Shown here piece by piece: positions 1 to 41,262 of a DNA stretch of 41,262 nt; position 1 is the first letter of the stretch; every line of letters begins with the position of its first letter. Source of the DNA: a virus; the IMG/VR virus record IMGVR_UViG_3300046836_000138, positions 1 through 41,262 of that record, one strand, 5' to 3'. A program made the translations under genes and the position numbers. Under the pieces are notes generated by a model, which worked only from the letters and a program-made list of their open reading frames with translations, had not been told where the DNA came from and ran no database searches.

Positions 1-33
1 AGTTTTACGTTCTTTAACCAAGGAGATTCAAAG

Positions 34-201
34 ATGGAAAAGTTCCAAGTGAAGTTGAAGCTGTCGAAGGAAACGCTGGGAACCTTTGTCTATGCGACGA
101 AGGAAGCCGGCGCTCACGTGAAGTCTGTGTACGTGAGCAAGAGTGCCTTCGAGGGTGCGGCGCCCGCAGCGTTGATGCTTACGCTAGAGGAAGCGTCTTA
201 G
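34..201 (+). CDS. Small conserved phage protein (55 aa)
   Basis: ATG at 34 follows a strong AAGGAG (20-25); the same AAGGAGATTCAAA leader precedes the next gene at 281. The product starts MEKFQVKLKLSKETLGTF and contains VYVSKSAF followed by a short acidic end. This layout (KLSKET near the N-terminus, then a [VL]Y[VI].KSAF core) is seen in many very small phage proteins of unknown function. There is no membrane segment and no cysteine. It is the first gene of the rightward early cluster; its promoter is not in the first 33 bases and would lie across the window end if the genome is circular. Function unknown. Confidence 0.72.
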   Translation: MEKFQVKLKLSKETLGTFVYATKEAGAHVKSVYVSKSAFEGAAPAALMLTLEEAS

Positions 202-215
202 GCTTTGTTTCTGTA

Positions 216-244
216 TTGACATTTGATTGACACGCTGCCATAAT
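216..244 (+). promoter_or_regulatory. Sigma70-type early promoter
   Basis: TTGACA (216-221), a 17-base spacer, then CATAAT (239-244), which is a 6/6 and 5/6 match with ideal spacing. A second TTGACA lies at 227-232, too close to this -10 to use it, so the -35 hexamer is duplicated. The predicted start near 251 gives a short leader before the GTG start at 281. This is the best promoter I can see in the window and implies transcription by host RNA polymerase. Confidence 0.72.
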
Positions 245-280
245 GGGTGTGTTGAAGCAGAACGAACAAGGAGATTCAAA

Positions 281-721
281 GTGAACTTCAAAAGATGGTT
301 CTCGTTGGGATTTCTTCCTGACGGTGAAGGTGGCGGTTCGGTAGTAGAAACCAAGCATGATCTGAGCAAGATGTCGGGGTGCATTCGGGCTGCTCTCGAC
401 CAAGGAAAAGCGCCGGGCTGCTTACTGTTTGGTGGCGAAGAAGGCCCTTTTAACCCGTCTAGAGGCTGTGCTGTAGGGCTGGCTATAATCGGCGCGGGAA
501 TGGTTAAGGATTATTACCTTAATTGCAAAGCCTACGACCGGATGGAGCTGGGCGCTACCTTGACCCCTGGACGTTACTGCTATTATGCCGCGGAACTTTT
601 CGGTATGTCCCCTGACGTAGTGTTCGAGGCAGAGTGTCGGTACATGGGCTGGGAATATCACTCTTCGGTAAAGCAAACCCCCGCTGAAGTCGCTGATTGG
701 CTTGAATCCAAAGGATTTTAG
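281..721 (+). CDS. Hypothetical protein (146 aa)
   Basis: GTG at 281 is chosen because AAGGAG (268-273) repeats the leader of the first gene; the frame is open further upstream, but that part would overlap the promoter. The product is a soluble, mixed protein: a hydrophobic N-terminal stretch (FKRWFSLGFLPDGEGG), then a glycine-rich centre (CLLFGGEEG, GLAIIGAG) and a C-terminus rich in Tyr and Cys. I do not recognise a family. It is the first gene after the strong promoter, a position where phages often keep host-takeover or anti-defence genes; that role is inference only. Confidence 0.62.
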   Translation: MNFKRWFSLGFLPDGEGGGSVVETKHDLSKMSGCIRAALDQGKAPGCLLFGGEEGPFNPSRGCAVGLAIIGAGMVKDYYLNCKAYDRMELGATLTPGRYCYYAAELFGMSPDVVFEAECRYMGWEYHSSVKQTPAEVADWLESKGF

Positions 722-792
722 GGGTAGCATCGCTTTCGTGGACTGAACCACAACGCGCGGGGCGGTTTCCTCGCAAAAGAGAAAGGAAGCAA

Positions 793-1158
793 ATGAAGAT
801 TGCAGCTAAGACGAAGGAAAAGCCCACTCCCGTTGAGGTGGATTACGCTGTCCCTGACGGACTGCCTGCCCTGACTACTGCGTTCGGCGCTGAAGTTGTT
901 GCCGCTCACGCAAAGGGCAGTATCGTGATCTCCGCGCAGGCTTTCATGCGGCGCCTGATCGAGAAGGGCAAGAGCCAGAAGGATATTCAGGACGAACTGT
1001 CCAAGTGGAAGCCTGACCTTCGCGTGGTCGTGAAGCAGAGCGCCGAGGAAAAGGCTCAGTCCGCGATCAAGAACCTCACTGCCGAAGCCCGTGCGTCGCT
1101 GCTCAAGCAGCTTCAGCTGGAACTGGCTGGCGGGGCGAAGCCTGTGAAGGCGGCCTAA
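793..1158 (+). CDS. Hypothetical early protein (121 aa)
   Basis: The start is supported by AAAGGAAG just upstream of ATG 793. The sequence is Lys/Ala-rich and probably largely helical (residues about 40-115), with a charged middle containing QKDIQDELSKWKP and an Ala/Lys-rich C-terminus. No motif that I recognise. Codon usage is more GC-rich than in the genes at 1321-3419, as is also true of the isolated rightward gene at 40617-40967, which has a similar Ala/Lys-rich tail. It ends just before a repeat-containing gap. Confidence 0.68.
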   Translation: MKIAAKTKEKPTPVEVDYAVPDGLPALTTAFGAEVVAAHAKGSIVISAQAFMRRLIEKGKSQKDIQDELSKWKPDLRVVVKQSAEEKAQSAIKNLTAEARASLLKQLQLELAGGAKPVKAA

Positions 1159-1320
1159 GCTGGTCGTTTTGTACCCTGCTGTTCCAATTTGGAACAGTAG
1201 TATGCGGGAACACGCAGGGTGCAATTCAAGGGGCCTTAGAGTTGTACACTGACCGTGATCCTCCCACACGGGCAATACACTTTAGGGTTCCCTGAATTGC
1301 AACTTTACAAAGGGAACAAG
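1159..1320. other. Intergenic control region with nested inverted repeats
   Basis: This 162-base gap carries a palindromic repeat (1181-1200) inside a larger inverted repeat: ACCCTGC (1173-1179) pairs with GCAGGGT (1214-1220). A second pair, GCAATTCA near 1221 and TGAATTGC near 1293, brackets the rest, and CCGTG/CACGG forms a small stem between them. There is no run of T after any stem, so a standard intrinsic terminator is not supported, and I see no clear -35/-10. It could be a regulatory leader for the operon starting at 1321. Confidence 0.5.
1181..1200 (+). repeat. Dispersed palindromic element, copy 1
   Basis: GTTCCA-ATT-TGGAAC followed by AGTAG. It is the first of five copies of a 15-bp palindrome that always has AGTAG on one side (others at 11745, 19679, 31501 and 37130). 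The core here is the same as in the copy at 31501, read on the other strand. Adding the flanking T and A gives a 17-bp palindrome. Confidence 0.88.
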
Positions 1321-1635
1321 ATGGAAAGTCACTGGAACTATCGGCGGGTTAAGCATATTAACTCAAAAGAGCCTTACGCCGAGCAAGGTTACTGCACCGT
1401 TCATGAGATACACTGGAATGCAGACCAAACCCCTCACCTCTTTAACTTCAACGATCTAAAAGTCTTCGAAAAAGAAGATCTAGAAAGGATCGCAGCCGCT
1501 TTTGACCACCCTCCTGTTGTCGAGGTAGATGATGCATCTATCTTCTGGGACGCAGAGGATGATTATGGAGTTTGGAATTACAAGACTTGGAAGTGGCTAG
1601 TCGAAAAGGATTCTTCAACTGTGGAGCAAGTGTGA
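1321..1635 (+). CDS. Hypothetical protein (104 aa)
   Basis: ATG 1321 has AAAGGGA at 1309-1315. The product is acidic and aromatic (many Trp, Tyr and His), for example a central HLFNFNDLKVFEKEDLERIAAA and a C-terminal FWDAEDDYGVWNYKTWKWL. No family recognised. It opens a tightly packed run of genes and its stop is directly followed by the GTG of the next gene. Confidence 0.68.
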   Translation: MESHWNYRRVKHINSKEPYAEQGYCTVHEIHWNADQTPHLFNFNDLKVFEKEDLERIAAAFDHPPVVEVDDASIFWDAEDDYGVWNYKTWKWLVEKDSSTVEQV

Positions 1636-1947
1636 GTGCGTAGAGTCTATGTGCTGAACCGCGGCGGGCATGATTATAGTGCTGCTGAAGAGTTTGGCGA
1701 AGTGGTGTATTGCACCGAGGGGAATCTCTCCAAGTGGGACATAAACCAGATGTATCGTATCGCTGAGGAGAACCTCGTCGATAGCGAGCCAAGCGACTAC
1801 ATCGTTCTCACCTCGTTGACCTCCCTATGTAGCGTCTACAGTGCTGTCTTCGCACACAAGCATGGCCGGCTGAACCTGCTAATCTTTAAGGACGGAGGGT
1901 ATGTGGAACGGACTCTAGTGATTGGGGAGGGCGTACCCTGTGGTTAA
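1636..1947 (+). CDS. Conserved phage protein (103 aa)
   Basis: GTG start abutting the previous stop, with GGAG 9 bases upstream (1623-1626). It starts RRVYVLNRGGHDYSAAEEFG and has a central DYIVLTSLTSLCSVYSAVFA and a conserved-looking HGRLNLLIFKDGGYVERT. I recognise this layout (VLN..GHDY..AE.FGE, then LTSLT, then HGRLNLL) as a small protein family common in phages, of unknown function. It overlaps the next gene by 8 bases, so translation is probably coupled. Confidence 0.76.
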   Translation: MRRVYVLNRGGHDYSAAEEFGEVVYCTEGNLSKWDINQMYRIAEENLVDSEPSDYIVLTSLTSLCSVYSAVFAHKHGRLNLLIFKDGGYVERTLVIGEGVPCG

Positions 1948-2926
1948 AAAGTACTACGACAACACGATGATTTCAAGCTACAAGGACTGTCCTCGAAAGT
2001 ACTATCTACGCCATGTAAAGAACTGGCGCTCCGGAGGAACTTCGCTTCCACTGAGCTTCGGCCTAGCGTGGCACGCAGCGATGGACATAGTATGGCAGCA
2101 TGCAAAGCGCCTTGACAAGATGAGCCTTGCTCAAGCGGGCTATGCTGCCTTCTGTAACTCTTGGGAGGAACAAGGCTTGCCAGTTGATCTATCCCTTGAG
2201 CAGATTGAGGCCTCATCTCCTCGTGTGCCTCCAGTGGCTGCGGAGATGCTCCACGGGTATATAGATGTTCGCTGGAGGCTGCTGCAGGAAGCTGACCTCG
2301 TAGCAAGCGAGCAGCCCTTCGCCGTTCCTATCCCAGGAATGGATGAACGCTGGTACATAGGGCGCCTGGACAAGGTAATTCGCACTACCGAGGTAATTCC
2401 CCTTGAGCACAAAACTACAACGGAGTATAAAAAAGATGGAGGCTTTAAGGCTAGTTACGTCGAGGGATGGTTCAGCGATTCCCAAGTCAAAGGGTACGAG
2501 TTTGGGGGTGGGCTGTTCTTCCCCGGTGTTTCTCAGGTCTGGGTGGACTCTGCGCTGGTACACAAGACTGTCCATGACAAGTTCAGATTCATTCCAGTAT
2601 CTCACCCTATGCCTATGCTCCAAGAGTGGGTCGGGGATACAAGAAACTGGATCAGGAGGATTGAGGCAGACACTACTGCGGGGTACTTTCCAAAGAACGA
2701 AGGCTCTTGTCTTGGTAAGTTCGGCCCCTGCTCCTTCCTCCCTGTCTGTCGAACAACTCCTGACCCTGGTAAGATGGGCGAACCCCCCGAGGGATACATA
2801 ACAGAAGCTTGGGAGCCGTTTGATCTACTAGGCTTGGAAAAGATTTTTGACAAGGAGTCTACAAATGAGCAAACGAGTAACAATAGTAACGCTACAGATA
2901 AGAGTTCAGACACCGGAAGGGAGTAA
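1940..2926 (+). CDS. Cas4/RecB-like PD-(D/E)XK nuclease with Fe-S cysteines
   Basis: GTG 1940 is preferred over TTG 1922 because GGGAGG sits 9 bases before it. It has an N-terminal ISSYKDCPRKYYLRH (11-25), then SFGLAWHAAMD (39-49), the catalytic D144 of GRLD and the E156-x-K158 of PLEHKTT: the order of a PD-(D/E)XK nuclease of the Cas4/AddB group. C17 plus three C-terminal cysteines spaced C-x6-C-x5-C match the 4Fe-4S cluster of that group. It probably resects DNA ends for recombination together with the Sak4-like protein downstream. The last 21 residues are low-complexity (Asn/Ser/Thr) and are read through the start of the next gene. Confidence 0.85.
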   Translation: MVKKYYDNTMISSYKDCPRKYYLRHVKNWRSGGTSLPLSFGLAWHAAMDIVWQHAKRLDKMSLAQAGYAAFCNSWEEQGLPVDLSLEQIEASSPRVPPVAAEMLHGYIDVRWRLLQEADLVASEQPFAVPIPGMDERWYIGRLDKVIRTTEVIPLEHKTTTEYKKDGGFKASYVEGWFSDSQVKGYEFGGGLFFPGVSQVWVDSALVHKTVHDKFRFIPVSHPMPMLQEWVGDTRNWIRRIEADTTAGYFPKNEGSCLGKFGPCSFLPVCRTTPDPGKMGEPPEGYITEAWEPFDLLGLEKIFDKESTNEQTSNNSNATDKSSDTGRE

Positions 2927-3074
2927 TACAGCAGAAATGTTAGCCTTCATTAGAGAGGCTATAGAAGCTAAGGTGTCTCTGGATAAGTCTTTAGCACCTA
3001 AGGTCGCAACATCTAGGATAGACCTAGAAGATTTAGTAGTGAAACTAGTGAAGAAAGAGACAACCTATGGTTAA
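2865..3074 (+). CDS. Small hypothetical protein (69 aa)
   Basis: ATG 2865 has a perfect AAGGAG at 2852-2857 with a 7-base spacer, so it is chosen over an earlier start in the same frame. It overlaps the nuclease gene by 62 bases in a different frame. The product has a beta-like N-terminus (RVTIVTLQIRVQ), a helix (NTAEMLAFIREAIEAKV) and a Lys-rich end. No family recognised. Confidence 0.66.
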   Translation: MSKRVTIVTLQIRVQTPEGSNTAEMLAFIREAIEAKVSLDKSLAPKVATSRIDLEDLVVKLVKKETTYG

Positions 3075-3255
3075 GTTCAAGTGCCGTTTCTGCGCTAATC
3101 AAGGTGTTGAAGCTTGGGGAAACCCAGGCCACGGAGACTGGACTAAGCCTATGTTTTCCAATACTAAGCCTATGTTTTCCAACACTACCAGGGTGGAGTG
3201 TGAAAACGGCCACCGTTGGTCCGTCCCAAAACTTAACAAGGAGAAAGCAGAATGA
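3067..3255 (+). CDS. Zinc-ribbon-like small protein with internal duplication (62 aa)
   Basis: ATG overlaps the previous stop. CRFC near the N-terminus and C-ENGH near the C-terminus give a C-x2-C ... C-x3-H set that could hold one zinc ion. Between them the heptapeptide TKPMFSN occurs twice in tandem, produced by a 21-base in-frame duplication. Without the duplicate the protein would be about 55 residues. Function unknown; a nucleic-acid-binding zinc ribbon is plausible from the neighbours. Confidence 0.66.
   Translation: MVKFKCRFCANQGVEAWGNPGHGDWTKPMFSNTKPMFSNTTRVECENGHRWSVPKLNKEKAE
3142..3183 (+). repeat. 21-base in-frame tandem duplication
   Basis: Two adjacent 21-base units (3142-3162 and 3163-3183) differ only at the last base (T versus C). 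Both encode the same seven residues of the zinc-ribbon-like protein. The near-perfect copy suggests a recent duplication by slippage. Confidence 0.92.
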
Positions 3256-3419
3256 CTCAAACCTATGACTCCCGCTGCAAAGACCTTGCAGTAATCTTCA
3301 TCGAGCCTTACGTACATACGAAAGCTGACTTGGATGAGCTTGCCTGGGCTATCCAAGACACCATCGAAAGTTACACATCAGGCCTTGAGCCTAAGGCTGC
3401 CGAGAGCGCCAATGAGTAA
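3252..3419 (+). CDS. Small hypothetical protein (55 aa)
   Basis: ATG overlaps the previous stop (ATGA), with AAGGAG at 3238-3243. The product MTQTYDSRCKDLAVIFIEPY continues to a short acidic helix (KADLDELAWAIQDTIESY). It resembles short helical phage proteins of the kind 'LA..F...E....E...LA..IQ..IE', but I cannot name it. The next start codon (3412) lies inside its last codons. Confidence 0.68.
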   Translation: MTQTYDSRCKDLAVIFIEPYVHTKADLDELAWAIQDTIESYTSGLEPKAAESANE

Positions 3420-3609
3420 AAAGTTTGGGTGCGTTACCCTTCAAAAGCCTAGCCTACAGGGGCTTATCCTGATCGGTGGGATTTTTGCGATAGGTGGTCT
3501 TGGTATTCTCGCGTTAGTTCTTTCTGCCTTAACCATGAACGCTGTATCTCTGTGGGACTGCTTGGATAAGCTCGCGGTCAAAGTTATGGAAGGCCAGAAT
3601 GCCCAGTAA
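3412..3609 (+). CDS. Small single-span membrane protein (65 aa)
   Basis: ATG 3412 overlaps the upstream stop by 8 bases. One strong transmembrane helix runs from about residue 18 to 42 (GLILIGGIFAIGGLGILALV...), preceded by a basic N-terminus (MSKKFG) and followed by a soluble helix ending KVMEGQNAQ, suggesting N-in topology. It lies between nuclease and recombination genes rather than near the late lysis genes. Function unknown; membrane tethering, exclusion or inner-membrane remodelling are all possible. Confidence 0.62.
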   Translation: MSKKFGCVTLQKPSLQGLILIGGIFAIGGLGILALVLSALTMNAVSLWDCLDKLAVKVMEGQNAQ

Positions 3610-4408
3610 CGCAAAGGATGCTGCCGCAGCTACCTCCCGGCGCATTCTCGTCTTGGGAGACACTGGTGCAGGAAAGACTACACAGTTCCTCACCTTGAAA
3701 GGAAAGAAGTACATTCATCTTTTCGACCCGAACGCTCTTATGTCCTTAAGGGGCTACGATGTTGACTATGATGAGTACTTGCCTACCGCGATTCGAGGAG
3801 CCATCCAGAGCCTCTCTAAGGACAAGGGCGGCGATGCGCCGAAGAATCAGAAGTCTGACGTATATCGCACCTTCGAGCTCGAGTTCAACGAGCGCCTTGA
3901 GAATGGCTTCTACAATCAATACGACTGGATAGGCTTTGACTCCGCTACCACGCTGCTCGACCTAATGATGGATCGTGTCCTCTCGATCAACGGGCGCCTG
4001 GGCACCTGGCCTCAAGAAGATGATTGGGGTCCACAGATGATTGCCTTTACCAACATCTGCCGCACACTCGCGGGGGCTGGAAAGAACATCTACATGACCG
4101 GGCATATGCAAGATAAGAAGAACCGGAAAACTGGCGCTAGCTCTCGTGTCCCGATGATGACTGGCCAGCTGGCGCAGAAGATTCCCCTTCTCTTTACGGA
4201 CATCTTCGGCTTTGACTCTGACAAGACGGACGATGGAAAGGTAGGTTACTTTATGCACACGGTACGAGACCGTGAGTTTACAGTAATTCGTACTTCCATC
4301 AAAGGGCTAGAGCCGGTAGAAAATGTCACGATCCAGTGGGAGACTACAAAGGACCCTGTTGGGCAAGGACTTGGGGGAATTCTTTCATGGTCGGAGAAGA
4401 ATGGCTGA
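3599..4408 (+). CDS. Sak4-like P-loop ATPase (phage recombinase type)
   Basis: Starts inside the upstream gene's end. It has Walker A GDTGAGKTT (20-28), a Walker B-like YDWIGFDSATT (108-118), and a later TGHMQDKK segment typical of RecA/RadA-like cores. Phage proteins with this layout, about 230-270 residues and next to a RecB/Cas4-like nuclease and a DUF669-like protein, are annotated Sak4 or 'AAA family ATPase' and act in single-strand annealing or strand exchange. Here it probably works with the nuclease at 1940 and the protein at 5026. The assignment to Sak4 rather than another RecA-fold ATPase is by motif and context only. Confidence 0.8.
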   Translation: MPSNAKDAAAATSRRILVLGDTGAGKTTQFLTLKGKKYIHLFDPNALMSLRGYDVDYDEYLPTAIRGAIQSLSKDKGGDAPKNQKSDVYRTFELEFNERLENGFYNQYDWIGFDSATTLLDLMMDRVLSINGRLGTWPQEDDWGPQMIAFTNICRTLAGAGKNIYMTGHMQDKKNRKTGASSRVPMMTGQLAQKIPLLFTDIFGFDSDKTDDGKVGYFMHTVRDREFTVIRTSIKGLEPVENVTIQWETTKDPVGQGLGGILSWSEKNG

Positions 4409-4497
4409 GGCTTCTAAAGTTCGTAGTAATCGTGCTGCTTTGTGGCTGGGTAGTGCGACAGATAGCTTTGTACGGCCAAATAGTAAGATGGTGGTAG
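4387..4497 (+). CDS. Putative membrane micro-protein (36 aa)
   Basis: ATG 4387 has GGGGGA at 4373-4378 (8-base spacer) and overlaps the previous gene by 22 bases. The product is MVGEEWLRLLK, then a hydrophobic helix (FVVIVLLCGWVV), then an amphipathic tail ending IVRWW. A second frame over the same bases (from 4401) is open but has no good ribosome site and no recognisable character. Its length makes this uncertain. Confidence 0.42.
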   Translation: MVGEEWLRLLKFVVIVLLCGWVVRQIALYGQIVRWW

Positions 4498-4504
4498 GAG
4501 GCCC

Positions 4505-5005
4505 ATGACACACGGAACAGAAATGCCGTCAATGTTTAAGAATGCGCTAACCAGCACTAACTATGCTGGAACTGCATTCTTAGACACCACTCGTAATAGC
4601 CCAACCTCTTCAACTTGGAGTACAGGTATGTACGCTGAGGCGAGGAAGGAGAAGGCGTATGAAAATTTTTTAAATCCACCAGATAGGACGCCGCCAATGC
4701 CAGACGCAAAAGAACCAACGATAGATCTTCGAATCGTAAAAGTCGTAATCGCAGACGTAGACAAGAATCTCCCTGTCGCTTCCAGAGTGCTTTTCCAGGG
4801 AGAAGAACAGGTAACAGAACTGACGGATGAAGAGCTATTCTTCGAGGTTCCCATTGTGGACCTGTTGAAGAAACACAACGAACTTCGTGCGAAGAATCTG
4901 AACAAGGCTGATACCTCGAAGGCCGGAAAAGATGTCTTTCTTGAGCCCATCCGAGTTCGTGACTTGAGGATGGTAGTAGTCGAAATCGCTGATTTTTCGA
5001 ACTAA
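4505..5005 (+). CDS. Hypothetical early protein (166 aa)
   Basis: ATG follows GGAGG closely (about 4497-4501). The N-terminal 65 residues are Ser/Thr/Asn-rich and look disordered; residues about 70-165 look folded, with repeated beta-type segments (IDLRIVKVVIADV, LRMVVVEIADF) at both ends, as in a small barrel or sandwich. I do not recognise it. It sits between the Sak4-like gene and the DUF669-like gene, so a role in replication or recombination is inferred from position alone. Confidence 0.65.
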   Translation: MTHGTEMPSMFKNALTSTNYAGTAFLDTTRNSPTSSTWSTGMYAEARKEKAYENFLNPPDRTPPMPDAKEPTIDLRIVKVVIADVDKNLPVASRVLFQGEEQVTELTDEELFFEVPIVDLLKKHNELRAKNLNKADTSKAGKDVFLEPIRVRDLRMVVVEIADFSN

Positions 5006-5025
5006 ACTAACCTAGGACTAAACCA

Positions 5026-5472
5026 ATGGCAAAGATTATTGTTAACCTGGCTGACCCCTCCGTCTCGGAGCCGAAGCCTGTTCCAGACTCCATGTATGAC
5101 CTGGAGATCGTCTCCGCTGAGTCCACAAGCAGCCAGGGCGGTTCGCCTCAAGTGGAGGTTCACATCGGAATCCTCGGCCATGAGGACGCACCGAACGTGC
5201 GGCACTACATCTCTCTCCCCAAGGAGGGTGATGACGCCGGAAAGCGCGGCACCAAGCTGCTCTTTGCGAAGCGCTTCTGCTCGCTGTTCAAGATTCCCTA
5301 CGACGAGACGGGCTTCGATACAGACGACTTCACTGGAAGCAAGGCTCGCGCCGAGCTTACCACGGAGGAGCGCAACGGGAATACCTACAACAAGCTGATT
5401 CTTCCTCGCCTGAAGGACGAGGGCGGCCTAAGCTCGACAAAGGCTGTCGCTAAGCCTCCGAAACGCGGGTAG
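5026..5472 (+). CDS. DUF669-like putative ssDNA-binding protein (148 aa)
   Basis: The pattern is a Pro-rich start (PVPDSMYDLEIVSAES), then a strand pair (PQVEVHIGILG...), then LFAKRFCSLFKIPYDETGFDTDDFTGSKARAELTTEERNG with a final N..Y..LILPRL. This order of a beta half, a helix with a conserved FCxxF-type core and an 'aka.l....rnG..YN' strand resembles the DUF669 proteins that accompany phage recombinases and act as ssDNA-binding proteins. The C-terminus is Lys/Pro-rich rather than acidic. The assignment is by resemblance and context. Confidence 0.58.
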   Translation: MAKIIVNLADPSVSEPKPVPDSMYDLEIVSAESTSSQGGSPQVEVHIGILGHEDAPNVRHYISLPKEGDDAGKRGTKLLFAKRFCSLFKIPYDETGFDTDDFTGSKARAELTTEERNGNTYNKLILPRLKDEGGLSSTKAVAKPPKRG

Positions 5473-5616
5473 GCTACTTCCTGCAGCGGCCTTCACAAGA
5501 GGCCGTTGTGGAAAGTGGGCTGCGGCGATTACGGGCGAGGCGGGCATCGACCGCCTAATTGACAACGTAACGATCCTGAGGCGTCCCCTACAGGCCAGCC
5601 CACTACAGGAGGTTAG
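5473..5616 (+). other. Structured gene-free leader, possible RNA element
   Basis: This is one of the few large gaps in the early operon. It holds a perfect 9-bp inverted repeat, AGTGGGCTG (5514-5522) with CAGCCCACT (5596-5604), that encloses a hairpin AGGCGG-7-CCGCCT (5538-5556). A second hairpin CGGCCT-7-AGGCCG (5487-5505) lies just after the upstream stop. The closing stem ends 3-4 bases before the AGGAGG-type ribosome site of the next gene. There is no T-run and no tRNA T-arm. It may be a regulatory leader or a small structured RNA. Confidence 0.42.
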
Positions 5617-5988
5617 ATGAAAGTAATCGTTCCAGGACATACATACGTATTAGAATCTATTGATGGAGTCTATCCGCAGGGAATAGTTTTTGTAAAGAGG
5701 GTTGGAGACTATTACCCTGGTAACACAGGGCAGCCTCACGCAGGTACAACTATACAAGAGGTATGCCGAATGCTGTTAGATAGAGTTAGATACGTTAATG
5801 GACAGATCTCTTGTCTAGAGAGCGAACTTATTCTAGGACATCTCAACACGATAATCGCTCTCTGTGAGTTCCGAGCAGCTAGAGTCCACGGCCGAGTCTT
5901 AGATATAGAGACCATTGACGAACTGGAGCACACCGCTTCTTGCAAGGTCTGTGGGCATCTTCAGTGTGAGCAACATGAAGCTACGTGA
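5617..5988 (+). CDS. Acb2/Tad1-like putative signal sponge with zinc-finger-like tail (123 aa)
   Basis: Good SD (AGGAGG) before ATG. The first 45 residues (PGHTYVLESIDG, then GIVFVKRVGDYYPGNTGQ, then AGTTIQEV) followed by a helical hairpin (about 46-93: EVCRMLLDRVRYVN ... LGHLNTIIALCEFRAARVHGR) match a common phage family. As I recall, its hairpin resembles the Acb2/Tad1 hairpin domain of proteins that bind cyclic nucleotides made by CBASS and Thoeris defences. The tail CKVCGHLQCEQH (109-120) could bind zinc and is not part of that hairpin. That this family sequesters signals is inference. Confidence 0.6.
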   Translation: MKVIVPGHTYVLESIDGVYPQGIVFVKRVGDYYPGNTGQPHAGTTIQEVCRMLLDRVRYVNGQISCLESELILGHLNTIIALCEFRAARVHGRVLDIETIDELEHTASCKVCGHLQCEQHEAT

Positions 5989-6223
5989 CCTCGTGAAACC
6001 ACTAAGTGAGCAGACCGATGAAGAGCTACAGTCTCGTCTACGAGAGATACGTCACTCTAGAGAAAATGTTCGGCCTGCGGCGAAAAAGATCGTGGCCCGC
6101 ATTGAGGAGAAAACTGAGCGAAAGAAGGTGTCGAGGGTTCAAGACCTTCTTGAGGACCTTACACCTGAGGAAAAACTTAAGCTTGTTCAACAACTGTTAG
6201 CCCAAGGAGAGGGAAATGAGTGA
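5975..6223 (+). CDS. Conserved small phage protein (82 aa)
   Basis: ATG overlaps the previous gene by 14 bases. The product reads MKLRDLVKPLSEQTDEELQS, then RLREIRHSRENVRPAAKKIV, then a Lys/Glu-rich linker and a C-terminal helix (LTPEEKLKLVQQLLAQ). The pattern 'MTDEEL..RLR.LRH.R...RPA' is a familiar family of small charged phage proteins, all-helical and of unknown function. It overlaps the ParB-methyltransferase gene by 8 bases, so the two are probably translated together. Confidence 0.75.
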   Translation: MKLRDLVKPLSEQTDEELQSRLREIRHSRENVRPAAKKIVARIEEKTERKKVSRVQDLLEDLTPEEKLKLVQQLLAQGEGNE

Positions 6224-7535
6224 TGCAATACCGCAGGGTATTCCAAGAATTCTGAATATCGACGACATTAAGTGGGACACGCGCTATCGTGCAGAGTTCG
6301 GCGATCTGGAGGCGATGGCAGACTCCATTAGGGAAAAGGGGATAATCCAGCCAATCTCAGTTTCTACGAAGATGAAACTCCTCGCTGGGGAGCGGCGTAT
6401 TCGAGCGGCAAAGATGGCTGGGCTAACGAAAATTCCTGCCCTTGTACGGGAAGTAACTGGAGAGGTAGATGAGCGCGAAATCGAGCTTCTTGAAAATATC
6501 TATCGAGAAGACTTTACCTGGGCAGAGAAAGTCAAAGGTATTAGGGACATTGACCGTCTATACAGAGAAAAGCATATGGACTGGTCCGGACGGAAAACGG
6601 CGGAGCTTCTCAACAAAGGGATTGGAAGTGTCTCCAGATATCTACAACTGGCCAGTGCTATTGATTCCTTTCCTGAGCTTGCTGAGGTTGCTACAGCCGA
6701 GGAAGCCCTCAAGGTTGTCAAAAAGATTCAAGAAAAAGAGATTGTATCGGAGCTACGAAAGCGGCATGACGTTGACACGCCAGGCTTCAGCAAGGGCCTC
6801 AAAGCGATGCTCAAGATCGGCGAAAACAACTATAACATCGGGGATACTTTTAAGGGCCTCTCAGAACTCAGGACAAACGGAGTCGTGAACGTCATTGAGT
6901 GCGATCCTCCATATGGGATTGACCTCAAAGTGATGAAACGCGCAAAGGACAGCGCAACGGCGACGATCCACAAGTACAATGAGATCGACATAGACGAATA
7001 CCCACAATTTCTGCATACACTCACAAAGGAGCTTTACCGCGTAGCGGCACAGCACTCGTGGTTGATCTTCTGGTTCGGACCAACGTGGCAGCATCAAGTC
7101 CTCACAAGCCTCCGCGCAGCGGGTTGGAGTGTAGATGAGATTCCCTGTATCTGGGTAAAGTCTCAGGGACAGACCATGCAACCTGAAGTATACCTTGGCA
7201 GGGCGTATGAACCGTTCTATCTCTGCCGCAAAGGGATTCCTACCCTCATAAAGAGGGGCCGGCTGAACGTGTTTGATTTCGCTACGACACCTGGCCAGCA
7301 GAAGATTCACACCACGGAGAGACCTCTTCCCCTTATGGAAGAACTGTTGGAAACGGTAGGGCTTCCTGGCCAAGTGGTCTTGGTTCCCTTCCTTGGAAGT
7401 GGCAACACACTAAGGGCTGCCTACAAATGCGGTATGAAAGCCTTTGGCTGGGAGAAGTCCTCCGAGTACAAGGACCAGTTCATGCTAGCCATTGAGGCAG
7501 ACTCAAGGGCACTTGGGGCGGATGAAAATGAGTAA
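6216..7535 (+). CDS. ParB-domain / HTH / DNA methyltransferase fusion
   Basis: The N-terminal ParB/Srx-like domain (about 12-95) includes DLEAMADSIREKGIIQPI and the signature AGERRIRAAK (57-66). A ParB/KorB-like helix-turn-helix follows (about 122-146). The C-terminal half is a DNA methyltransferase with motif IV DPPYG (230-234) ahead of motif I FLGSG (392-396), so it has beta-type order and modifies an exocyclic amino group (N6-adenine or N4-cytosine). The family is known from phages, where such enzymes can protect DNA from host restriction. With a ParB-type reader and five dispersed palindromes in the same genome, sequence-targeted methylation or genome marking is a possible extra role (inference). 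Confidence 0.88.
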   Translation: MSDAIPQGIPRILNIDDIKWDTRYRAEFGDLEAMADSIREKGIIQPISVSTKMKLLAGERRIRAAKMAGLTKIPALVREVTGEVDEREIELLENIYREDFTWAEKVKGIRDIDRLYREKHMDWSGRKTAELLNKGIGSVSRYLQLASAIDSFPELAEVATAEEALKVVKKIQEKEIVSELRKRHDVDTPGFSKGLKAMLKIGENNYNIGDTFKGLSELRTNGVVNVIECDPPYGIDLKVMKRAKDSATATIHKYNEIDIDEYPQFLHTLTKELYRVAAQHSWLIFWFGPTWQHQVLTSLRAAGWSVDEIPCIWVKSQGQTMQPEVYLGRAYEPFYLCRKGIPTLIKRGRLNVFDFATTPGQQKIHTTERPLPLMEELLETVGLPGQVVLVPFLGSGNTLRAAYKCGMKAFGWEKSSEYKDQFMLAIEADSRALGADENE

Positions 7536-7788
7536 GAAGGTCATTATCTACATGAATGAGCAGTTGCACGCTCGCGTACCTAAACACGGTGTAATGACCG
7601 TGCAGCATGGTTCGGCCAAGTGGTACACTAACGAGATTGACTTGAAGCTTAGCATAAGCGCCAAGGTCTACCTTCGTCAAGACGAGGGAATAACCGTAGC
7701 TGGAAGGAAGATACGAGTGCTTTATAAACCAGAACTTTGCAGTGACGTGAAGAGCCACGAAGTGAAGGCTTGGATAGAGGTCACTTGA
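7528..7788 (+). CDS. Hypothetical protein (86 aa)
   Basis: ATG 7528 is chosen over ATG 7522 because GGGGCGG (7514-7520) then has a 7-base spacer. It starts MSKKVIIYMNEQLHARVPKHG and appears to be mostly beta (VMTVQHGSAKWYTNEIDLK, GITVAGRKIRVLY). No family recognised. Its stop overlaps the TTG start of the next gene. Confidence 0.62.
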   Translation: MSKKVIIYMNEQLHARVPKHGVMTVQHGSAKWYTNEIDLKLSISAKVYLRQDEGITVAGRKIRVLYKPELCSDVKSHEVKAWIEVT

Positions 7789-8789
7789 GCTTCACTCCGG
7801 AGACTGCTCCTCGTGTAATTCCTGCCGAAGGCCCCAAGAACGCAAAGATTGCGATCGTGGGTGAGGCGGGAGGCTCCTATGAGAATACTCAACTGCGGCC
7901 ATTTGTCGGCCCAGCAGGGGGAGTTCTTGAGCACTGTATGCACGCTGCAGGAATCATCCGCAGCGAGGTCTACATTACAAACGTAGTGAAGCTCCAGCCA
8001 AAAGGGAATGAGATCGCGCCGTACTTTAACGGTGCAAAGGGACAGTTCACCTTCGAGGGAAAACAATGGGTAGACGCTTTGCTAGAGGAGTTGCAAGGAG
8101 TAAAACCAAACGTGGTTGGAGTGTGCGGCGCTACCGCGCTGTGCGCGCTTACTGGAAAGACCAAGATCACAAAGTACAGGGGCTACGTATTGGAGGGTGT
8201 GAATCAACTGAAGGTGATTCCCCTTATTCACCCTGCGGCAGCATTGCGTGGTCAGTACGTATGGCGCTATCTCATAGCCACAGACCTAAAGAAGATTAAA
8301 GCGGAGAGCGGCTTTCCTGAAATCAGAAGGCCCCAAAGGCAGCTAGTCACTGAGTTCTCCCACGTTCACGAAGTACTTGAATGGATTGAGTACTTTGAGA
8401 AGGCAACTCGCGTGTGCTTTGATATTGAGGTGCTAAACTATGAACTGGCTTGCATTAGTTTTAGTGACACTGCTAGCACTGCTTGCAGTATTCCTCTCGA
8501 TCATCGCTGGAGCGAGAGCGACGAAGCTCTCATTTGGAGAGGGCTGCAAAGAGTTCTTGGAAATCCTGCGTCCACAAAAGTAGGCCAAAATCTTATCTTT
8601 GATATACACTTTCTACTTACAAAGTGTGGCATCGAAGTGAAGGGTCCTTTAGAAGATACGATGGTGGCTCACTCAGTGATGTTCCCAGAGCTGAACAAGG
8701 GGCTTGGTTTCCTTGTGTCCCTCTACGGAGGGAGTCAAGCTTACTACAAGGACATGGTGAAATTCTCTAACATAAAGGAAGAGTCATGA
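7785..8789 (+). CDS. Uracil-DNA glycosylase-like domain fused to N-terminal part of a 3'-5' exonuclease
   Basis: TTG 7785 overlaps the previous stop (TTGA); no ATG or GTG is available in frame. Residues 20-156 form a family 4-type UDG fold: VGEAGGSYENTQ..PFVGPAGG (25-46), ITNVVK (64-69) and LIHPAA (147-152) with H149. The usual four Fe-S cysteines are missing. Residues 205-330 are DnaQ-like: Exo I D213/E215 (FDIEV) and Exo II N269/D273 (NLIFD). The frame ends before Exo III, which is at the start of the polymerase gene at 9037. This is the N-terminal part of an SPO1-like family A polymerase carried as a separate protein. Confidence 0.85.
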   Translation: MSFTPETAPRVIPAEGPKNAKIAIVGEAGGSYENTQLRPFVGPAGGVLEHCMHAAGIIRSEVYITNVVKLQPKGNEIAPYFNGAKGQFTFEGKQWVDALLEELQGVKPNVVGVCGATALCALTGKTKITKYRGYVLEGVNQLKVIPLIHPAAALRGQYVWRYLIATDLKKIKAESGFPEIRRPQRQLVTEFSHVHEVLEWIEYFEKATRVCFDIEVLNYELACISFSDTASTACSIPLDHRWSESDEALIWRGLQRVLGNPASTKVGQNLIFDIHFLLTKCGIEVKGPLEDTMVAHSVMFPELNKGLGFLVSLYGGSQAYYKDMVKFSNIKEES

Positions 8790-9040
8790 CAGCGCCAAGT
8801 CACGACCTCAACGACTGTTGTCAGCATTGCAAGTGCTGGCTTGGGGATCGTTCTAGTAAAGATGGTGAGGCCCAGGGAGAGTGTCATCTAGACCCTCCTC
8901 AGGGAGTTGGAATGGTCCCTAGGCCTAGCCTCCTAAATCCAAAGGCTATGGACCTGCAACTGATCTTTGGCTGGCCCACTGTGAAGGCGCTACAGTGGTG
9001 CAGCAGGTTCGAAAGAGCTGTTGAACCGACGAAGCAATGA
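8786..9040 (+). CDS. Zinc-binding micro-protein lying inside the split polymerase locus (84 aa)
   Basis: ATGA overlaps at both ends (8786-8789 and 9037-9040) link it to the two polymerase parts. CQHCKCWLG, GECHLDPPQG and ALQWCSRFERA give the pattern C-x2-C ... GEC..PP ... WC..F of a short zinc-ribbon family widespread in phages and bacteria ('CGNC.FW...GECRR.PP ... DWCGEF'). Its position exactly between Exo II and Exo III of the polymerase exonuclease is unusual. It may be a cargo gene inserted there or may help the two parts assemble. Confidence 0.72.
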   Translation: MTAPSHDLNDCCQHCKCWLGDRSSKDGEAQGECHLDPPQGVGMVPRPSLLNPKAMDLQLIFGWPTVKALQWCSRFERAVEPTKQ

Positions 9041-10563
9041 ACAACGATTTCCTAACCTACAACGCGCTGGATGCAGCGTGCACTATTGAGTGCCGGGACG
9101 CCTTCTGGGAGGACCTCTCTTTGGAAGGCTATCAGCCTGCTTATGACATGACGGTGGCAATCTACGAACCCCTCATGTTTATGCAGACTCGTGGCATCAA
9201 AGTAAACTTTGAGGCGCTTACTTCCACTAAGGTAAGCATTCTCGCAAGTGCAGCCGAGAAACAAGAAGAGCTGAACAAACTTTGCGGAAGGGAACTGAAT
9301 GTCAACTCCTCCAAGGACTGCCAAGCCTATTTCTACGTTGAGCGAGGAATTGCTCCTTACTATAACGAAGGACGAGTCACGGTGGACGACTTGGCCCTGC
9401 AACGTATGTCGAGAGGTACTGCTAAGCGGGGAGGGCTTCGAGAAGCAAAGCTTGTTCAGGAGATTCGTGGTCTTCAAAAGCTACATGGAACCTATCTCGA
9501 CATTGAGTTTGACCCTGACGGACGGATGCGTTGTAGCTATAACCCTCGAGGGACTAAATTTGGACGACTAAGCTCGAGTAAGACTGTTTTTGGCACTGGC
9601 ACGAACATGCAGAACTTGCCTCAAGAGTTCAAGAAGTTTCTTGTGGCAGACCCAGGTTATGTCTTGTGGGAAGTGGATAAGCGGCAAGCTGAGTGGGTTG
9701 TAGTCGCCTACCTAACGCAAGACGCGAATATGCTTAGCGTCGTGGAGAGCGGGCAGGATACTCACATCCACACCGCTTCGTTGATGTTCAACGTAGAAAA
9801 GGAGCTACTTGAATATGAAGCCAAGATCGTGGGGAACAATAGCGATAGTGACTACATTAGCGGGCTGCGCACTAGTGATGACAGGCTGCGCAGCTTGGAG
9901 GGAAAACTCCCTCGCACCATGTCAGCCAGACAGTGCGGAAAGAAGTCTAACCACGGCCTCAACTACGATGAAGGGTTCGCAAAGTTTGCCCTCATCAACG
10001 AGATGGAACAATCAGAATCCAAACGAATCTGGCTCCTGTACCGCCACATTTATCCTGGACTGCCCCTGTGGTATGAAGCCATTAAGCGGCAGCTGTCTCG
10101 AGACAGAACTCTTACCAACTGTTTCGGACGAAAAGTAAGATTCATGGATGCTTGGGGGCCGGACCTTTGGAAGGCGGCTTACTCCATGCTTCCGCAATCC
10201 ACGGTAGTTGATTCACTAAACCAGGGGATGGTAAGAATCTACCACGATGAAGAGCTGTGCGATGCACATGCCAGTAATATAGATTTACTTGGGCAGGTTC
10301 ATGACTCAATTCTTCTTCAAGTTCCGGAGTGGCTAATTCAAGACCCTAGCTTTCAGGATGTACAGAAGCAGGTCTATGACTATGTCTCACCTGAGCTGAC
10401 CTACAATGGGAGGACCTTTAAGATTGCCACAGACTCCAAGTTTGGCCTCAACTGGGGCGGATTTCATAAGGAGCTAAATCCGCTTGGAATGAGAGAGGTC
10501 AAAAGCCACAATGAACTAAAGAAGACCTTGGGGGAACTCGGTGTCCAAGCGAGAACTGGATGA
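9037..10563 (+). CDS. Family A DNA polymerase, catalytic subunit (with Exo III only)
   Basis: It begins MNNDFLTYNALDAACT, which is the Exo III motif (Y8, D12) completing the exonuclease begun in the previous-but-one gene. Polymerase motif A is WEVDKRQAEW with D214. Motif B is RQCGKKSNHGLNY (R298, K302, H306, Y310), with His where Pol I has Phe762. Motif C is QVHDSI (D423), with Ser in place of the usual Glu. The two catalytic Asp residues are present. It probably replicates the phage genome together with the UDG-exonuclease protein. The frame runs to within the start of the helicase-like gene (23-base overlap). Confidence 0.9.
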   Translation: MNNDFLTYNALDAACTIECRDAFWEDLSLEGYQPAYDMTVAIYEPLMFMQTRGIKVNFEALTSTKVSILASAAEKQEELNKLCGRELNVNSSKDCQAYFYVERGIAPYYNEGRVTVDDLALQRMSRGTAKRGGLREAKLVQEIRGLQKLHGTYLDIEFDPDGRMRCSYNPRGTKFGRLSSSKTVFGTGTNMQNLPQEFKKFLVADPGYVLWEVDKRQAEWVVVAYLTQDANMLSVVESGQDTHIHTASLMFNVEKELLEYEAKIVGNNSDSDYISGLRTSDDRLRSLEGKLPRTMSARQCGKKSNHGLNYDEGFAKFALINEMEQSESKRIWLLYRHIYPGLPLWYEAIKRQLSRDRTLTNCFGRKVRFMDAWGPDLWKAAYSMLPQSTVVDSLNQGMVRIYHDEELCDAHASNIDLLGQVHDSILLQVPEWLIQDPSFQDVQKQVYDYVSPELTYNGRTFKIATDSKFGLNWGGFHKELNPLGMREVKSHNELKKTLGELGVQARTG

Positions 10564-11743
10564 TTGGCTTACGAGATATCTTGAGTACACAGAGCAGACA
10601 GAGCCTCCTACGACGTATCACACTTGGTGTGGTCTATCGGTCGTGGCGGGGGCGCTCCAACGCAAGGTGTATCTGGAGTGGGGATTCGAGACGATCTATC
10701 CGAACCTCTTTGTTGTTCTTATTGGGCCCTCAGGAAAGGCCAGAAAAGGGGTGGCGCTCGGGATTGCTAAGTCATTACTACTCGGACTACCAAGTGTGTC
10801 TATTGCGCCGGAATCGACTTCTGGCCGCGAAGCGCTCATCCTTGCGATGAAGCGATCGCTGAGTAACTTCTCTCTACCTAACGGCGGCAAGATAAACTTT
10901 CACTGCTCCATTACTGCTTTCAGTGAGGAGCTTTCAGTTCTACTCGGCCAGGGAGACATAAAGCTCCTTGCAAACTTAACGGACTGGTATGACTCAAAAG
11001 ATGAGTGGGAATATGAAACGATCGGACGGGGTAAGGATTCGCTCCAAGGTCTTTGTTTCAATCTTATGGGAGCAACAGCACCCGACTGGCTACAGTCCAT
11101 GCTCCCACAGGAAGCTGTTGGTGGAGGCTTTACGTCGCGCGTTATCTTTATCGTGGAGGAAGCAAAGGGAAAGACGGTTCCCGAGCCCCCTCCCCCCAAC
11201 AAGGAGCTGGGGGATCGTCTACGTAGAGACCTTGAACGGATCAACCAACTCAAAGGAGAATTCACGTTCACGGAGTCGGGGAAGAGATGCTATATCAACT
11301 GGTACAAAGAGCAAGACCGTCTACTTGGGGAAGATACGCCAGCGGTAAAGGATACGCGCTTCGCAGCTTACTGTGAGCGCCGAGCCACACATCTCCGAAA
11401 GCTAATGATGCTCGTAAGCGCTAGCCAGGGTGATACACTGAAGCTCGACCAAGTCGACTTTGATAAGGCTATACGAATTCTACAAACCGCTGAAGTGAAA
11501 ATGGGTAAGACCTTCGGCGGTCTCGGCCAGGCAAAGAACTCAGACGTCACAGAGAAAATCTTGAATTACATCAAGAGCGTCAAGACCACAACTCGAAAGG
11601 TGATAATTGCAAGGTTCTACCGCGATGTAGATATGTTTGCGCTGAACAACATCGAAGCGATGCTGGACGCAATGAAGGTCGTAAAGATTGAGGTGATACC
11701 TAAAACTAACGAAAAGGTGTATAGATGGATCGGGAACGACTAA
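10541..11743 (+). CDS. DUF3987-like helicase/primase-type protein (400 aa)
   Basis: GTG start overlapping the polymerase gene, with a GGGGGA site. It has a P-loop-like IGPSGKARKG (61-70) in which Gly follows the Lys, a family variant rather than the textbook GKT/S, and an acidic AFSEELS (126-132) in the Walker B position. A winged-helix-like C-terminus follows (about 330-395: TEKILNYIKSVKTTTRKVIIARFYRDV). Proteins of this kind next to phage polymerases serve as replicative helicases or helicase-loaders. I see no separate primase in the window, so initiation may depend on the host or on this protein. It is the last replication gene before the palindrome at 11745. Confidence 0.74.
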   Translation: MSKRELDDWLTRYLEYTEQTEPPTTYHTWCGLSVVAGALQRKVYLEWGFETIYPNLFVVLIGPSGKARKGVALGIAKSLLLGLPSVSIAPESTSGREALILAMKRSLSNFSLPNGGKINFHCSITAFSEELSVLLGQGDIKLLANLTDWYDSKDEWEYETIGRGKDSLQGLCFNLMGATAPDWLQSMLPQEAVGGGFTSRVIFIVEEAKGKTVPEPPPPNKELGDRLRRDLERINQLKGEFTFTESGKRCYINWYKEQDRLLGEDTPAVKDTRFAAYCERRATHLRKLMMLVSASQGDTLKLDQVDFDKAIRILQTAEVKMGKTFGGLGQAKNSDVTEKILNYIKSVKTTTRKVIIARFYRDVDMFALNNIEAMLDAMKVVKIEVIPKTNEKVYRWIGND

Positions 11744-11744
11744 T

Positions 11745-11764
11745 GTTCCATGTTGGAACAGTAG
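11745..11764 (+). repeat. Dispersed palindromic element, copy 2
   Basis: GTTCCA-TGT-TGGAAC plus AGTAG, starting one base after the stop of the helicase-like gene. It fills most of the 30-base gap before the next start. The core is identical to the copies at 19684 and 37130 read on the plus strand. Confidence 0.88.
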
Positions 11765-11773
11765 AGGATTAAC

Positions 11774-12007
11774 ATGATAACCTCTGGTAATATAAAGCTA
11801 GACGCCATCGTCGCAGAGCTTGAAGCCACAGTACTAGGCTTCGTCGAAGGAAACGCCCTCAAAGCCGCTGAGATAGCAGCCTTGAAGGCGGAGATTACAA
11901 CGCTAAACGAAGCGCTAAAGGCAGCTAACGCACTGCTCGAAAAGCGTAAGCGGAAGCCTAAGCCTTTGGCACCACAAGAGCTGCCGCAGCCGCCTGCACC
12001 TGGTTAG
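11774..12007 (+). CDS. Small coiled-coil protein (77 aa)
   Basis: AGAGGA precedes ATG 11774. Residues 8-57 are an Ala/Leu/Glu heptad-rich helix (AALKAEITTLNEALKAANALLEK), then a basic patch (KRKRKPK) and a Pro-rich tail. It is the last rightward gene and its final 50 bases overlap, tail to tail, the end of the last leftward gene. Function unknown; it could be a scaffold or DNA-binding oligomer. Confidence 0.6.
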   Translation: MITSGNIKLDAIVAELEATVLGFVEGNALKAAEIAALKAEITTLNEALKAANALLEKRKRKPKPLAPQELPQPPAPG

Positions 12008-12212
12008 CAATCGAAGCGAGAACGTCCCGCTCAATGCTAGGCAGCGCTGCCAGCAGCGAAGCGTTCAGCTTAGCCAACTGCAGCATGATGTTGACGGCGC
12101 TAGAATCCGCCGCGATGCTGGTAAAGAAGGTTGCCAGCAGTGGCAGAGCCGCTTTCTGTGCATCGGTTTTTGCAAGGGCTACCGCCCCAGAGATTACGTC
12201 GCTCAAGCTCAT
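11958..12212 (-). CDS. Small helical protein, last gene of the late operon (84 aa)
   Basis: AAAGGAA precedes the ATG at 12212. The product is almost entirely Ala/Leu-rich helix (MSLSDVISGAVALAKTDAQK ... SIERDVLASIANQVQAAAAALV). It has no strong transmembrane stretch. It lies directly downstream of the DUF5675-like gene, so a role in lysis or virion maturation is possible but unsupported. The last 50 bases overlap the convergent coiled-coil gene. Confidence 0.66.
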   Translation of the reverse strand: MSLSDVISGAVALAKTDAQKAALPLLATFFTSIAADSSAVNIMLQLAKLNASLLAALPSIERDVLASIANQVQAAAAALVVPKA

Positions 12213-12229
12213 TTCTGTTCCTTTCGTGG

Positions 12230-12787
12230 TTAGATCTTCGGGGGTGCCCCAGCAACTATAGCACCGTAGCCAAAGGCATAGGCAACGGTTTGAAGTGCCA
12301 TAGCATACTGTGGAAACATCTGCGCTGCCACACTAAGGACTAGCATTCCTACCGCGTGTCCTCGAGTGCTGTTAAACCAAGCATCTATTACTTTCATGGG
12401 TACTCCAGTAGTGATTGGTGCGGGTACTTCTCTGTTTATGCCTATGGTAATCTGATCTGCAGCCAAGAGCTTAGTGAATAGCTCTGCAAAGGCCTCATGT
12501 GACTCACCTACAAAATCCTTCGCCTTCGTTCGGCCTACAAGTAAGCAGTCCTTCGTATCTTTTGCCGTATTCCCCCAGTGAATCTCAATCCCTGTATGCC
12601 CTGGTACAGCCAGCAAAAAGGGCATTATACGGTTAAACTTTACTGAGTGCAAAAGTTTCACGTCGTACACTCCGGCTGGAATTGGAGGCTGCGGTTCCAG
12701 AACATAGCACTCAAATGTGCCATCTATAAGTAGCTGTGAGATTACACTTGTAGCGCTTGACTCCAGCGGAGTGATTGAAAGTTTCAC
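12230..12787 (-). CDS. DUF5675-like protein with C-terminal membrane helices (185 aa); lysis candidate
   Basis: Residues 1-115 fit DUF5675: a start like 'TSVISQLLIDGTFECYVLE', IPAGVYDV, FNRIMPFLLAVPG, then GIEIHWGNTAKDTKDCLLVGRT and FAELFTKL. The H-x-G-N ... C arrangement resembles the HG/GC active-site pattern of L,D-transpeptidase-type cell-wall enzymes, so a cell-wall role is possible but unproven. Residues about 140-180 (GHAVGMLVLSVAAQMF, YAFGYGAIVAGA) are hydrophobic and could span the membrane. No standard lysozyme or amidase is seen in the window, which makes this the best endolysin-like candidate. Confidence 0.62.
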   Translation of the reverse strand: MKLSITPLESSATSVISQLLIDGTFECYVLEPQPPIPAGVYDVKLLHSVKFNRIMPFLLAVPGHTGIEIHWGNTAKDTKDCLLVGRTKAKDFVGESHEAFAELFTKLLAADQITIGINREVPAPITTGVPMKVIDAWFNSTRGHAVGMLVLSVAAQMFPQYAMALQTVAYAFGYGAIVAGAPPKI

Positions 12788-13089
12788 TGTGCGTCAATCT
12801 TCTTCTGAACGGCCTTTGGTACAGTAGCGTCTATAGAGAGCTTCTTCAGCGTTCTTGGGCGGTCCTTCTCTGGAGTAGCAAGGATGAGAGTCTGTGCCCA
12901 CATTCCCTCGTGCATGACACGAGACCAGTTGTCACTCTTGTAGTCATGCCAGTAAAGTAGCCCGATCGCTGCAAGAACTAAGACTACGAAGATAACACTC
13001 TTACCTCGTGCTTGTAGCTCTAAAGGGCCAAGTTTAAGTCCCATATCGTCGGACCTCCGACCGTTAGTGGTTTCCTCTTCGTCAGCCAT
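12784..13089 (-). CDS. Small single-span membrane protein, holin or spanin candidate (101 aa)
   Basis: ATG 13089 (MADEEETTNGRR) is chosen because AGAGGGG lies just upstream. It has one transmembrane helix (about 32-48, SVIFVVLVLAAIGLLYW) after an acidic cytoplasmic-type N-terminus and before a soluble, basic C-terminus. Its stop overlaps the DUF5675-like start. Topology and position fit a class III holin or an inner-membrane spanin part, but I cannot assign either. Confidence 0.62.
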   Translation of the reverse strand: MADEEETTNGRRSDDMGLKLGPLELQARGKSVIFVVLVLAAIGLLYWHDYKSDNWSRVMHEGMWAQTLILATPEKDRPRTLKKLSIDATVPKAVQKKIDAQ

Positions 13090-13115
13090 CAAGACCCCTC
13101 TCATAGTTAGTGGTT

Positions 13116-14189
13116 TTATGATGCAGCCATAAAGTGTCCTGAAAACTCAAGGCCTGTACCATCCTTAAAGATTGCATTACTACCAATGGCCGTACTCGCG
13201 ACAGTCCTGGAAAAGATTTGAATTTGATTAGCTCCACTAAAACAAGTTGCTGCCATAGAAACAATTGCTGTAGCCAAAGTTCCATCATTTCCAACGGCAA
13301 CAATTGTTGCACCTCCAGTATTAGTAAATGGTAAACCAGAGATCGTAGTTGTACTCCCTGTTCCAATTGTATTAATAGTTAAGAGCCCAGAAAAAGTCAC
13401 TAAACGACCAACTTTAGTGTAACTACCCACTTGAGTTGTATAGGTAGTTGTTCCTCCAAGCGAAGGAATCCAAGTTCCTTCCTCATACATCTTGAGTGTA
13501 TGATTTGTTGGAGTTCCAGAACCTCCAGCAGAGGCATACACAATAGCTGGGCTACCAGCAGATGCAAAGATAGTTGGAGTTCCCGCAGCAGAGCCAGCTA
13601 CTTGTAGGTGGCTAGTCGCGCCCGGCTGGTGGATAACCTCGAACTGAGTTATACTAGCCCCACCAGAATCATTAGTAGCACCAGTTAAAAAGTTTAGGGA
13701 GCCTGTGCCCTTTGTAACAAAAAATATCCCAGAATTCGTAGCACCTTGAGCAAAAGCGTTCACATTTCCAATTGCAGGAGAGAACCCCCAATTTGAAGTT
13801 GGAGATGCGGAATCTAGTAATTGTAACCCTAGTGTGCCATTATTCGTCTTGAGCGACAGCGATCCGGTCGTACCGGAGTCGATGATGGGGGTGAATACAC
13901 TTTTCCAGCGATTTGCTGGAAGACCAGAAGAAGCAAAACCATCTGTATTAGGCCGAACATTTCCAGAGCCCACTTGGCAAATAATGTCTGACCCACCACC
14001 TGTTGCCAGAATCAAAACACCTGCTACAGCGGAATCTACCTTAGGCGTAACTACACTCGTCGTGGCTGTTACAGTACCCGCAGATATAGCAATCGCCGGT
14101 GCGCCACGATAGAAGAAGTTGTTAAGATCTTGTAGCCACGCCGCGCTTATTGTAGGCGGGCCACCTTGAACAAATGTAGTATCAGCCAT
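13116..14189 (-). CDS. Tail fibre protein (357 aa)
   Basis: It starts MADTTFVQGGPPTISAAWLQDLNNFFY, an N-terminal style common in podovirus tail-associated proteins, and continues through long Gly/Thr/Ser/Ala-rich beta repeats. The C-terminus has the tail-fibre module 'KMYEEGTWIPSLGGTTTYTT' followed by VGSYTKVGRLVTFSG and a final beta domain. It probably contacts the host surface. Its adenine- and thymine-rich, repetitive coding differs from its neighbours, as is usual in host-range genes. Confidence 0.8.
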   Translation of the reverse strand: MADTTFVQGGPPTISAAWLQDLNNFFYRGAPAIAISAGTVTATTSVVTPKVDSAVAGVLILATGGGSDIICQVGSGNVRPNTDGFASSGLPANRWKSVFTPIIDSGTTGSLSLKTNNGTLGLQLLDSASPTSNWGFSPAIGNVNAFAQGATNSGIFFVTKGTGSLNFLTGATNDSGGASITQFEVIHQPGATSHLQVAGSAAGTPTIFASAGSPAIVYASAGGSGTPTNHTLKMYEEGTWIPSLGGTTTYTTQVGSYTKVGRLVTFSGLLTINTIGTGSTTTISGLPFTNTGGATIVAVGNDGTLATAIVSMAATCFSGANQIQIFSRTVASTAIGSNAIFKDGTGLEFSGHFMAAS

Positions 14190-14512
14190 TAGGGATTAGT
14201 CACAGTCGGGTCAAAGAGAGGACTTACGAATCCAGGGATTACACAGCCTGGAATAGCCTCGCCAGGAAAAGCTGTCATTCCATTCGGAGAACACACAGGC
14301 ACAAAGGTGGTTCCTGCCTGCTGCACCCAGGGAGGCGTCTGAATGTCTGGAACTCCACGAACAAAGTCCTGTGGCTGCCTAGCCTCATTATGCTCCGGGC
14401 AGCGCCACATTCCCTGCCAGTTCTTCACCATTTCAGAGGCTTTACGCTTATGCCCACACATGGAGCAGGAAGCGTTCCAGTCCCCTGGGTTAAGGTAATC
14501 AGAGATTCCCAT
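14189..14512 (-). CDS. Conserved phage zinc-ribbon protein (107 aa)
   Basis: SCSMCGHKRKASEM near residues 15-28 and MWRCPEH near 36-42 form a C-x2-C ... C-x2-H zinc site. It is followed by the conserved-looking ARQPQDFVRGVPDIQTPPWVQ and a C-terminal region with paired Cys (VCSPNGMTAFPG, GCVIPGF). I recognise this layout from many phage genomes, usually in the late region near tail genes; its role is not known to me. Confidence 0.74.
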   Translation of the reverse strand: MGISDYLNPGDWNASCSMCGHKRKASEMVKNWQGMWRCPEHNEARQPQDFVRGVPDIQTPPWVQQAGTTFVPVCSPNGMTAFPGEAIPGCVIPGFVSPLFDPTVTNP

Positions 14513-15816
14513 TAGTATTCCATTCCTATGGCAAAGCCCTGCTTCTGAAGCTTTGGCAACTCTTTCTTAAGACGGTTGCCAATGTCGTTGCGGAATGCTC
14601 TATCCTGAGTGGACGGTATCGAGAGCTGCCATAGAGTCTCATAGCACGCTTTCTGTGCCTCGCTGACCGTCTTTCCAGTTCCCGTCGCCACAAGGATGTA
14701 GTCACCAGCGGTGAGGTAGGTTTCTGCACTACGAACTCCCCCAGGAACTTGAATCGGTGCCATACCAATCATCACTTCCTGAAAGTGAAGATGAGGCTTG
14801 TTGCTCAAAGTAATACCCCTGATAGGAAAGCCTGACCACTCCCGCTTGGTCAGTTTGCTGTTCGGGTAGTCCCCATGAGAGAGAACCACTCCAATTACTA
14901 CGTCTTGGGATACCTTCATCGTATCCTTCCCGTCGAGTAGATCTCTTAGCCATTGTACAGGGTCTCCTGAGTTAACCGCTTGGTGGATGTTGAATGCAGG
15001 CCATCCCAGCCGAGCCGTGAACTCAAGAGGCCAGGGTACACCTTTCTTGTCCACAATGCAATTTACGTTGAGATTGCCTACGTAGTTAATAGTATGCAAA
15101 AAGCTTTCAAGAGGTTTAAGCATCAAGTCAAAAAGCTTTGAGTGCCGGACATAGCGCATGATGGTTCCCTGCTCGCCAGTATTCGGCCCAAGGTCATCTG
15201 GGTAGAGACGCTTTACTTCCCAGTCTTCCTCGATCCAGTTGTTCCAGCCTCCAGGTCCGAACCAACCACTAACACCGATCTCAGTACCTTCAACGAGGCC
15301 TTGAAGCATGAACTGTCCGTCGAGCTTTGTGGTAGCCTTCCAATGCTCAAGCATAAAGATCATGTCAGCCGCTGTGTCCGAGACAAAGCTAACTGACTTA
15401 TCCATATCTCCGCCCCAGGGCTTAGAGACATAAGGCTTGTTCGTAGAGCGAACGTAAGAGATTGCCTTATCGTAGTCGTCAAACACCTTGTTAGGCTTTG
15501 TAGCTATTCCATGTTCATTTAGGATTTTCTGTCCGTAAGCCCTGTCAAGTTCGAGCTTAGCTCCTTCAGCGTTTGCTCCAAGGATAGGGTAGCCTTGCGA
15601 GAAGAAAGGCTTAAGTTCCTTTTCAAACTTATTATTGGCTGTAAGAAGTATGAGGTCAGCCCATCCCATCGAAGCGCGCCAATTATCAACTTTTTGAACA
15701 AGACCATCTCCCACAGGTGATTTAGGCGTCCAAAGGCGAACGCTGTGATCTGCCTCTTGACAGCGCATGCCGAAGTCAAGACCGCAAAAGTCTGGGTCGA
15801 TGATTAAGACGTTCAA
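14512..15816 (-). CDS. PurD-like ATP-grasp enzyme in the virion operon (434 aa)
   Basis: TTG start overlapping the previous stop. The order of parts follows phosphoribosylamine-glycine ligase (PurD): an N-terminal nucleotide-fold-like LIIDPDFCGLDF, an ATP-grasp lid region (KPYVSKPWGGDMDKSV), VEGTEIGVSGWF and a catalytic-type GVPWPLEFTARLGWPA. A C-terminal domain follows. PurD joins glycine to phosphoribosylamine in purine synthesis. No other purine gene is in the window, so the phage enzyme may instead ligate an amino acid or small amine to a protein or nucleotide; that is inference. Confidence 0.75.
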   Translation of the reverse strand: MNVLIIDPDFCGLDFGMRCQEADHSVRLWTPKSPVGDGLVQKVDNWRASMGWADLILLTANNKFEKELKPFFSQGYPILGANAEGAKLELDRAYGQKILNEHGIATKPNKVFDDYDKAISYVRSTNKPYVSKPWGGDMDKSVSFVSDTAADMIFMLEHWKATTKLDGQFMLQGLVEGTEIGVSGWFGPGGWNNWIEEDWEVKRLYPDDLGPNTGEQGTIMRYVRHSKLFDLMLKPLESFLHTINYVGNLNVNCIVDKKGVPWPLEFTARLGWPAFNIHQAVNSGDPVQWLRDLLDGKDTMKVSQDVVIGVVLSHGDYPNSKLTKREWSGFPIRGITLSNKPHLHFQEVMIGMAPIQVPGGVRSAETYLTAGDYILVATGTGKTVSEAQKACYETLWQLSIPSTQDRAFRNDIGNRLKKELPKLQKQGFAIGMEY

Positions 15817-18800
15817 AACTCTACCCTACGCTTACGCTTCTCTGGGAGCTCTCTAGCACTGTAGCGTTTAATCTCGTCAGGGTCTAAGCGGCTCTGTACA
15901 GAGCTTATCTTAGCCTCTAGAGCCATCTTACGATCGACTAACATGCTTCGGCGTTGCATTTCATTAGTGTACGTTCCAGGCCTACCGGGAGTGTCTGAAG
16001 CGCGGAGGTCATCATAAGGAGTGCTTATTTTACCTACACGCTTCTGTATCTGCTGTGGTGAAGGGTTAATTTGCCGCTCCAGGCGATTGCGGAGTTTTTC
16101 CTGCTCACGCTGTTGGGTAGACTTACCATAGATGGGTACACCAAAGAATCCTGAAATGCCTGCACCAGGACCAGCCTCAAACTGCTGAGCCACGGAGATC
16201 GGCAGAGCCTGCCGAGCAAGCCGACTAAAGCGGCCTCCTTGAGCTTTTGGAGAGTGCCCCTGAGAGGAGAGGTACTCAGTTCCGAGAGCAAAGTTAGCCG
16301 CTGCTTTAGGAAGAATTCCAAGCTTGTTCAGGCCTTGCTGCACTGGCATCGTGCCCCAGTGGAAGGGTTCAGTAAAGTGCTTTGACCACTGCATCGTTTG
16401 GCCGTTTCCAAGGTCGATACGAGTAGGGTCATTGTTCTGCCAGATGTGGTGTCCGCTGAGTGGGTAGTTAATCGCCTCAGCAATAGCTGTGTAGTAGATG
16501 GCACTGCGGAGCATGTACATTCTGTGCATGCGCGAGAGAGGAGTTCCCTTAAGCCCTCCTGCAAGGGAACCTGCAGCGGCCCGAAAGGTAGAGATTGTCC
16601 AGTCAGGCGCAAAGATTAAGAGCTGCATTATGCGACGATTTGCAGGCTTGAACGCTTCAAGCGCAAGGTCCCTACCAAAGCGGTTTTGAATGGACTCTGC
16701 GACACGACGCCAGTTCAGCCCCCCAAAGAGGTCATTAGTGTAGCTGGAGGCAATCTTTGCAATTTCATCCTCAGCCATTAGAGCCACTGAAGGATTCTTA
16801 GCATGTGCCGCAGCATTAGACTTTTGGAGACGGTCGAATTCTCTAGTAAAAATGTTCAGCTTCATTCCTGCGTGAAGACGCTCCCACATAAATCTATCTG
16901 AGAGTGCATTGATATGTTCAACTGCACGTCCAAGCGAGCCCATCCCTGGAATTGCAGTATCCATCCAGTTCTGTATCGAGCGAAAGCCTGCTTTCGTAGT
17001 TCGTACATCATCACTGGCTACACCTTCAAGAGAGAACTCAAGGCCATTTTTGCGAGAGAGTTGAATGTACTTCTCCGTGTTTGGATCAAGCTTCTTAAGC
17101 CCTTGAAGGAACCTGTCAGTCCCTGCCGCGATGCCGGGAAGATTAGTAACATCTCCCCCGGCACCAATATAGGCATCAAGAAGAGCTTTAGCATGAAAAA
17201 GGCTAAAGGAGACATTCAGGCGCTTAATTACTAGGTTAATACCTTCTAAGCCCCGCATAATCATGCTTGGGTCAGCATTGTCCAGCACGAAGCGAATTGA
17301 GGGTGCAATATCTGGATGCACAACAGAGCCCATCAAATGAGGACTATTAATGCGCTGCCAGCCCATCGGCGCACCCTTGGCCGGGCGCACAACAGCCTCC
17401 CCTGCAGGGTCTCGGAAGGCCTTAAGGGAATCCACCAGTTGCTTTGCAGCAATAGACCTTATGACTGAGTTCACATAAACACCAAGGAGGTGCCTTGCGT
17501 CTTCTGAGACAGGCTTAAGCCCTGCAGCCTTACCTTCAGCTATGGTAGGTGCCTTATTCGTCTGGCGCATTCCTTGGTAGAGTGTTGAGCCAGCTTTCGG
17601 CGCATTCATGTAAGCACGAAGCGCCTTACCGTCTAGCCAGATACGCTTCATGTAATTCTCAAGCGAGTTACTCATAACACCTGCGCTTAGGCCAGCCTTT
17701 TGAGTGGCGATTAGCACGTTAAGCATTAGGCGGGCTGCTTGAGCTTCCTGAGTAGTCAAGACTACACTCTTGTCTCCCTCAAGGTATTTGGTGATCTTTG
17801 CAAAGTCCCCTTTCGGAGCAAGGCGATTCATTTCCTGTTGAACGCGATAGACGTTCAGTGCTCCGTCTTTAATCATCCCTTCCCAAGCATCAGGAAGATG
17901 GTCTATCCGAATACGAGTGTCTTTACTCATATTCTTGAGCGAGTTGACAACCGCCCTGCCATTGACAGCAGCGAGCGCTGCGCCAGCGCCGAGAACTGCG
18001 CCAGTTAAAGGATCTTGAGGATCGAGGTATGCGCCAGCCGCGACTCCGAGCGAAGCAGCGGCGAGGTTTTTGAGCAGCCGAACGTCAACGGCACCCCGCT
18101 GTTGCTGAATCCGGCGGTAGTTAGCAGCTATTGGCATATCTTTAGATGCCTTCTGAATAGCCTCCGCAACCTCATTTTCAGTGTAGTACTTGTCAGAGCT
18201 TAGCCCTATATCTTCTGGGTCAAGCTTTTTTCCAGTTCCGGCGTTGTGCATGTCGATATGGTCGCCTTGGAGTAGTCTCGCATTGTCCAGTTCGTAGACC
18301 TTACCCCACTTTCCAGAGCGGATAAGGTCTTGCACGTAAGGGACGTATTTCTCCTCAGGGGCGCGATTTTGCTTGCCGCGGATTTGAGTTATGTCTCCAT
18401 CATCCTTGAACCGCTTAGTTGCTCCCCCACCAGTTTTCCCTGTGTCAGGCTTAACCTCCACCGTAACGTGGCTTCTTCCCTTTTCGTCTCTGAGGGAGAA
18501 GATGCGACTCTCGCCTGCGGCTACGCCCTCACAATAACCTCCCACACAATGCCCAAGAGCGTTCCCCTCTTCAGTAAGCCTACCAGAAAGCCAGGCTCTT
18601 TCAGGAGTCTGCTCTCCACCAACCTCACGGCCACGAAATCGGTTAAAGATAGGCTTACCTTCAGAGTCGTGAGGTATGTGGGGTCCATTGTCCCAACTCA
18701 TTCGAAGGCCCCCAGGAATCTTCCCGACACCCTTCATTTGTTCAGGAGTAAGTTCTTCTGGCTCCTTGATTTCAACCCACTTATATCCGTCAGGGTATTC

Positions 18801-20549
18801 TTTTACTGTGGGAAGCTGCGCGGTAGCCTTAGCAGCCTCTTTATCCATCGCGGCAGCAGCACGCTTGTCTGCCTCGGCAGTTTCCTTTACAGCGCGCACG
18901 AGGTCGTAGTTCTTGAGCTTCTCCTCTGGTACAGTAGCCATATAGTCTGCCACATGCGCAAGGTAGTCATGAATCGCACGCTGTGCACCTATCGCATCTC
19001 GGTGGGCACTTCCATAGTGCCACACAACCGAATCTTGGGGAATATCAGGAAAGGTTTGGCGCTCTTCAAAATACTTCTTTCCCATCATTTCTTTGGGAAC
19101 ACGATACTTAAAGCTCCCAGCATGCTTTGCGTCCACAGCCTTATCCCAGGCTTCACCCCAAGTTACGGTATCTTGGCCCAGCTGGCGAGCAGGAATCTCA
19201 ATGTCTTTGAGAGGGTCTCGAGCTGTAGCAGCGTATTTGTTAAGATAGTTATTAACCATCCTACTAGTATGCTGTTCGTATTTAGGGTTTCGCCCGCCAT
19301 ATCGGTCAAGAGGCTCAGATATACGAGCTACTGTAGCCGGATGCCAGAAGCCTCCACTCTCCTTAATGTGCCCCATCAAGCCACCAGCAGCCAAGCCTTC
19401 AAAGGCCCCTTGCAGCTTATCATCACTGAGGTAAGAGCCCAGCGCTGCCCCTCCAGTCACAGCAGCAAGCTTTGCCACCGTGTCAATATCCACGCTGCCA
19501 CGCTCGCCCTTTGCGCGATGAATAGCCTCCAAGCGCTGCTTAAGCGCCGTGAGCTCTTCTGGCGTAGCCACATTACTTACATCTGGAGTGCGGGCTTCAG
19601 CCTCTGCCTTCAAGGCCGATGCGTCTACAGTACCAGGCAGCGGAGGTACGCTGGGGTCGTAGAGGCCCCTTGCTTCTCCTACTGTTCCATGTTGGAACGG
19701 TTCTTCCATTGGCCGCATAGTCGCAGCCGGCCCCTTCATACGAGGCTTCGTAGCCTGCTTCGTTCCCTCAGAGCTGAGCCACGACGCTAGCTGGGTCTCG
19801 TCCTCGAAGGCCGGCGGTTGCCCCGCGGTAGGCTGTTCCGTACCAGGCGCCTTTTCCTGCGGCTTCAGCAAGGACGCAGTTGGCTGCTCCCGGCCAGCTG
19901 GTCGTTCCAGGGAGCCATTCAAAGCCCTACGAGCTTTAAGCGCCCTGGCAGCAGAGGCTGTTCCTTCTGTACCCAGACCAGCCATCAGTGTATCTACAAT
20001 ACCCTGAACATCCTCCTTCAGAATACGCCCTCCGGTACTTTTCTCAATCTGCTCTCCACCGCGCTCAATCGCACCAGAGACCTTTTGGAGAGCCTGAGCT
20101 ACATTGGTAGCATCATAATCCTTCCCGTAACCCATCTTCTGCATGAGCTTCTGCACGGAAAGCGGATTATGCTCCATCACGTAGTCAGCAGCAGCTTGCC
20201 CTGTTTGAGCAGCCATCTTGCGATTCTCACCAGCGCCTACTGCATAGGCACTTGCACCACCCCTTGCTCCCACAGAAACAAGAAGCGCTGGAAGTGAGAG
20301 AATCGTATCTGCAACCGGCGGAACCTCTTGCAGCGCCTTACTTACCATCCTTGCAGGAGGTGTACTAAGGATGGCTGAACCCGCAGCTTTCGAGAACTCA
20401 GTAAATCGGCTAGGCTCGTCCTTTTTGCCGAGCTGCTCTGAGTAGCGCTTAAACCCAGCGGGGGCTTCCGCAGGCTTGTTCACATCTGGCGCTGGGGTCT
20501 CTCCTGAGGGAGCTGACTTAAGCGCAGCAGAGTAATCTGAAAAGCTCAC
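15813..20549 (-). CDS. Large polyvalent internal virion protein with PcfJ-like domain (1578 aa)
   Basis: GTG start coupled to the upstream stop. After a disordered N-terminus (1-345, Pro/Ala/Glu-rich) come two related glycine-rich helical hairpins (352-392 and 819-862), each opening with RG[SA]VD and containing GA..G..L. Residues about 570-750 resemble the PcfJ domain (GHCVGGYCEGVAAGESRIFSLRD, then ITQIRGKQNRAP). The C-terminal 700 residues are helical, with LNVSFSLFHAK and SGHHIWQNNDPTRIDLGNGQ. It is probably packed in the head and ejected with the DNA, as with other polyvalent phage proteins. The membrane-type hairpins could help form an ejection channel. Confidence 0.75.
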   Translation of the reverse strand: MSFSDYSAALKSAPSGETPAPDVNKPAEAPAGFKRYSEQLGKKDEPSRFTEFSKAAGSAILSTPPARMVSKALQEVPPVADTILSLPALLVSVGARGGASAYAVGAGENRKMAAQTGQAAADYVMEHNPLSVQKLMQKMGYGKDYDATNVAQALQKVSGAIERGGEQIEKSTGGRILKEDVQGIVDTLMAGLGTEGTASAARALKARRALNGSLERPAGREQPTASLLKPQEKAPGTEQPTAGQPPAFEDETQLASWLSSEGTKQATKPRMKGPAATMRPMEEPFQHGTVGEARGLYDPSVPPLPGTVDASALKAEAEARTPDVSNVATPEELTALKQRLEAIHRAKGERGSVDIDTVAKLAAVTGGAALGSYLSDDKLQGAFEGLAAGGLMGHIKESGGFWHPATVARISEPLDRYGGRNPKYEQHTSRMVNNYLNKYAATARDPLKDIEIPARQLGQDTVTWGEAWDKAVDAKHAGSFKYRVPKEMMGKKYFEERQTFPDIPQDSVVWHYGSAHRDAIGAQRAIHDYLAHVADYMATVPEEKLKNYDLVRAVKETAEADKRAAAAMDKEAAKATAQLPTVKEYPDGYKWVEIKEPEELTPEQMKGVGKIPGGLRMSWDNGPHIPHDSEGKPIFNRFRGREVGGEQTPERAWLSGRLTEEGNALGHCVGGYCEGVAAGESRIFSLRDEKGRSHVTVEVKPDTGKTGGGATKRFKDDGDITQIRGKQNRAPEEKYVPYVQDLIRSGKWGKVYELDNARLLQGDHIDMHNAGTGKKLDPEDIGLSSDKYYTENEVAEAIQKASKDMPIAANYRRIQQQRGAVDVRLLKNLAAASLGVAAGAYLDPQDPLTGAVLGAGAALAAVNGRAVVNSLKNMSKDTRIRIDHLPDAWEGMIKDGALNVYRVQQEMNRLAPKGDFAKITKYLEGDKSVVLTTQEAQAARLMLNVLIATQKAGLSAGVMSNSLENYMKRIWLDGKALRAYMNAPKAGSTLYQGMRQTNKAPTIAEGKAAGLKPVSEDARHLLGVYVNSVIRSIAAKQLVDSLKAFRDPAGEAVVRPAKGAPMGWQRINSPHLMGSVVHPDIAPSIRFVLDNADPSMIMRGLEGINLVIKRLNVSFSLFHAKALLDAYIGAGGDVTNLPGIAAGTDRFLQGLKKLDPNTEKYIQLSRKNGLEFSLEGVASDDVRTTKAGFRSIQNWMDTAIPGMGSLGRAVEHINALSDRFMWERLHAGMKLNIFTREFDRLQKSNAAAHAKNPSVALMAEDEIAKIASSYTNDLFGGLNWRRVAESIQNRFGRDLALEAFKPANRRIMQLLIFAPDWTISTFRAAAGSLAGGLKGTPLSRMHRMYMLRSAIYYTAIAEAINYPLSGHHIWQNNDPTRIDLGNGQTMQWSKHFTEPFHWGTMPVQQGLNKLGILPKAAANFALGTEYLSSQGHSPKAQGGRFSRLARQALPISVAQQFEAGPGAGISGFFGVPIYGKSTQQREQEKLRNRLERQINPSPQQIQKRVGKISTPYDDLRASDTPGRPGTYTNEMQRRSMLVDRKMALEAKISSVQSRLDPDEIKRYSARELPEKRKRRVEF
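19679..19698 (-). repeat. Dispersed palindromic element, copy 3 (inside a gene)
   Basis: On the minus strand this reads GTTCCAACATGGAACAGTAG. It is the only copy inside a coding region; there it encodes PFQHGTV in the disordered N-terminal part of the polyvalent protein, where an insertion would be tolerated. Confidence 0.85.
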
Positions 20550-21703
20550 TCTTCGCTTTCCTCATTCAGTGCACCCTCTTCCTCTGCAGCTCCTTCATTC
20601 TCTGGATAAACCCAGCCTCCTTCCGCTTCAGGATCATCCGGGTCCCACTTAGCCGTGACACCTCCATCCAAGTAGAAGTGTCCCTTTTCTAGCTTTGAAG
20701 GATCAGCCCCTTTGGGAAGCGGAATCGCAGTTTCCTCCGTTCTTCCGCCGCCAGTATAGCCTGTCTTTCCTGAGCCATACTCCCAGCCTAACACTGGCAC
20801 CGTTGGTCGAGGTGTAGTTTTGAAATCTCCACGCTCCACCGCGGTCTTAAAGGCTCTACCCAGCGATTCCTCCGTCGTGAGTGCAGGATTGTTTCTGCGT
20901 AGCGCCTGTGCCTCCGAGGCAATCCCGTAAGCAGCTGTATTAAGTGTCTCTCCATCAGTGGAAAGGTCTGGGTATGATTCACGAATCTTTCGCATAGCCT
21001 GAGTTTGGAGGTCCCTTCCAGGGTCCTTTACGCCAGCACCAGCTTTAGCTAGTTTAGCAAGCCTCTGCCGCTCGAGGTCCAGCCTTTGTCTCCGAGTAGA
21101 AATTAGGCTATCAACATCTCTTTCCCTAGCCGCCCGTATTGAGTCAAGGGAGCTAGTCCGCTTAGCGTCTAGATCTTTAGCAATGCGATCCTTTGCCGTC
21201 ATTGAATTCTGAGTTACCTTTGCAGCTAGCTCTTTGCTAAACGGCTGGCCGGCGTAGGGGCTCATCTGGTGAGTCATCATGAAGTAGTACGCATTCCCCG
21301 CATCCCAACTCTTTTGATCAGTAGCTCCGCCAAGAAGCCTACCTTGAAGGTCTAGGGTACGAAGCTGCATAGTGCTGTTCATAAACTGTTGGCGGGTCTG
21401 TGCTGCTTGTGCATTCACAGCGCGGCTGTCAATCTGTGACGCCGAGTCAAAGAGCTTTCTAGCAGCCTCTGCATCACCTGAGTCAATCGCCAGATTACCC
21501 ATAAAGCGCATCTTTTCAGACGGTGTATCTCCTCGAATGCCATACTGCTGCATCGAGTCCATCATCATTTTCTCACGCCTGTACTTTAGCTCAGCTTCGC
21601 CAGCTTGGGCTGTAAGCAAGCGTGTACGCTGCGGCCCTTGCCGAACTGACTCCATATCCTGCATTCCCTGCAGGAAGCCTGGAAGGGCTCCTTCAATAGG
21701 CAT
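20546..21703 (-). CDS. Internal virion protein candidate (385 aa)
   Basis: A long helical protein rich in Gln, Arg and Ala, with extended helices (about 95-245, for example RRQRLDLERQRLAKLAKAG) and an acidic C-terminal tail (NEGAAEEEGALNEESEE). It lies between the Gly-rich internal protein and the giant polyvalent protein, the usual place for ejectosome components in podoviruses. No enzyme motif is visible. Assignment rests on gene order and composition. Confidence 0.6.
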   Translation of the reverse strand: MPIEGALPGFLQGMQDMESVRQGPQRTRLLTAQAGEAELKYRREKMMMDSMQQYGIRGDTPSEKMRFMGNLAIDSGDAEAARKLFDSASQIDSRAVNAQAAQTRQQFMNSTMQLRTLDLQGRLLGGATDQKSWDAGNAYYFMMTHQMSPYAGQPFSKELAAKVTQNSMTAKDRIAKDLDAKRTSSLDSIRAARERDVDSLISTRRQRLDLERQRLAKLAKAGAGVKDPGRDLQTQAMRKIRESYPDLSTDGETLNTAAYGIASEAQALRRNNPALTTEESLGRAFKTAVERGDFKTTPRPTVPVLGWEYGSGKTGYTGGGRTEETAIPLPKGADPSKLEKGHFYLDGGVTAKWDPDDPEAEGGWVYPENEGAAEEEGALNEESEE

Positions 21704-21712
21704 TAGTCCTCC

Positions 21713-22759
21713 TTACCCTTGGCCTGAGAACATGAACGGAGCAAAGCCGTAGCCCATGTTACTAAGCGAATTCATTGCCAAGCTTGTAGGATCAGGCATT
21801 GTAGCAGTCGGTGGGCTGGCTCTTCCGTATTGAGAAGCCAATAGCTGCTCTTGCTGCCCAAGAACACCTGTTGAGTAGTCTGAGCCGAAGCGAGTCATTG
21901 CGGTAGCAAGATTACCAGATGTACCGTAACCCATTGAGGCCATTCTGCGCTGAAGGGCATCTTGGCCTTGTTCAAGGTTAAATTGATACCCAGGAAGCGA
22001 TGTAACTTGCCCTGGGTTATCCATCAGGTTATTAAGCCTGTCAAAGTACTCCTGCTGCTGCTTTTGTTGCTGTTTCTGAAGTTGGCGCCCTTGGTAAGCA
22101 TTGTAAAGCCCAGCTGCTCCACCCACAGCAGAGATACCACCCATTCCTAGCATCATCATCTGTTGCAGAGACATTCCAGCGCCAGTGCCTACAGCCGGGG
22201 CTCCAGCAGAGGCATTCGCTGCCCAGGAATCAGCAAATAGCTGATCCCCTGCGCCAGCCCCAGCGCCAGCCTCGGCACCTCCAGCACCAGCGCTACCAGC
22301 CCACTCAGGGGCAAGATCTCCATAAAATGGGGCTGTATCGGCTGCCCCTGCTCCACCGGCAGCGCCTCCACCCCATAGGCCTGCAGCCTCTCCCCCAAAA
22401 TAGGCTCCTGCTGCAATGGTTGCACCTCCCCCCACATCTCTAAAACCTGTATCTACCGAGCCCCCTGGGTTTTGTATGTCGTTAATACCTGCGGCAAAGC
22501 TCCCCACAGGGCCTCCCACAGCAGCTCCGCCTACTGTGGCCTCCCCAAAATTTCTAATGTTGTCAAAACTACCGCCAAGACTAAAATCTCCACTAAACGG
22601 ATTCCAGGCCTCTGGCAGTCCTGTCTCTGGGTTCTTATGAACCTTACCGGCTCGGATAAGCTGACTCAGCTCCGCATCATTCACATGCAAGAGGTGCTTA
22701 TCCCCGTAGCGGCCCTTTTTGGCCAGCTTTCGAGCCTGCTTCTTAAGTGTTCTACTCAT
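21713..22759 (-). CDS. Glycine-rich internal virion (ejection) protein (348 aa)
   Basis: It starts with a basic segment (MSRTLKKQARKLAKKGRYG), then a Gly/Ala-rich low-complexity region (about 80-200). A hydrophobic helix follows, with GISAVGGAAGLYNAYQGRQ running into a Gln/Lys helix, then a soluble region with repeated Leu-Gln patterns. This layout (Gly-rich membrane-active helix followed by a Q-rich coiled region) is typical of podovirus internal proteins that insert in the cell envelope during DNA entry. Confidence 0.62.
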   Translation of the reverse strand: MSRTLKKQARKLAKKGRYGDKHLLHVNDAELSQLIRAGKVHKNPETGLPEAWNPFSGDFSLGGSFDNIRNFGEATVGGAAVGGPVGSFAAGINDIQNPGGSVDTGFRDVGGGATIAAGAYFGGEAAGLWGGGAAGGAGAADTAPFYGDLAPEWAGSAGAGGAEAGAGAGAGDQLFADSWAANASAGAPAVGTGAGMSLQQMMMLGMGGISAVGGAAGLYNAYQGRQLQKQQQKQQQEYFDRLNNLMDNPGQVTSLPGYQFNLEQGQDALQRRMASMGYGTSGNLATAMTRFGSDYSTGVLGQQEQLLASQYGRASPPTATMPDPTSLAMNSLSNMGYGFAPFMFSGQG

Positions 22760-22768
22760 GAGAACTCC

Positions 22769-23356
22769 TTAGATAATCCTATACAGAAAGATGTAGTAAA
22801 GCGTTTGGGCAGCATTCGAAGTAGGTATCCACTGAAGCTGCGCTCGGTTGTTCGTGGCGTCGGCAAGCACTGCCGCGCCTTCACTTACAAGAGCTGGCGA
22901 GAATGCTGTACCTGCACACTCATTTGTATTCGCAAAGTTCGAAGCTATCGGTAGCGAGACTCCCAGCACTGTTGAAGACGCAGCCAGTGTAGGTGTAACA
23001 TCTGCTTGACCAGAGGCTATAACTGTAGTTCCAATACTCATGAACTGAGATGAGTGTGGAGTTGAAGAGGTTACATTCGTTACGTTCGTGAATGTAGGAG
23101 TGTACACATTACTCGTGAGACCTGCAATCAAGCTATGCTGAATGTTCGTTATATGGAAGAACTCAGTCCCTCCACCGCCTTGTAGGCCTGCAAGAGCATT
23201 GTGCTGAATGGCCCCACCAGGGGTTCCAGACACACCAACAGCTTGAGCAAGTTGAAGAAACCAATTAAGCCACTCTGGGTTAAAGTTAGCCTTTTTGGAA
23301 ACCTCATCTATAATGATTACATCCGTATAAGTTGGCGGAGCGAGGAAGTTACTCAC
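22769..23356 (-). CDS. Tail-associated protein (195 aa)
   Basis: GTG start overlapping the previous stop by one base. FNPEWLNWFLQLAQAVG is followed by a fibre-type junction, IQHNALAGLQGGGGTEFFHI, a sequence style common in phage tail fibres and appendages, and then a beta-rich C-terminus. Position right after the gp10-like gene suggests a short-tail component or fibre adaptor. Confidence 0.66.
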   Translation of the reverse strand: MSNFLAPPTYTDVIIIDEVSKKANFNPEWLNWFLQLAQAVGVSGTPGGAIQHNALAGLQGGGGTEFFHITNIQHSLIAGLTSNVYTPTFTNVTNVTSSTPHSSQFMSIGTTVIASGQADVTPTLAASSTVLGVSLPIASNFANTNECAGTAFSPALVSEGAAVLADATNNRAQLQWIPTSNAAQTLYYIFLYRII

Positions 23357-24948
23357 TACAAGCTCCCCAAGGACATTTGCACTTCAACAGCCTGGATACG
23401 GAACTTTGTGTCTGCCCGGTGCCTAAGATGGAAGGCCCTCGAGTAAAAGGTACCACAGTCTACCAGAAATGGACGACGTAGGGCCAAGTTCACTATGCGA
23501 AACTGTGACCATGTTTGGTAGTCATCATCGCTAAAGCGGACATTCAGTAAGCTTCCAGGAGTCTGATCCGCGATGAATTCCATAGAGGAAAGATACTTAC
23601 GACGGCGCACTCCAGCTTCAAAGTTTGGAGTGTAGATATCAACTAAAATCAACAGGTCGTCGTCGTTAGTAAGATCTTCTCCGATACGGTAGATTCTTCC
23701 GTTCGACTCATGCTGTAGAAGGTGATTCTGGTTAGCATCTACAGCTGCGTCCACGAAAGGAAAGTAGTTCCCATCGGAGTCTGTCCACTGGCTCCACATA
23801 TTCTCAGCCATATCATAAACTAGTGTCAAGTTTGCATTCTTGAAGGTTATGACATATAACTTATGCTGTGCAATTTGAAGTTGAAACGAGTATATCACAC
23901 TCGTATCAATTCCGTCAAGGAGACGCTCTACCGCCTTTGTTGAGACAGTCCGAGCGCGCAGATTCTCCATCGAAACTATTGAGATAGTTCCCGTCCGAGT
24001 GCTGGCCAGCCACATCAGAACGCCATCTATATCTCGCATGGAGTCCTGAGAGAGGCAACCCCAGTTGGATTTAGCGCCCGCTACCCGCCCGAGGGGGCTA
24101 CCTGTAGCGTTCCCCGCATCGTAGAAGACCTCTGTAGTCCACTGCTTTAGCGCTATCACATTTACTAACTGCTTTCCTAGCGCTACTCCAAGGTCTGGCT
24201 CAATCGTAGGGCCTATATTATTGAGAGGGTCCCAAGTAGTCGCATCGTTTAGACCTGAGCCTTGAATAATTGGGCCAGAAGCTCCGCTAAACATATTCGT
24301 CATTATGTAGGTTGTCTGATCTAGATAAGCCCAACCTTTGACGAAGGTTGCAGGGAAGCCATTTACAGTGGCTGTACCTGTACCCGAGCCAAGGCCCGTA
24401 GCAATGAATGTTATACCTACAGTATTGCTTGCCGCTCCAATTAGCGTAAAGTTGGTTGTACCTATCGAGGCGATTACGTAGGTAGTTCCTGTGTGAAAGC
24501 CTCCAGCAGTCACTACAGTTCCTGTTATAGGAATCTGCTGTAGGCCGAAGGTTTCACTAAAGTTATATGCTGCAACACCGTTTCCTAGTTGTAGCTTAGG
24601 TGTCACACCTAGATTCGAATTGAAGCGGTAGACTCCTCCTGTAGTGTCTACAGTTCCCCGGTTGATACCGTTCTTAAAGAAGATACCATCAAAGATGGAG
24701 AAGATATCTCCTTGCCAGTTGTAGATTCCAAAGCCTATAGCAGGGTTCGACGTTGGCTGCGAAAGCGTCTGAATCCCAGGACGCTTATAAATGTAGGTGT
24801 CTGTGGTCTTAGCATCTCGCTTTACTGTCTCCATGAAACAGTTCACAAGACGAGCATCCTTGTTAGTACTGCTATCTCGGTTTTCAGGCGAGATTACGAG
24901 AGGCAGTCGATTGACTGCATCATCTGGAGAAGATCGTGCGGTAGCCAT
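23356..24948 (-). CDS. P22 gp10-like packaged-DNA stabilisation / tail protein (530 aa)
   Basis: The N-terminus 'NRLPLVISPENRDSSTNKD', RLVNCFME and YIYKRPGIQ is typical of P22 gp10-like proteins that plug the portal and join it to the needle. The C-terminal half fits (YVITFKN, MWSQWTDSDGNYFPFVDA). Residues about 143-196 are an extra beta module (GTTNFTLIGAASNTVGITF ... ATGLGSGTGTA), a mobile phage tail unit seen inserted in many proteins. Together with the gp4-like gene downstream in the operon, it marks a short-tailed virion. Confidence 0.8.
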   Translation of the reverse strand: MATARSSPDDAVNRLPLVISPENRDSSTNKDARLVNCFMETVKRDAKTTDTYIYKRPGIQTLSQPTSNPAIGFGIYNWQGDIFSIFDGIFFKNGINRGTVDTTGGVYRFNSNLGVTPKLQLGNGVAAYNFSETFGLQQIPITGTVVTAGGFHTGTTYVIASIGTTNFTLIGAASNTVGITFIATGLGSGTGTATVNGFPATFVKGWAYLDQTTYIMTNMFSGASGPIIQGSGLNDATTWDPLNNIGPTIEPDLGVALGKQLVNVIALKQWTTEVFYDAGNATGSPLGRVAGAKSNWGCLSQDSMRDIDGVLMWLASTRTGTISIVSMENLRARTVSTKAVERLLDGIDTSVIYSFQLQIAQHKLYVITFKNANLTLVYDMAENMWSQWTDSDGNYFPFVDAAVDANQNHLLQHESNGRIYRIGEDLTNDDDLLILVDIYTPNFEAGVRRRKYLSSMEFIADQTPGSLLNVRFSDDDYQTWSQFRIVNLALRRPFLVDCGTFYSRAFHLRHRADTKFRIQAVEVQMSLGSL

Positions 24949-25679
24949 TAGATGAAGGAACTTTGTCCTTGGTTAGGATAGCGCATATCCGGCTGGAACT
25001 TTATATCAGCATCCTCAACGTCCCAGTTTTCAAGCATTGTCCTGTATTCGAGAGCTTTCTGCTGACACCGCATTACCACTTCCTGCGGCTGCCCCGTGCA
25101 GATTTCATCCGCAAGTCCCCAGGTTAGCCCAAGTGTCCACTCGATAGGGAAGTTCATTGTGTCAGTCAAGTTTGTGAAGTTCGTTACCTGGTATTGAAGC
25201 AAAAGGTGGGCAACTCCATTCGCAGCAGTCGGAGCATCCGGTGTCATCCAAAAGGAGACGACTAGCTGGGTTTGTTGCTTATCCACAAAGTACTGCGTAA
25301 CTGCCCCCTGCGTAAGCGTTGTCGAGAGGGTAAGCCACTCGTTGTATGAAAGCACGAAGATTGGCGTTCTGATTGGATTAGTTGGATCAATCGTGTTCAG
25401 GTAGTACCCTTGTTTCGCTCGTAGAGGCTTCGTGATATTCACATCTCCGCCAGGAAAGAATGTGTAGCTGGTCTTTCCCTGCACAAGCGGAATCGGCTGG
25501 TCAACTTGAAGCCACAGCTTAATTCCTTGAGTCTGCCAAGTGTTAATCATCGCCCTTAGCCGGCGGCTGTGCTTAGCAAGCTGATCTGAGTCTGGCAAGT
25601 CCCCTTGAGACAAAAGCCCGGCGTTAAACATCGCATCGTAGATGATTGCGTTAGGGGTGTTTTCCGCCGGGGCTGTCAT
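24948..25679 (-). CDS. P22 gp4-like head-tail adaptor (243 aa)
   Basis: It starts with helices (IIYDAMFNAGLLSQGD, SRRLRAMINTWQTQGIKLW), then LVQGKTSYTFFPGG, a beta region and a C-terminal LTWGLADEICTGQPQE and long helix. This is the standard layout of gp4-like tail accessory proteins that bind below the portal. Its ATG overlaps the upstream stop (ATGA) and its stop overlaps the gp10-like gene, so the tail joint parts are coupled. Confidence 0.8.
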   Translation of the reverse strand: MTAPAENTPNAIIYDAMFNAGLLSQGDLPDSDQLAKHSRRLRAMINTWQTQGIKLWLQVDQPIPLVQGKTSYTFFPGGDVNITKPLRAKQGYYLNTIDPTNPIRTPIFVLSYNEWLTLSTTLTQGAVTQYFVDKQQTQLVVSFWMTPDAPTAANGVAHLLLQYQVTNFTNLTDTMNFPIEWTLGLTWGLADEICTGQPQEVVMRCQQKALEYRTMLENWDVEDADIKFQPDMRYPNQGQSSFI

Positions 25680-26185
25680 GCAGCAATCTTTCTAAGGGCT
25701 TGTAGCTTTTGCTCAACAGAAGCTTCGCCAGCCGCTAGCACATCTGCACGATCGGCCAGAGTTTTCTTAAGTGTGTCAAGCTGCGACTGCTGATCCTGAA
25801 TCGTCCCTAGCTGAGCACTCAAGGCCGCGTGAGCCTCCTTAACAAAGGCTTGAAAATCAGCCTTGTCCTGATCCAGCTGCGTTTCCCCTGCCCTAAGCGA
25901 TGCGTCTTTGGCTCTGGATGCCACGTCAAGATTGTGTGCATCTGCCGTGAGCTTCGCTGCCGCTGCTGTAGCCTCATCCGCAGTAGCCTTTGTGTGGGTT
26001 GCATAAGCGTCAGCCTCCAGCTTCACTTGTTGGACTTGATCTAGCGTGGTAATCAGGCCTAGCTTTTCTTGCAACTTCTCGTTCTGTGTTTCAAGGGAAG
26101 CAATCTCAGCCGTAAAGTCTCCCCTCATTAGGGAGCTAAAGGCTGCTATATGATCCCGAAGTTCAAGCAACTCTTGTGGCGTCAT
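25676..26185 (-). CDS. Coiled-coil virion protein (169 aa)
   Basis: ATG 26185 (MTPQELLELRDHIAAF) is preferred over an earlier start because GAGGA lies just before it. Almost the whole chain (20-165) is heptad-type Ala/Leu/Gln/Asp helix. No enzyme motif. It lies in front of the gp4-like gene and may be a trimeric fibre stalk or a tail chaperone. Confidence 0.64.
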   Translation of the reverse strand: MTPQELLELRDHIAAFSSLMRGDFTAEIASLETQNEKLQEKLGLITTLDQVQQVKLEADAYATHTKATADEATAAAAKLTADAHNLDVASRAKDASLRAGETQLDQDKADFQAFVKEAHAALSAQLGTIQDQQSQLDTLKKTLADRADVLAAGEASVEQKLQALRKIAA

Positions 26186-26192
26186 GGTGTCC

Positions 26193-26603
26193 TCACACTT
26201 TGTAAAGCTTAACCAGGTCAATAAAGATGGTGTAGTTCTGTGTCCCTGCTGTCCAGCCTGTGGTTATGAGGTTAATAGAACCATCAAAACCAGTAGCAGC
26301 TTGATTAGGTTGAAGGCCACCAGAATCCCAATTCCCAACATGGCCCCTGCCAGCAAGAGCAAAGATATTCTGAGGAGTAGTCGCATTCCATTGGAGTTGA
26401 ATCTCAAGTTGGTCACTAATTACGTAGGAGACGTGATCCACTCTAAACGCAGTAAAGCGTACCCCTGTCTCGTTGTTTGTGAAGTCAGCCAGCGCAATAG
26501 CTGGTGCTAGCGTGACGTTCGAGGTATCCAAAACTCCCGTTAGCCGCACCACGGCATTCCGAGGCCCTTCTTCTGCTATGATTTTTGCTGTGGCGTTAGC
26601 CAT
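26193..26603 (-). CDS. Beta-rich virion protein (136 aa)
   Basis: MANATAKIIAEEGPRNAVVR is followed by beta segments (GVLDTSNVTL, AFRVDHVSYVISDQLEIQL) and a Gly/Thr-rich end (FDGSINLITTGWTAGTQNYT). The pattern is like small structural proteins found between capsid and tail genes in many phages. No specific function recognised. Confidence 0.62.
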   Translation of the reverse strand: MANATAKIIAEEGPRNAVVRLTGVLDTSNVTLAPAIALADFTNNETGVRFTAFRVDHVSYVISDQLEIQLQWNATTPQNIFALAGRGHVGNWDSGGLQPNQAATGFDGSINLITTGWTAGTQNYTIFIDLVKLYKV

Positions 26604-26615
26604 CGAGCTGCCCTT

Positions 26616-27647
26616 TCAAAGAGGTACAATCTCAATCGGATTTGCCGTCTCCGAAACTCTCCAGAACAGTCTACCACTTGACACATCATAATACAACTTG
26701 TGGAGGTTTGGCGGTGCGACAGGCGCTACCTGATTGATGGTTGTGTTAGGAATCAGGAATGGTTCTAGCTTAAGTGGAATTGGTAGCGCAGGCCAATCAA
26801 CTTGGAAGAATGGCTTCGGCGCTGGAGTAGTTAGTAGAGCAAGATTCGCCCCTGCAGGCACCTGCGGTTGCTGACTTGTGGGAGTCAGCGCTGGCCATGC
26901 AAGCTGATTGAAAGGCTGTATCTGGCCTAGCAGAACACCTGTTAGCAGATCGGCAGGTTTGTACTCTTGTGGCCCCGTTACCTTAGAAAGGGCTGAAAAG
27001 TCCGCTGGCGTAAAGGGAGTAGCCTGCTGCGGAGCCAGCGTACTCGTCAGCAGGTTGGGAGTAGTAAACTCTCCAAGGCGAACCGTAACCTGCGGCGGAC
27101 CAAAGTCAATTGGCCTAAAGGGTGAAGCCGCAGTAGCCGGCGTTAGGGTGCTTGTGAGTAGATTCTGCTGCTCAAATGAGAAGAGGCCCTTTACCCCTTG
27201 CAGAAGCGGTTGATCTACTGGCCGGAAAGGTACAGTGCCAAGCAGCAGGTTATGCTGAGGCTGCCAGCTTGGTGCAGCTTGAGCCGGGAACAGCCTTCCT
27301 AGATCTACCGCACTGAAGGGCTGAACTACAACACCAGGCTTAAGCGTGTTTGCAAGAAGGTTAAGTTGCGGCTCAACTGAACGCCACGTATTAGCTGGAA
27401 TCGTATCCAGATCAAGCGGCGTAGAAGGCATCTGCGCTGACGGAGCCGCAGGCCCAAGCGTAGAGGTAAGAAGATTCGGTACTCGGTATTCAAACGGAGG
27501 TGGCTGTTGCGGCAGCGTGTGAACTAACGGCTCCCGCATTACCACCGTAGCCGTAGCAGCCGCTGCAGCTACGAGTAGCTGTGCCGGAACAGCAAACTTC
27601 GTTGGTTTATCAGGCCCTTTCGAGCCTGGAAAGGTTCTTATAGCCAC
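26616..27647 (-). CDS. Repeat-containing virion protein (343 aa)
   Basis: The central 270 residues hold about six to seven degenerate repeats of 30-40 residues, each with a [NL]LL[TAL].[TV]L core followed by a Pro and a PF..[VI]D[FLW] segment: for example PNLLTSTLGPA, LNLLANTLKPG, QNLLTSTLTPA, PNLLTSTLAPQ, ADLLTGVLLGQ. The chain is rich in Pro, Gln and Ala. A related family in other phages has 'NLL.TTLAP...PF.Q.DWPNP' repeats. It is probably an extended virion or appendage protein. Strong Pro content argues against a globular enzyme. Confidence 0.64.
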   Translation of the reverse strand: MAIRTFPGSKGPDKPTKFAVPAQLLVAAAAATATVVMREPLVHTLPQQPPPFEYRVPNLLTSTLGPAAPSAQMPSTPLDLDTIPANTWRSVEPQLNLLANTLKPGVVVQPFSAVDLGRLFPAQAAPSWQPQHNLLLGTVPFRPVDQPLLQGVKGLFSFEQQNLLTSTLTPATAASPFRPIDFGPPQVTVRLGEFTTPNLLTSTLAPQQATPFTPADFSALSKVTGPQEYKPADLLTGVLLGQIQPFNQLAWPALTPTSQQPQVPAGANLALLTTPAPKPFFQVDWPALPIPLKLEPFLIPNTTINQVAPVAPPNLHKLYYDVSSGRLFWRVSETANPIEIVPL

Positions 27648-28181
27648 TTAGTTAACTGGTTCCCAAAGGTGCCATAGTGGGATTATGGAAGGTGCCACAG
27701 AGAACGTAACTCCAATCCACAACGCCGCTGCAACAGTTGTATCTACAGAGACACTCGCTGTACTTGTGTGCGTTACAGATGTTTGGCTTGCAGCAGTAGC
27801 AATAGCCCCTAGCTGTAACCACTTTCCTGTACACACGACGCTTGAGTTTGTGCCTGCTTGTCCAAGGCTACGAAATATAAGCCAGGCTTCATAAATGAAA
27901 GGTGCAAGCGTAATGCTCGGCACAACAGTTTGAGCAGCAGATGCTGTTAGAGACACTCCACCAATCACCGTTCCATATCTAGGAGTTATGACCATCGTTC
28001 CAGAAGCTCCCGTCGTACAGGTTCCTCCGACGGTGAGCTTCCATACCTGGCTTGCCCGCATTCCTAAGGCTGGAATCGGAGTAAAGAGCGTCGGGATAAG
28101 GACGGTCTCAGTAGTCGCTGTGATCGTTGGAAACGCAGCCGGCTGGGGATCAACCTGCGTACCCCGAAATACCTGGAACAT
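27648..28181 (-). CDS. Beta-rich structural protein (177 aa)
   Basis: Thr/Ser/Ala/Val-rich with alternating beta segments (VWKLTVGGTCTTGASGTMVI, GVSLTASAAQTVVPSITL) and a hydrophobic C-terminus (VAAALWIGVTF). No signal peptide. It abuts the repeat protein and belongs to a run of similar virion proteins between the capsid and tail genes; probably a decoration or baseplate-type protein. Confidence 0.56.
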   Translation of the reverse strand: MFQVFRGTQVDPQPAAFPTITATTETVLIPTLFTPIPALGMRASQVWKLTVGGTCTTGASGTMVITPRYGTVIGGVSLTASAAQTVVPSITLAPFIYEAWLIFRSLGQAGTNSSVVCTGKWLQLGAIATAASQTSVTHTSTASVSVDTTVAAALWIGVTFSVAPSIIPLWHLWEPVN

Positions 28182-28190
28182 GATGGCTCC

Positions 28191-28703
28191 TTAGTACGGC
28201 TCGTAGATTATGTGTGACCCGATCAGCCCAACAGCACCTCCAGTGAAAGCACTCAGAGACGACTCGCTTACAGAGACCGCAGTTCCAACAATGCGCCAGC
28301 CTTCGCCACGATTCGCCTGGTACTTTACTGCACCTCCAAAAGCATTCATACTCATATTAAGGCGAGCAGTGGTAGCTGTGTTCGTCCGGGAGGGATTCGT
28401 TGTAGCTTGCACACATGCCACTGGTGTCGTAGCCGGCGCAGCACTTACTCCATCCACTTGACCATCACCATTCGGCGCAGCAAGCGCTGTAGGAGTAGCC
28501 GCCAGCACGAGGTCTCGTGCAAACTGCAAAATGCAAGGGCTGGATGTGGAAGGCGCCTGCCCTCCAACATAAATCTCGAGCACTTCCAGAACTTGCGTGG
28601 TTGAGCCAGCACCTAGGCTCATAAAGGTGCCATTAGCATACGTGGTTCCATCCCCAGTAGCGGTAGGTGTCCACGTAGCGACTTGAAAGCTTCTCTTTGC
28701 CAT
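28191..28703 (-). CDS. Structural protein (170 aa)
   Basis: Starts MAKRSFQVATWTPTATGDGT, then beta segments and a C-terminal GWRIVGTAVSVSESSLSAF. It resembles small capsid- or tail-associated proteins with a 'LEVLEIYVGGQA..SSPCI' core, many of which bind the outside of the shell. I cannot name the family. Confidence 0.58.
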   Translation of the reverse strand: MAKRSFQVATWTPTATGDGTTYANGTFMSLGAGSTTQVLEVLEIYVGGQAPSTSSPCILQFARDLVLAATPTALAAPNGDGQVDGVSAAPATTPVACVQATTNPSRTNTATTARLNMSMNAFGGAVKYQANRGEGWRIVGTAVSVSESSLSAFTGGAVGLIGSHIIYEPY

Positions 28704-28712
28704 TTTAACTCC

Positions 28713-29051
28713 TTAGGGTTTCAGTAGTACAGGGGGAGTATCACTCATTACTATGTCGATCTGCTTGTTTATCGGAAGATGGACATAGTCCGCTTTCTGT
28801 CTACCTGCGTCACAAAAGTCGCAGATGTAATGATCGCACTTAGAGCAATACGCCCGCTCGCGTGTGCGAAAGTGGTTCTTTACGTAGGCTGTTCCACAGT
28901 GGCTACAGGTTAGTGTTGCAGACTCAAACACTCCACCAGCTTTGCACTGTGCTGGGTCAAAGCCTGCAGCGCGAGCAATATCCTCCGGCAAGCCGGGCGA
29001 AGCCCGATGGTCAACGATGATGTAGCCTTCATGTCGCTTAAGAGAGTTCAT
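28713..29051 (-). CDS. Conserved zinc-binding phage protein (112 aa)
   Basis: ATG 29051 overlaps the upstream stop (ATGA). NSLKRHEGYIIVDHRASPGL opens the chain; CSHCGTA, YCSKC and ICDFC supply three Cys pairs for two zinc sites (about residues 48-82). This layout is common in phage late regions, near virion genes, and its role is unknown to me. It stands out among beta-rich structural genes by its high Cys content. Confidence 0.7.
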   Translation of the reverse strand: MNSLKRHEGYIIVDHRASPGLPEDIARAAGFDPAQCKAGGVFESATLTCSHCGTAYVKNHFRTRERAYCSKCDHYICDFCDAGRQKADYVHLPINKQIDIVMSDTPPVLLKP

Positions 29052-29722
29052 ATACAAACTTGTCCCATCAAAGTGAATGTTTGCGTCGCTGCGGCAGCTA
29101 TTATGTGGATGCCTGCAAGGGCTTGAAGAGTCCCACCAGCTCCAGTAAATGTGTGATTGTTCGTTGTTCCTGAAAGCTGATATGAAGCACCTCCGCCAGG
29201 ATTTAGGGGAGCTTCAGAGAATATCTGGTTAAAGTTTACTGTGGGTGGATTTCCGTTCGCACCGAAGACAGCTACCGTTGCTCCAGTCAAGTCACTAGTG
29301 ACTGGAATGGAAGTAGTTCCAGAAGCCGTAGTACTATCTGCTGGATTGATTCCAACAGAAGTATCTGTCCCGGTAAAGCCTGCACCAGACATATAGCAAT
29401 CTGATGCGCCTAACCACGCACCGGCGAGGGCATGATTTCCACTTACAGGGCTTACCAAAGTAAATATAGATACCCGCAAGAAGGTAGCTCCACTTACTTG
29501 AGAGATTGTAGCACGTTCCGACATAGAGACGCCATTCCAAGTAGCTGTTCTACTTAACTGGTCATTGCTAGCATTATCCTGCCAGACAAAGACTGCTACC
29601 AGAATAGATGCTGCAATGATGGTTAGGCCTGTTGAGGAGATAGCTAATGCACCAGCAATGTTCTGGTCCTGGCCACCTGCTCCATTACCGCCAGTCATTT
29701 GAGAGTCAAAGGCTACAGCCAT
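29048..29722 (-). CDS. Beta-sandwich virion protein (224 aa)
   Basis: The chain is Ser/Thr/Gly/Ala-rich with regular beta segments (LTIIAASILVAVFVWQD, ATFLRVSIFTLVSPVSG). A C-terminal FTGAGGTLQALAGIHI follows. It resembles 'decoration' or appendage proteins with a jelly-roll or Ig-like fold. No catalytic motif. Overlaps at both ends link it to its neighbours. Confidence 0.56.
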   Translation of the reverse strand: MAVAFDSQMTGGNGAGGQDQNIAGALAISSTGLTIIAASILVAVFVWQDNASNDQLSRTATWNGVSMSERATISQVSGATFLRVSIFTLVSPVSGNHALAGAWLGASDCYMSGAGFTGTDTSVGINPADSTTASGTTSIPVTSDLTGATVAVFGANGNPPTVNFNQIFSEAPLNPGGGASYQLSGTTNNHTFTGAGGTLQALAGIHIIAAAATQTFTLMGQVCI

Positions 29723-30393
29723 TAGAAGTTACCACAGGTCCAGGACTTCCAACCTGTCCCGCTTAGCGTAATTCCGATTCCACCAGTCGTAGGATTGTTC
29801 CCGATCCCAGGATTTCCATCTAGAAAGGTGTCATCAAAGAACTGCGTCCGCAAAACCCCGTTCTGAAAGCAGCTAAGAAGGCCGGTGCCGTCGTTTTCTA
29901 TACGGATCACATCTCCTTCCACCGGAGCTGTAAAGGTGCTAATGTTATTACTTGCCAGCGGCGTAAAGTCATTATGTGCACCGTTCCACCGGACTAGAGT
30001 GTGGTTCGCAGAGAGATTCACGTAACACTCATAGCCAGTAATTGAGCTAGGAGTAATCGTGAGGTTCGCGAACACCTCAATCTCATGCGTTCCTGAAGCT
30101 CCACTTCCAGTGTAAGTCGTAAAGCATGTTCCTTGGGAAAACTGCTTAGAGTTACATGCAAGAAAGGAACGCTTGAGCTGCGCTATTCCATCTGTCACGC
30201 CATCGGTATCGAAAGCAGAAGCAAACACCTTCCCAGGTGTAGTCTGAAGGTCATTCCAGGCAACACCATCCGTTAGCCCCGTCAGCCAAATCCCTCCTTG
30301 GGAGATTGGATTCTCAGTTCCAGAAAAGGTCGTCGTGAAGGTCGTAGCTGGTCCTCCAAGCGTCCTAATCCCACTATTTGAAGAGATACCCAT
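29722..30393 (-). CDS. Lectin-like virion protein candidate (223 aa)
   Basis: The beta-rich chain has FTTTFSGTENPISQGG near the start, GTHEIEVFANLTI in the middle and NDGTGLLSCFQNGVLRTQFFDD near the end. The last part is typical of concanavalin/LamG-like jelly rolls, where 'G..L.V..NG.....' strands line a sugar site. It may bind host surface sugars. Fold assignment is by pattern only. Confidence 0.58.
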   Translation of the reverse strand: MGISSNSGIRTLGGPATTFTTTFSGTENPISQGGIWLTGLTDGVAWNDLQTTPGKVFASAFDTDGVTDGIAQLKRSFLACNSKQFSQGTCFTTYTGSGASGTHEIEVFANLTITPSSITGYECYVNLSANHTLVRWNGAHNDFTPLASNNISTFTAPVEGDVIRIENDGTGLLSCFQNGVLRTQFFDDTFLDGNPGIGNNPTTGGIGITLSGTGWKSWTCGNF

Positions 30394-30641
30394 TAGCTGT
30401 AGCTTAGCCCTACTCTATTATCCCACACATTCACGAAGGTATTACTCCCCTCAGCCCAAAGAGCTGAGAGGAGGTTTCCACTCGCATCGTAGCTTAACCT
30501 CTTTATCCTCCAAAAACTAGCACTCGTAGGAGTTCCACCAATAGCTTCACCAAAATAAATAACGTTACCGTTGGCGTCATAGTCCAGCTCCTTCGAGTAA
30601 GGCTGAACGTCTACATTTGTGTGGTGAAATGAGTCAGTCAC
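30393..30641 (-). CDS. Small virion-associated protein (82 aa)
   Basis: Contains two related YDA.GN segments (LDYDANGNVIYFGEA and LSYDASGNLLSALWAE), like YD-type beta repeats, flanking a short linker. The start overlaps the upstream stop. It is probably a small tail or capsid-associated protein. Confidence 0.58.
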   Translation of the reverse strand: MTDSFHHTNVDVQPYSKELDYDANGNVIYFGEAIGGTPTSASFWRIKRLSYDASGNLLSALWAEGSNTFVNVWDNRVGLSYS

Positions 30642-31453
30642 TGAATGTAGATAGCCCCGCTAGGTCCAAACTGAACTGTCGCCGCTGCGCCGGCTGTAGT
30701 CTGTGCGCCAAAACCAAACTGCACAGAGTTCGTTCCGTCAGGGATATTCGCTGTGGTAGTCACAGCCCTCACTACACGCGGCAGATCAAGATTCGAGCCT
30801 GTTAAAGTGCTTAGCTGAAGGTCCAGCGAGTCGATCACGCCGAAGAACAGTGTAGCCTCGTTGTGGAAGGGATCAAAGTACGCAGCTATACCATACAGCG
30901 TGTTTATGGTGATTGCAGTGCTTACCGGAGTTGTCTGAGTAGTGCCCGCATTGTTCCGGTTCAGGAAGTTCAAGGTAGCACCGCCTGTAGGCTTGTTAAA
31001 GGTGAGTAGGTCGTTACCCAGAGCTGCAACAGATGTACCACTGAACACACCGATTGCCAGCGCAGCGTTCGCCACAGTCGAAGTGATCTGAAAGGAACCA
31101 TACACTACGATCTTACGCATAGAGTAGTGGTTCTTCTTTACCAAGCGCTTATCTTGAAAGACTACTTGGTCATTTGCCGTGGTTCCAGTCGTCAAAAGGT
31201 GCACTGGAGGCCACACAGCAGCGGAGTTAAAAGAAGCCGTGCCAGTAGTCGTAGTAGCGGTAACTGTCGTATCATCGTTTGTAGCTGGAGTATTCCCTGT
31301 AGGGAGACCAATACCTCCATCGCTATAGCCCCAGCCAAGAACTAGTTGGTGGAGGGGCGAAAGATGCTCAATCCGAAAGAACGGTGAATTCGGAGTTACG
31401 TTGGTAATTCCGTTCGGCAGGCGTGTCGGTGTTAGAGTTTTACCAAAAGGCAT
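30638..31453 (-). CDS. Virion protein downstream of major capsid (271 aa)
   Basis: The chain begins MPFGKTLTPTRLPNGITNV and is beta-rich, with a basic middle (DKRLVKKNHYSMRKIVVYG) and a C-terminal GTNSVQFGFGAQTTAG. Its ribosome site (AGGAG) lies inside an 8-bp hairpin (31457-31479), so translation is probably held down until the hairpin opens. No enzyme motif. It is the first of a run of beta-rich structural genes. Confidence 0.6.
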   Translation of the reverse strand: MPFGKTLTPTRLPNGITNVTPNSPFFRIEHLSPLHQLVLGWGYSDGGIGLPTGNTPATNDDTTVTATTTTGTASFNSAAVWPPVHLLTTGTTANDQVVFQDKRLVKKNHYSMRKIVVYGSFQITSTVANAALAIGVFSGTSVAALGNDLLTFNKPTGGATLNFLNRNNAGTTQTTPVSTAITINTLYGIAAYFDPFHNEATLFFGVIDSLDLQLSTLTGSNLDLPRVVRAVTTTANIPDGTNSVQFGFGAQTTAGAAATVQFGPSGAIYIQ

Positions 31454-31456
31454 AGC

Positions 31457-31479
31457 GCGCTCCTAAAGTTGAGGAGCGC
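31457..31479 (-). promoter_or_regulatory. Hairpin that pairs the ribosome-binding site
   Basis: GCGCTCCT (31472-31479 side on the minus strand) pairs with AGGAGCGC, with a 7-base loop and 8 perfect base pairs. The AGGAG is the Shine-Dalgarno sequence for the start at 31453. In the late mRNA it would be hidden unless the structure is opened, giving lower expression than the capsid gene just upstream. Confidence 0.62.
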
Positions 31480-31500
31480 TACCCCTTGCGAGGCAGCGCA

Positions 31501-31520
31501 CTACTGTTCCAAATTGGAAC
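31501..31520 (-). repeat. Dispersed palindromic element, copy 4
   Basis: On the minus strand this reads GTTCCAATTTGGAACAGTAG, the same core as copy 1 at 1181. It lies in the 108-base gap after the major capsid gene, between the capsid hairpin and the ribosome-site hairpin of the next gene. Confidence 0.88.
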
Positions 31521-31527
31521 ATCAGGA

Positions 31528-31543
31528 CAGGGGTTTCCCCCTG
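31528..31543 (-). terminator. Stable hairpin after the major capsid gene
   Basis: On the minus strand CAGGGG-GAAA-type loop-CCCCTG forms about 18 bases after the capsid stop, extendable to GG/CC with one mismatch. There is no following run of T, so it is a weak or partial terminator or an mRNA 3'-end stabiliser. Such hairpins commonly follow major capsid genes and help set high capsid output. Confidence 0.45.
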
Positions 31544-31561
31544 GCCTCATGCACCTACTTG

Positions 31562-32482
31562 TTACGGACCGTTAGAGCCGTATACTGCACGCGGGTCGCC
31601 CACTCCAACCGAGGTACGGAAGTAGGTAAGGCTCATCGCGTTCTTCGTGTTGAAGTCGTTGTCCTGCTTCATGTCAGGATGCTCACGCCAGAAGAAGAAC
31701 ATACCGCTCGGGCAGTCGGTTCTTACGAACCAGGCATGCGGCGAGGTGAAGTATGTGTTCAGCATGATCCCCTTCGGGAAAGCGTTCGTCGCCTTCAGCA
31801 CGTTTATATCGTTGTTGCCTGTTCCAGGCTGCAACACCGACTTCAAGATGCGGTTAGCGTTGAACCACTCCTGGCGATGCACATGGAGGGATTGTGGCAT
31901 CAGACTTATGAAGAGACCACGATCCATAGTGGCTCCCATAATCTGGATGCACATATCCTCCAAAGCAGCCTCTGACAAGTCCGCTCCCGGCGTCAGAGCA
32001 TTGGAGAAAGTACCTCCAGGCGCCTGAACGTGGGCCGTGGAAATCAGAGACTGGCCATCACCAGTAGTGAAGAAGGTCGTTGAGAAAGCATTGTTGTAGG
32101 GGAAGACCGCAATCTGCTCAACACCTTGGTTGACGGAGAAGGCGTTCGCCCTAGAACGACGCGTCGCAACTTCCTTGTAGAGGTTATCCTGCATTTCTTC
32201 ATAGGTGACAATCCACCCCAGCGAGTAAGGAATGTGCTGGATAGTGGTGATGACACCCTGAATCTCAGAATCATAGGTTCCCGGTCCACCTTCCGTCTTG
32301 ATGGAAGGAAGTCCGAATCCAGTGATCTGAACGAGACGCTCATAGGCCTGCTCCGAATCGTGGATGTCCCAGAGCTGCGTGTACTGAGCAGTATGCTCTT
32401 TGTACACTTGACCCCAGGTATCGTAGATTCCAGGCCAGAGTAGCGCCGGATGATTGCCTGTGCTGATTGGACCTGCGGGCAT
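31562..32482 (-). CDS. Major capsid protein (306 aa)
   Basis: It has a good ribosome site (AGGAGA). The chain has the phage-head pattern VQITGFGLPSIKTEGGPGTYD, then ITTIQHIPYSLGWIVTYEEMQDNLY and a C-terminal SMSLTYFRTSVGVGDPRAVYG. The order 'F...TGFG....EG.....YDS...G......Y.LG..VT.E...DN' matches HK97-fold major heads of the Mu gpT-like type. Its neighbours (scaffold and decoration upstream, hairpin downstream) support this. Confidence 0.85.
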   Translation of the reverse strand: MPAGPISTGNHPALLWPGIYDTWGQVYKEHTAQYTQLWDIHDSEQAYERLVQITGFGLPSIKTEGGPGTYDSEIQGVITTIQHIPYSLGWIVTYEEMQDNLYKEVATRRSRANAFSVNQGVEQIAVFPYNNAFSTTFFTTGDGQSLISTAHVQAPGGTFSNALTPGADLSEAALEDMCIQIMGATMDRGLFISLMPQSLHVHRQEWFNANRILKSVLQPGTGNNDINVLKATNAFPKGIMLNTYFTSPHAWFVRTDCPSGMFFFWREHPDMKQDNDFNTKNAMSLTYFRTSVGVGDPRAVYGSNGP

Positions 32483-32496
32483 GTTGGTCTCCTATC

Positions 32497-33111
32497 TCAC
32501 GCAAAGCCAACAGTGCCAGCGTTGAACTCGTGGTTGTTGATGTACGCGAGCCAGCGCTGAGATGCACCAGGGGCATTATCCGAACGCTGCACAAGCTGCA
32601 GCAACTTTAGCTGAAGTGTTGCACCGACTGCCTGGTTGGTATTATCAACTGTCCAACCAGAAATGAAGCCGTTGTTAGTTCCAGCTACCAGGTTTGCGTT
32701 CAGGCCGATGTCAGTGATCGGAATAGGAGTTCCTGTAGAGATCTCCTGAATCTCGAAGATTACATCGGGGTCATCCACTACCATGACGTAGTAGTTCTTC
32801 GTCTTGGTAGCCGGAATGACGGTAGAAGCGTACGGCGCCGCTGGGTCTCCACCGGGACCGCCGTAGATCGTACCACCCATTCCAATAAGAACGCCACGAA
32901 GCGCGTTCCCAGTTCCGCCGGTAGCCAGCTTTACAGCTGCCACACCGTTTGCATCAGCACCGACTGTACCATCAGTTGCAACTGGATCGCCTATCGCGTA
33001 GGCAGAACCGTTAGTGCTTGCGATGAAGTACATGCGGGCCTGTCCACTCCAGGTATTCCCGTTCCGGTAGGAAACAGGAGCTAGCCCGAAAGGAGTGTTA
33101 AGATTAGCCAC
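32497..33111 (-). CDS. Capsid-associated (decoration-type) protein (204 aa)
   Basis: GTG start with GGAGGG before it. It starts ANLNTPFGLAPVSYRNGNT, which is a known opening for proteins just upstream of major capsid genes, and is beta-rich (AYAIGDPVATDG, GVLIGMGGTIY). The C-terminus has QRSDNAPGASQRWLAYINNHEF. Probably a capsid stabilising or decoration protein; gene order supports this. Confidence 0.68.
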   Translation of the reverse strand: MANLNTPFGLAPVSYRNGNTWSGQARMYFIASTNGSAYAIGDPVATDGTVGADANGVAAVKLATGGTGNALRGVLIGMGGTIYGGPGGDPAAPYASTVIPATKTKNYYVMVVDDPDVIFEIQEISTGTPIPITDIGLNANLVAGTNNGFISGWTVDNTNQAVGATLQLKLLQLVQRSDNAPGASQRWLAYINNHEFNAGTVGFA

Positions 33112-33134
33112 TATGGCCCTCCATTAGGTTGAGT

Positions 33135-33671
33135 TTAAGCCTTCTGCTTCCGCTTAAACATATCAGGGACAACGCCTTTTTTCGTGTAGCGCATTTGGCG
33201 GTCTGCGTTTATTTCAGCAGGGTTTCCTTCCGCGCCAACTGTGCCAGACAAGAAGGAGTCAACGACTGGTTGAATCCGTTTCTTAATGTAGTTCTCCATG
33301 TCTTCGTCCCAGAATTCTTTCTTGAGTTTCATTAGGTAGAGACGAAGGTATTGGCCGCTAGGCCCGACGCCTTCTTGTGCAGGAACGCTAACCCTGTCAC
33401 CCATGTCTGTGCTGCCTGAGTCCTTCCCAAAATCTGAACCTACCCTAAATGCAGGAAGGTAACCATCTATTTCTTCTTGCTTTACCCACTCCCAACCACG
33501 ACGCTGTGCGCCGGCAATTCTTCCAGGTTCACCCCTAAAGAAGTAGAGGATGTACCCTGGAACTACATCTTCTGGAATATAGAGCTTACGTTCAGGGTCA
33601 AAGTTCAGCTCTCGATCTCTGCGAGGCGCACCCTCATTAGCAGGATTTACCTTGCTTTCGAATTCGCTCAT
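33135..33671 (-). CDS. Hypothetical head-region protein (178 aa)
   Basis: ATG 33671 overlaps the upstream stop (ATGA), so it is chosen over a longer form. It has a charged N-terminus (PRRDRELNFDPERKLYIPEDVVPGY), then a folded middle (GAQRRGWEWVKQEEIDGY) and a basic C-terminus (KKGVVPDMFKRKQKA). It lies between scaffold and decoration genes; possibly a capsid or scaffold cofactor. Function not recognised. Confidence 0.66.
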   Translation of the reverse strand: MSEFESKVNPANEGAPRRDRELNFDPERKLYIPEDVVPGYILYFFRGEPGRIAGAQRRGWEWVKQEEIDGYLPAFRVGSDFGKDSGSTDMGDRVSVPAQEGVGPSGQYLRLYLMKLKKEFWDEDMENYIKKRIQPVVDSFLSGTVGAEGNPAEINADRQMRYTKKGVVPDMFKRKQKA

Positions 33672-34513
33672 GGTTTTAGGCTCTGTGAGAAGAAGACTTT
33701 GGCATAGTAATTCTGCCATTCAGCCAAAGTCTTGTATTGTTTATCGGGGCCTACACGAAAGCGTGCTTCATCAGCAACAATCGCCTTAGCGTCAGCAGAG
33801 AGATCAGTGTAGCCTTTTCCATTAGTAGCACCACCTCCAGCTCCAGCCCCTCCAAGGGTAGAGGTGTCTACCTTAGCATGCTTTGGTGGAGGGTTGAATT
33901 GAACATCTACTGTGGAAGAGACCTTATCCCAGAAGGCGGTGCCTTTAAGGTCAGGCTCAAGGCGCCGAATACGGGAGGCTTGGTAAAGAGCATACTCGCT
34001 CTTATCTGGATCTATTCCAAACCATTCGTTCCGCTCACGCCAGGAGATGAATTCCGGAGTGTAGGTAGTCTGGGGAGTGCCCGCCTGCGGCGGGGGATCG
34101 GACTTCGCGGGAGCAGCGGGCTTTGCGGGGGTCGAAAGGAGCTCTGCAAGCTGATCCGTGAGCTCTGCCACCGCCTCACCGTCGCCGTCCTTCGTGGCGA
34201 CAGCGATCCGTGCCTTCAAGTCCGCCCGCAGTTCCTCACGGTCAGCCGTGGCATCTGCAACGCGGATTTGCTCTAGTGTCTGCACAGAACGCTTCGTATC
34301 CTCGAGTTGCTGTTGCAGCTTCTCACGCTGAGCACGCTCCTGCGAGAGTTGCGTTTCAAGGTTGCGCTTCGCCTTGTTCAGGAAGGGGATGAAAGTCTCT
34401 GCGCGCTCCAGAAACACATCCGCATCTGCCCATTTACCAGGATCCCCCTTGAATTCTTCTTGGGGAATCCAGCCGTGTTCTTTTGCTTGTGTACGCTGTT
34501 CGTCAGTTGCCAT
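33668..34513 (-). CDS. Scaffolding protein (281 aa)
   Basis: ATG 34513 (MATDEQRTQAKEHG) follows AGAGAGG and overlaps the upstream stop. The N-terminal part resembles 'EEWKGDPDKWVDA..F..R' scaffold openings (EEFKGDPGKWADADVFLERAE). A long coiled coil (about 50-135: NLETQLSQERAQREKLQQQLE) and a Pro/Ala linker follow, then a C-terminal helical domain. Composition and position between portal and capsid fit a phage scaffold. Confidence 0.78.
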   Translation of the reverse strand: MATDEQRTQAKEHGWIPQEEFKGDPGKWADADVFLERAETFIPFLNKAKRNLETQLSQERAQREKLQQQLEDTKRSVQTLEQIRVADATADREELRADLKARIAVATKDGDGEAVAELTDQLAELLSTPAKPAAPAKSDPPPQAGTPQTTYTPEFISWRERNEWFGIDPDKSEYALYQASRIRRLEPDLKGTAFWDKVSSTVDVQFNPPPKHAKVDTSTLGGAGAGGGATNGKGYTDLSADAKAIVADEARFRVGPDKQYKTLAEWQNYYAKVFFSQSLKP

Positions 34514-34874
34514 TCTGGGCCTCTCTAGTGACTGCGGCGAAGATGTCATTGCAGTTGACCATCCGATACTGGATTCCATCGGCAGGCCCAACAGCGAGAT
34601 ACCCGGAGAACTGAGCCAGAATAACAATATCACCGCAGCGAGCCCTAGGCTTCTTCCACAAAGGGATTCCCAGGAAGCTGGCTCGTTCGTTATCCCAAGC
34701 CATCTCTCCAACCTCAACAACTGTCGCCTTTTGTTCGAGTAAAAGTGCACGTTCCTTTACCGGCTCGGGAAGAGCAATCAAGCTCTTCTTCTTCACCTCT
34801 TCCACGTAAGGCTTAACCAAAACTGCTTTCCCCAGGGGTTTTAGACCCGAGTCGTTCTGCGTGAGTGCCGTCAT
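34503..34874 (-). CDS. GroES-like co-chaperonin (123 aa)
   Basis: It has the GroES fold pattern: LKPLGKAVLVKPYVEEVK, a mobile-loop-type segment (KSLIALPEPVKER), ATVVEVG, then RARCGDIVILAQFSGY and MVNCNDIFAAV. Hsp10/GroES proteins cap the GroEL chamber; T4 gp31 is a known phage version needed for capsid folding. Placement between portal and scaffold suggests it helps fold the capsid or portal with host GroEL. It is somewhat longer than GroES (about 95-100 residues), mainly at the ends and in the middle. Confidence 0.72.
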   Translation of the reverse strand: MTALTQNDSGLKPLGKAVLVKPYVEEVKKKSLIALPEPVKERALLLEQKATVVEVGEMAWDNERASFLGIPLWKKPRARCGDIVILAQFSGYLAVGPADGIQYRMVNCNDIFAAVTREAQNGN

Positions 34875-35115
34875 CTATCTCTCCTATGAACACATTATAA
34901 TCCAAGTCAATCAAACTCGCCAATAATGAACATTGCGCCTCGGCCCTCGCATTGGCAATCGCGGTCGAGAAGTGATCCGTCACAGTGAATTCCGCATTAG
35001 CCCACTGTTCTTTAAGCAGGTCCCGCTTCTGCCGGAGCAGCTCCCGGTATGCCCGCGCCGCCAGCTGGCCCGCCCAGTTGTCCCACTCCTCCCTGTCCGG
35101 TACCTTGTCCACCAT
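34813..35115 (-). CDS. Small portal-adjacent conserved protein (about 101 aa)
   Basis: The frame is open through the portal end (104-base overlap) and into the co-chaperonin gene (62-base overlap). ATG 35115 lies after an AGAGG-type site; a GTG one codon earlier is an alternative. DREEWDNWAGQLAARAYREL ... EFTVTDHFSTAIANARAEAQ and a C-terminal IDLDYNVF match a small family that often follows portal genes ('W..FTD....A.LNA.A.G'). Function unknown. Confidence 0.64.
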   Translation of the reverse strand: MVDKVPDREEWDNWAGQLAARAYRELLRQKRDLLKEQWANAEFTVTDHFSTAIANARAEAQCSLLASLIDLDYNVFIGEIDDGTHAERLGSKTPGESSFG

Positions 35116-37123
35116 CACCCTCTGCTTTCTGAGCTTCTAGCTCCATCTGTTTCATCAAGAGATCTATATGTTTTCCGTATATTTCATCCTTACCTTTCGC
35201 CACCTCAAGCTGGGCTTTGAATGCTTCAAGTTGCTGGCTAGCCGCCACGCCCTGGGCTTCTGCCATAAGCTTAGCCGCTTGAGCTTCTAGCTGGATGATC
35301 TTCGCCTGATTAAGCTTGCGATCTTCCATCACTTCAATGAGGAACTGTTGACGGTCAAGTTGAAGCTGAAGCATCTTAGGCTGTTGCTTCATCTGCTCAA
35401 CCATAACCTTGTAGTTCGGAAGCGGAGGAACCTTTCCAGGTCCAGGATAGATCACATCCACTCCATCAACGCGTAGCGCCTTCAGCCACCGCTTCTCGAC
35501 CTCTTGCAGATTATACCCCTGTGTGGTCATTGCGTTCTGTTTGAGGGCCTGCGCTTGCATCAGCCGCATGTTGTCCGAAGTCACGTTCGGGTCTGCCACA
35601 GGGCAAATCTCACTAGGGTCGCCAAGGTAATCTTCCCGCTGCACCCAACCCTGGCGAGAGCCAAAGTTCTTTTTGAGCGGCATGTACATAGCGTTCAACA
35701 CGTAAAGCTTGCGGAACTCTTCCTTCATGCACTGCCAGTGTGTTTTGAAGGTCGCATTGTAGATCTTCTGCCCCATCTCAGCCATTCGCCTATGCGTCTC
35801 CGCCGGCGTGTTCTGGCCAGGGTTCTCTCCCACAGTGGCATCGTGCGCACCGCTTACACGATTCGCGTACTCAATTAGGAGCCCCAACAGGTTGAAGAGA
35901 ACCATGCTTGGTTCGCCGATAGGCAAAGGAACCATGCTCTTTTGCAGATCATCTCCCGTTGAATCTACGTGAGTCCACGTAAAGGGGCTAAACTGGTGAA
36001 CGCCGCCGCGAATCTTTGCTCCGCGCCCAAGAAAGCCTCCCCTTGTATTCTGCATCGTTCCAGCATCCAGCAGCTGATTGATGGCAGAATTCACCGACTC
36101 ATTTAGGGGTCCAAGCAGCACCCCAAAGCCTATATCGTAAATGCCCCCATCAGGGGAGGGGATGAATCCATACTTGGTGAAGTACTCCTGGGAACGAATC
36201 CGTAAGACTTCTGACCGCACCTTCTCCACATCCTGCCAGTCAAACCTCGTAACGATGCGAACGATCTCCTGAGAGGAACTTTCCAGCGTGATGATGTAAG
36301 GCTCGGCGTATCCATCCCCGTCCAGGTCCAGAAGACAGTGCTGTTCAAGTGTAGTGAATGGCGTGGTCTCGTCTGGTTGGGGGGTAGATACGCCTTGCCG
36401 GTTGTCTCGTTTTGCGTCTTGATGCGTAGGTGAAAGCGGCTGTGCGTTACCTTGGAACCAAGCTGTGTCCCGTACATCTCGGTAGACGCCAGTCACTGAA
36501 TTCTCATAAAGCTCATTTCTGAACTTCTGCAGCACCTGCGTCTTGCGCGGAGATGTCTCCACGGAGGTAGAGTAGTAATCCAGCACCAAGTCCCGCGCCA
36601 GGACCATCTCACTGATGGGGAAGCCATGCTTCGGCGAGTAGTAACTCTTCTTGAACGTCGTGCCGACTATGCAATTATTCAAGATGAGTTTTGAATGCTG
36701 CGGCTCCCACTCGCGATCTTCCTCGAGGCGCTGGTAGCTCATATGAGCACCTATGCGCTCTGCTCGATCCTTTTTCTGACCCTTCGGATCATCCCCTACG
36801 ACGCGATATTGAACTACATCTGGCGGGATGATGAGCACTGGGTAGGCCATCGCGTGATACTGCATCGAGCCTACCGTGATGAGGGGGAACTTCACGTTCG
36901 CGCAGTTGGGCCACGGAAAGTTCTTTGCCTCAGCGATCTGTAGCGCCAGGTTCATCCCAGCCTCTGCGCGGCGCTCCCACTTGAAGCGGCTCTGCCGATC
37001 TCGCTCGAACCCCTCCCACACAGTGCTACCAATGGTTGTGAGATCACGGTCGCTAAAGCGGTCGCACAAGTTCACCTCTTTCGTGACTTGTTCATTTAGC
37101 TCAATGTGCTTTTCAAGATTCAT
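35012..37123 (-). CDS. Portal protein, P22-like (703 aa)
   Basis: Length and pattern fit podovirus portals: a core with NFPWPNCANVKFPLITVGSMQYHAMAYP, VGTTFKKSYYSPKHG, a conserved GVLLGPLNESVNSAINQLLDA and a late GAHDATVGENPGQN, then a Gln/Glu-rich helix (about 590-680) and a Gly/Gln tail. It forms the dodecameric ring for DNA packing and release. It follows the large terminase gene, separated by a gap filled by a palindrome copy. Confidence 0.85.
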   Translation of the reverse strand: MNLEKHIELNEQVTKEVNLCDRFSDRDLTTIGSTVWEGFERDRQSRFKWERRAEAGMNLALQIAEAKNFPWPNCANVKFPLITVGSMQYHAMAYPVLIIPPDVVQYRVVGDDPKGQKKDRAERIGAHMSYQRLEEDREWEPQHSKLILNNCIVGTTFKKSYYSPKHGFPISEMVLARDLVLDYYSTSVETSPRKTQVLQKFRNELYENSVTGVYRDVRDTAWFQGNAQPLSPTHQDAKRDNRQGVSTPQPDETTPFTTLEQHCLLDLDGDGYAEPYIITLESSSQEIVRIVTRFDWQDVEKVRSEVLRIRSQEYFTKYGFIPSPDGGIYDIGFGVLLGPLNESVNSAINQLLDAGTMQNTRGGFLGRGAKIRGGVHQFSPFTWTHVDSTGDDLQKSMVPLPIGEPSMVLFNLLGLLIEYANRVSGAHDATVGENPGQNTPAETHRRMAEMGQKIYNATFKTHWQCMKEEFRKLYVLNAMYMPLKKNFGSRQGWVQREDYLGDPSEICPVADPNVTSDNMRLMQAQALKQNAMTTQGYNLQEVEKRWLKALRVDGVDVIYPGPGKVPPLPNYKVMVEQMKQQPKMLQLQLDRQQFLIEVMEDRKLNQAKIIQLEAQAAKLMAEAQGVAASQQLEAFKAQLEVAKGKDEIYGKHIDLLMKQMELEAQKAEGDGGQGTGQGGVGQLGGPAGGAGIPGAAPAEAGPA

Positions 37124-37129
37124 AGGAGC

Positions 37130-37149
37130 GTTCCATGTTGGAACAGTAG
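37130..37149 (+). repeat. Dispersed palindromic element, copy 5
   Basis: GTTCCA-TGT-TGGAAC plus AGTAG. It fills almost the whole 26-base gap between the terminase stop (37150) and the portal start (37123). Both flanking genes are leftward while the AGTAG side points right, so its direction is not tied to transcription. Confidence 0.88.
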
Positions 37150-38604
37150 TTAATACCCCGTCACAGGGCTCTGCCCTTCGTACCTACGTGGGTCTTCCCG
37201 CTCGAGTGCGAGCGTCGCCTCGGGCGTAAAGTCATCCTCCTCAATCTGCTTGAAATCATCGAAGCCCCGCGACAAAAGGGCAGTGCTGTCAAACTGATCG
37301 TCGTGGGTTGCCTGCGACGTACCAGTGAAGCGAAGGTTCTCATCCTCATACCCTGGATACCATTCCGCCTTCTTGTCAAACCTCATTGCACGGGCGCGGT
37401 GTCTTTTTTGGTACGAGCGACCGCGGGTAGCTTTGTCCCTAACCGCTTTGATGGGGAAGATGTTGAGCCACTTGTCCCTGATTTGCATTTCGCGGTAGAG
37501 CATTGGGGCGATGGCTTTCCAGATTGTGTCATCTTCGACCCATTGGATTTCAGGGTTATGAGCTTCCTGGACTGCGAAGATCTCGTCCACAATACGGAGG
37601 GAGTGCCATCTTCCGATACGCTGATCAAGAACGTGGACAAGGTTCCTTGCACACTTACCTCCAATTGTGCAGGAGGTACGATCACTACTTTGTTTTTCGG
37701 TAATGGCGAAGTCCCAAGCAGCGCAGACCACTTTGGGGGCGAGGTAGTCTTCTTCCTCCATTCCGATGAAGTCATCACGCCTAAGGTAGGCTTCGTCGTG
37801 GTCGAAGGGGTCATTTAAGTATTCCTGTGAGTATCCTGCCGAATCATTGTCTGCAACGAACTCAGCGCGCTTCTGCCGAAGCCATCGTTCATCCCGGCCT
37901 ATAGGCCAAAGCAACTCACTGAAGTCATCAAAGCTCTTGTGAGCCCGCCAGAGCTTGTGGGTCCAGGTCTCATTCCGCATCAGCCGGCTTAGTAGTGAAT
38001 CCTCATGTAGTATTGTGCCATGTACGCGGATTCGACCAGTCTTTGAAAGCGCCTGCTTGGCCGCCCGAAAGAACCAGTGCCTGAACTTACGCCGGCGATC
38101 TTTGTTTTGAACTTGTTCGTCGTCTTCCATATCATCGCAGACCATGAGGTTTGGTCGCTTCCCATTCCACAGGCGACCGCGAATCCGCTGCTCAGCTCCA
38201 CGAACAAGGATGCGAAAACGGTGTCCGTCGTCCATCTTTACAATCACCTCAGTCTTCTGATCCACCTCGAACTCCACGATGCCGAACTCGCGCCGCAAGT
38301 CTTCATTCGAGTGTAGCTCCTCACTTATGTTCCCAAGCTGTTCCTGCCCGGATTCCTCTGTAGAGCCCACTAAGATGACATAATCCGACCATCTGAAAAG
38401 CACCTCTGCCAAGATATAATCCATCGTGAAGGCAGTGCTTTTCGCATGATCCCGCGGTGCGGCGATGGCTACCTGCGGCAGCTCGAGGTTCGCATAGAGC
38501 GCCCAGCCATCCCTATGGAACTGTGGTGTGGGCGCAGGACTATCATACCGGGGACTTATGAATGTTCCTGCAAAGGCTTCAATGAGTGCAGCGCTTGGCT
38601 TCAT
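37150..38604 (-). CDS. terL: Terminase large subunit (484 aa)
   Basis: Walker A APRDHAKST (49-57), Walker B LMVCDDME (153-160), a C-motif-type HGTILHED near 195-202, and a nuclease domain with D298 (AAWDFAITEK) and a C-terminal THDDQFDSTALLSRG carrying the late acidic residues. It pumps phage DNA into the head and cuts it. The first codon overlaps the stop of a 56-residue gene. Confidence 0.9.
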   Translation of the reverse strand: MKPSAALIEAFAGTFISPRYDSPAPTPQFHRDGWALYANLELPQVAIAAPRDHAKSTAFTMDYILAEVLFRWSDYVILVGSTEESGQEQLGNISEELHSNEDLRREFGIVEFEVDQKTEVIVKMDDGHRFRILVRGAEQRIRGRLWNGKRPNLMVCDDMEDDEQVQNKDRRRKFRHWFFRAAKQALSKTGRIRVHGTILHEDSLLSRLMRNETWTHKLWRAHKSFDDFSELLWPIGRDERWLRQKRAEFVADNDSAGYSQEYLNDPFDHDEAYLRRDDFIGMEEEDYLAPKVVCAAWDFAITEKQSSDRTSCTIGGKCARNLVHVLDQRIGRWHSLRIVDEIFAVQEAHNPEIQWVEDDTIWKAIAPMLYREMQIRDKWLNIFPIKAVRDKATRGRSYQKRHRARAMRFDKKAEWYPGYEDENLRFTGTSQATHDDQFDSTALLSRGFDDFKQIEEDDFTPEATLALEREDPRRYEGQSPVTGY

Positions 38605-38771
38605 TGCTTTGTGTAAAGGAAGCCGCAGCCCCGAAGCTGGTTCAGAATCTGCTCACTGAACACCTCTTCCGGTTCTAGCGGCACGGTGAGCCCATGCACA
38701 TCCCGAATCATCGTCATTACGAGAAGCAACCTCGAAAGGGACTCTGAATCCAGGCTGGGAATGTGACTCAC
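38601..38771 (-). CDS. Micro-protein upstream of terminase (56 aa)
   Basis: GTG 38771 overlaps the upstream stop (GTGA) and the stop overlaps the terminase start (ATGA), the same tight coupling as the neighbours. The product is SHIPSLDSESLSRLLLVMTM, then RDVHGLTVPLEPEEVFSEQI and a short CGF end. It looks folded and helical. I do not know the family. Confidence 0.62.
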   Translation of the reverse strand: MSHIPSLDSESLSRLLLVMTMIRDVHGLTVPLEPEEVFSEQILNQLRGCGFLYTKQ

Positions 38772-39082
38772 AGAAGCTCTGGAACGACAGCTAAAAAGGC
38801 GCTCTTCTCAAGTATCTGCGAGGAGCTTGTAGTCGCTGTGCAAAGCAGCTCGTAGATGACGCCTAAGATTCCTCCAGTAATGTTCTGCGAAACGATCGTC
38901 CTCGTGGCGCTCGCAGCGCCTGAGATGATGGCACTGGGGGTAGCATCCGTTCCGCTGAAGACGGAGGCCGTAACGGTCTGAATGAGGATGGCCTCGAAGG
39001 GGGCAAGGTCCGACGTGAAGTCGAACTGGTAGGTTTTCGTTTCGCCCGTGTACTTTGGGTCAAAGATTGCTTGGCCACTCAA
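38768..39082 (-). CDS. Small beta-sandwich phage protein (104 aa)
   Basis: TTG start overlapping the upstream stop (TTGA), with GGTGGGGA before it. It has FDPKYTGETKTYQFDFTSDL, then VTASVFSGTDATPSAIISG and a C-terminal ITGGILGVIYELLCTATTSS. This pattern ('Y.FDFTS.L..GE.I..V.....SG.D..PS..') is familiar in phages as a small beta-sandwich protein near packaging genes, probably a head or tail fitting. Function not known to me. Confidence 0.68.
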   Translation of the reverse strand: MSGQAIFDPKYTGETKTYQFDFTSDLAPFEAILIQTVTASVFSGTDATPSAIISGAASATRTIVSQNITGGILGVIYELLCTATTSSSQILEKSAFLAVVPELL

Positions 39083-39210
39083 TCTTCGTCCCCACCTTCA
39101 CTATCAAAGTTCCCCAAGCCACCACCCCTATCACAGTCCCACGGGAACCCATCCTCATCATCACTCTCGAGGGGTGAGGGCTCATAATCCGGCTCCGGGA
39201 CTCGAATCAC
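39079..39210 (-). CDS. Acidic micro-protein (43 aa)
   Basis: GTG 39210 overlaps the upstream stop and its stop overlaps the next TTG. An AGAGGA site lies about 10 bases upstream. The product (IRVPEPDYEPSPLESDDEDG, then FPWDCDRGGG...) is very acidic and Gly-rich. Support is from tight spacing and an open frame in an otherwise overlapping cascade; it has no homologue I recognise. Confidence 0.55.
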   Translation of the reverse strand: MIRVPEPDYEPSPLESDDEDGFPWDCDRGGGLGNFDSEGGDED

Positions 39211-39272
39211 TTGTAGGGCGTCCTCTTGTGACCAGGACCTTTGCCCTTACCGCGCTTATTTACTTGGAGCAT
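39207..39272 (-). CDS. Basic micro-peptide (21 aa)
   Basis: It has a perfect GGAGG site 6 bases before ATG 39272 and ends in a GTGA overlap with the acidic gene. The product is MLQVNKRGKGKGPGHKRTPY plus K, 8 of 21 residues Lys or Arg (9 counting His). It could be a nucleic-acid-binding peptide or only a translation link. Its size makes this tentative. Confidence 0.48.
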   Translation of the reverse strand: MLQVNKRGKGKGPGHKRTPYK

Positions 39273-39411
39273 CTGCCGCCTCCGTCTTGTTAATGCCTGT
39301 TTTGTCTTCGATGGCAGTAATGCGCACTTGCAGGTCCTCGATCTCCAGGGCTAGCCGCGCTGCCACCTCTCCATTGAAATGCGACCGCAGAAACTCTTCC
39401 AGCGAACTCAC
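39256..39411 (-). CDS. Small coiled-coil protein (51 aa)
   Basis: GTG 39411 overlaps the upstream stop (GTGA). The product SSLEEFLRSHFNGEVAARLA continues into a short coiled coil (LEIEDLQVRITAIEDK) and a polar tail. It overlaps the micro-peptide by 17 bases in another frame. No family recognised. Confidence 0.56.
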   Translation of the reverse strand: MSSLEEFLRSHFNGEVAARLALEIEDLQVRITAIEDKTGINKTEAADAPSK

Positions 39412-39644
39412 GATGTAACCTCCAGTGGCCGAACTTCAAGATTACAGCTGGTAGTCTGAAAGCTCCCCTCCCCTGTGCAGACGTGACCGCTGCCCTTTAC
39501 AAGAACGGGCTTGTTCAACTCGCCAAGGCCTTCCAAGCCGTCCTTGATGTACTCCACAATAGCCCTGGGAATGTACTTCTCAATGACCATTGCGTCTTTA
39601 GCTACCTGAACATCTTTGTAAATCTTATCTATTGACCAGCTCAC
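39408..39644 (-). CDS. Small conserved-type protein (78 aa)
   Basis: GTG 39644 follows GGAGGTGG and overlaps the upstream stop. The product SWSIDKIYKDVQVAKDAMVI, then IPRAIVEYIKDGLEGL and a beta-like end (NKPVLVKGSGHVCTGEGSFQ) resembles small phage packaging-region proteins with a 'VP..IK..I...L........V.G.GH' layout. Function unknown. Confidence 0.62.
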   Translation of the reverse strand: MSWSIDKIYKDVQVAKDAMVIEKYIPRAIVEYIKDGLEGLGELNKPVLVKGSGHVCTGEGSFQTTSCNLEVRPLEVTS

Positions 39645-39823
39645 GCACCACCTCCCATCTTGAAACGGTTACGAACTGGCATAGCCTCTGTCGGCTCAAA
39701 TTGCTGATTCAGAGGATTCACCCCTAGGAGCGAACGCTCCACTTGCTGTTTCGGCGCCTGCGGCGTGTTGAACGTCGGGGCACCTACTGGATTACTGTTC
39801 GTCGATGCGCTGTGCTTGTCCAT
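39641..39823 (-). CDS. Small Pro/Asn-rich protein (60 aa)
   Basis: AGGAAGGA precedes ATG 39823. The product is Asn/Pro/Gln-rich and probably unstructured (STNSNPVGAPTFNTPQAP), ending in MPVRNRFKMGGGA. It overlaps the small terminase gene by 32 bases. Confidence 0.56.
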   Translation of the reverse strand: MDKHSASTNSNPVGAPTFNTPQAPKQQVERSLLGVNPLNQQFEPTEAMPVRNRFKMGGGA

Positions 39824-40214
39824 CCAGAGTCCTTCCTATTTGATTATCAAGAATCTTAAGCAACCTCGTGCCGAGGCGCTCAAGCCTGTCGCTGGCCCCT
39901 GAGGCTGCTTCCCTTGGAGCTCCATACTCCAGTTGCAGCTTCGCGGCTTTAAGCTTGCCATCCTCCGTACCATTCGTGAGAACATCCGCGACCACTTCTA
40001 CAGTCTTGCTGTAAAGTGACTGGAACTGTGCTTCGCTGAACTGCCTCACGCCGCGCAGCCACTCTTGCGCCACTTCTTGCCGCGCGATCCACGGCAGGTA
40101 ATCCTCCTCAAACCCTGTGATCTGCGCAATGAGGGGGCGCTCCACTCCCTGCGCCATGAGGCTAAGCGCCTCTTTATGCTTCGGGCTGAGCGTCTGTAGC
40201 GCTACTTGACTCAC
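39792..40214 (-). CDS. Terminase small subunit candidate (140 aa)
   Basis: GTG start. The N-terminus has a helix-turn-helix of the type found in small terminases (LSPKHKEALSLMAQGVERPL, then IAQITGFEEDYLPWIARQEV), followed by a helical oligomerisation part (EAQFQSLYSKTVEVVADVLT) and a basic/Glu C-terminus. It lies near the start of the late operon, a few small genes before the large terminase. The function is by pattern and place; no DNA-recognition site is known. Confidence 0.68.
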   Translation of the reverse strand: MSQVALQTLSPKHKEALSLMAQGVERPLIAQITGFEEDYLPWIARQEVAQEWLRGVRQFSEAQFQSLYSKTVEVVADVLTNGTEDGKLKAAKLQLEYGAPREAASGASDRLERLGTRLLKILDNQIGRTLDGQAQRIDEQ

Positions 40215-40335
40215 GCGGATGCTCCGGCTCTTGCTCTGCTTGAACGCCCACCAGCGCCGCGCGCACCTTCGCCAGCGCCGTTTGCTGCTCTGGGGAGAGC
40301 AAATCCACTAAGTTTAGCTTATCCATGCCCCGCAT
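40174..40335 (-). CDS. First late gene, small helical protein (53 aa)
   Basis: ATG 40335 follows AAAGGG; an internal ATG at 40326 (MDKLNLVDLLS) is an alternative. The product is LNLVDLLSPEQQTALAKVRA, then an acidic Ser/Glu/Pro tail. It overlaps the small terminase by 41 bases. Unknown function. Confidence 0.6.
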   Translation of the reverse strand: MRGMDKLNLVDLLSPEQQTALAKVRAALVGVQAEQEPEHPRESSSATDAQPEA

Positions 40336-40362
40336 TGTGCCCTTTGGCGAGGCGTATGTCAA
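40334..40362 (-). promoter_or_regulatory. Possible late promoter
   Basis: On the minus strand TTGACA (40357-40362), a 17-base spacer, then CACAAT (40334-40339), a 6/6 and 4/6 match. The start would fall near 40327, directly before ATG 40326, so the first gene would then begin there with almost no leader. If translation starts at 40335 this promoter cannot be the main one. Tentative. Confidence 0.3.
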
Positions 40363-40616
40363 ATCAAACCAATGTCGCGTAGCGTTGTAGATGATAGGGG
40401 GCTTCTATATCCTTTTTTCTGCGTAGAATTTCTCATGGTCAAGAACCCCCCTACCCACATGAAAAACTTTTCCCCTCCCGGCACCCTAGATGCGAATCAT
40501 TCCCATCTGCGTTCACGTGCTAGATGTAACAATTTGTAACAGTGCGAACCATTGCATCGGCGCATGGTCATATACATACGCACCATGTGGTGCGGGCAAC
40601 CACACAAAGGCCACAA
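40336..40616. other. Divergent control gap
   Basis: About 280 bases without a gene between the leftward late operon and the rightward gene at 40617. It contains TGTAACA at 40525-40531 and 40535-40541, repeated at a 10-base step (one helix turn), two copies of CTAGATG around 40486 and 40520, and a CACGTG near 40515. No second strong promoter is clear. It is the best place in the window for an operator that switches early and late transcription. Confidence 0.5.
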
Positions 40617-40967
40617 ATGGACAAGACCAGCACTATCACTATCGTAACAGCGAAGGAGAAGGGCGCGCCCGAGGTGAAAACCGTTCTCAAGATCAACTGG
40701 GACGGGATGAACGAGGAATTCTACCGCGCCCTCGCAACGCCCACCCTCATCATCAAGCGGCAGGGCGAGTATCGCCGGAAGGGTATCCCGGCCAGCGACG
40801 AGATTCTGGCTCGTGACAACCTGCCCGGAACGCGCCACGGGATGACCCTCGAACAGGCCGTGACCTCCATGAGCACGGAGCAGAAGCAAGCCCTTGCGAA
40901 GCAACTCGCGGAGATGATTGCCGCGGAGGCGAAAGCGGCGAAGCCCGAAGCGAAGAAGGTGGCGTAA
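40617..40967 (+). CDS. Hypothetical protein (116 aa)
   Basis: ATG 40617 follows AAAGG (40606-40610) and is preferred over upstream in-frame starts. The chain is charged and helical: a beta-like start (STITIVTAKEKGAPEVKTVL), FYRALATPTLIIKRQGEYRR, then a helical EQAVTSMSTEQKQALAKQLA and an Ala/Lys-rich end. It resembles the 121-residue early protein at 793 in composition. It has its own terminator, so it is a single-gene unit. Function unknown. Confidence 0.66.
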   Translation: MDKTSTITIVTAKEKGAPEVKTVLKINWDGMNEEFYRALATPTLIIKRQGEYRRKGIPASDEILARDNLPGTRHGMTLEQAVTSMSTEQKQALAKQLAEMIAAEAKAAKPEAKKVA

Positions 40968-40970
40968 CCG

Positions 40971-41003
40971 AAGGGGGAGGGGCGAAAGCCCCTTCCTTTT
41001 TTT
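40971..41003 (+). terminator. Intrinsic terminator
   Basis: GGGAGGGGC-GAAA-GCCCCTTCC forms a strong GAAA-loop hairpin directly followed by seven T bases. It closes the gene at 40617-40967 and insulates the repeat-rich end. Confidence 0.9.
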
Positions 41004-41032
41004 GTGCTGGGAGTGGAGCTCTTCTCTTCTAG

Positions 41033-41073
41033 GTTGTATGCTCTTTAATGTTGTATGTTATTCATGTTGTATG
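41033..41073 (+). repeat. Three iteron-like direct repeats GTTGTATG
   Basis: Copies at 41033-41040, 41050-41057 and 41066-41073, stepped by 17 and 16 bases (about one and a half helix turns), with an inverted copy at 41200-41207. Such spacing is like binding sites for a replication or control protein. Confidence 0.8.
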
Positions 41074-41100
41074 TGTTGATCTTGTGTACAATGTGTACAA

Positions 41101-41199
<99 letters not shown>

Positions 41200-41262
41200 C
41201 ATACAACATGGTGAACAGCGTTCACATCGGGAACATTTGCACATTTCAGGCGTGGTGTGGTA

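What the first reader, a model, noticed from the sequence alone, without database searches (positions are those of the whole stretch)
1181..37149. Five copies of a 20-base directional palindrome, possibly sites for the phage ParB-methyltransferase
GTTCCAWNWTGGAACAGTAG occurs at 1181, 11745, 19679 (minus), 31501 (minus) and 37130. Seventeen fixed positions five times in 41 kb is not chance. Four copies are between genes although gaps are only a few percent of the genome; in two gaps (11744-11773 and 37124-37149) the element is nearly all there is, as if inserted. The core TGTTCCA-nnn-TGGAACA resembles parS (TGTTnCACGTGnAACA) in half-site layout. The phage also encodes a ParB-domain/HTH/methyltransferase fusion (6216-7535). 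Together these suggest a phage genome-marking, segregation or gene-silencing system with dispersed sites. Alternatives: a repressor operator, an RNA stem, or a mobile repeat.
Basis: partly seen in the sequence, partly recalled or inferred. Interest (0 to 1): 0.82.

Follow-up and report, generated by a model that had tools for sequence, protein, structure and literature searches.

The report
Phage methylase's own scattered docking sites
A group of phages scatters a short mirror-image DNA word evenly along each genome, and comparison across relatives indicates that this word is the landing site of a ParB-like DNA-modifying enzyme made by the same phage, with site and enzyme changing together.

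Summary
The repeat is real: five exact copies, where 0.03 matches are expected by chance even with 3 mismatches. A near-identical contig holds another copy outside the window.

It recurs at the same gene junctions in relatives whose proteins are about 30-67% identical. Phages with diverged ParB-methyltransferase fusions carry their own word in the same frame: 6-base arm, 3-base spacer, 6-base arm. A blind palindrome search found such a family in 19 of 20 contigs of which I held at least 37 kb, and in 9 of 16 from a later batch (three of those weak).

The word tracks the DNA-reading helix of the fusion. By permutation score residue 141 ranks first of 367 columns for arm base 5, and residue 137 for base 3. 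Residue 141 aligns with ParB N178, which contacts parS. The correlation survives correction for methylase divergence (p=0.0005). A one-residue rule failed on new data (4 of 9): this is covariation, not a solved code.

Sites are spaced more evenly than chance (CV 0.44 against 0.81; replicated). CTP-binding and methylase residues are nearly invariant.

Best reading: loading sites for a ParB-type clamp carrying a methylase along the phage's own DNA.

The parts
1181..1200 (+). Site 1, GTTCCA-ATT-TGGAAC-AGTAG, in the gap after gene 793-1158; same position in L018 and L045
11745..11764 (+). Site 2, GTTCCA-TGT-TGGAAC-AGTAG, between the DUF3987 primase/helicase-like gene and ORF 11774-12007; same junction side in L045, and in G014 with the variant word
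19679..19698 (-). Site 3, GTTCCA-ACA-TGGAAC-AGTAG, inside the 1578-aa ORF (frame reads E-P-F-Q-H-G-T-V-G-E)
31501..31520 (-). Site 4, GTTCCA-ATT-TGGAAC-AGTAG, just downstream of the major head protein gene; same position in L006, L009, L012, L016 and L039, and in G014 with the variant word
37130..37149 (+). Site 5, GTTCCA-TGT-TGGAAC-AGTAG, between terminase large subunit and portal genes; same position in L039, and in G014 with an imperfect copy of the variant word
6216..7535 (+). ParB_N-HTH-N6/N4-methyltransferase fusion, 439 aa: the proposed reader of the sites
6276..6500 (+). ParB_N (CTP-fold) domain, residues 21-95; G58 R60 R61 and E93 N94 R97 nearly invariant in relatives
6612..6638 (+). 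Turn and recognition-helix residues 133-141 (NKGIGSVSR); columns 141 and 137 rank first for arm bases 5 and 3
6885..7481 (+). Methyltransferase domain, residues 224-422, with DPPY and PFLGSG motifs; structural matches to N6-adenine enzymes M.BceJIV and CcrM

Best explanation
The palindromes are the phage's parS-like sites. A dimer of the ParB-HTH-methyltransferase fusion reads one half-site per subunit with the recognition helix of its ParB-type HTH: the inner 6-base arm, plus a looser outer arm that is AGTAG in this phage. Its CTP-binding ParB fold then closes it into a clamp that leaves the site and slides, carrying the fused adenine-type methylase along the DNA. Because 4-12 sites are spread about every 4-10 kb, the whole phage genome, but not host DNA or another phage's, is served with methylase and becomes marked as self, most likely against restriction. 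Site and helix change together from phage to phage, so each phage marks its own kind. SHOWN by computation: the site family, its syntenic positions, its even spacing, its covariation with the HTH, and conserved catalytic and CTP residues. INFERRED: binding itself, CTP clamping and sliding, and the target and purpose of methylation.
For: (1) Five exact copies against 0.03 expected; the exact 20-mer occurs in 12 viral contigs, many copies at matching gene junctions in relatives with about 30-67% protein identity. (2) Phages with diverged fusions have their own 6-3-6 word: 19 of 20 contigs of which at least 37 kb were held, with fusion of at least 33% identity, exceed all 12 shuffles; the Desulfofustis phage OP947158 also does (6 exact GTCCCA). 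(3) In G014 the word ATTCAC-N3-GTGAAT or close variants sits at junctions that hold GTTCCA sites in relatives, and its helix differs. (4) Blind column scan on 34 phages: residue 141 for base 5, and 137 then 136 for base 3, rank first by permutation z among 367 columns; partial Mantel controlling methylase distance r=0.32, p=0.0005 for the recognition helix. (5) On a methylase-only tree R141 and base-5 C each change 8 times and agree in 33 of 33 first-batch genomes. (6) Leave-one-out on 28 phages: nearest recognition helix gives the exact arm in 16, nearest methylase or ParB_N in 9 each. Held-out fragments: the predicted arm is present exactly in 13 of 21, other arms in 0.4% of checks. (7) Residue 141 aligns with Caulobacter ParB N178, a parS contact; the N-terminal model matches ParB, KorB and Noc structures, including ParB with a CTP analogue and Spo0J-parS. 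(8) Spacing more even than random in 18 genomes (CV 0.437 against 0.808, 0 of 3000 simulations) and in 6 further ones (0.423 against 0.827, 0 of 3000). (9) CTP-box and methylase residues nearly invariant in 111 fusions. (10) In a 3.4-Mb genome bin 6 of 7 GTAACA palindromes lie on the 44.5-kb contig with the fusion.
Against: The rule 'residue 141 sets base 5' (R to C; N, Q, K, E or M to A; D to G), perfect in the first 33 genomes, held in only 5 of 11 new loci and 4 of 9 new near-full contigs (read off). Nearest-helix prediction on those 9 was exact in 2, with 1.69 mismatches against 2.52 by chance; ParB_N similarity did better (exact 4, 1.44). The column scan favours the helix only for bases 3 and 5: top columns for bases 2, 4 and 6 are 143, 287 and 402, and residue 76 is a close second for base 5. 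Of 16 later contigs 7 fail the formal palindrome test; two of these (G093, G094) show sites in altered or imperfect form and five show none. G076 fails the strict cut. G016-G018, with very distant fusions, show none that is convincing. Two controls (G024, MW314858) edged past their shuffles by one point, with 0 and 1 exact copies, so weak passes such as G083, G095 and G096 should not be trusted alone. Arm base 6 is A in 32 of 34 phages, so the site could itself hold the methylated base. No binding, CTP or methylation data exist for these proteins.
Confidence: 0.58

Rival explanations
1. The palindrome is the methylase's own substrate: the ParB HTH acts as target-recognition domain and the enzyme methylates only these sites, as a switch for packaging, replication or repair.
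For: Specific HTH recognition fused to a methylase. Arm base 6 is A in 32 of 34 phages, a possible target. BCE_0392, another prophage ParB-methylase, gave weak m6A and no restriction-enzyme specificity was found.
Against: The rest of the word changes freely and two words have T or C at base 6; conserved CTP-box residues would be unneeded.
Confidence: 0.15
2. The fusion binds the sites, but as a transcription regulator of KorB type: clamps at dispersed operators silence or insulate genes, and the methylase only tunes binding.
For: The N-terminal model matches KorB structures, one with operator DNA. Sites sit mostly between genes (101 of 153 by crude ORF calls).
Against: Spacing is even along whole genomes, orientation differs between phages at the same junction (L039 against window), and one window site is inside a long ORF.
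Confidence: 0.13
3. The sites serve genome compaction, segregation or packaging through a ParB-like partition complex, and methylation is a side activity.
For: ParB fold and parS-like sites. Noc, a close structural match, works (recalled) from many dispersed chromosomal sites.
Against: No ParA and no integrase among the 19 window proteins scanned; methylase residues nearly invariant in 111 fusions.
Confidence: 0.07
4. Another phage or host DNA-binding protein reads the palindromes, and the fusion merely travels with them.
For: No direct binding data. The one-residue rule failed on new data. Other proteins of the genomes were not scanned for the same signal.
Against: The best columns for two arm bases fall in the recognition helix, and the HTH but not the two parts of ParB_N predicts site distance beyond methylase distance.
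Confidence: 0.05
5. RNA hairpin, terminator, or mobile palindromic repeat.
For: 6-bp stem with 3-nt loop; short intergenic element. In some phages (G036, G043, G047, G054, G076) copies differ, in G043 and G047 sometimes on both arms together.
Against: In many phages arms are identical among 8-10 copies while changing between phages; orientation relative to transcription is not kept; positions are syntenic while the word changes.
Confidence: 0.02

Closest known systems
Chromosomal ParB-parS (Spo0J, Caulobacter ParB) and Noc-NBS
   Same: Same CTP fold and HTH by sequence and structure; palindromic sites; specificity residues in the same helix (R173 and N178 of ParB align with 136 and 141). Noc sites are also dispersed (recalled).
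   Different: The C-terminal part is a DNA methylase; no ParA found; arms are separated by 3 bases; 4-12 sites tile a 37-50-kb phage contig; the site word varies from phage to phage.
Cluster O mycobacteriophage 17-bp repeats (Corndog, Ryadel)
   Same: More than 30 dispersed TGTTCGG-NNN-CCGAACA palindromes of the same geometry (29 exact 6-3-6 copies in 42.7 kb of Ryadel) and a ParB-like gene. The authors expect an unidentified dimeric binder and say most sites are not promoter-linked.
   Different: The ParB-like protein has no Pfam methylase domain. The residue aligned by eye with 141 is H, whereas the one-residue rule would ask for D at that base, so the code gives no support here; the link is an analogy.
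Prophage ParB-methyltransferase BCE_0392 (Bacillus cereus)
   Same: A ParB-methylase in a prophage; makes m6A in E. coli by LC-MS.
   Different: No recognition sequence was found and the passages read describe no dispersed sites; homology to this family was not tested here.
Cluster A mycobacteriophage stoperators
   Same: Repeated sites dispersed through a phage genome (named).
   Different: Stoperators are asymmetric and oriented with transcription; these are palindromes without fixed orientation, and no repressor or integrase was seen among 19 proteins scanned.

Membership tests
ParB CTPase family (PF02195) | ParB_N domain above Pfam cutoff | tested here: met
   PF02195, 60.1 bits against cutoff 26.3
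ParB CTPase family (PF02195) | CTP-binding boxes (GxRR; ENxxR) | tested here: met
   G58, R60, R61, E93, N94, R97 each conserved in 107-109 of 111 fusions
ParB CTPase family (PF02195) | ParB-type HTH following the fold | tested here: met
   Profile alignment through the HTH to 6t1f; model matches 6t1f Z 12.2 over 154 residues and 4umk Spo0J-parS Z 8.5 over 93
ParB CTPase family (PF02195) | CTP-dependent clamp closure and sliding | not testable with these tools
   needs protein
ParABS partition system | ParA ATPase partner | tested here: not met
   Of 19 window proteins scanned none is ParA; the ATPase at 3599-4408 is Sak4-like. The window is not the complete genome and small ORFs were not scanned
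ParABS partition system | C-terminal ParB dimerisation domain | tested here: not met
   The C-terminal part is PF01555 methylase
Beta-class N6/N4 DNA methyltransferase | PF01555 with DPPY and FxGxG motifs | tested here: met
   67.6 bits against 26.7; residues; Z 24.6 to M.BceJIV, 24.2 to CcrM
Beta-class N6/N4 DNA methyltransferase | Methylation activity and target | not testable with these tools
   no reads or protein
parS-like site | Specific palindrome read by the ParB HTH | tested here: inconclusive
   Significant covariation but no binding assay; single-residue rule not predictive
Stoperator | Asymmetric, oriented with transcription | tested here: not met
   Palindromic; orientation differs at the same junction

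The most novel reading that the evidence does not exclude
A self-recognition system in phages: a CTP-gated ParB clamp delivers a DNA methylase in cis from evenly tiled loading sites, so that sequence specificity for the genome as a whole lies in the loading sites rather than in the methylase's short target. The site word and the reading helix diversify together, giving each phage lineage its own identity tag.
Probability: 0.4. Interest if true: 0.94.

Novelty: new variant of a known kind. Interest (0 to 1): 0.86.

Why it matters
Phage ParB-methylase fusions are known to be common but have no assigned role or DNA site in the passages of the 2025 survey that I read. This gives them candidate cognate sites that can be read off the genome, with dozens of natural protein-site pairs for testing how an HTH changes specificity. 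It offers a direct test of whether a sliding clamp can deliver a methylase to one chosen genome. It also suggests what to test for the cluster O mycobacteriophage repeats, unexplained in the 2015 paper, and why a prophage ParB-methylase might look specificity-free or inactive on DNA that lacks its site.

Tried and rejected
Hairpin promoter for a phage RNA polymerase: considered because of the 6-bp stem and 3-nt loop; dropped because no RNA polymerase was found among the 19 proteins scanned and orientation is not fixed.

One-residue recognition code: fitted 33 of 33 first-batch genomes, rejected as a rule after new loci (5 of 11; 4 of 9). The covariation across 34 phages stands.

Carrying the code to cluster O: the residue in Ryadel's ParB-like protein aligned by eye with 141 is H where the rule asks for D; no support.

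Same geometry in all relatives: not so. G022, G023 and G026 have a longer palindrome, TTTGTAGGAATTAAT-N4-ATTAATTCCTACAAA (consensus by eye); G093 has GTTCAA with a 4-base spacer; G016, G017, G018, G082, G087, G089, G091 and G092 gave nothing convincing.

Low-power contigs: one search covered 50 contigs of at least 9.9 kb, 38 passed; among passes with low scores the words of G013, G016, G026, G049 and G055 are not credible as site families.

No near DNA match in the phage collection to window 6216-15000. The first direct-repeat scan of six pieces gave only background apart from the G021 family told under Noticed in passing.

Rows dropped before counts: the accepted set needed score 6 or more or more; G016, G026 and G049 were left out (weak or different geometry); G009 (found by motif) and five distant fusions out of the held-out set, where tied predictions counted as a hit if any tied arm was present; of 17 second-batch contigs, G090 was fetched only in part and not analysed. 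Proteins over 90% identical were collapsed. Sites with 2 mismatches were not counted in spacing; the window's count there includes one near-match at 31821 that is probably not a site.

On the compulsory re-check I lowered the best explanation from 0.60 to 0.58, KorB-type from 0.15 to 0.13, compaction from 0.08 to 0.07, other reader from 0.06 to 0.05, the novel case from 0.42 to 0.40, and raised the substrate rival from 0.13 to 0.15, because base 6 proved to be A in 32 of 34 phages.
Full report
WHAT IS THERE. The window is a 41,262-base viral record encoding the fusion, a Sak4-like protein, a split family-A DNA polymerase, a DUF3987 primase/helicase-like protein, a major head protein, portal and large terminase. 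It is not complete: contig L038, 99.6-99.99% identical where it aligns, continues 4187 bases to the left and has a further core site at L038:799.

RELATIVES WITH THE SAME WORD. The exact 20-mer occurs in 12 viral contigs (13 stretches), one of them L038's. The core GTTCCA-N3-TGGAAC is in 13 of 31 records searched whole. Aligning the window's proteins to them shows about 30-67% identity and recurring junctions: after the head-protein gene, between terminase and portal, after gene 793-1158, and after the DUF3987 gene. Orientation is not conserved: the site after the head-protein gene in L039 faces the other way relative to its genes. The fusion was found in 10 of the 31 records. Five are close (50-100%), and four of those five hold the core word. 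Nine records hold the word without a fusion match; all are fragments of 4.4-17.6 kb.

THE FIFTH, G014, HAS ANOTHER WORD. Its fusion is about 50% identical. At the post-head-gene junction, the terminase-portal junction, the post-DUF3987 junction and the junction before the homologue of gene 5026-5472 it has ATTCAC-N3-GTGAAT or close variants. The last junction carries GTTCCA sites in L007 and L042. Its HTH reads WNQQKTADLLEMSVGITNK where the other four have the pattern WSxR[KR]TAxLLxxGxx[ST]VSR.

THE PATTERN IS COMMON IN FUSION PHAGES. A profile search gave 53 fusion-bearing loci, one in a bacterial genome bin and the Desulfofustis phage OP947158. For each I asked, without using the protein, which 6-base arm in a 6-3-6 palindrome is most over-represented, and compared it with Markov shuffles. 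Of 20 contigs of which at least 37 kb were held, with a fusion of at least 33% identity, 19 exceed all 12 shuffles; G076 ties. Words in this set and in shorter contigs include GTTCCA, GTTCAA, GTTCAT, ATTCAC, GTCCCA, GTCCAA, GTGCCA, GTAACA, TTAACA, GTAAAA, GTAAGA, GGTAAA and GGTTAA. Over all 50 contigs of at least 9.9 kb 38 pass, a few with words that are not credible. Among controls, T7, lambda, D3112, the fusion-less relative G021, MW202796 (no ParB annotated) and ON073792 do not exceed their shuffles at this spacing; G024 and MW314858 exceed by one point with 0 and 1 exact copies. At other spacings MW202796 has a low-complexity TATATA family, and ON073792, a ParA-ParB element, has five exact GTTCAG palindromes with a 4-base spacer.

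THE WORD TRACKS THE READING HELIX. In 25 non-redundant phages the column of the fusion that best explains arm base 5 was residue 141, fully (MI equal to the entropy); for base 3 it was residue 137; bases 2 and 4 were best matched by columns elsewhere that follow one large clade. On a tree of the methylase domain alone, R141 and C at base 5 each change 8 times, and 33 of 33 genomes agree; treekit counted 4 of 4 independent pairs concordant on its starred branches, too few for significance by itself. Leave-one-out on 28 phages, the nearest recognition helix gives the exact arm in 16, the nearest ParB_N or methylase in 9. For 21 held-out fragments the arm predicted from the nearest helix is present exactly in 13 and within one mismatch in 17, against 0.4% and 5.6% for other arms; eight of the 21 have a 9-of-9 identical helix in the training set, and some of their sites had been seen, so this is support, not a blind trial. 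Residues 133-141 form the turn and start of the recognition helix (H136-151 in the models). By profile alignment VSR(141) lies over VAN of Caulobacter ParB. N178 and R173 are listed among the parS contacts in PMC7383237 (passages read), and that paper shows residue 173 and others switching specificity between parS and the Noc site.

WHERE IT DID NOT HOLD. I then fetched 57 further fusions (319 matched, the best 80 were kept) and tested the rule fixed. It held in 5 of 11 loci with a detectable word. Of 16 near-full contigs, nine pass the palindrome test (G083, G095 and G096 weakly), G093 and G094 fail it but show sites in slightly different form, and five show none. In those nine the rule held in four. 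Helices of the SVGGINR type read GTTCAA although they carry R141. Nearest-helix prediction was exact in 2 of 9 (mean 1.69 mismatches; chance 2.52; ParB_N exact 4, 1.44; methylase exact 1, 2.28). So no simple code exists. The association does: with all 34 non-redundant phages residue 141 still ranks first of 367 columns by permutation z for base 5 (residue 76 has slightly higher raw MI), and 137 then 136 for base 3; for bases 2, 4 and 6 the top columns are 143, 287 (137 second) and 402. Partial Mantel tests against methylase distance give r=0.321, p=0.0005 for the recognition helix and r=0.312, p=0.001 for the preceding HTH helix, while two parts of ParB_N, helix 102-119 and residues 145-160 are not significant; residues 161-180 reach p=0.02.

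SPACING AND PLACEMENT. In 19 near-complete genomes 101 of 153 sites lie in gaps by crude ORF calls, where gaps make up 4-15% of the sequence. Spacing is more even than random: mean CV 0.437 against 0.808 in 18 genomes, no simulation of 3000 as even; in 6 later ones 0.423 against 0.827, again none of 3000. Regulatory operators would not be expected to tile a genome; loading sites for something that serves the whole genome would. Selection against close repeats could add to this and is not excluded. In the 3.4-Mb bin G080, 6 of 7 exact GTAACA palindromes are on the 44.5-kb contig with the fusion; the seventh has a different centre.

THE PROTEIN. The N-terminal 196 residues model well (pLDDT 89) and align with Caulobacter ParB 6t1f (Z 12.2, 154 residues), KorB 8qa9 (Z 12.1, 169) and Noc 7nfu (Z 12.4, 173). 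The C-terminal part aligns with the N6-adenine methylases M.BceJIV (Z 24.6, 215 residues) and CcrM (Z 24.2, 225); N4-cytosine enzymes score nearly as well (23.4), so the base is not settled. Across 111 fusions the CTP boxes and the DPPY and FxGxG motifs are nearly invariant. The outer AGTAG is an extra half-site seen on both sides in relatives, for example AGTAGT outward in G010.

MECHANISM. Inference from ParB biology: load at the palindrome, close on CTP, slide, methylate in cis. This explains together the fusion, the conserved CTP boxes, the even tiling, the placement mostly between genes and the lineage-specific words. None of these steps is shown for this protein. The main rival is that the palindrome is itself the substrate: arm base 6 is A in 32 of 34 phages. 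A related kind of prophage ParB-methylase, BCE_0392, put m6A into E. coli DNA, but no specificity was found, and an earlier report cited there saw no activity on lambda DNA (PMC3459991, passages read); a need for a loading site would explain that, as speculation.

WHAT IS KNOWN. The ParB-fold survey PMC12704722 (passages read) lists N6/N4-methylase fusions as frequent in phages and suggests anti-defence or phage-host interaction; the passages I read describe no sites. PMC4351075 (passages) describes 34 copies of TGTTCGG-N3-CCGAACA in Corndog, expects a dimeric binder, and doubts that its ParB-like protein serves genome stability; the same geometry here makes that protein the first suspect, though my one-residue rule does not fit it. 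PMC3089641 (passages) notes a ParB-like domain on Wolbachia prophage adenine methylases. My searches for phage ParB-methylases with dispersed or parS-like sites (listings seen) showed no prior report in this open-access library; subscription papers and preprints are not held.

VERDICT. As a kind this is a new variant of the ParB-parS theme: a methylase in place of the partition machinery, many tiled sites, and a diversifying word.

Noticed in passing
window 7770-10563: Family-A DNA polymerase is split: 7770-8789 carries uracil-DNA-glycosylase and exonuclease domains, 9037-10563 the polymerase domain, with a small ORF 8786-9040 between. In the Desulfofustis phage one ORF of 2.5 kb is annotated DNA polymerase.
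   Followed up: partly
window 14512-15816: ATP-grasp protein related to phosphoribosylglycinamide synthetase (GARS_A above Pfam cutoff); a possible nucleotide-modification gene. A 30%-identical homologue is in L043.
   Followed up: no
window 15813-20549: 1578-aa protein with a PcfJ-like stretch (658-731); site 3 lies within the gene in a stretch reading FQHGT.
   Followed up: no
L074-L076 (G026), L080-L081 (G022), L071-L073 (G023): Relatives by terminase (52%) carry a longer dispersed palindrome, TTTGTAGGAATTAAT-N4-ATTAATTCCTACAAA, with 11, 8 and 3-6 copies; G023 and G026 have a distant ParB-methylase.
   Followed up: partly
L193 (Mycobacterium phage Ryadel 30000-72658): Cluster O 17-bp dyads have the same 6-3-6 frame (29 exact in 42.7 kb) and the phage has a ParB-like protein without a Pfam methylase domain.
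   Followed up: partly
L282-L283 (G093): GTTCAA palindromes with a 4-base instead of a 3-base spacer.
   Followed up: no
L196 (Aphanizomenon phage Yong-DA record): Five exact GTTCAG palindromes with a 4-base spacer in a ParA-ParB-bearing, plasmid-like record; possibly its own parS.
   Followed up: no
L077 (G021): Five copies about 1-1.6 kb apart of a 32-mer like TGTGTTTGACAC...TAGTTCC, promoter-like, in a relative without a fusion match.
   Followed up: no
window 41058-41262: GA-rich low-complexity run near the right end (translated as a run of S-L pairs; GAGAG repeats controls); may mark an assembly edge.
   Followed up: no
L131 / G080: A 38%-identical fusion on a 44.5-kb contig binned with a Pseudomonadota genome, probably a phage; 6 of the bin's 7 GTAACA palindromes are on it.
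   Followed up: partly

Follow-up and report, generated by a model that had tools for sequence, protein, structure and literature searches.

A phage UDG-linked family A DNA polymerase divided between Exo II and Exo III, with a probable two-chain proofreading site and an exchangeable gene in the break

The window analysed here is a whole IMG/VR virus record of 41,262 bases (IMGVR_UViG_3300046836_000138), in which a family A DNA polymerase is encoded in two pieces separated by a small gene (Table 1). Chain A contains Exo I (D-x-E) and Exo II (N-x3-D) and ends at a TGA (8787-8789). Its start is placed at TTG 7785, within a TTGA overlap with the stop of the upstream gene, and TTG 7770 is a possible alternative; the Exo I and Exo II residues are D213/E215 and N269/D273 counted from the former and D218/E220 and N274/D278 counted from the latter, and they are invariant or nearly so among relatives. 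Chain B runs from ATG 9037 to TGA 10561-10563, with motifs A, B and C intact. The original prediction, that the polymerase is split between Exo II and Exo III with an 84-residue gene in the break, is correct to the base in its open reading frames, coordinates and ATGA overlaps. The DUF3987 gene is kept as a neighbour in both split and unsplit relatives, and the fusion of a ParB N-terminal domain with an N6/N4 DNA methylase is conserved and adjoins the polymerase in many of them.

Table 1. Features of the split polymerase locus, in window coordinates
Feature	Coordinates	Strand	Basis
ParB-N + N6/N4 DNA methylase fusion, upstream neighbour	6216..7535	+	Pfam, synteny
Chain A: UDG domain (family-4/UdgX-like) fused to 3'-5' exonuclease domain	7785..8789	+	Pfam, AF2, fold comparison
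AAGGAAGAG, Shine-Dalgarno-like, in the last chain A codons; would serve whichever gene comes next	8775..8783	+	Sequence
ATGA overlap, chain A stop / Zn84 start	8786..8789	+	Sequence
Zn84: 84-aa four-Cys ORF in the break	8786..9040	+	ATG 8786, TGA 9038-9040
ATGA overlap, Zn84 stop / chain B start	9037..9040	+	Sequence
Chain B: Exo III helix (Y8, D12) + thumb, palm and fingers of family A DNA polymerase	9037..10563	+	Pfam DNA_pol_A, motif residues, AF2
DUF3987 primase-helicase-like gene, directly downstream	10541..11743	+	Pfam DUF3987 (E 1e-10), phrog_14296 DNA primase (E 4e-54)

Profile models assign chain A to UDG (Pfam, E 6e-19) and DNA_pol_A_exo1 (E 9e-13) and chain B to DNA_pol_A (E 2e-32). 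Chain B has the features of a family A (Pol I type) polymerase, namely motifs A (D), B (R, K, Y) and C (H, D) and a palm, fingers and thumb fold. Modelled alone with AF2, each chain reaches a mean pLDDT of 93.5, values below 50 in chain A being confined to its C-terminal tail (332-339). The chain B model aligns to Klenow 485-928 (Z ~30) and begins exactly at the Exo III helix; its first helix (3-29) holds Y8 and D12, and residue 8 aligns to residue 174 of 1kln, which is Klenow Y497. The Klenow alignment and the relatives together bear out the earlier assignment of Exo I and Exo II to chain A and of Y8 and D12, at the opening of chain B, to Exo III. The DEDDy motif set (Exo I D-x-E, Exo II D, Exo III Y-x3-D) is complete, but it is spread over two chains. 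The UDG fold of chain A superimposes on UdgX and T. maritima UDG (6ajp/1vk2; Z 22, 1.4-1.7 A), in a Foldseek-based comparison that the UDG domain dominates and that is barely informative on the exonuclease portion. Because the curated NCBIfam cut-offs for family 4 and UdgX are missed (TIGR00758, 91.7 bits vs 125.3; TIGR03914, 91.1 vs 190), we file this domain at superfamily level only.

A sequence error is very unlikely as the cause of the split, because a near-identical second contig and dozens of relatives carry the same break. The second IMG/VR contig (L006; surveyed loci carry L numbers) shows the same arrangement and matches window positions 1770-13564 with one mismatch and no gap in 11,795 bases. 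Immediately beyond, L006 is without ~71 bases of the window (13565-13635), inside a 357-aa minus-strand ORF, and it diverges more downstream.

To place the split among its relatives, some 150 related loci from alignment-based IMG/VR scans and annotated phages were annotated by profile HMMs, and 93 complete representatives were retained after redundancy removal. Forty-three of the 93 are split between Exo II and Exo III, 15 between thumb and motif A and one (L003) after Exo III; the rest are unsplit. The second recurrent break, just before motif A, likewise holds small genes (L011, at 6599-6814, L035, L036 and L038-L042, with further cases in L045, L047, L049-L051, L117, L170, which is Vibrio phage VS-ABTNL-3, and L164, which is MEP401), and it arose at least twice among the surveyed loci. 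A helical family of ~72 aa recurs in seven of these motif-A splits, and in two loci a GH25-type lysozyme gene lies inside the split DNA polymerase (L047, 4950-5816; L049, 4908-5783).

Several single loci deserve mention in their own right. In L003 (MW202554), an unannotated NrdR-like zinc-ribbon ORF (~2980-3138) lies across the break after Exo III. L034 encodes an otherwise unsplit UDG-PolA with a single in-frame TGA (5959-5961) exactly in the Exo II/III break loop; no start codon follows soon after, and the TGA may be a nascent break, recoding or a sequence error. L043 (~6780-7740) and L092 (~8390-9360) carry in-frame insertions of >300 aa in polymerase motif B, between GKK and SNH(S/G)LNY, in L092 additionally to an Exo II/III split. 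With a Cys at the start and GN at the end before Ser, these insertions look like inteins; a Pfam search with them gave no match.

In a joint tree, the Exo II/III splits form a clade that includes the window (22 rows), a distant clade (20 rows, among them Caulobacter phage Kuura) and a lone outlier, L025. A single origin, modelled by holding all these splits together in the tree, is rejected (p-AU 6.3e-5), and the chain A tree, which has bootstrap support values, forces three changes. We conclude that the cut between Exo II and Exo III arose at least twice, and probably three times; independent gains are a more parsimonious history than one gain with many re-fusions, which is a possible one. 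The chain B tree, a quick tree, recovers the same split groups as the chain A tree. This agreement indicates that the partner chains were inherited together and speaks against chain swapping between lineages. Chain A tails in both clades end alike ([IVL]K-x-[DE]-[DES] stop), which we considered as a sign of common descent, but an embedded Shine-Dalgarno sequence may partly explain the likeness and it is modest evidence.

The junctions are compact, lying within 20 nt in 50/57 downstream cases and 45/49 upstream ones. Across the 43 split loci, the chain A tail binds the anti-Shine-Dalgarno sequence more strongly than do synonymous recodings (p 0.002) or the rest of the chain (p 6e-9), the window's own tail being unexceptional against its synonymous recodings. 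Such a Shine-Dalgarno-like tail would let any inserted gene be translated. Readthrough fusion was considered and rejected, as the stop and start share a frame only in L017.

The contents of the breaks are diverse: 76 ORFs fall into 52 families. Pfam domains among them are HNH_3 (four inserts, including those of L133 and L027), DUF7768, DUF3310, DUF7220, GH25 lysozyme and others, and the break of L160 holds one LAGLIDADG-like ORF that scores below the curated cut-off. The Exo II/III break is present without any gene in L009, L017, L020 and L096 of the window clade and in L131, L159 and L161 of the distant clade. Within each of the sister pairs L007/L017, L018/L020 and L092/L096, one member has a break gene and the other has none, and no relocated copy was found in the partial flanks examined.

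Only L016, whose polymerase is 68% identical, has a homologue of Zn84 in the corresponding position; the two small proteins are 45% identical and all four Cys are kept. What had been predicted as an 84-residue zinc-binding gene is therefore a real gene, and zinc binding is suggested by C12, C15, C33 and C72. Nothing convincing was found for Zn84 in Pfam, PHROGs or NCBIfam, and no relatives in bacterial genome contigs or plasmids. Synechococcus phage MinM1 (E 0.01) and, with less similarity, Caulobacter phage BL57 (E 0.6) have distant four-Cys relatives; both matches are weak but backed by shared C, C, C, C and PP/WC motifs, and in both phages the gene sits in a run of accessory genes, far from any polymerase. 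Given the gene-less breaks, the unrelated inserts and the differences between sisters, Zn84 is best read as a passenger in the break. Inheritance within subclades is nevertheless seen for some break genes (the ~72-aa helical family of the motif-A split and, near the window clade, genes with a CPTC tail) and hints at a use for some of these.

How the break was first opened is a separate matter. A homing endonuclease gene may have inserted and left the polymerase gene in pieces, later being replaced so that Zn84 now sits in the scar. We regard this origin as possible, if tentative. It accords with the HNH_3 domains and the LAGLIDADG-like ORF in the same break of other lineages, and Aeh1 nrdA with mobE offers a precedent (PMC2988022). 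However, nucleases are absent from most breaks, among them the basal and the gene-less breaks in the window clade, and they could have entered an already split gene, as discussed for phage 25 (PMC2988022). The window's own break holds no endonuclease gene, and Zn84 is without a family match. The earlier proposal that the inserted gene is the scar of a lost mobile element is a possible reading: homing-type nucleases occupy the same break in other lineages, but Zn84 has no similarity to nucleases and its distant relatives are ordinary accessory genes of other phages. A homing-type insertion concerns origin only and is compatible with Zn84 as a passenger.

The other role first proposed for the zinc gene, a subunit holding the two halves together, fares worse. 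What speaks for Zn84 or another break gene as a bridge or regulator of the split polymerase is that the tight ATGA overlaps imply co-expression, Zn84 is retained at the same place in L016 and one helical family recurs in seven motif-A splits. However, seven loci share the break without a gene, four of them in the window clade, most other breaks hold unrelated genes, sisters differ in whether a gene is present and the distant relatives of Zn84 lie away from any polymerase. No gene is conserved wherever the break exists, and relatives with the break but without the zinc gene are what the original prediction itself named as an argument against bridging. We consider a bridging or regulatory subunit unlikely, and strongly disfavour it as a general rule.

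Passenger or not, the gene interrupts an enzyme whose active-site residues have been preserved. In all 43 non-redundant split representatives, D and E of Exo I and N and D of Exo II are kept on chain A and Y and D of Exo III on chain B; the polymerase motifs are kept wherever they could be aligned. In the few pairs with estimable dS, dN/dS values of 0.03-0.16 point to purifying selection on both chains; most pairs are saturated. Chain A ends ~10 residues past the exonuclease domain, and Exo III begins 7 residues into chain B. The two pieces are complementary, and no conserved residue is lost. Together, the tail and head flanking the break in the window amount to 16 residues, compared with a loop of 10-20 residues (median 15, n=43) in unsplit relatives. 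Taken together, the conserved residues, the dN/dS values and the loop length are best explained by an exonuclease that remains in use; as the original prediction held, a working site would then have to draw on both chains. A different mode of action for the exonuclease, or its being unnecessary, is conceivable, but its conservation argues against this. In particular, chain A might be a decayed or free-standing UDG-nuclease and proofreading might have been abandoned, as the physical separation of the halves would permit, but the retention of exonuclease residues on both chains, the conserved adjacency and the congruent chain trees make this highly improbable. Least credible of all is the restoration of one polymerase chain by a self-splicing intron or a split intein. 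The authors of MEP401 did propose an intron for their split PolA (PMC10580990), the corresponding polymerase gene of SPO1 (gp31) is interrupted by a group I intron, and two relatives have an apparent intein in motif B. However, there was no Rfam match in the window or eight relatives at the gathering threshold and none at E<=10 over 8400-9400; the ~10 and 7 flanking residues are too few for the parts of an intein, stop and start codons delimit the halves separately, and gene-less junctions hold no intron to remove.

We therefore return to two chains that work together. Chains A and B would be translated successively from one message through overlapping stop and start codons and would associate non-covalently, the 3'-5' proofreading site becoming complete only once chain B docks its Exo III helix onto chain A. 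The cut lies in the loop just before that helix, with no net loss of residues. After the split, the stop/start junction would behave as a gene boundary at which small genes of unrelated kinds, homing-type nucleases among them, are gained and lost, Zn84 being one such passenger, probably dispensable for holding the halves together. As a whole, this account of a split UDG-PolA with a two-chain proofreading site and an exchangeable passenger gene seems to us likely; the gene layout, the recurring break, the kept catalytic residues and the turnover of inserted genes are shown by the data, and the assembly, proofreading in trans and route of fission are what we infer. More generally, and with a slight leaning in its favour, we propose that phage family A polymerases have been cut repeatedly and independently at one point of the exonuclease active site, that building the proofreading site from two chains is a stable and widespread solution in which proofreading may be regulated or exchangeable, and that the junction is a dock for accessory genes.

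It would be unusual for a DEDDy exonuclease to draw its catalytic residues from two polypeptides, and such a site suggests separable or tunable proofreading in an enzyme family used in biotechnology. The unsplit, exonuclease-cut and pre-motif-A-cut forms, with and without break genes, are a natural series for how an essential enzyme tolerates fission. They also illustrate that a gene lodged between the halves of an enzyme need not belong to it.

Splits of family A polymerases were already known, as had been noted for this locus, and there are published phage polymerases in two pieces with a small gene between them. As far as we have searched the open-access literature, the novelty lies in a cut that recurs within the exonuclease active site; no account of a polymerase divided between Exo II and Exo III was found there. 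One published case is that of the Methylophilales OM43 phages MEP401 and MEP402, in which PolA is split with a small ORF between the halves and the authors suspected an intron (PMC10580990). Like the window, these phages have a family A polymerase in two ORFs and a small gene of unknown function in the break. However, their cut, placed by eye, lies in the palm just before motif A, which leaves the proofreading site on one chain, and profile models detected no UDG domain. Essential two-chain enzymes that reassemble are known from gp43A/gp43B of T4-like phages (phage 25, 44RR) and from Aeh1 nrdA, where the break holds a homing endonuclease or sequence that is not translated; activity has been shown for the split NrdA of Aeh1, and phage 25 gp43A/B co-purify with polymerase activity (PMC2988022). 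These are a family B polymerase and a ribonucleotide reductase, and neither is cut across an exonuclease active site. In fractured genes with split inteins (Dassa 2009, cited in PMC6892783; MIJ3 PolB), two pieces of an enzyme gene likewise flank another gene, whereas the window is without intein halves. The same domain order and homologous chains are found in Desulfofustis phage LS06-2018-MD01, Microcystis phage Mel-JY34, SPO1 gp31 and phiLo PolA (9qhs), but there as one continuous chain (in SPO1 with an intron). Two isolated phages are closer in arrangement. Vibrio phage vB_VspS_VS-ABTNL-3 has a split UDG-PolA with a gene in the break, although its cut falls between thumb and motif A and its break gene encodes 184 aa. 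Caulobacter phage Kuura has the same Exo II/III split as the window, but with two unrelated small genes in the break, and its two chains are annotated merely as hypothetical protein and DNA polymerase.
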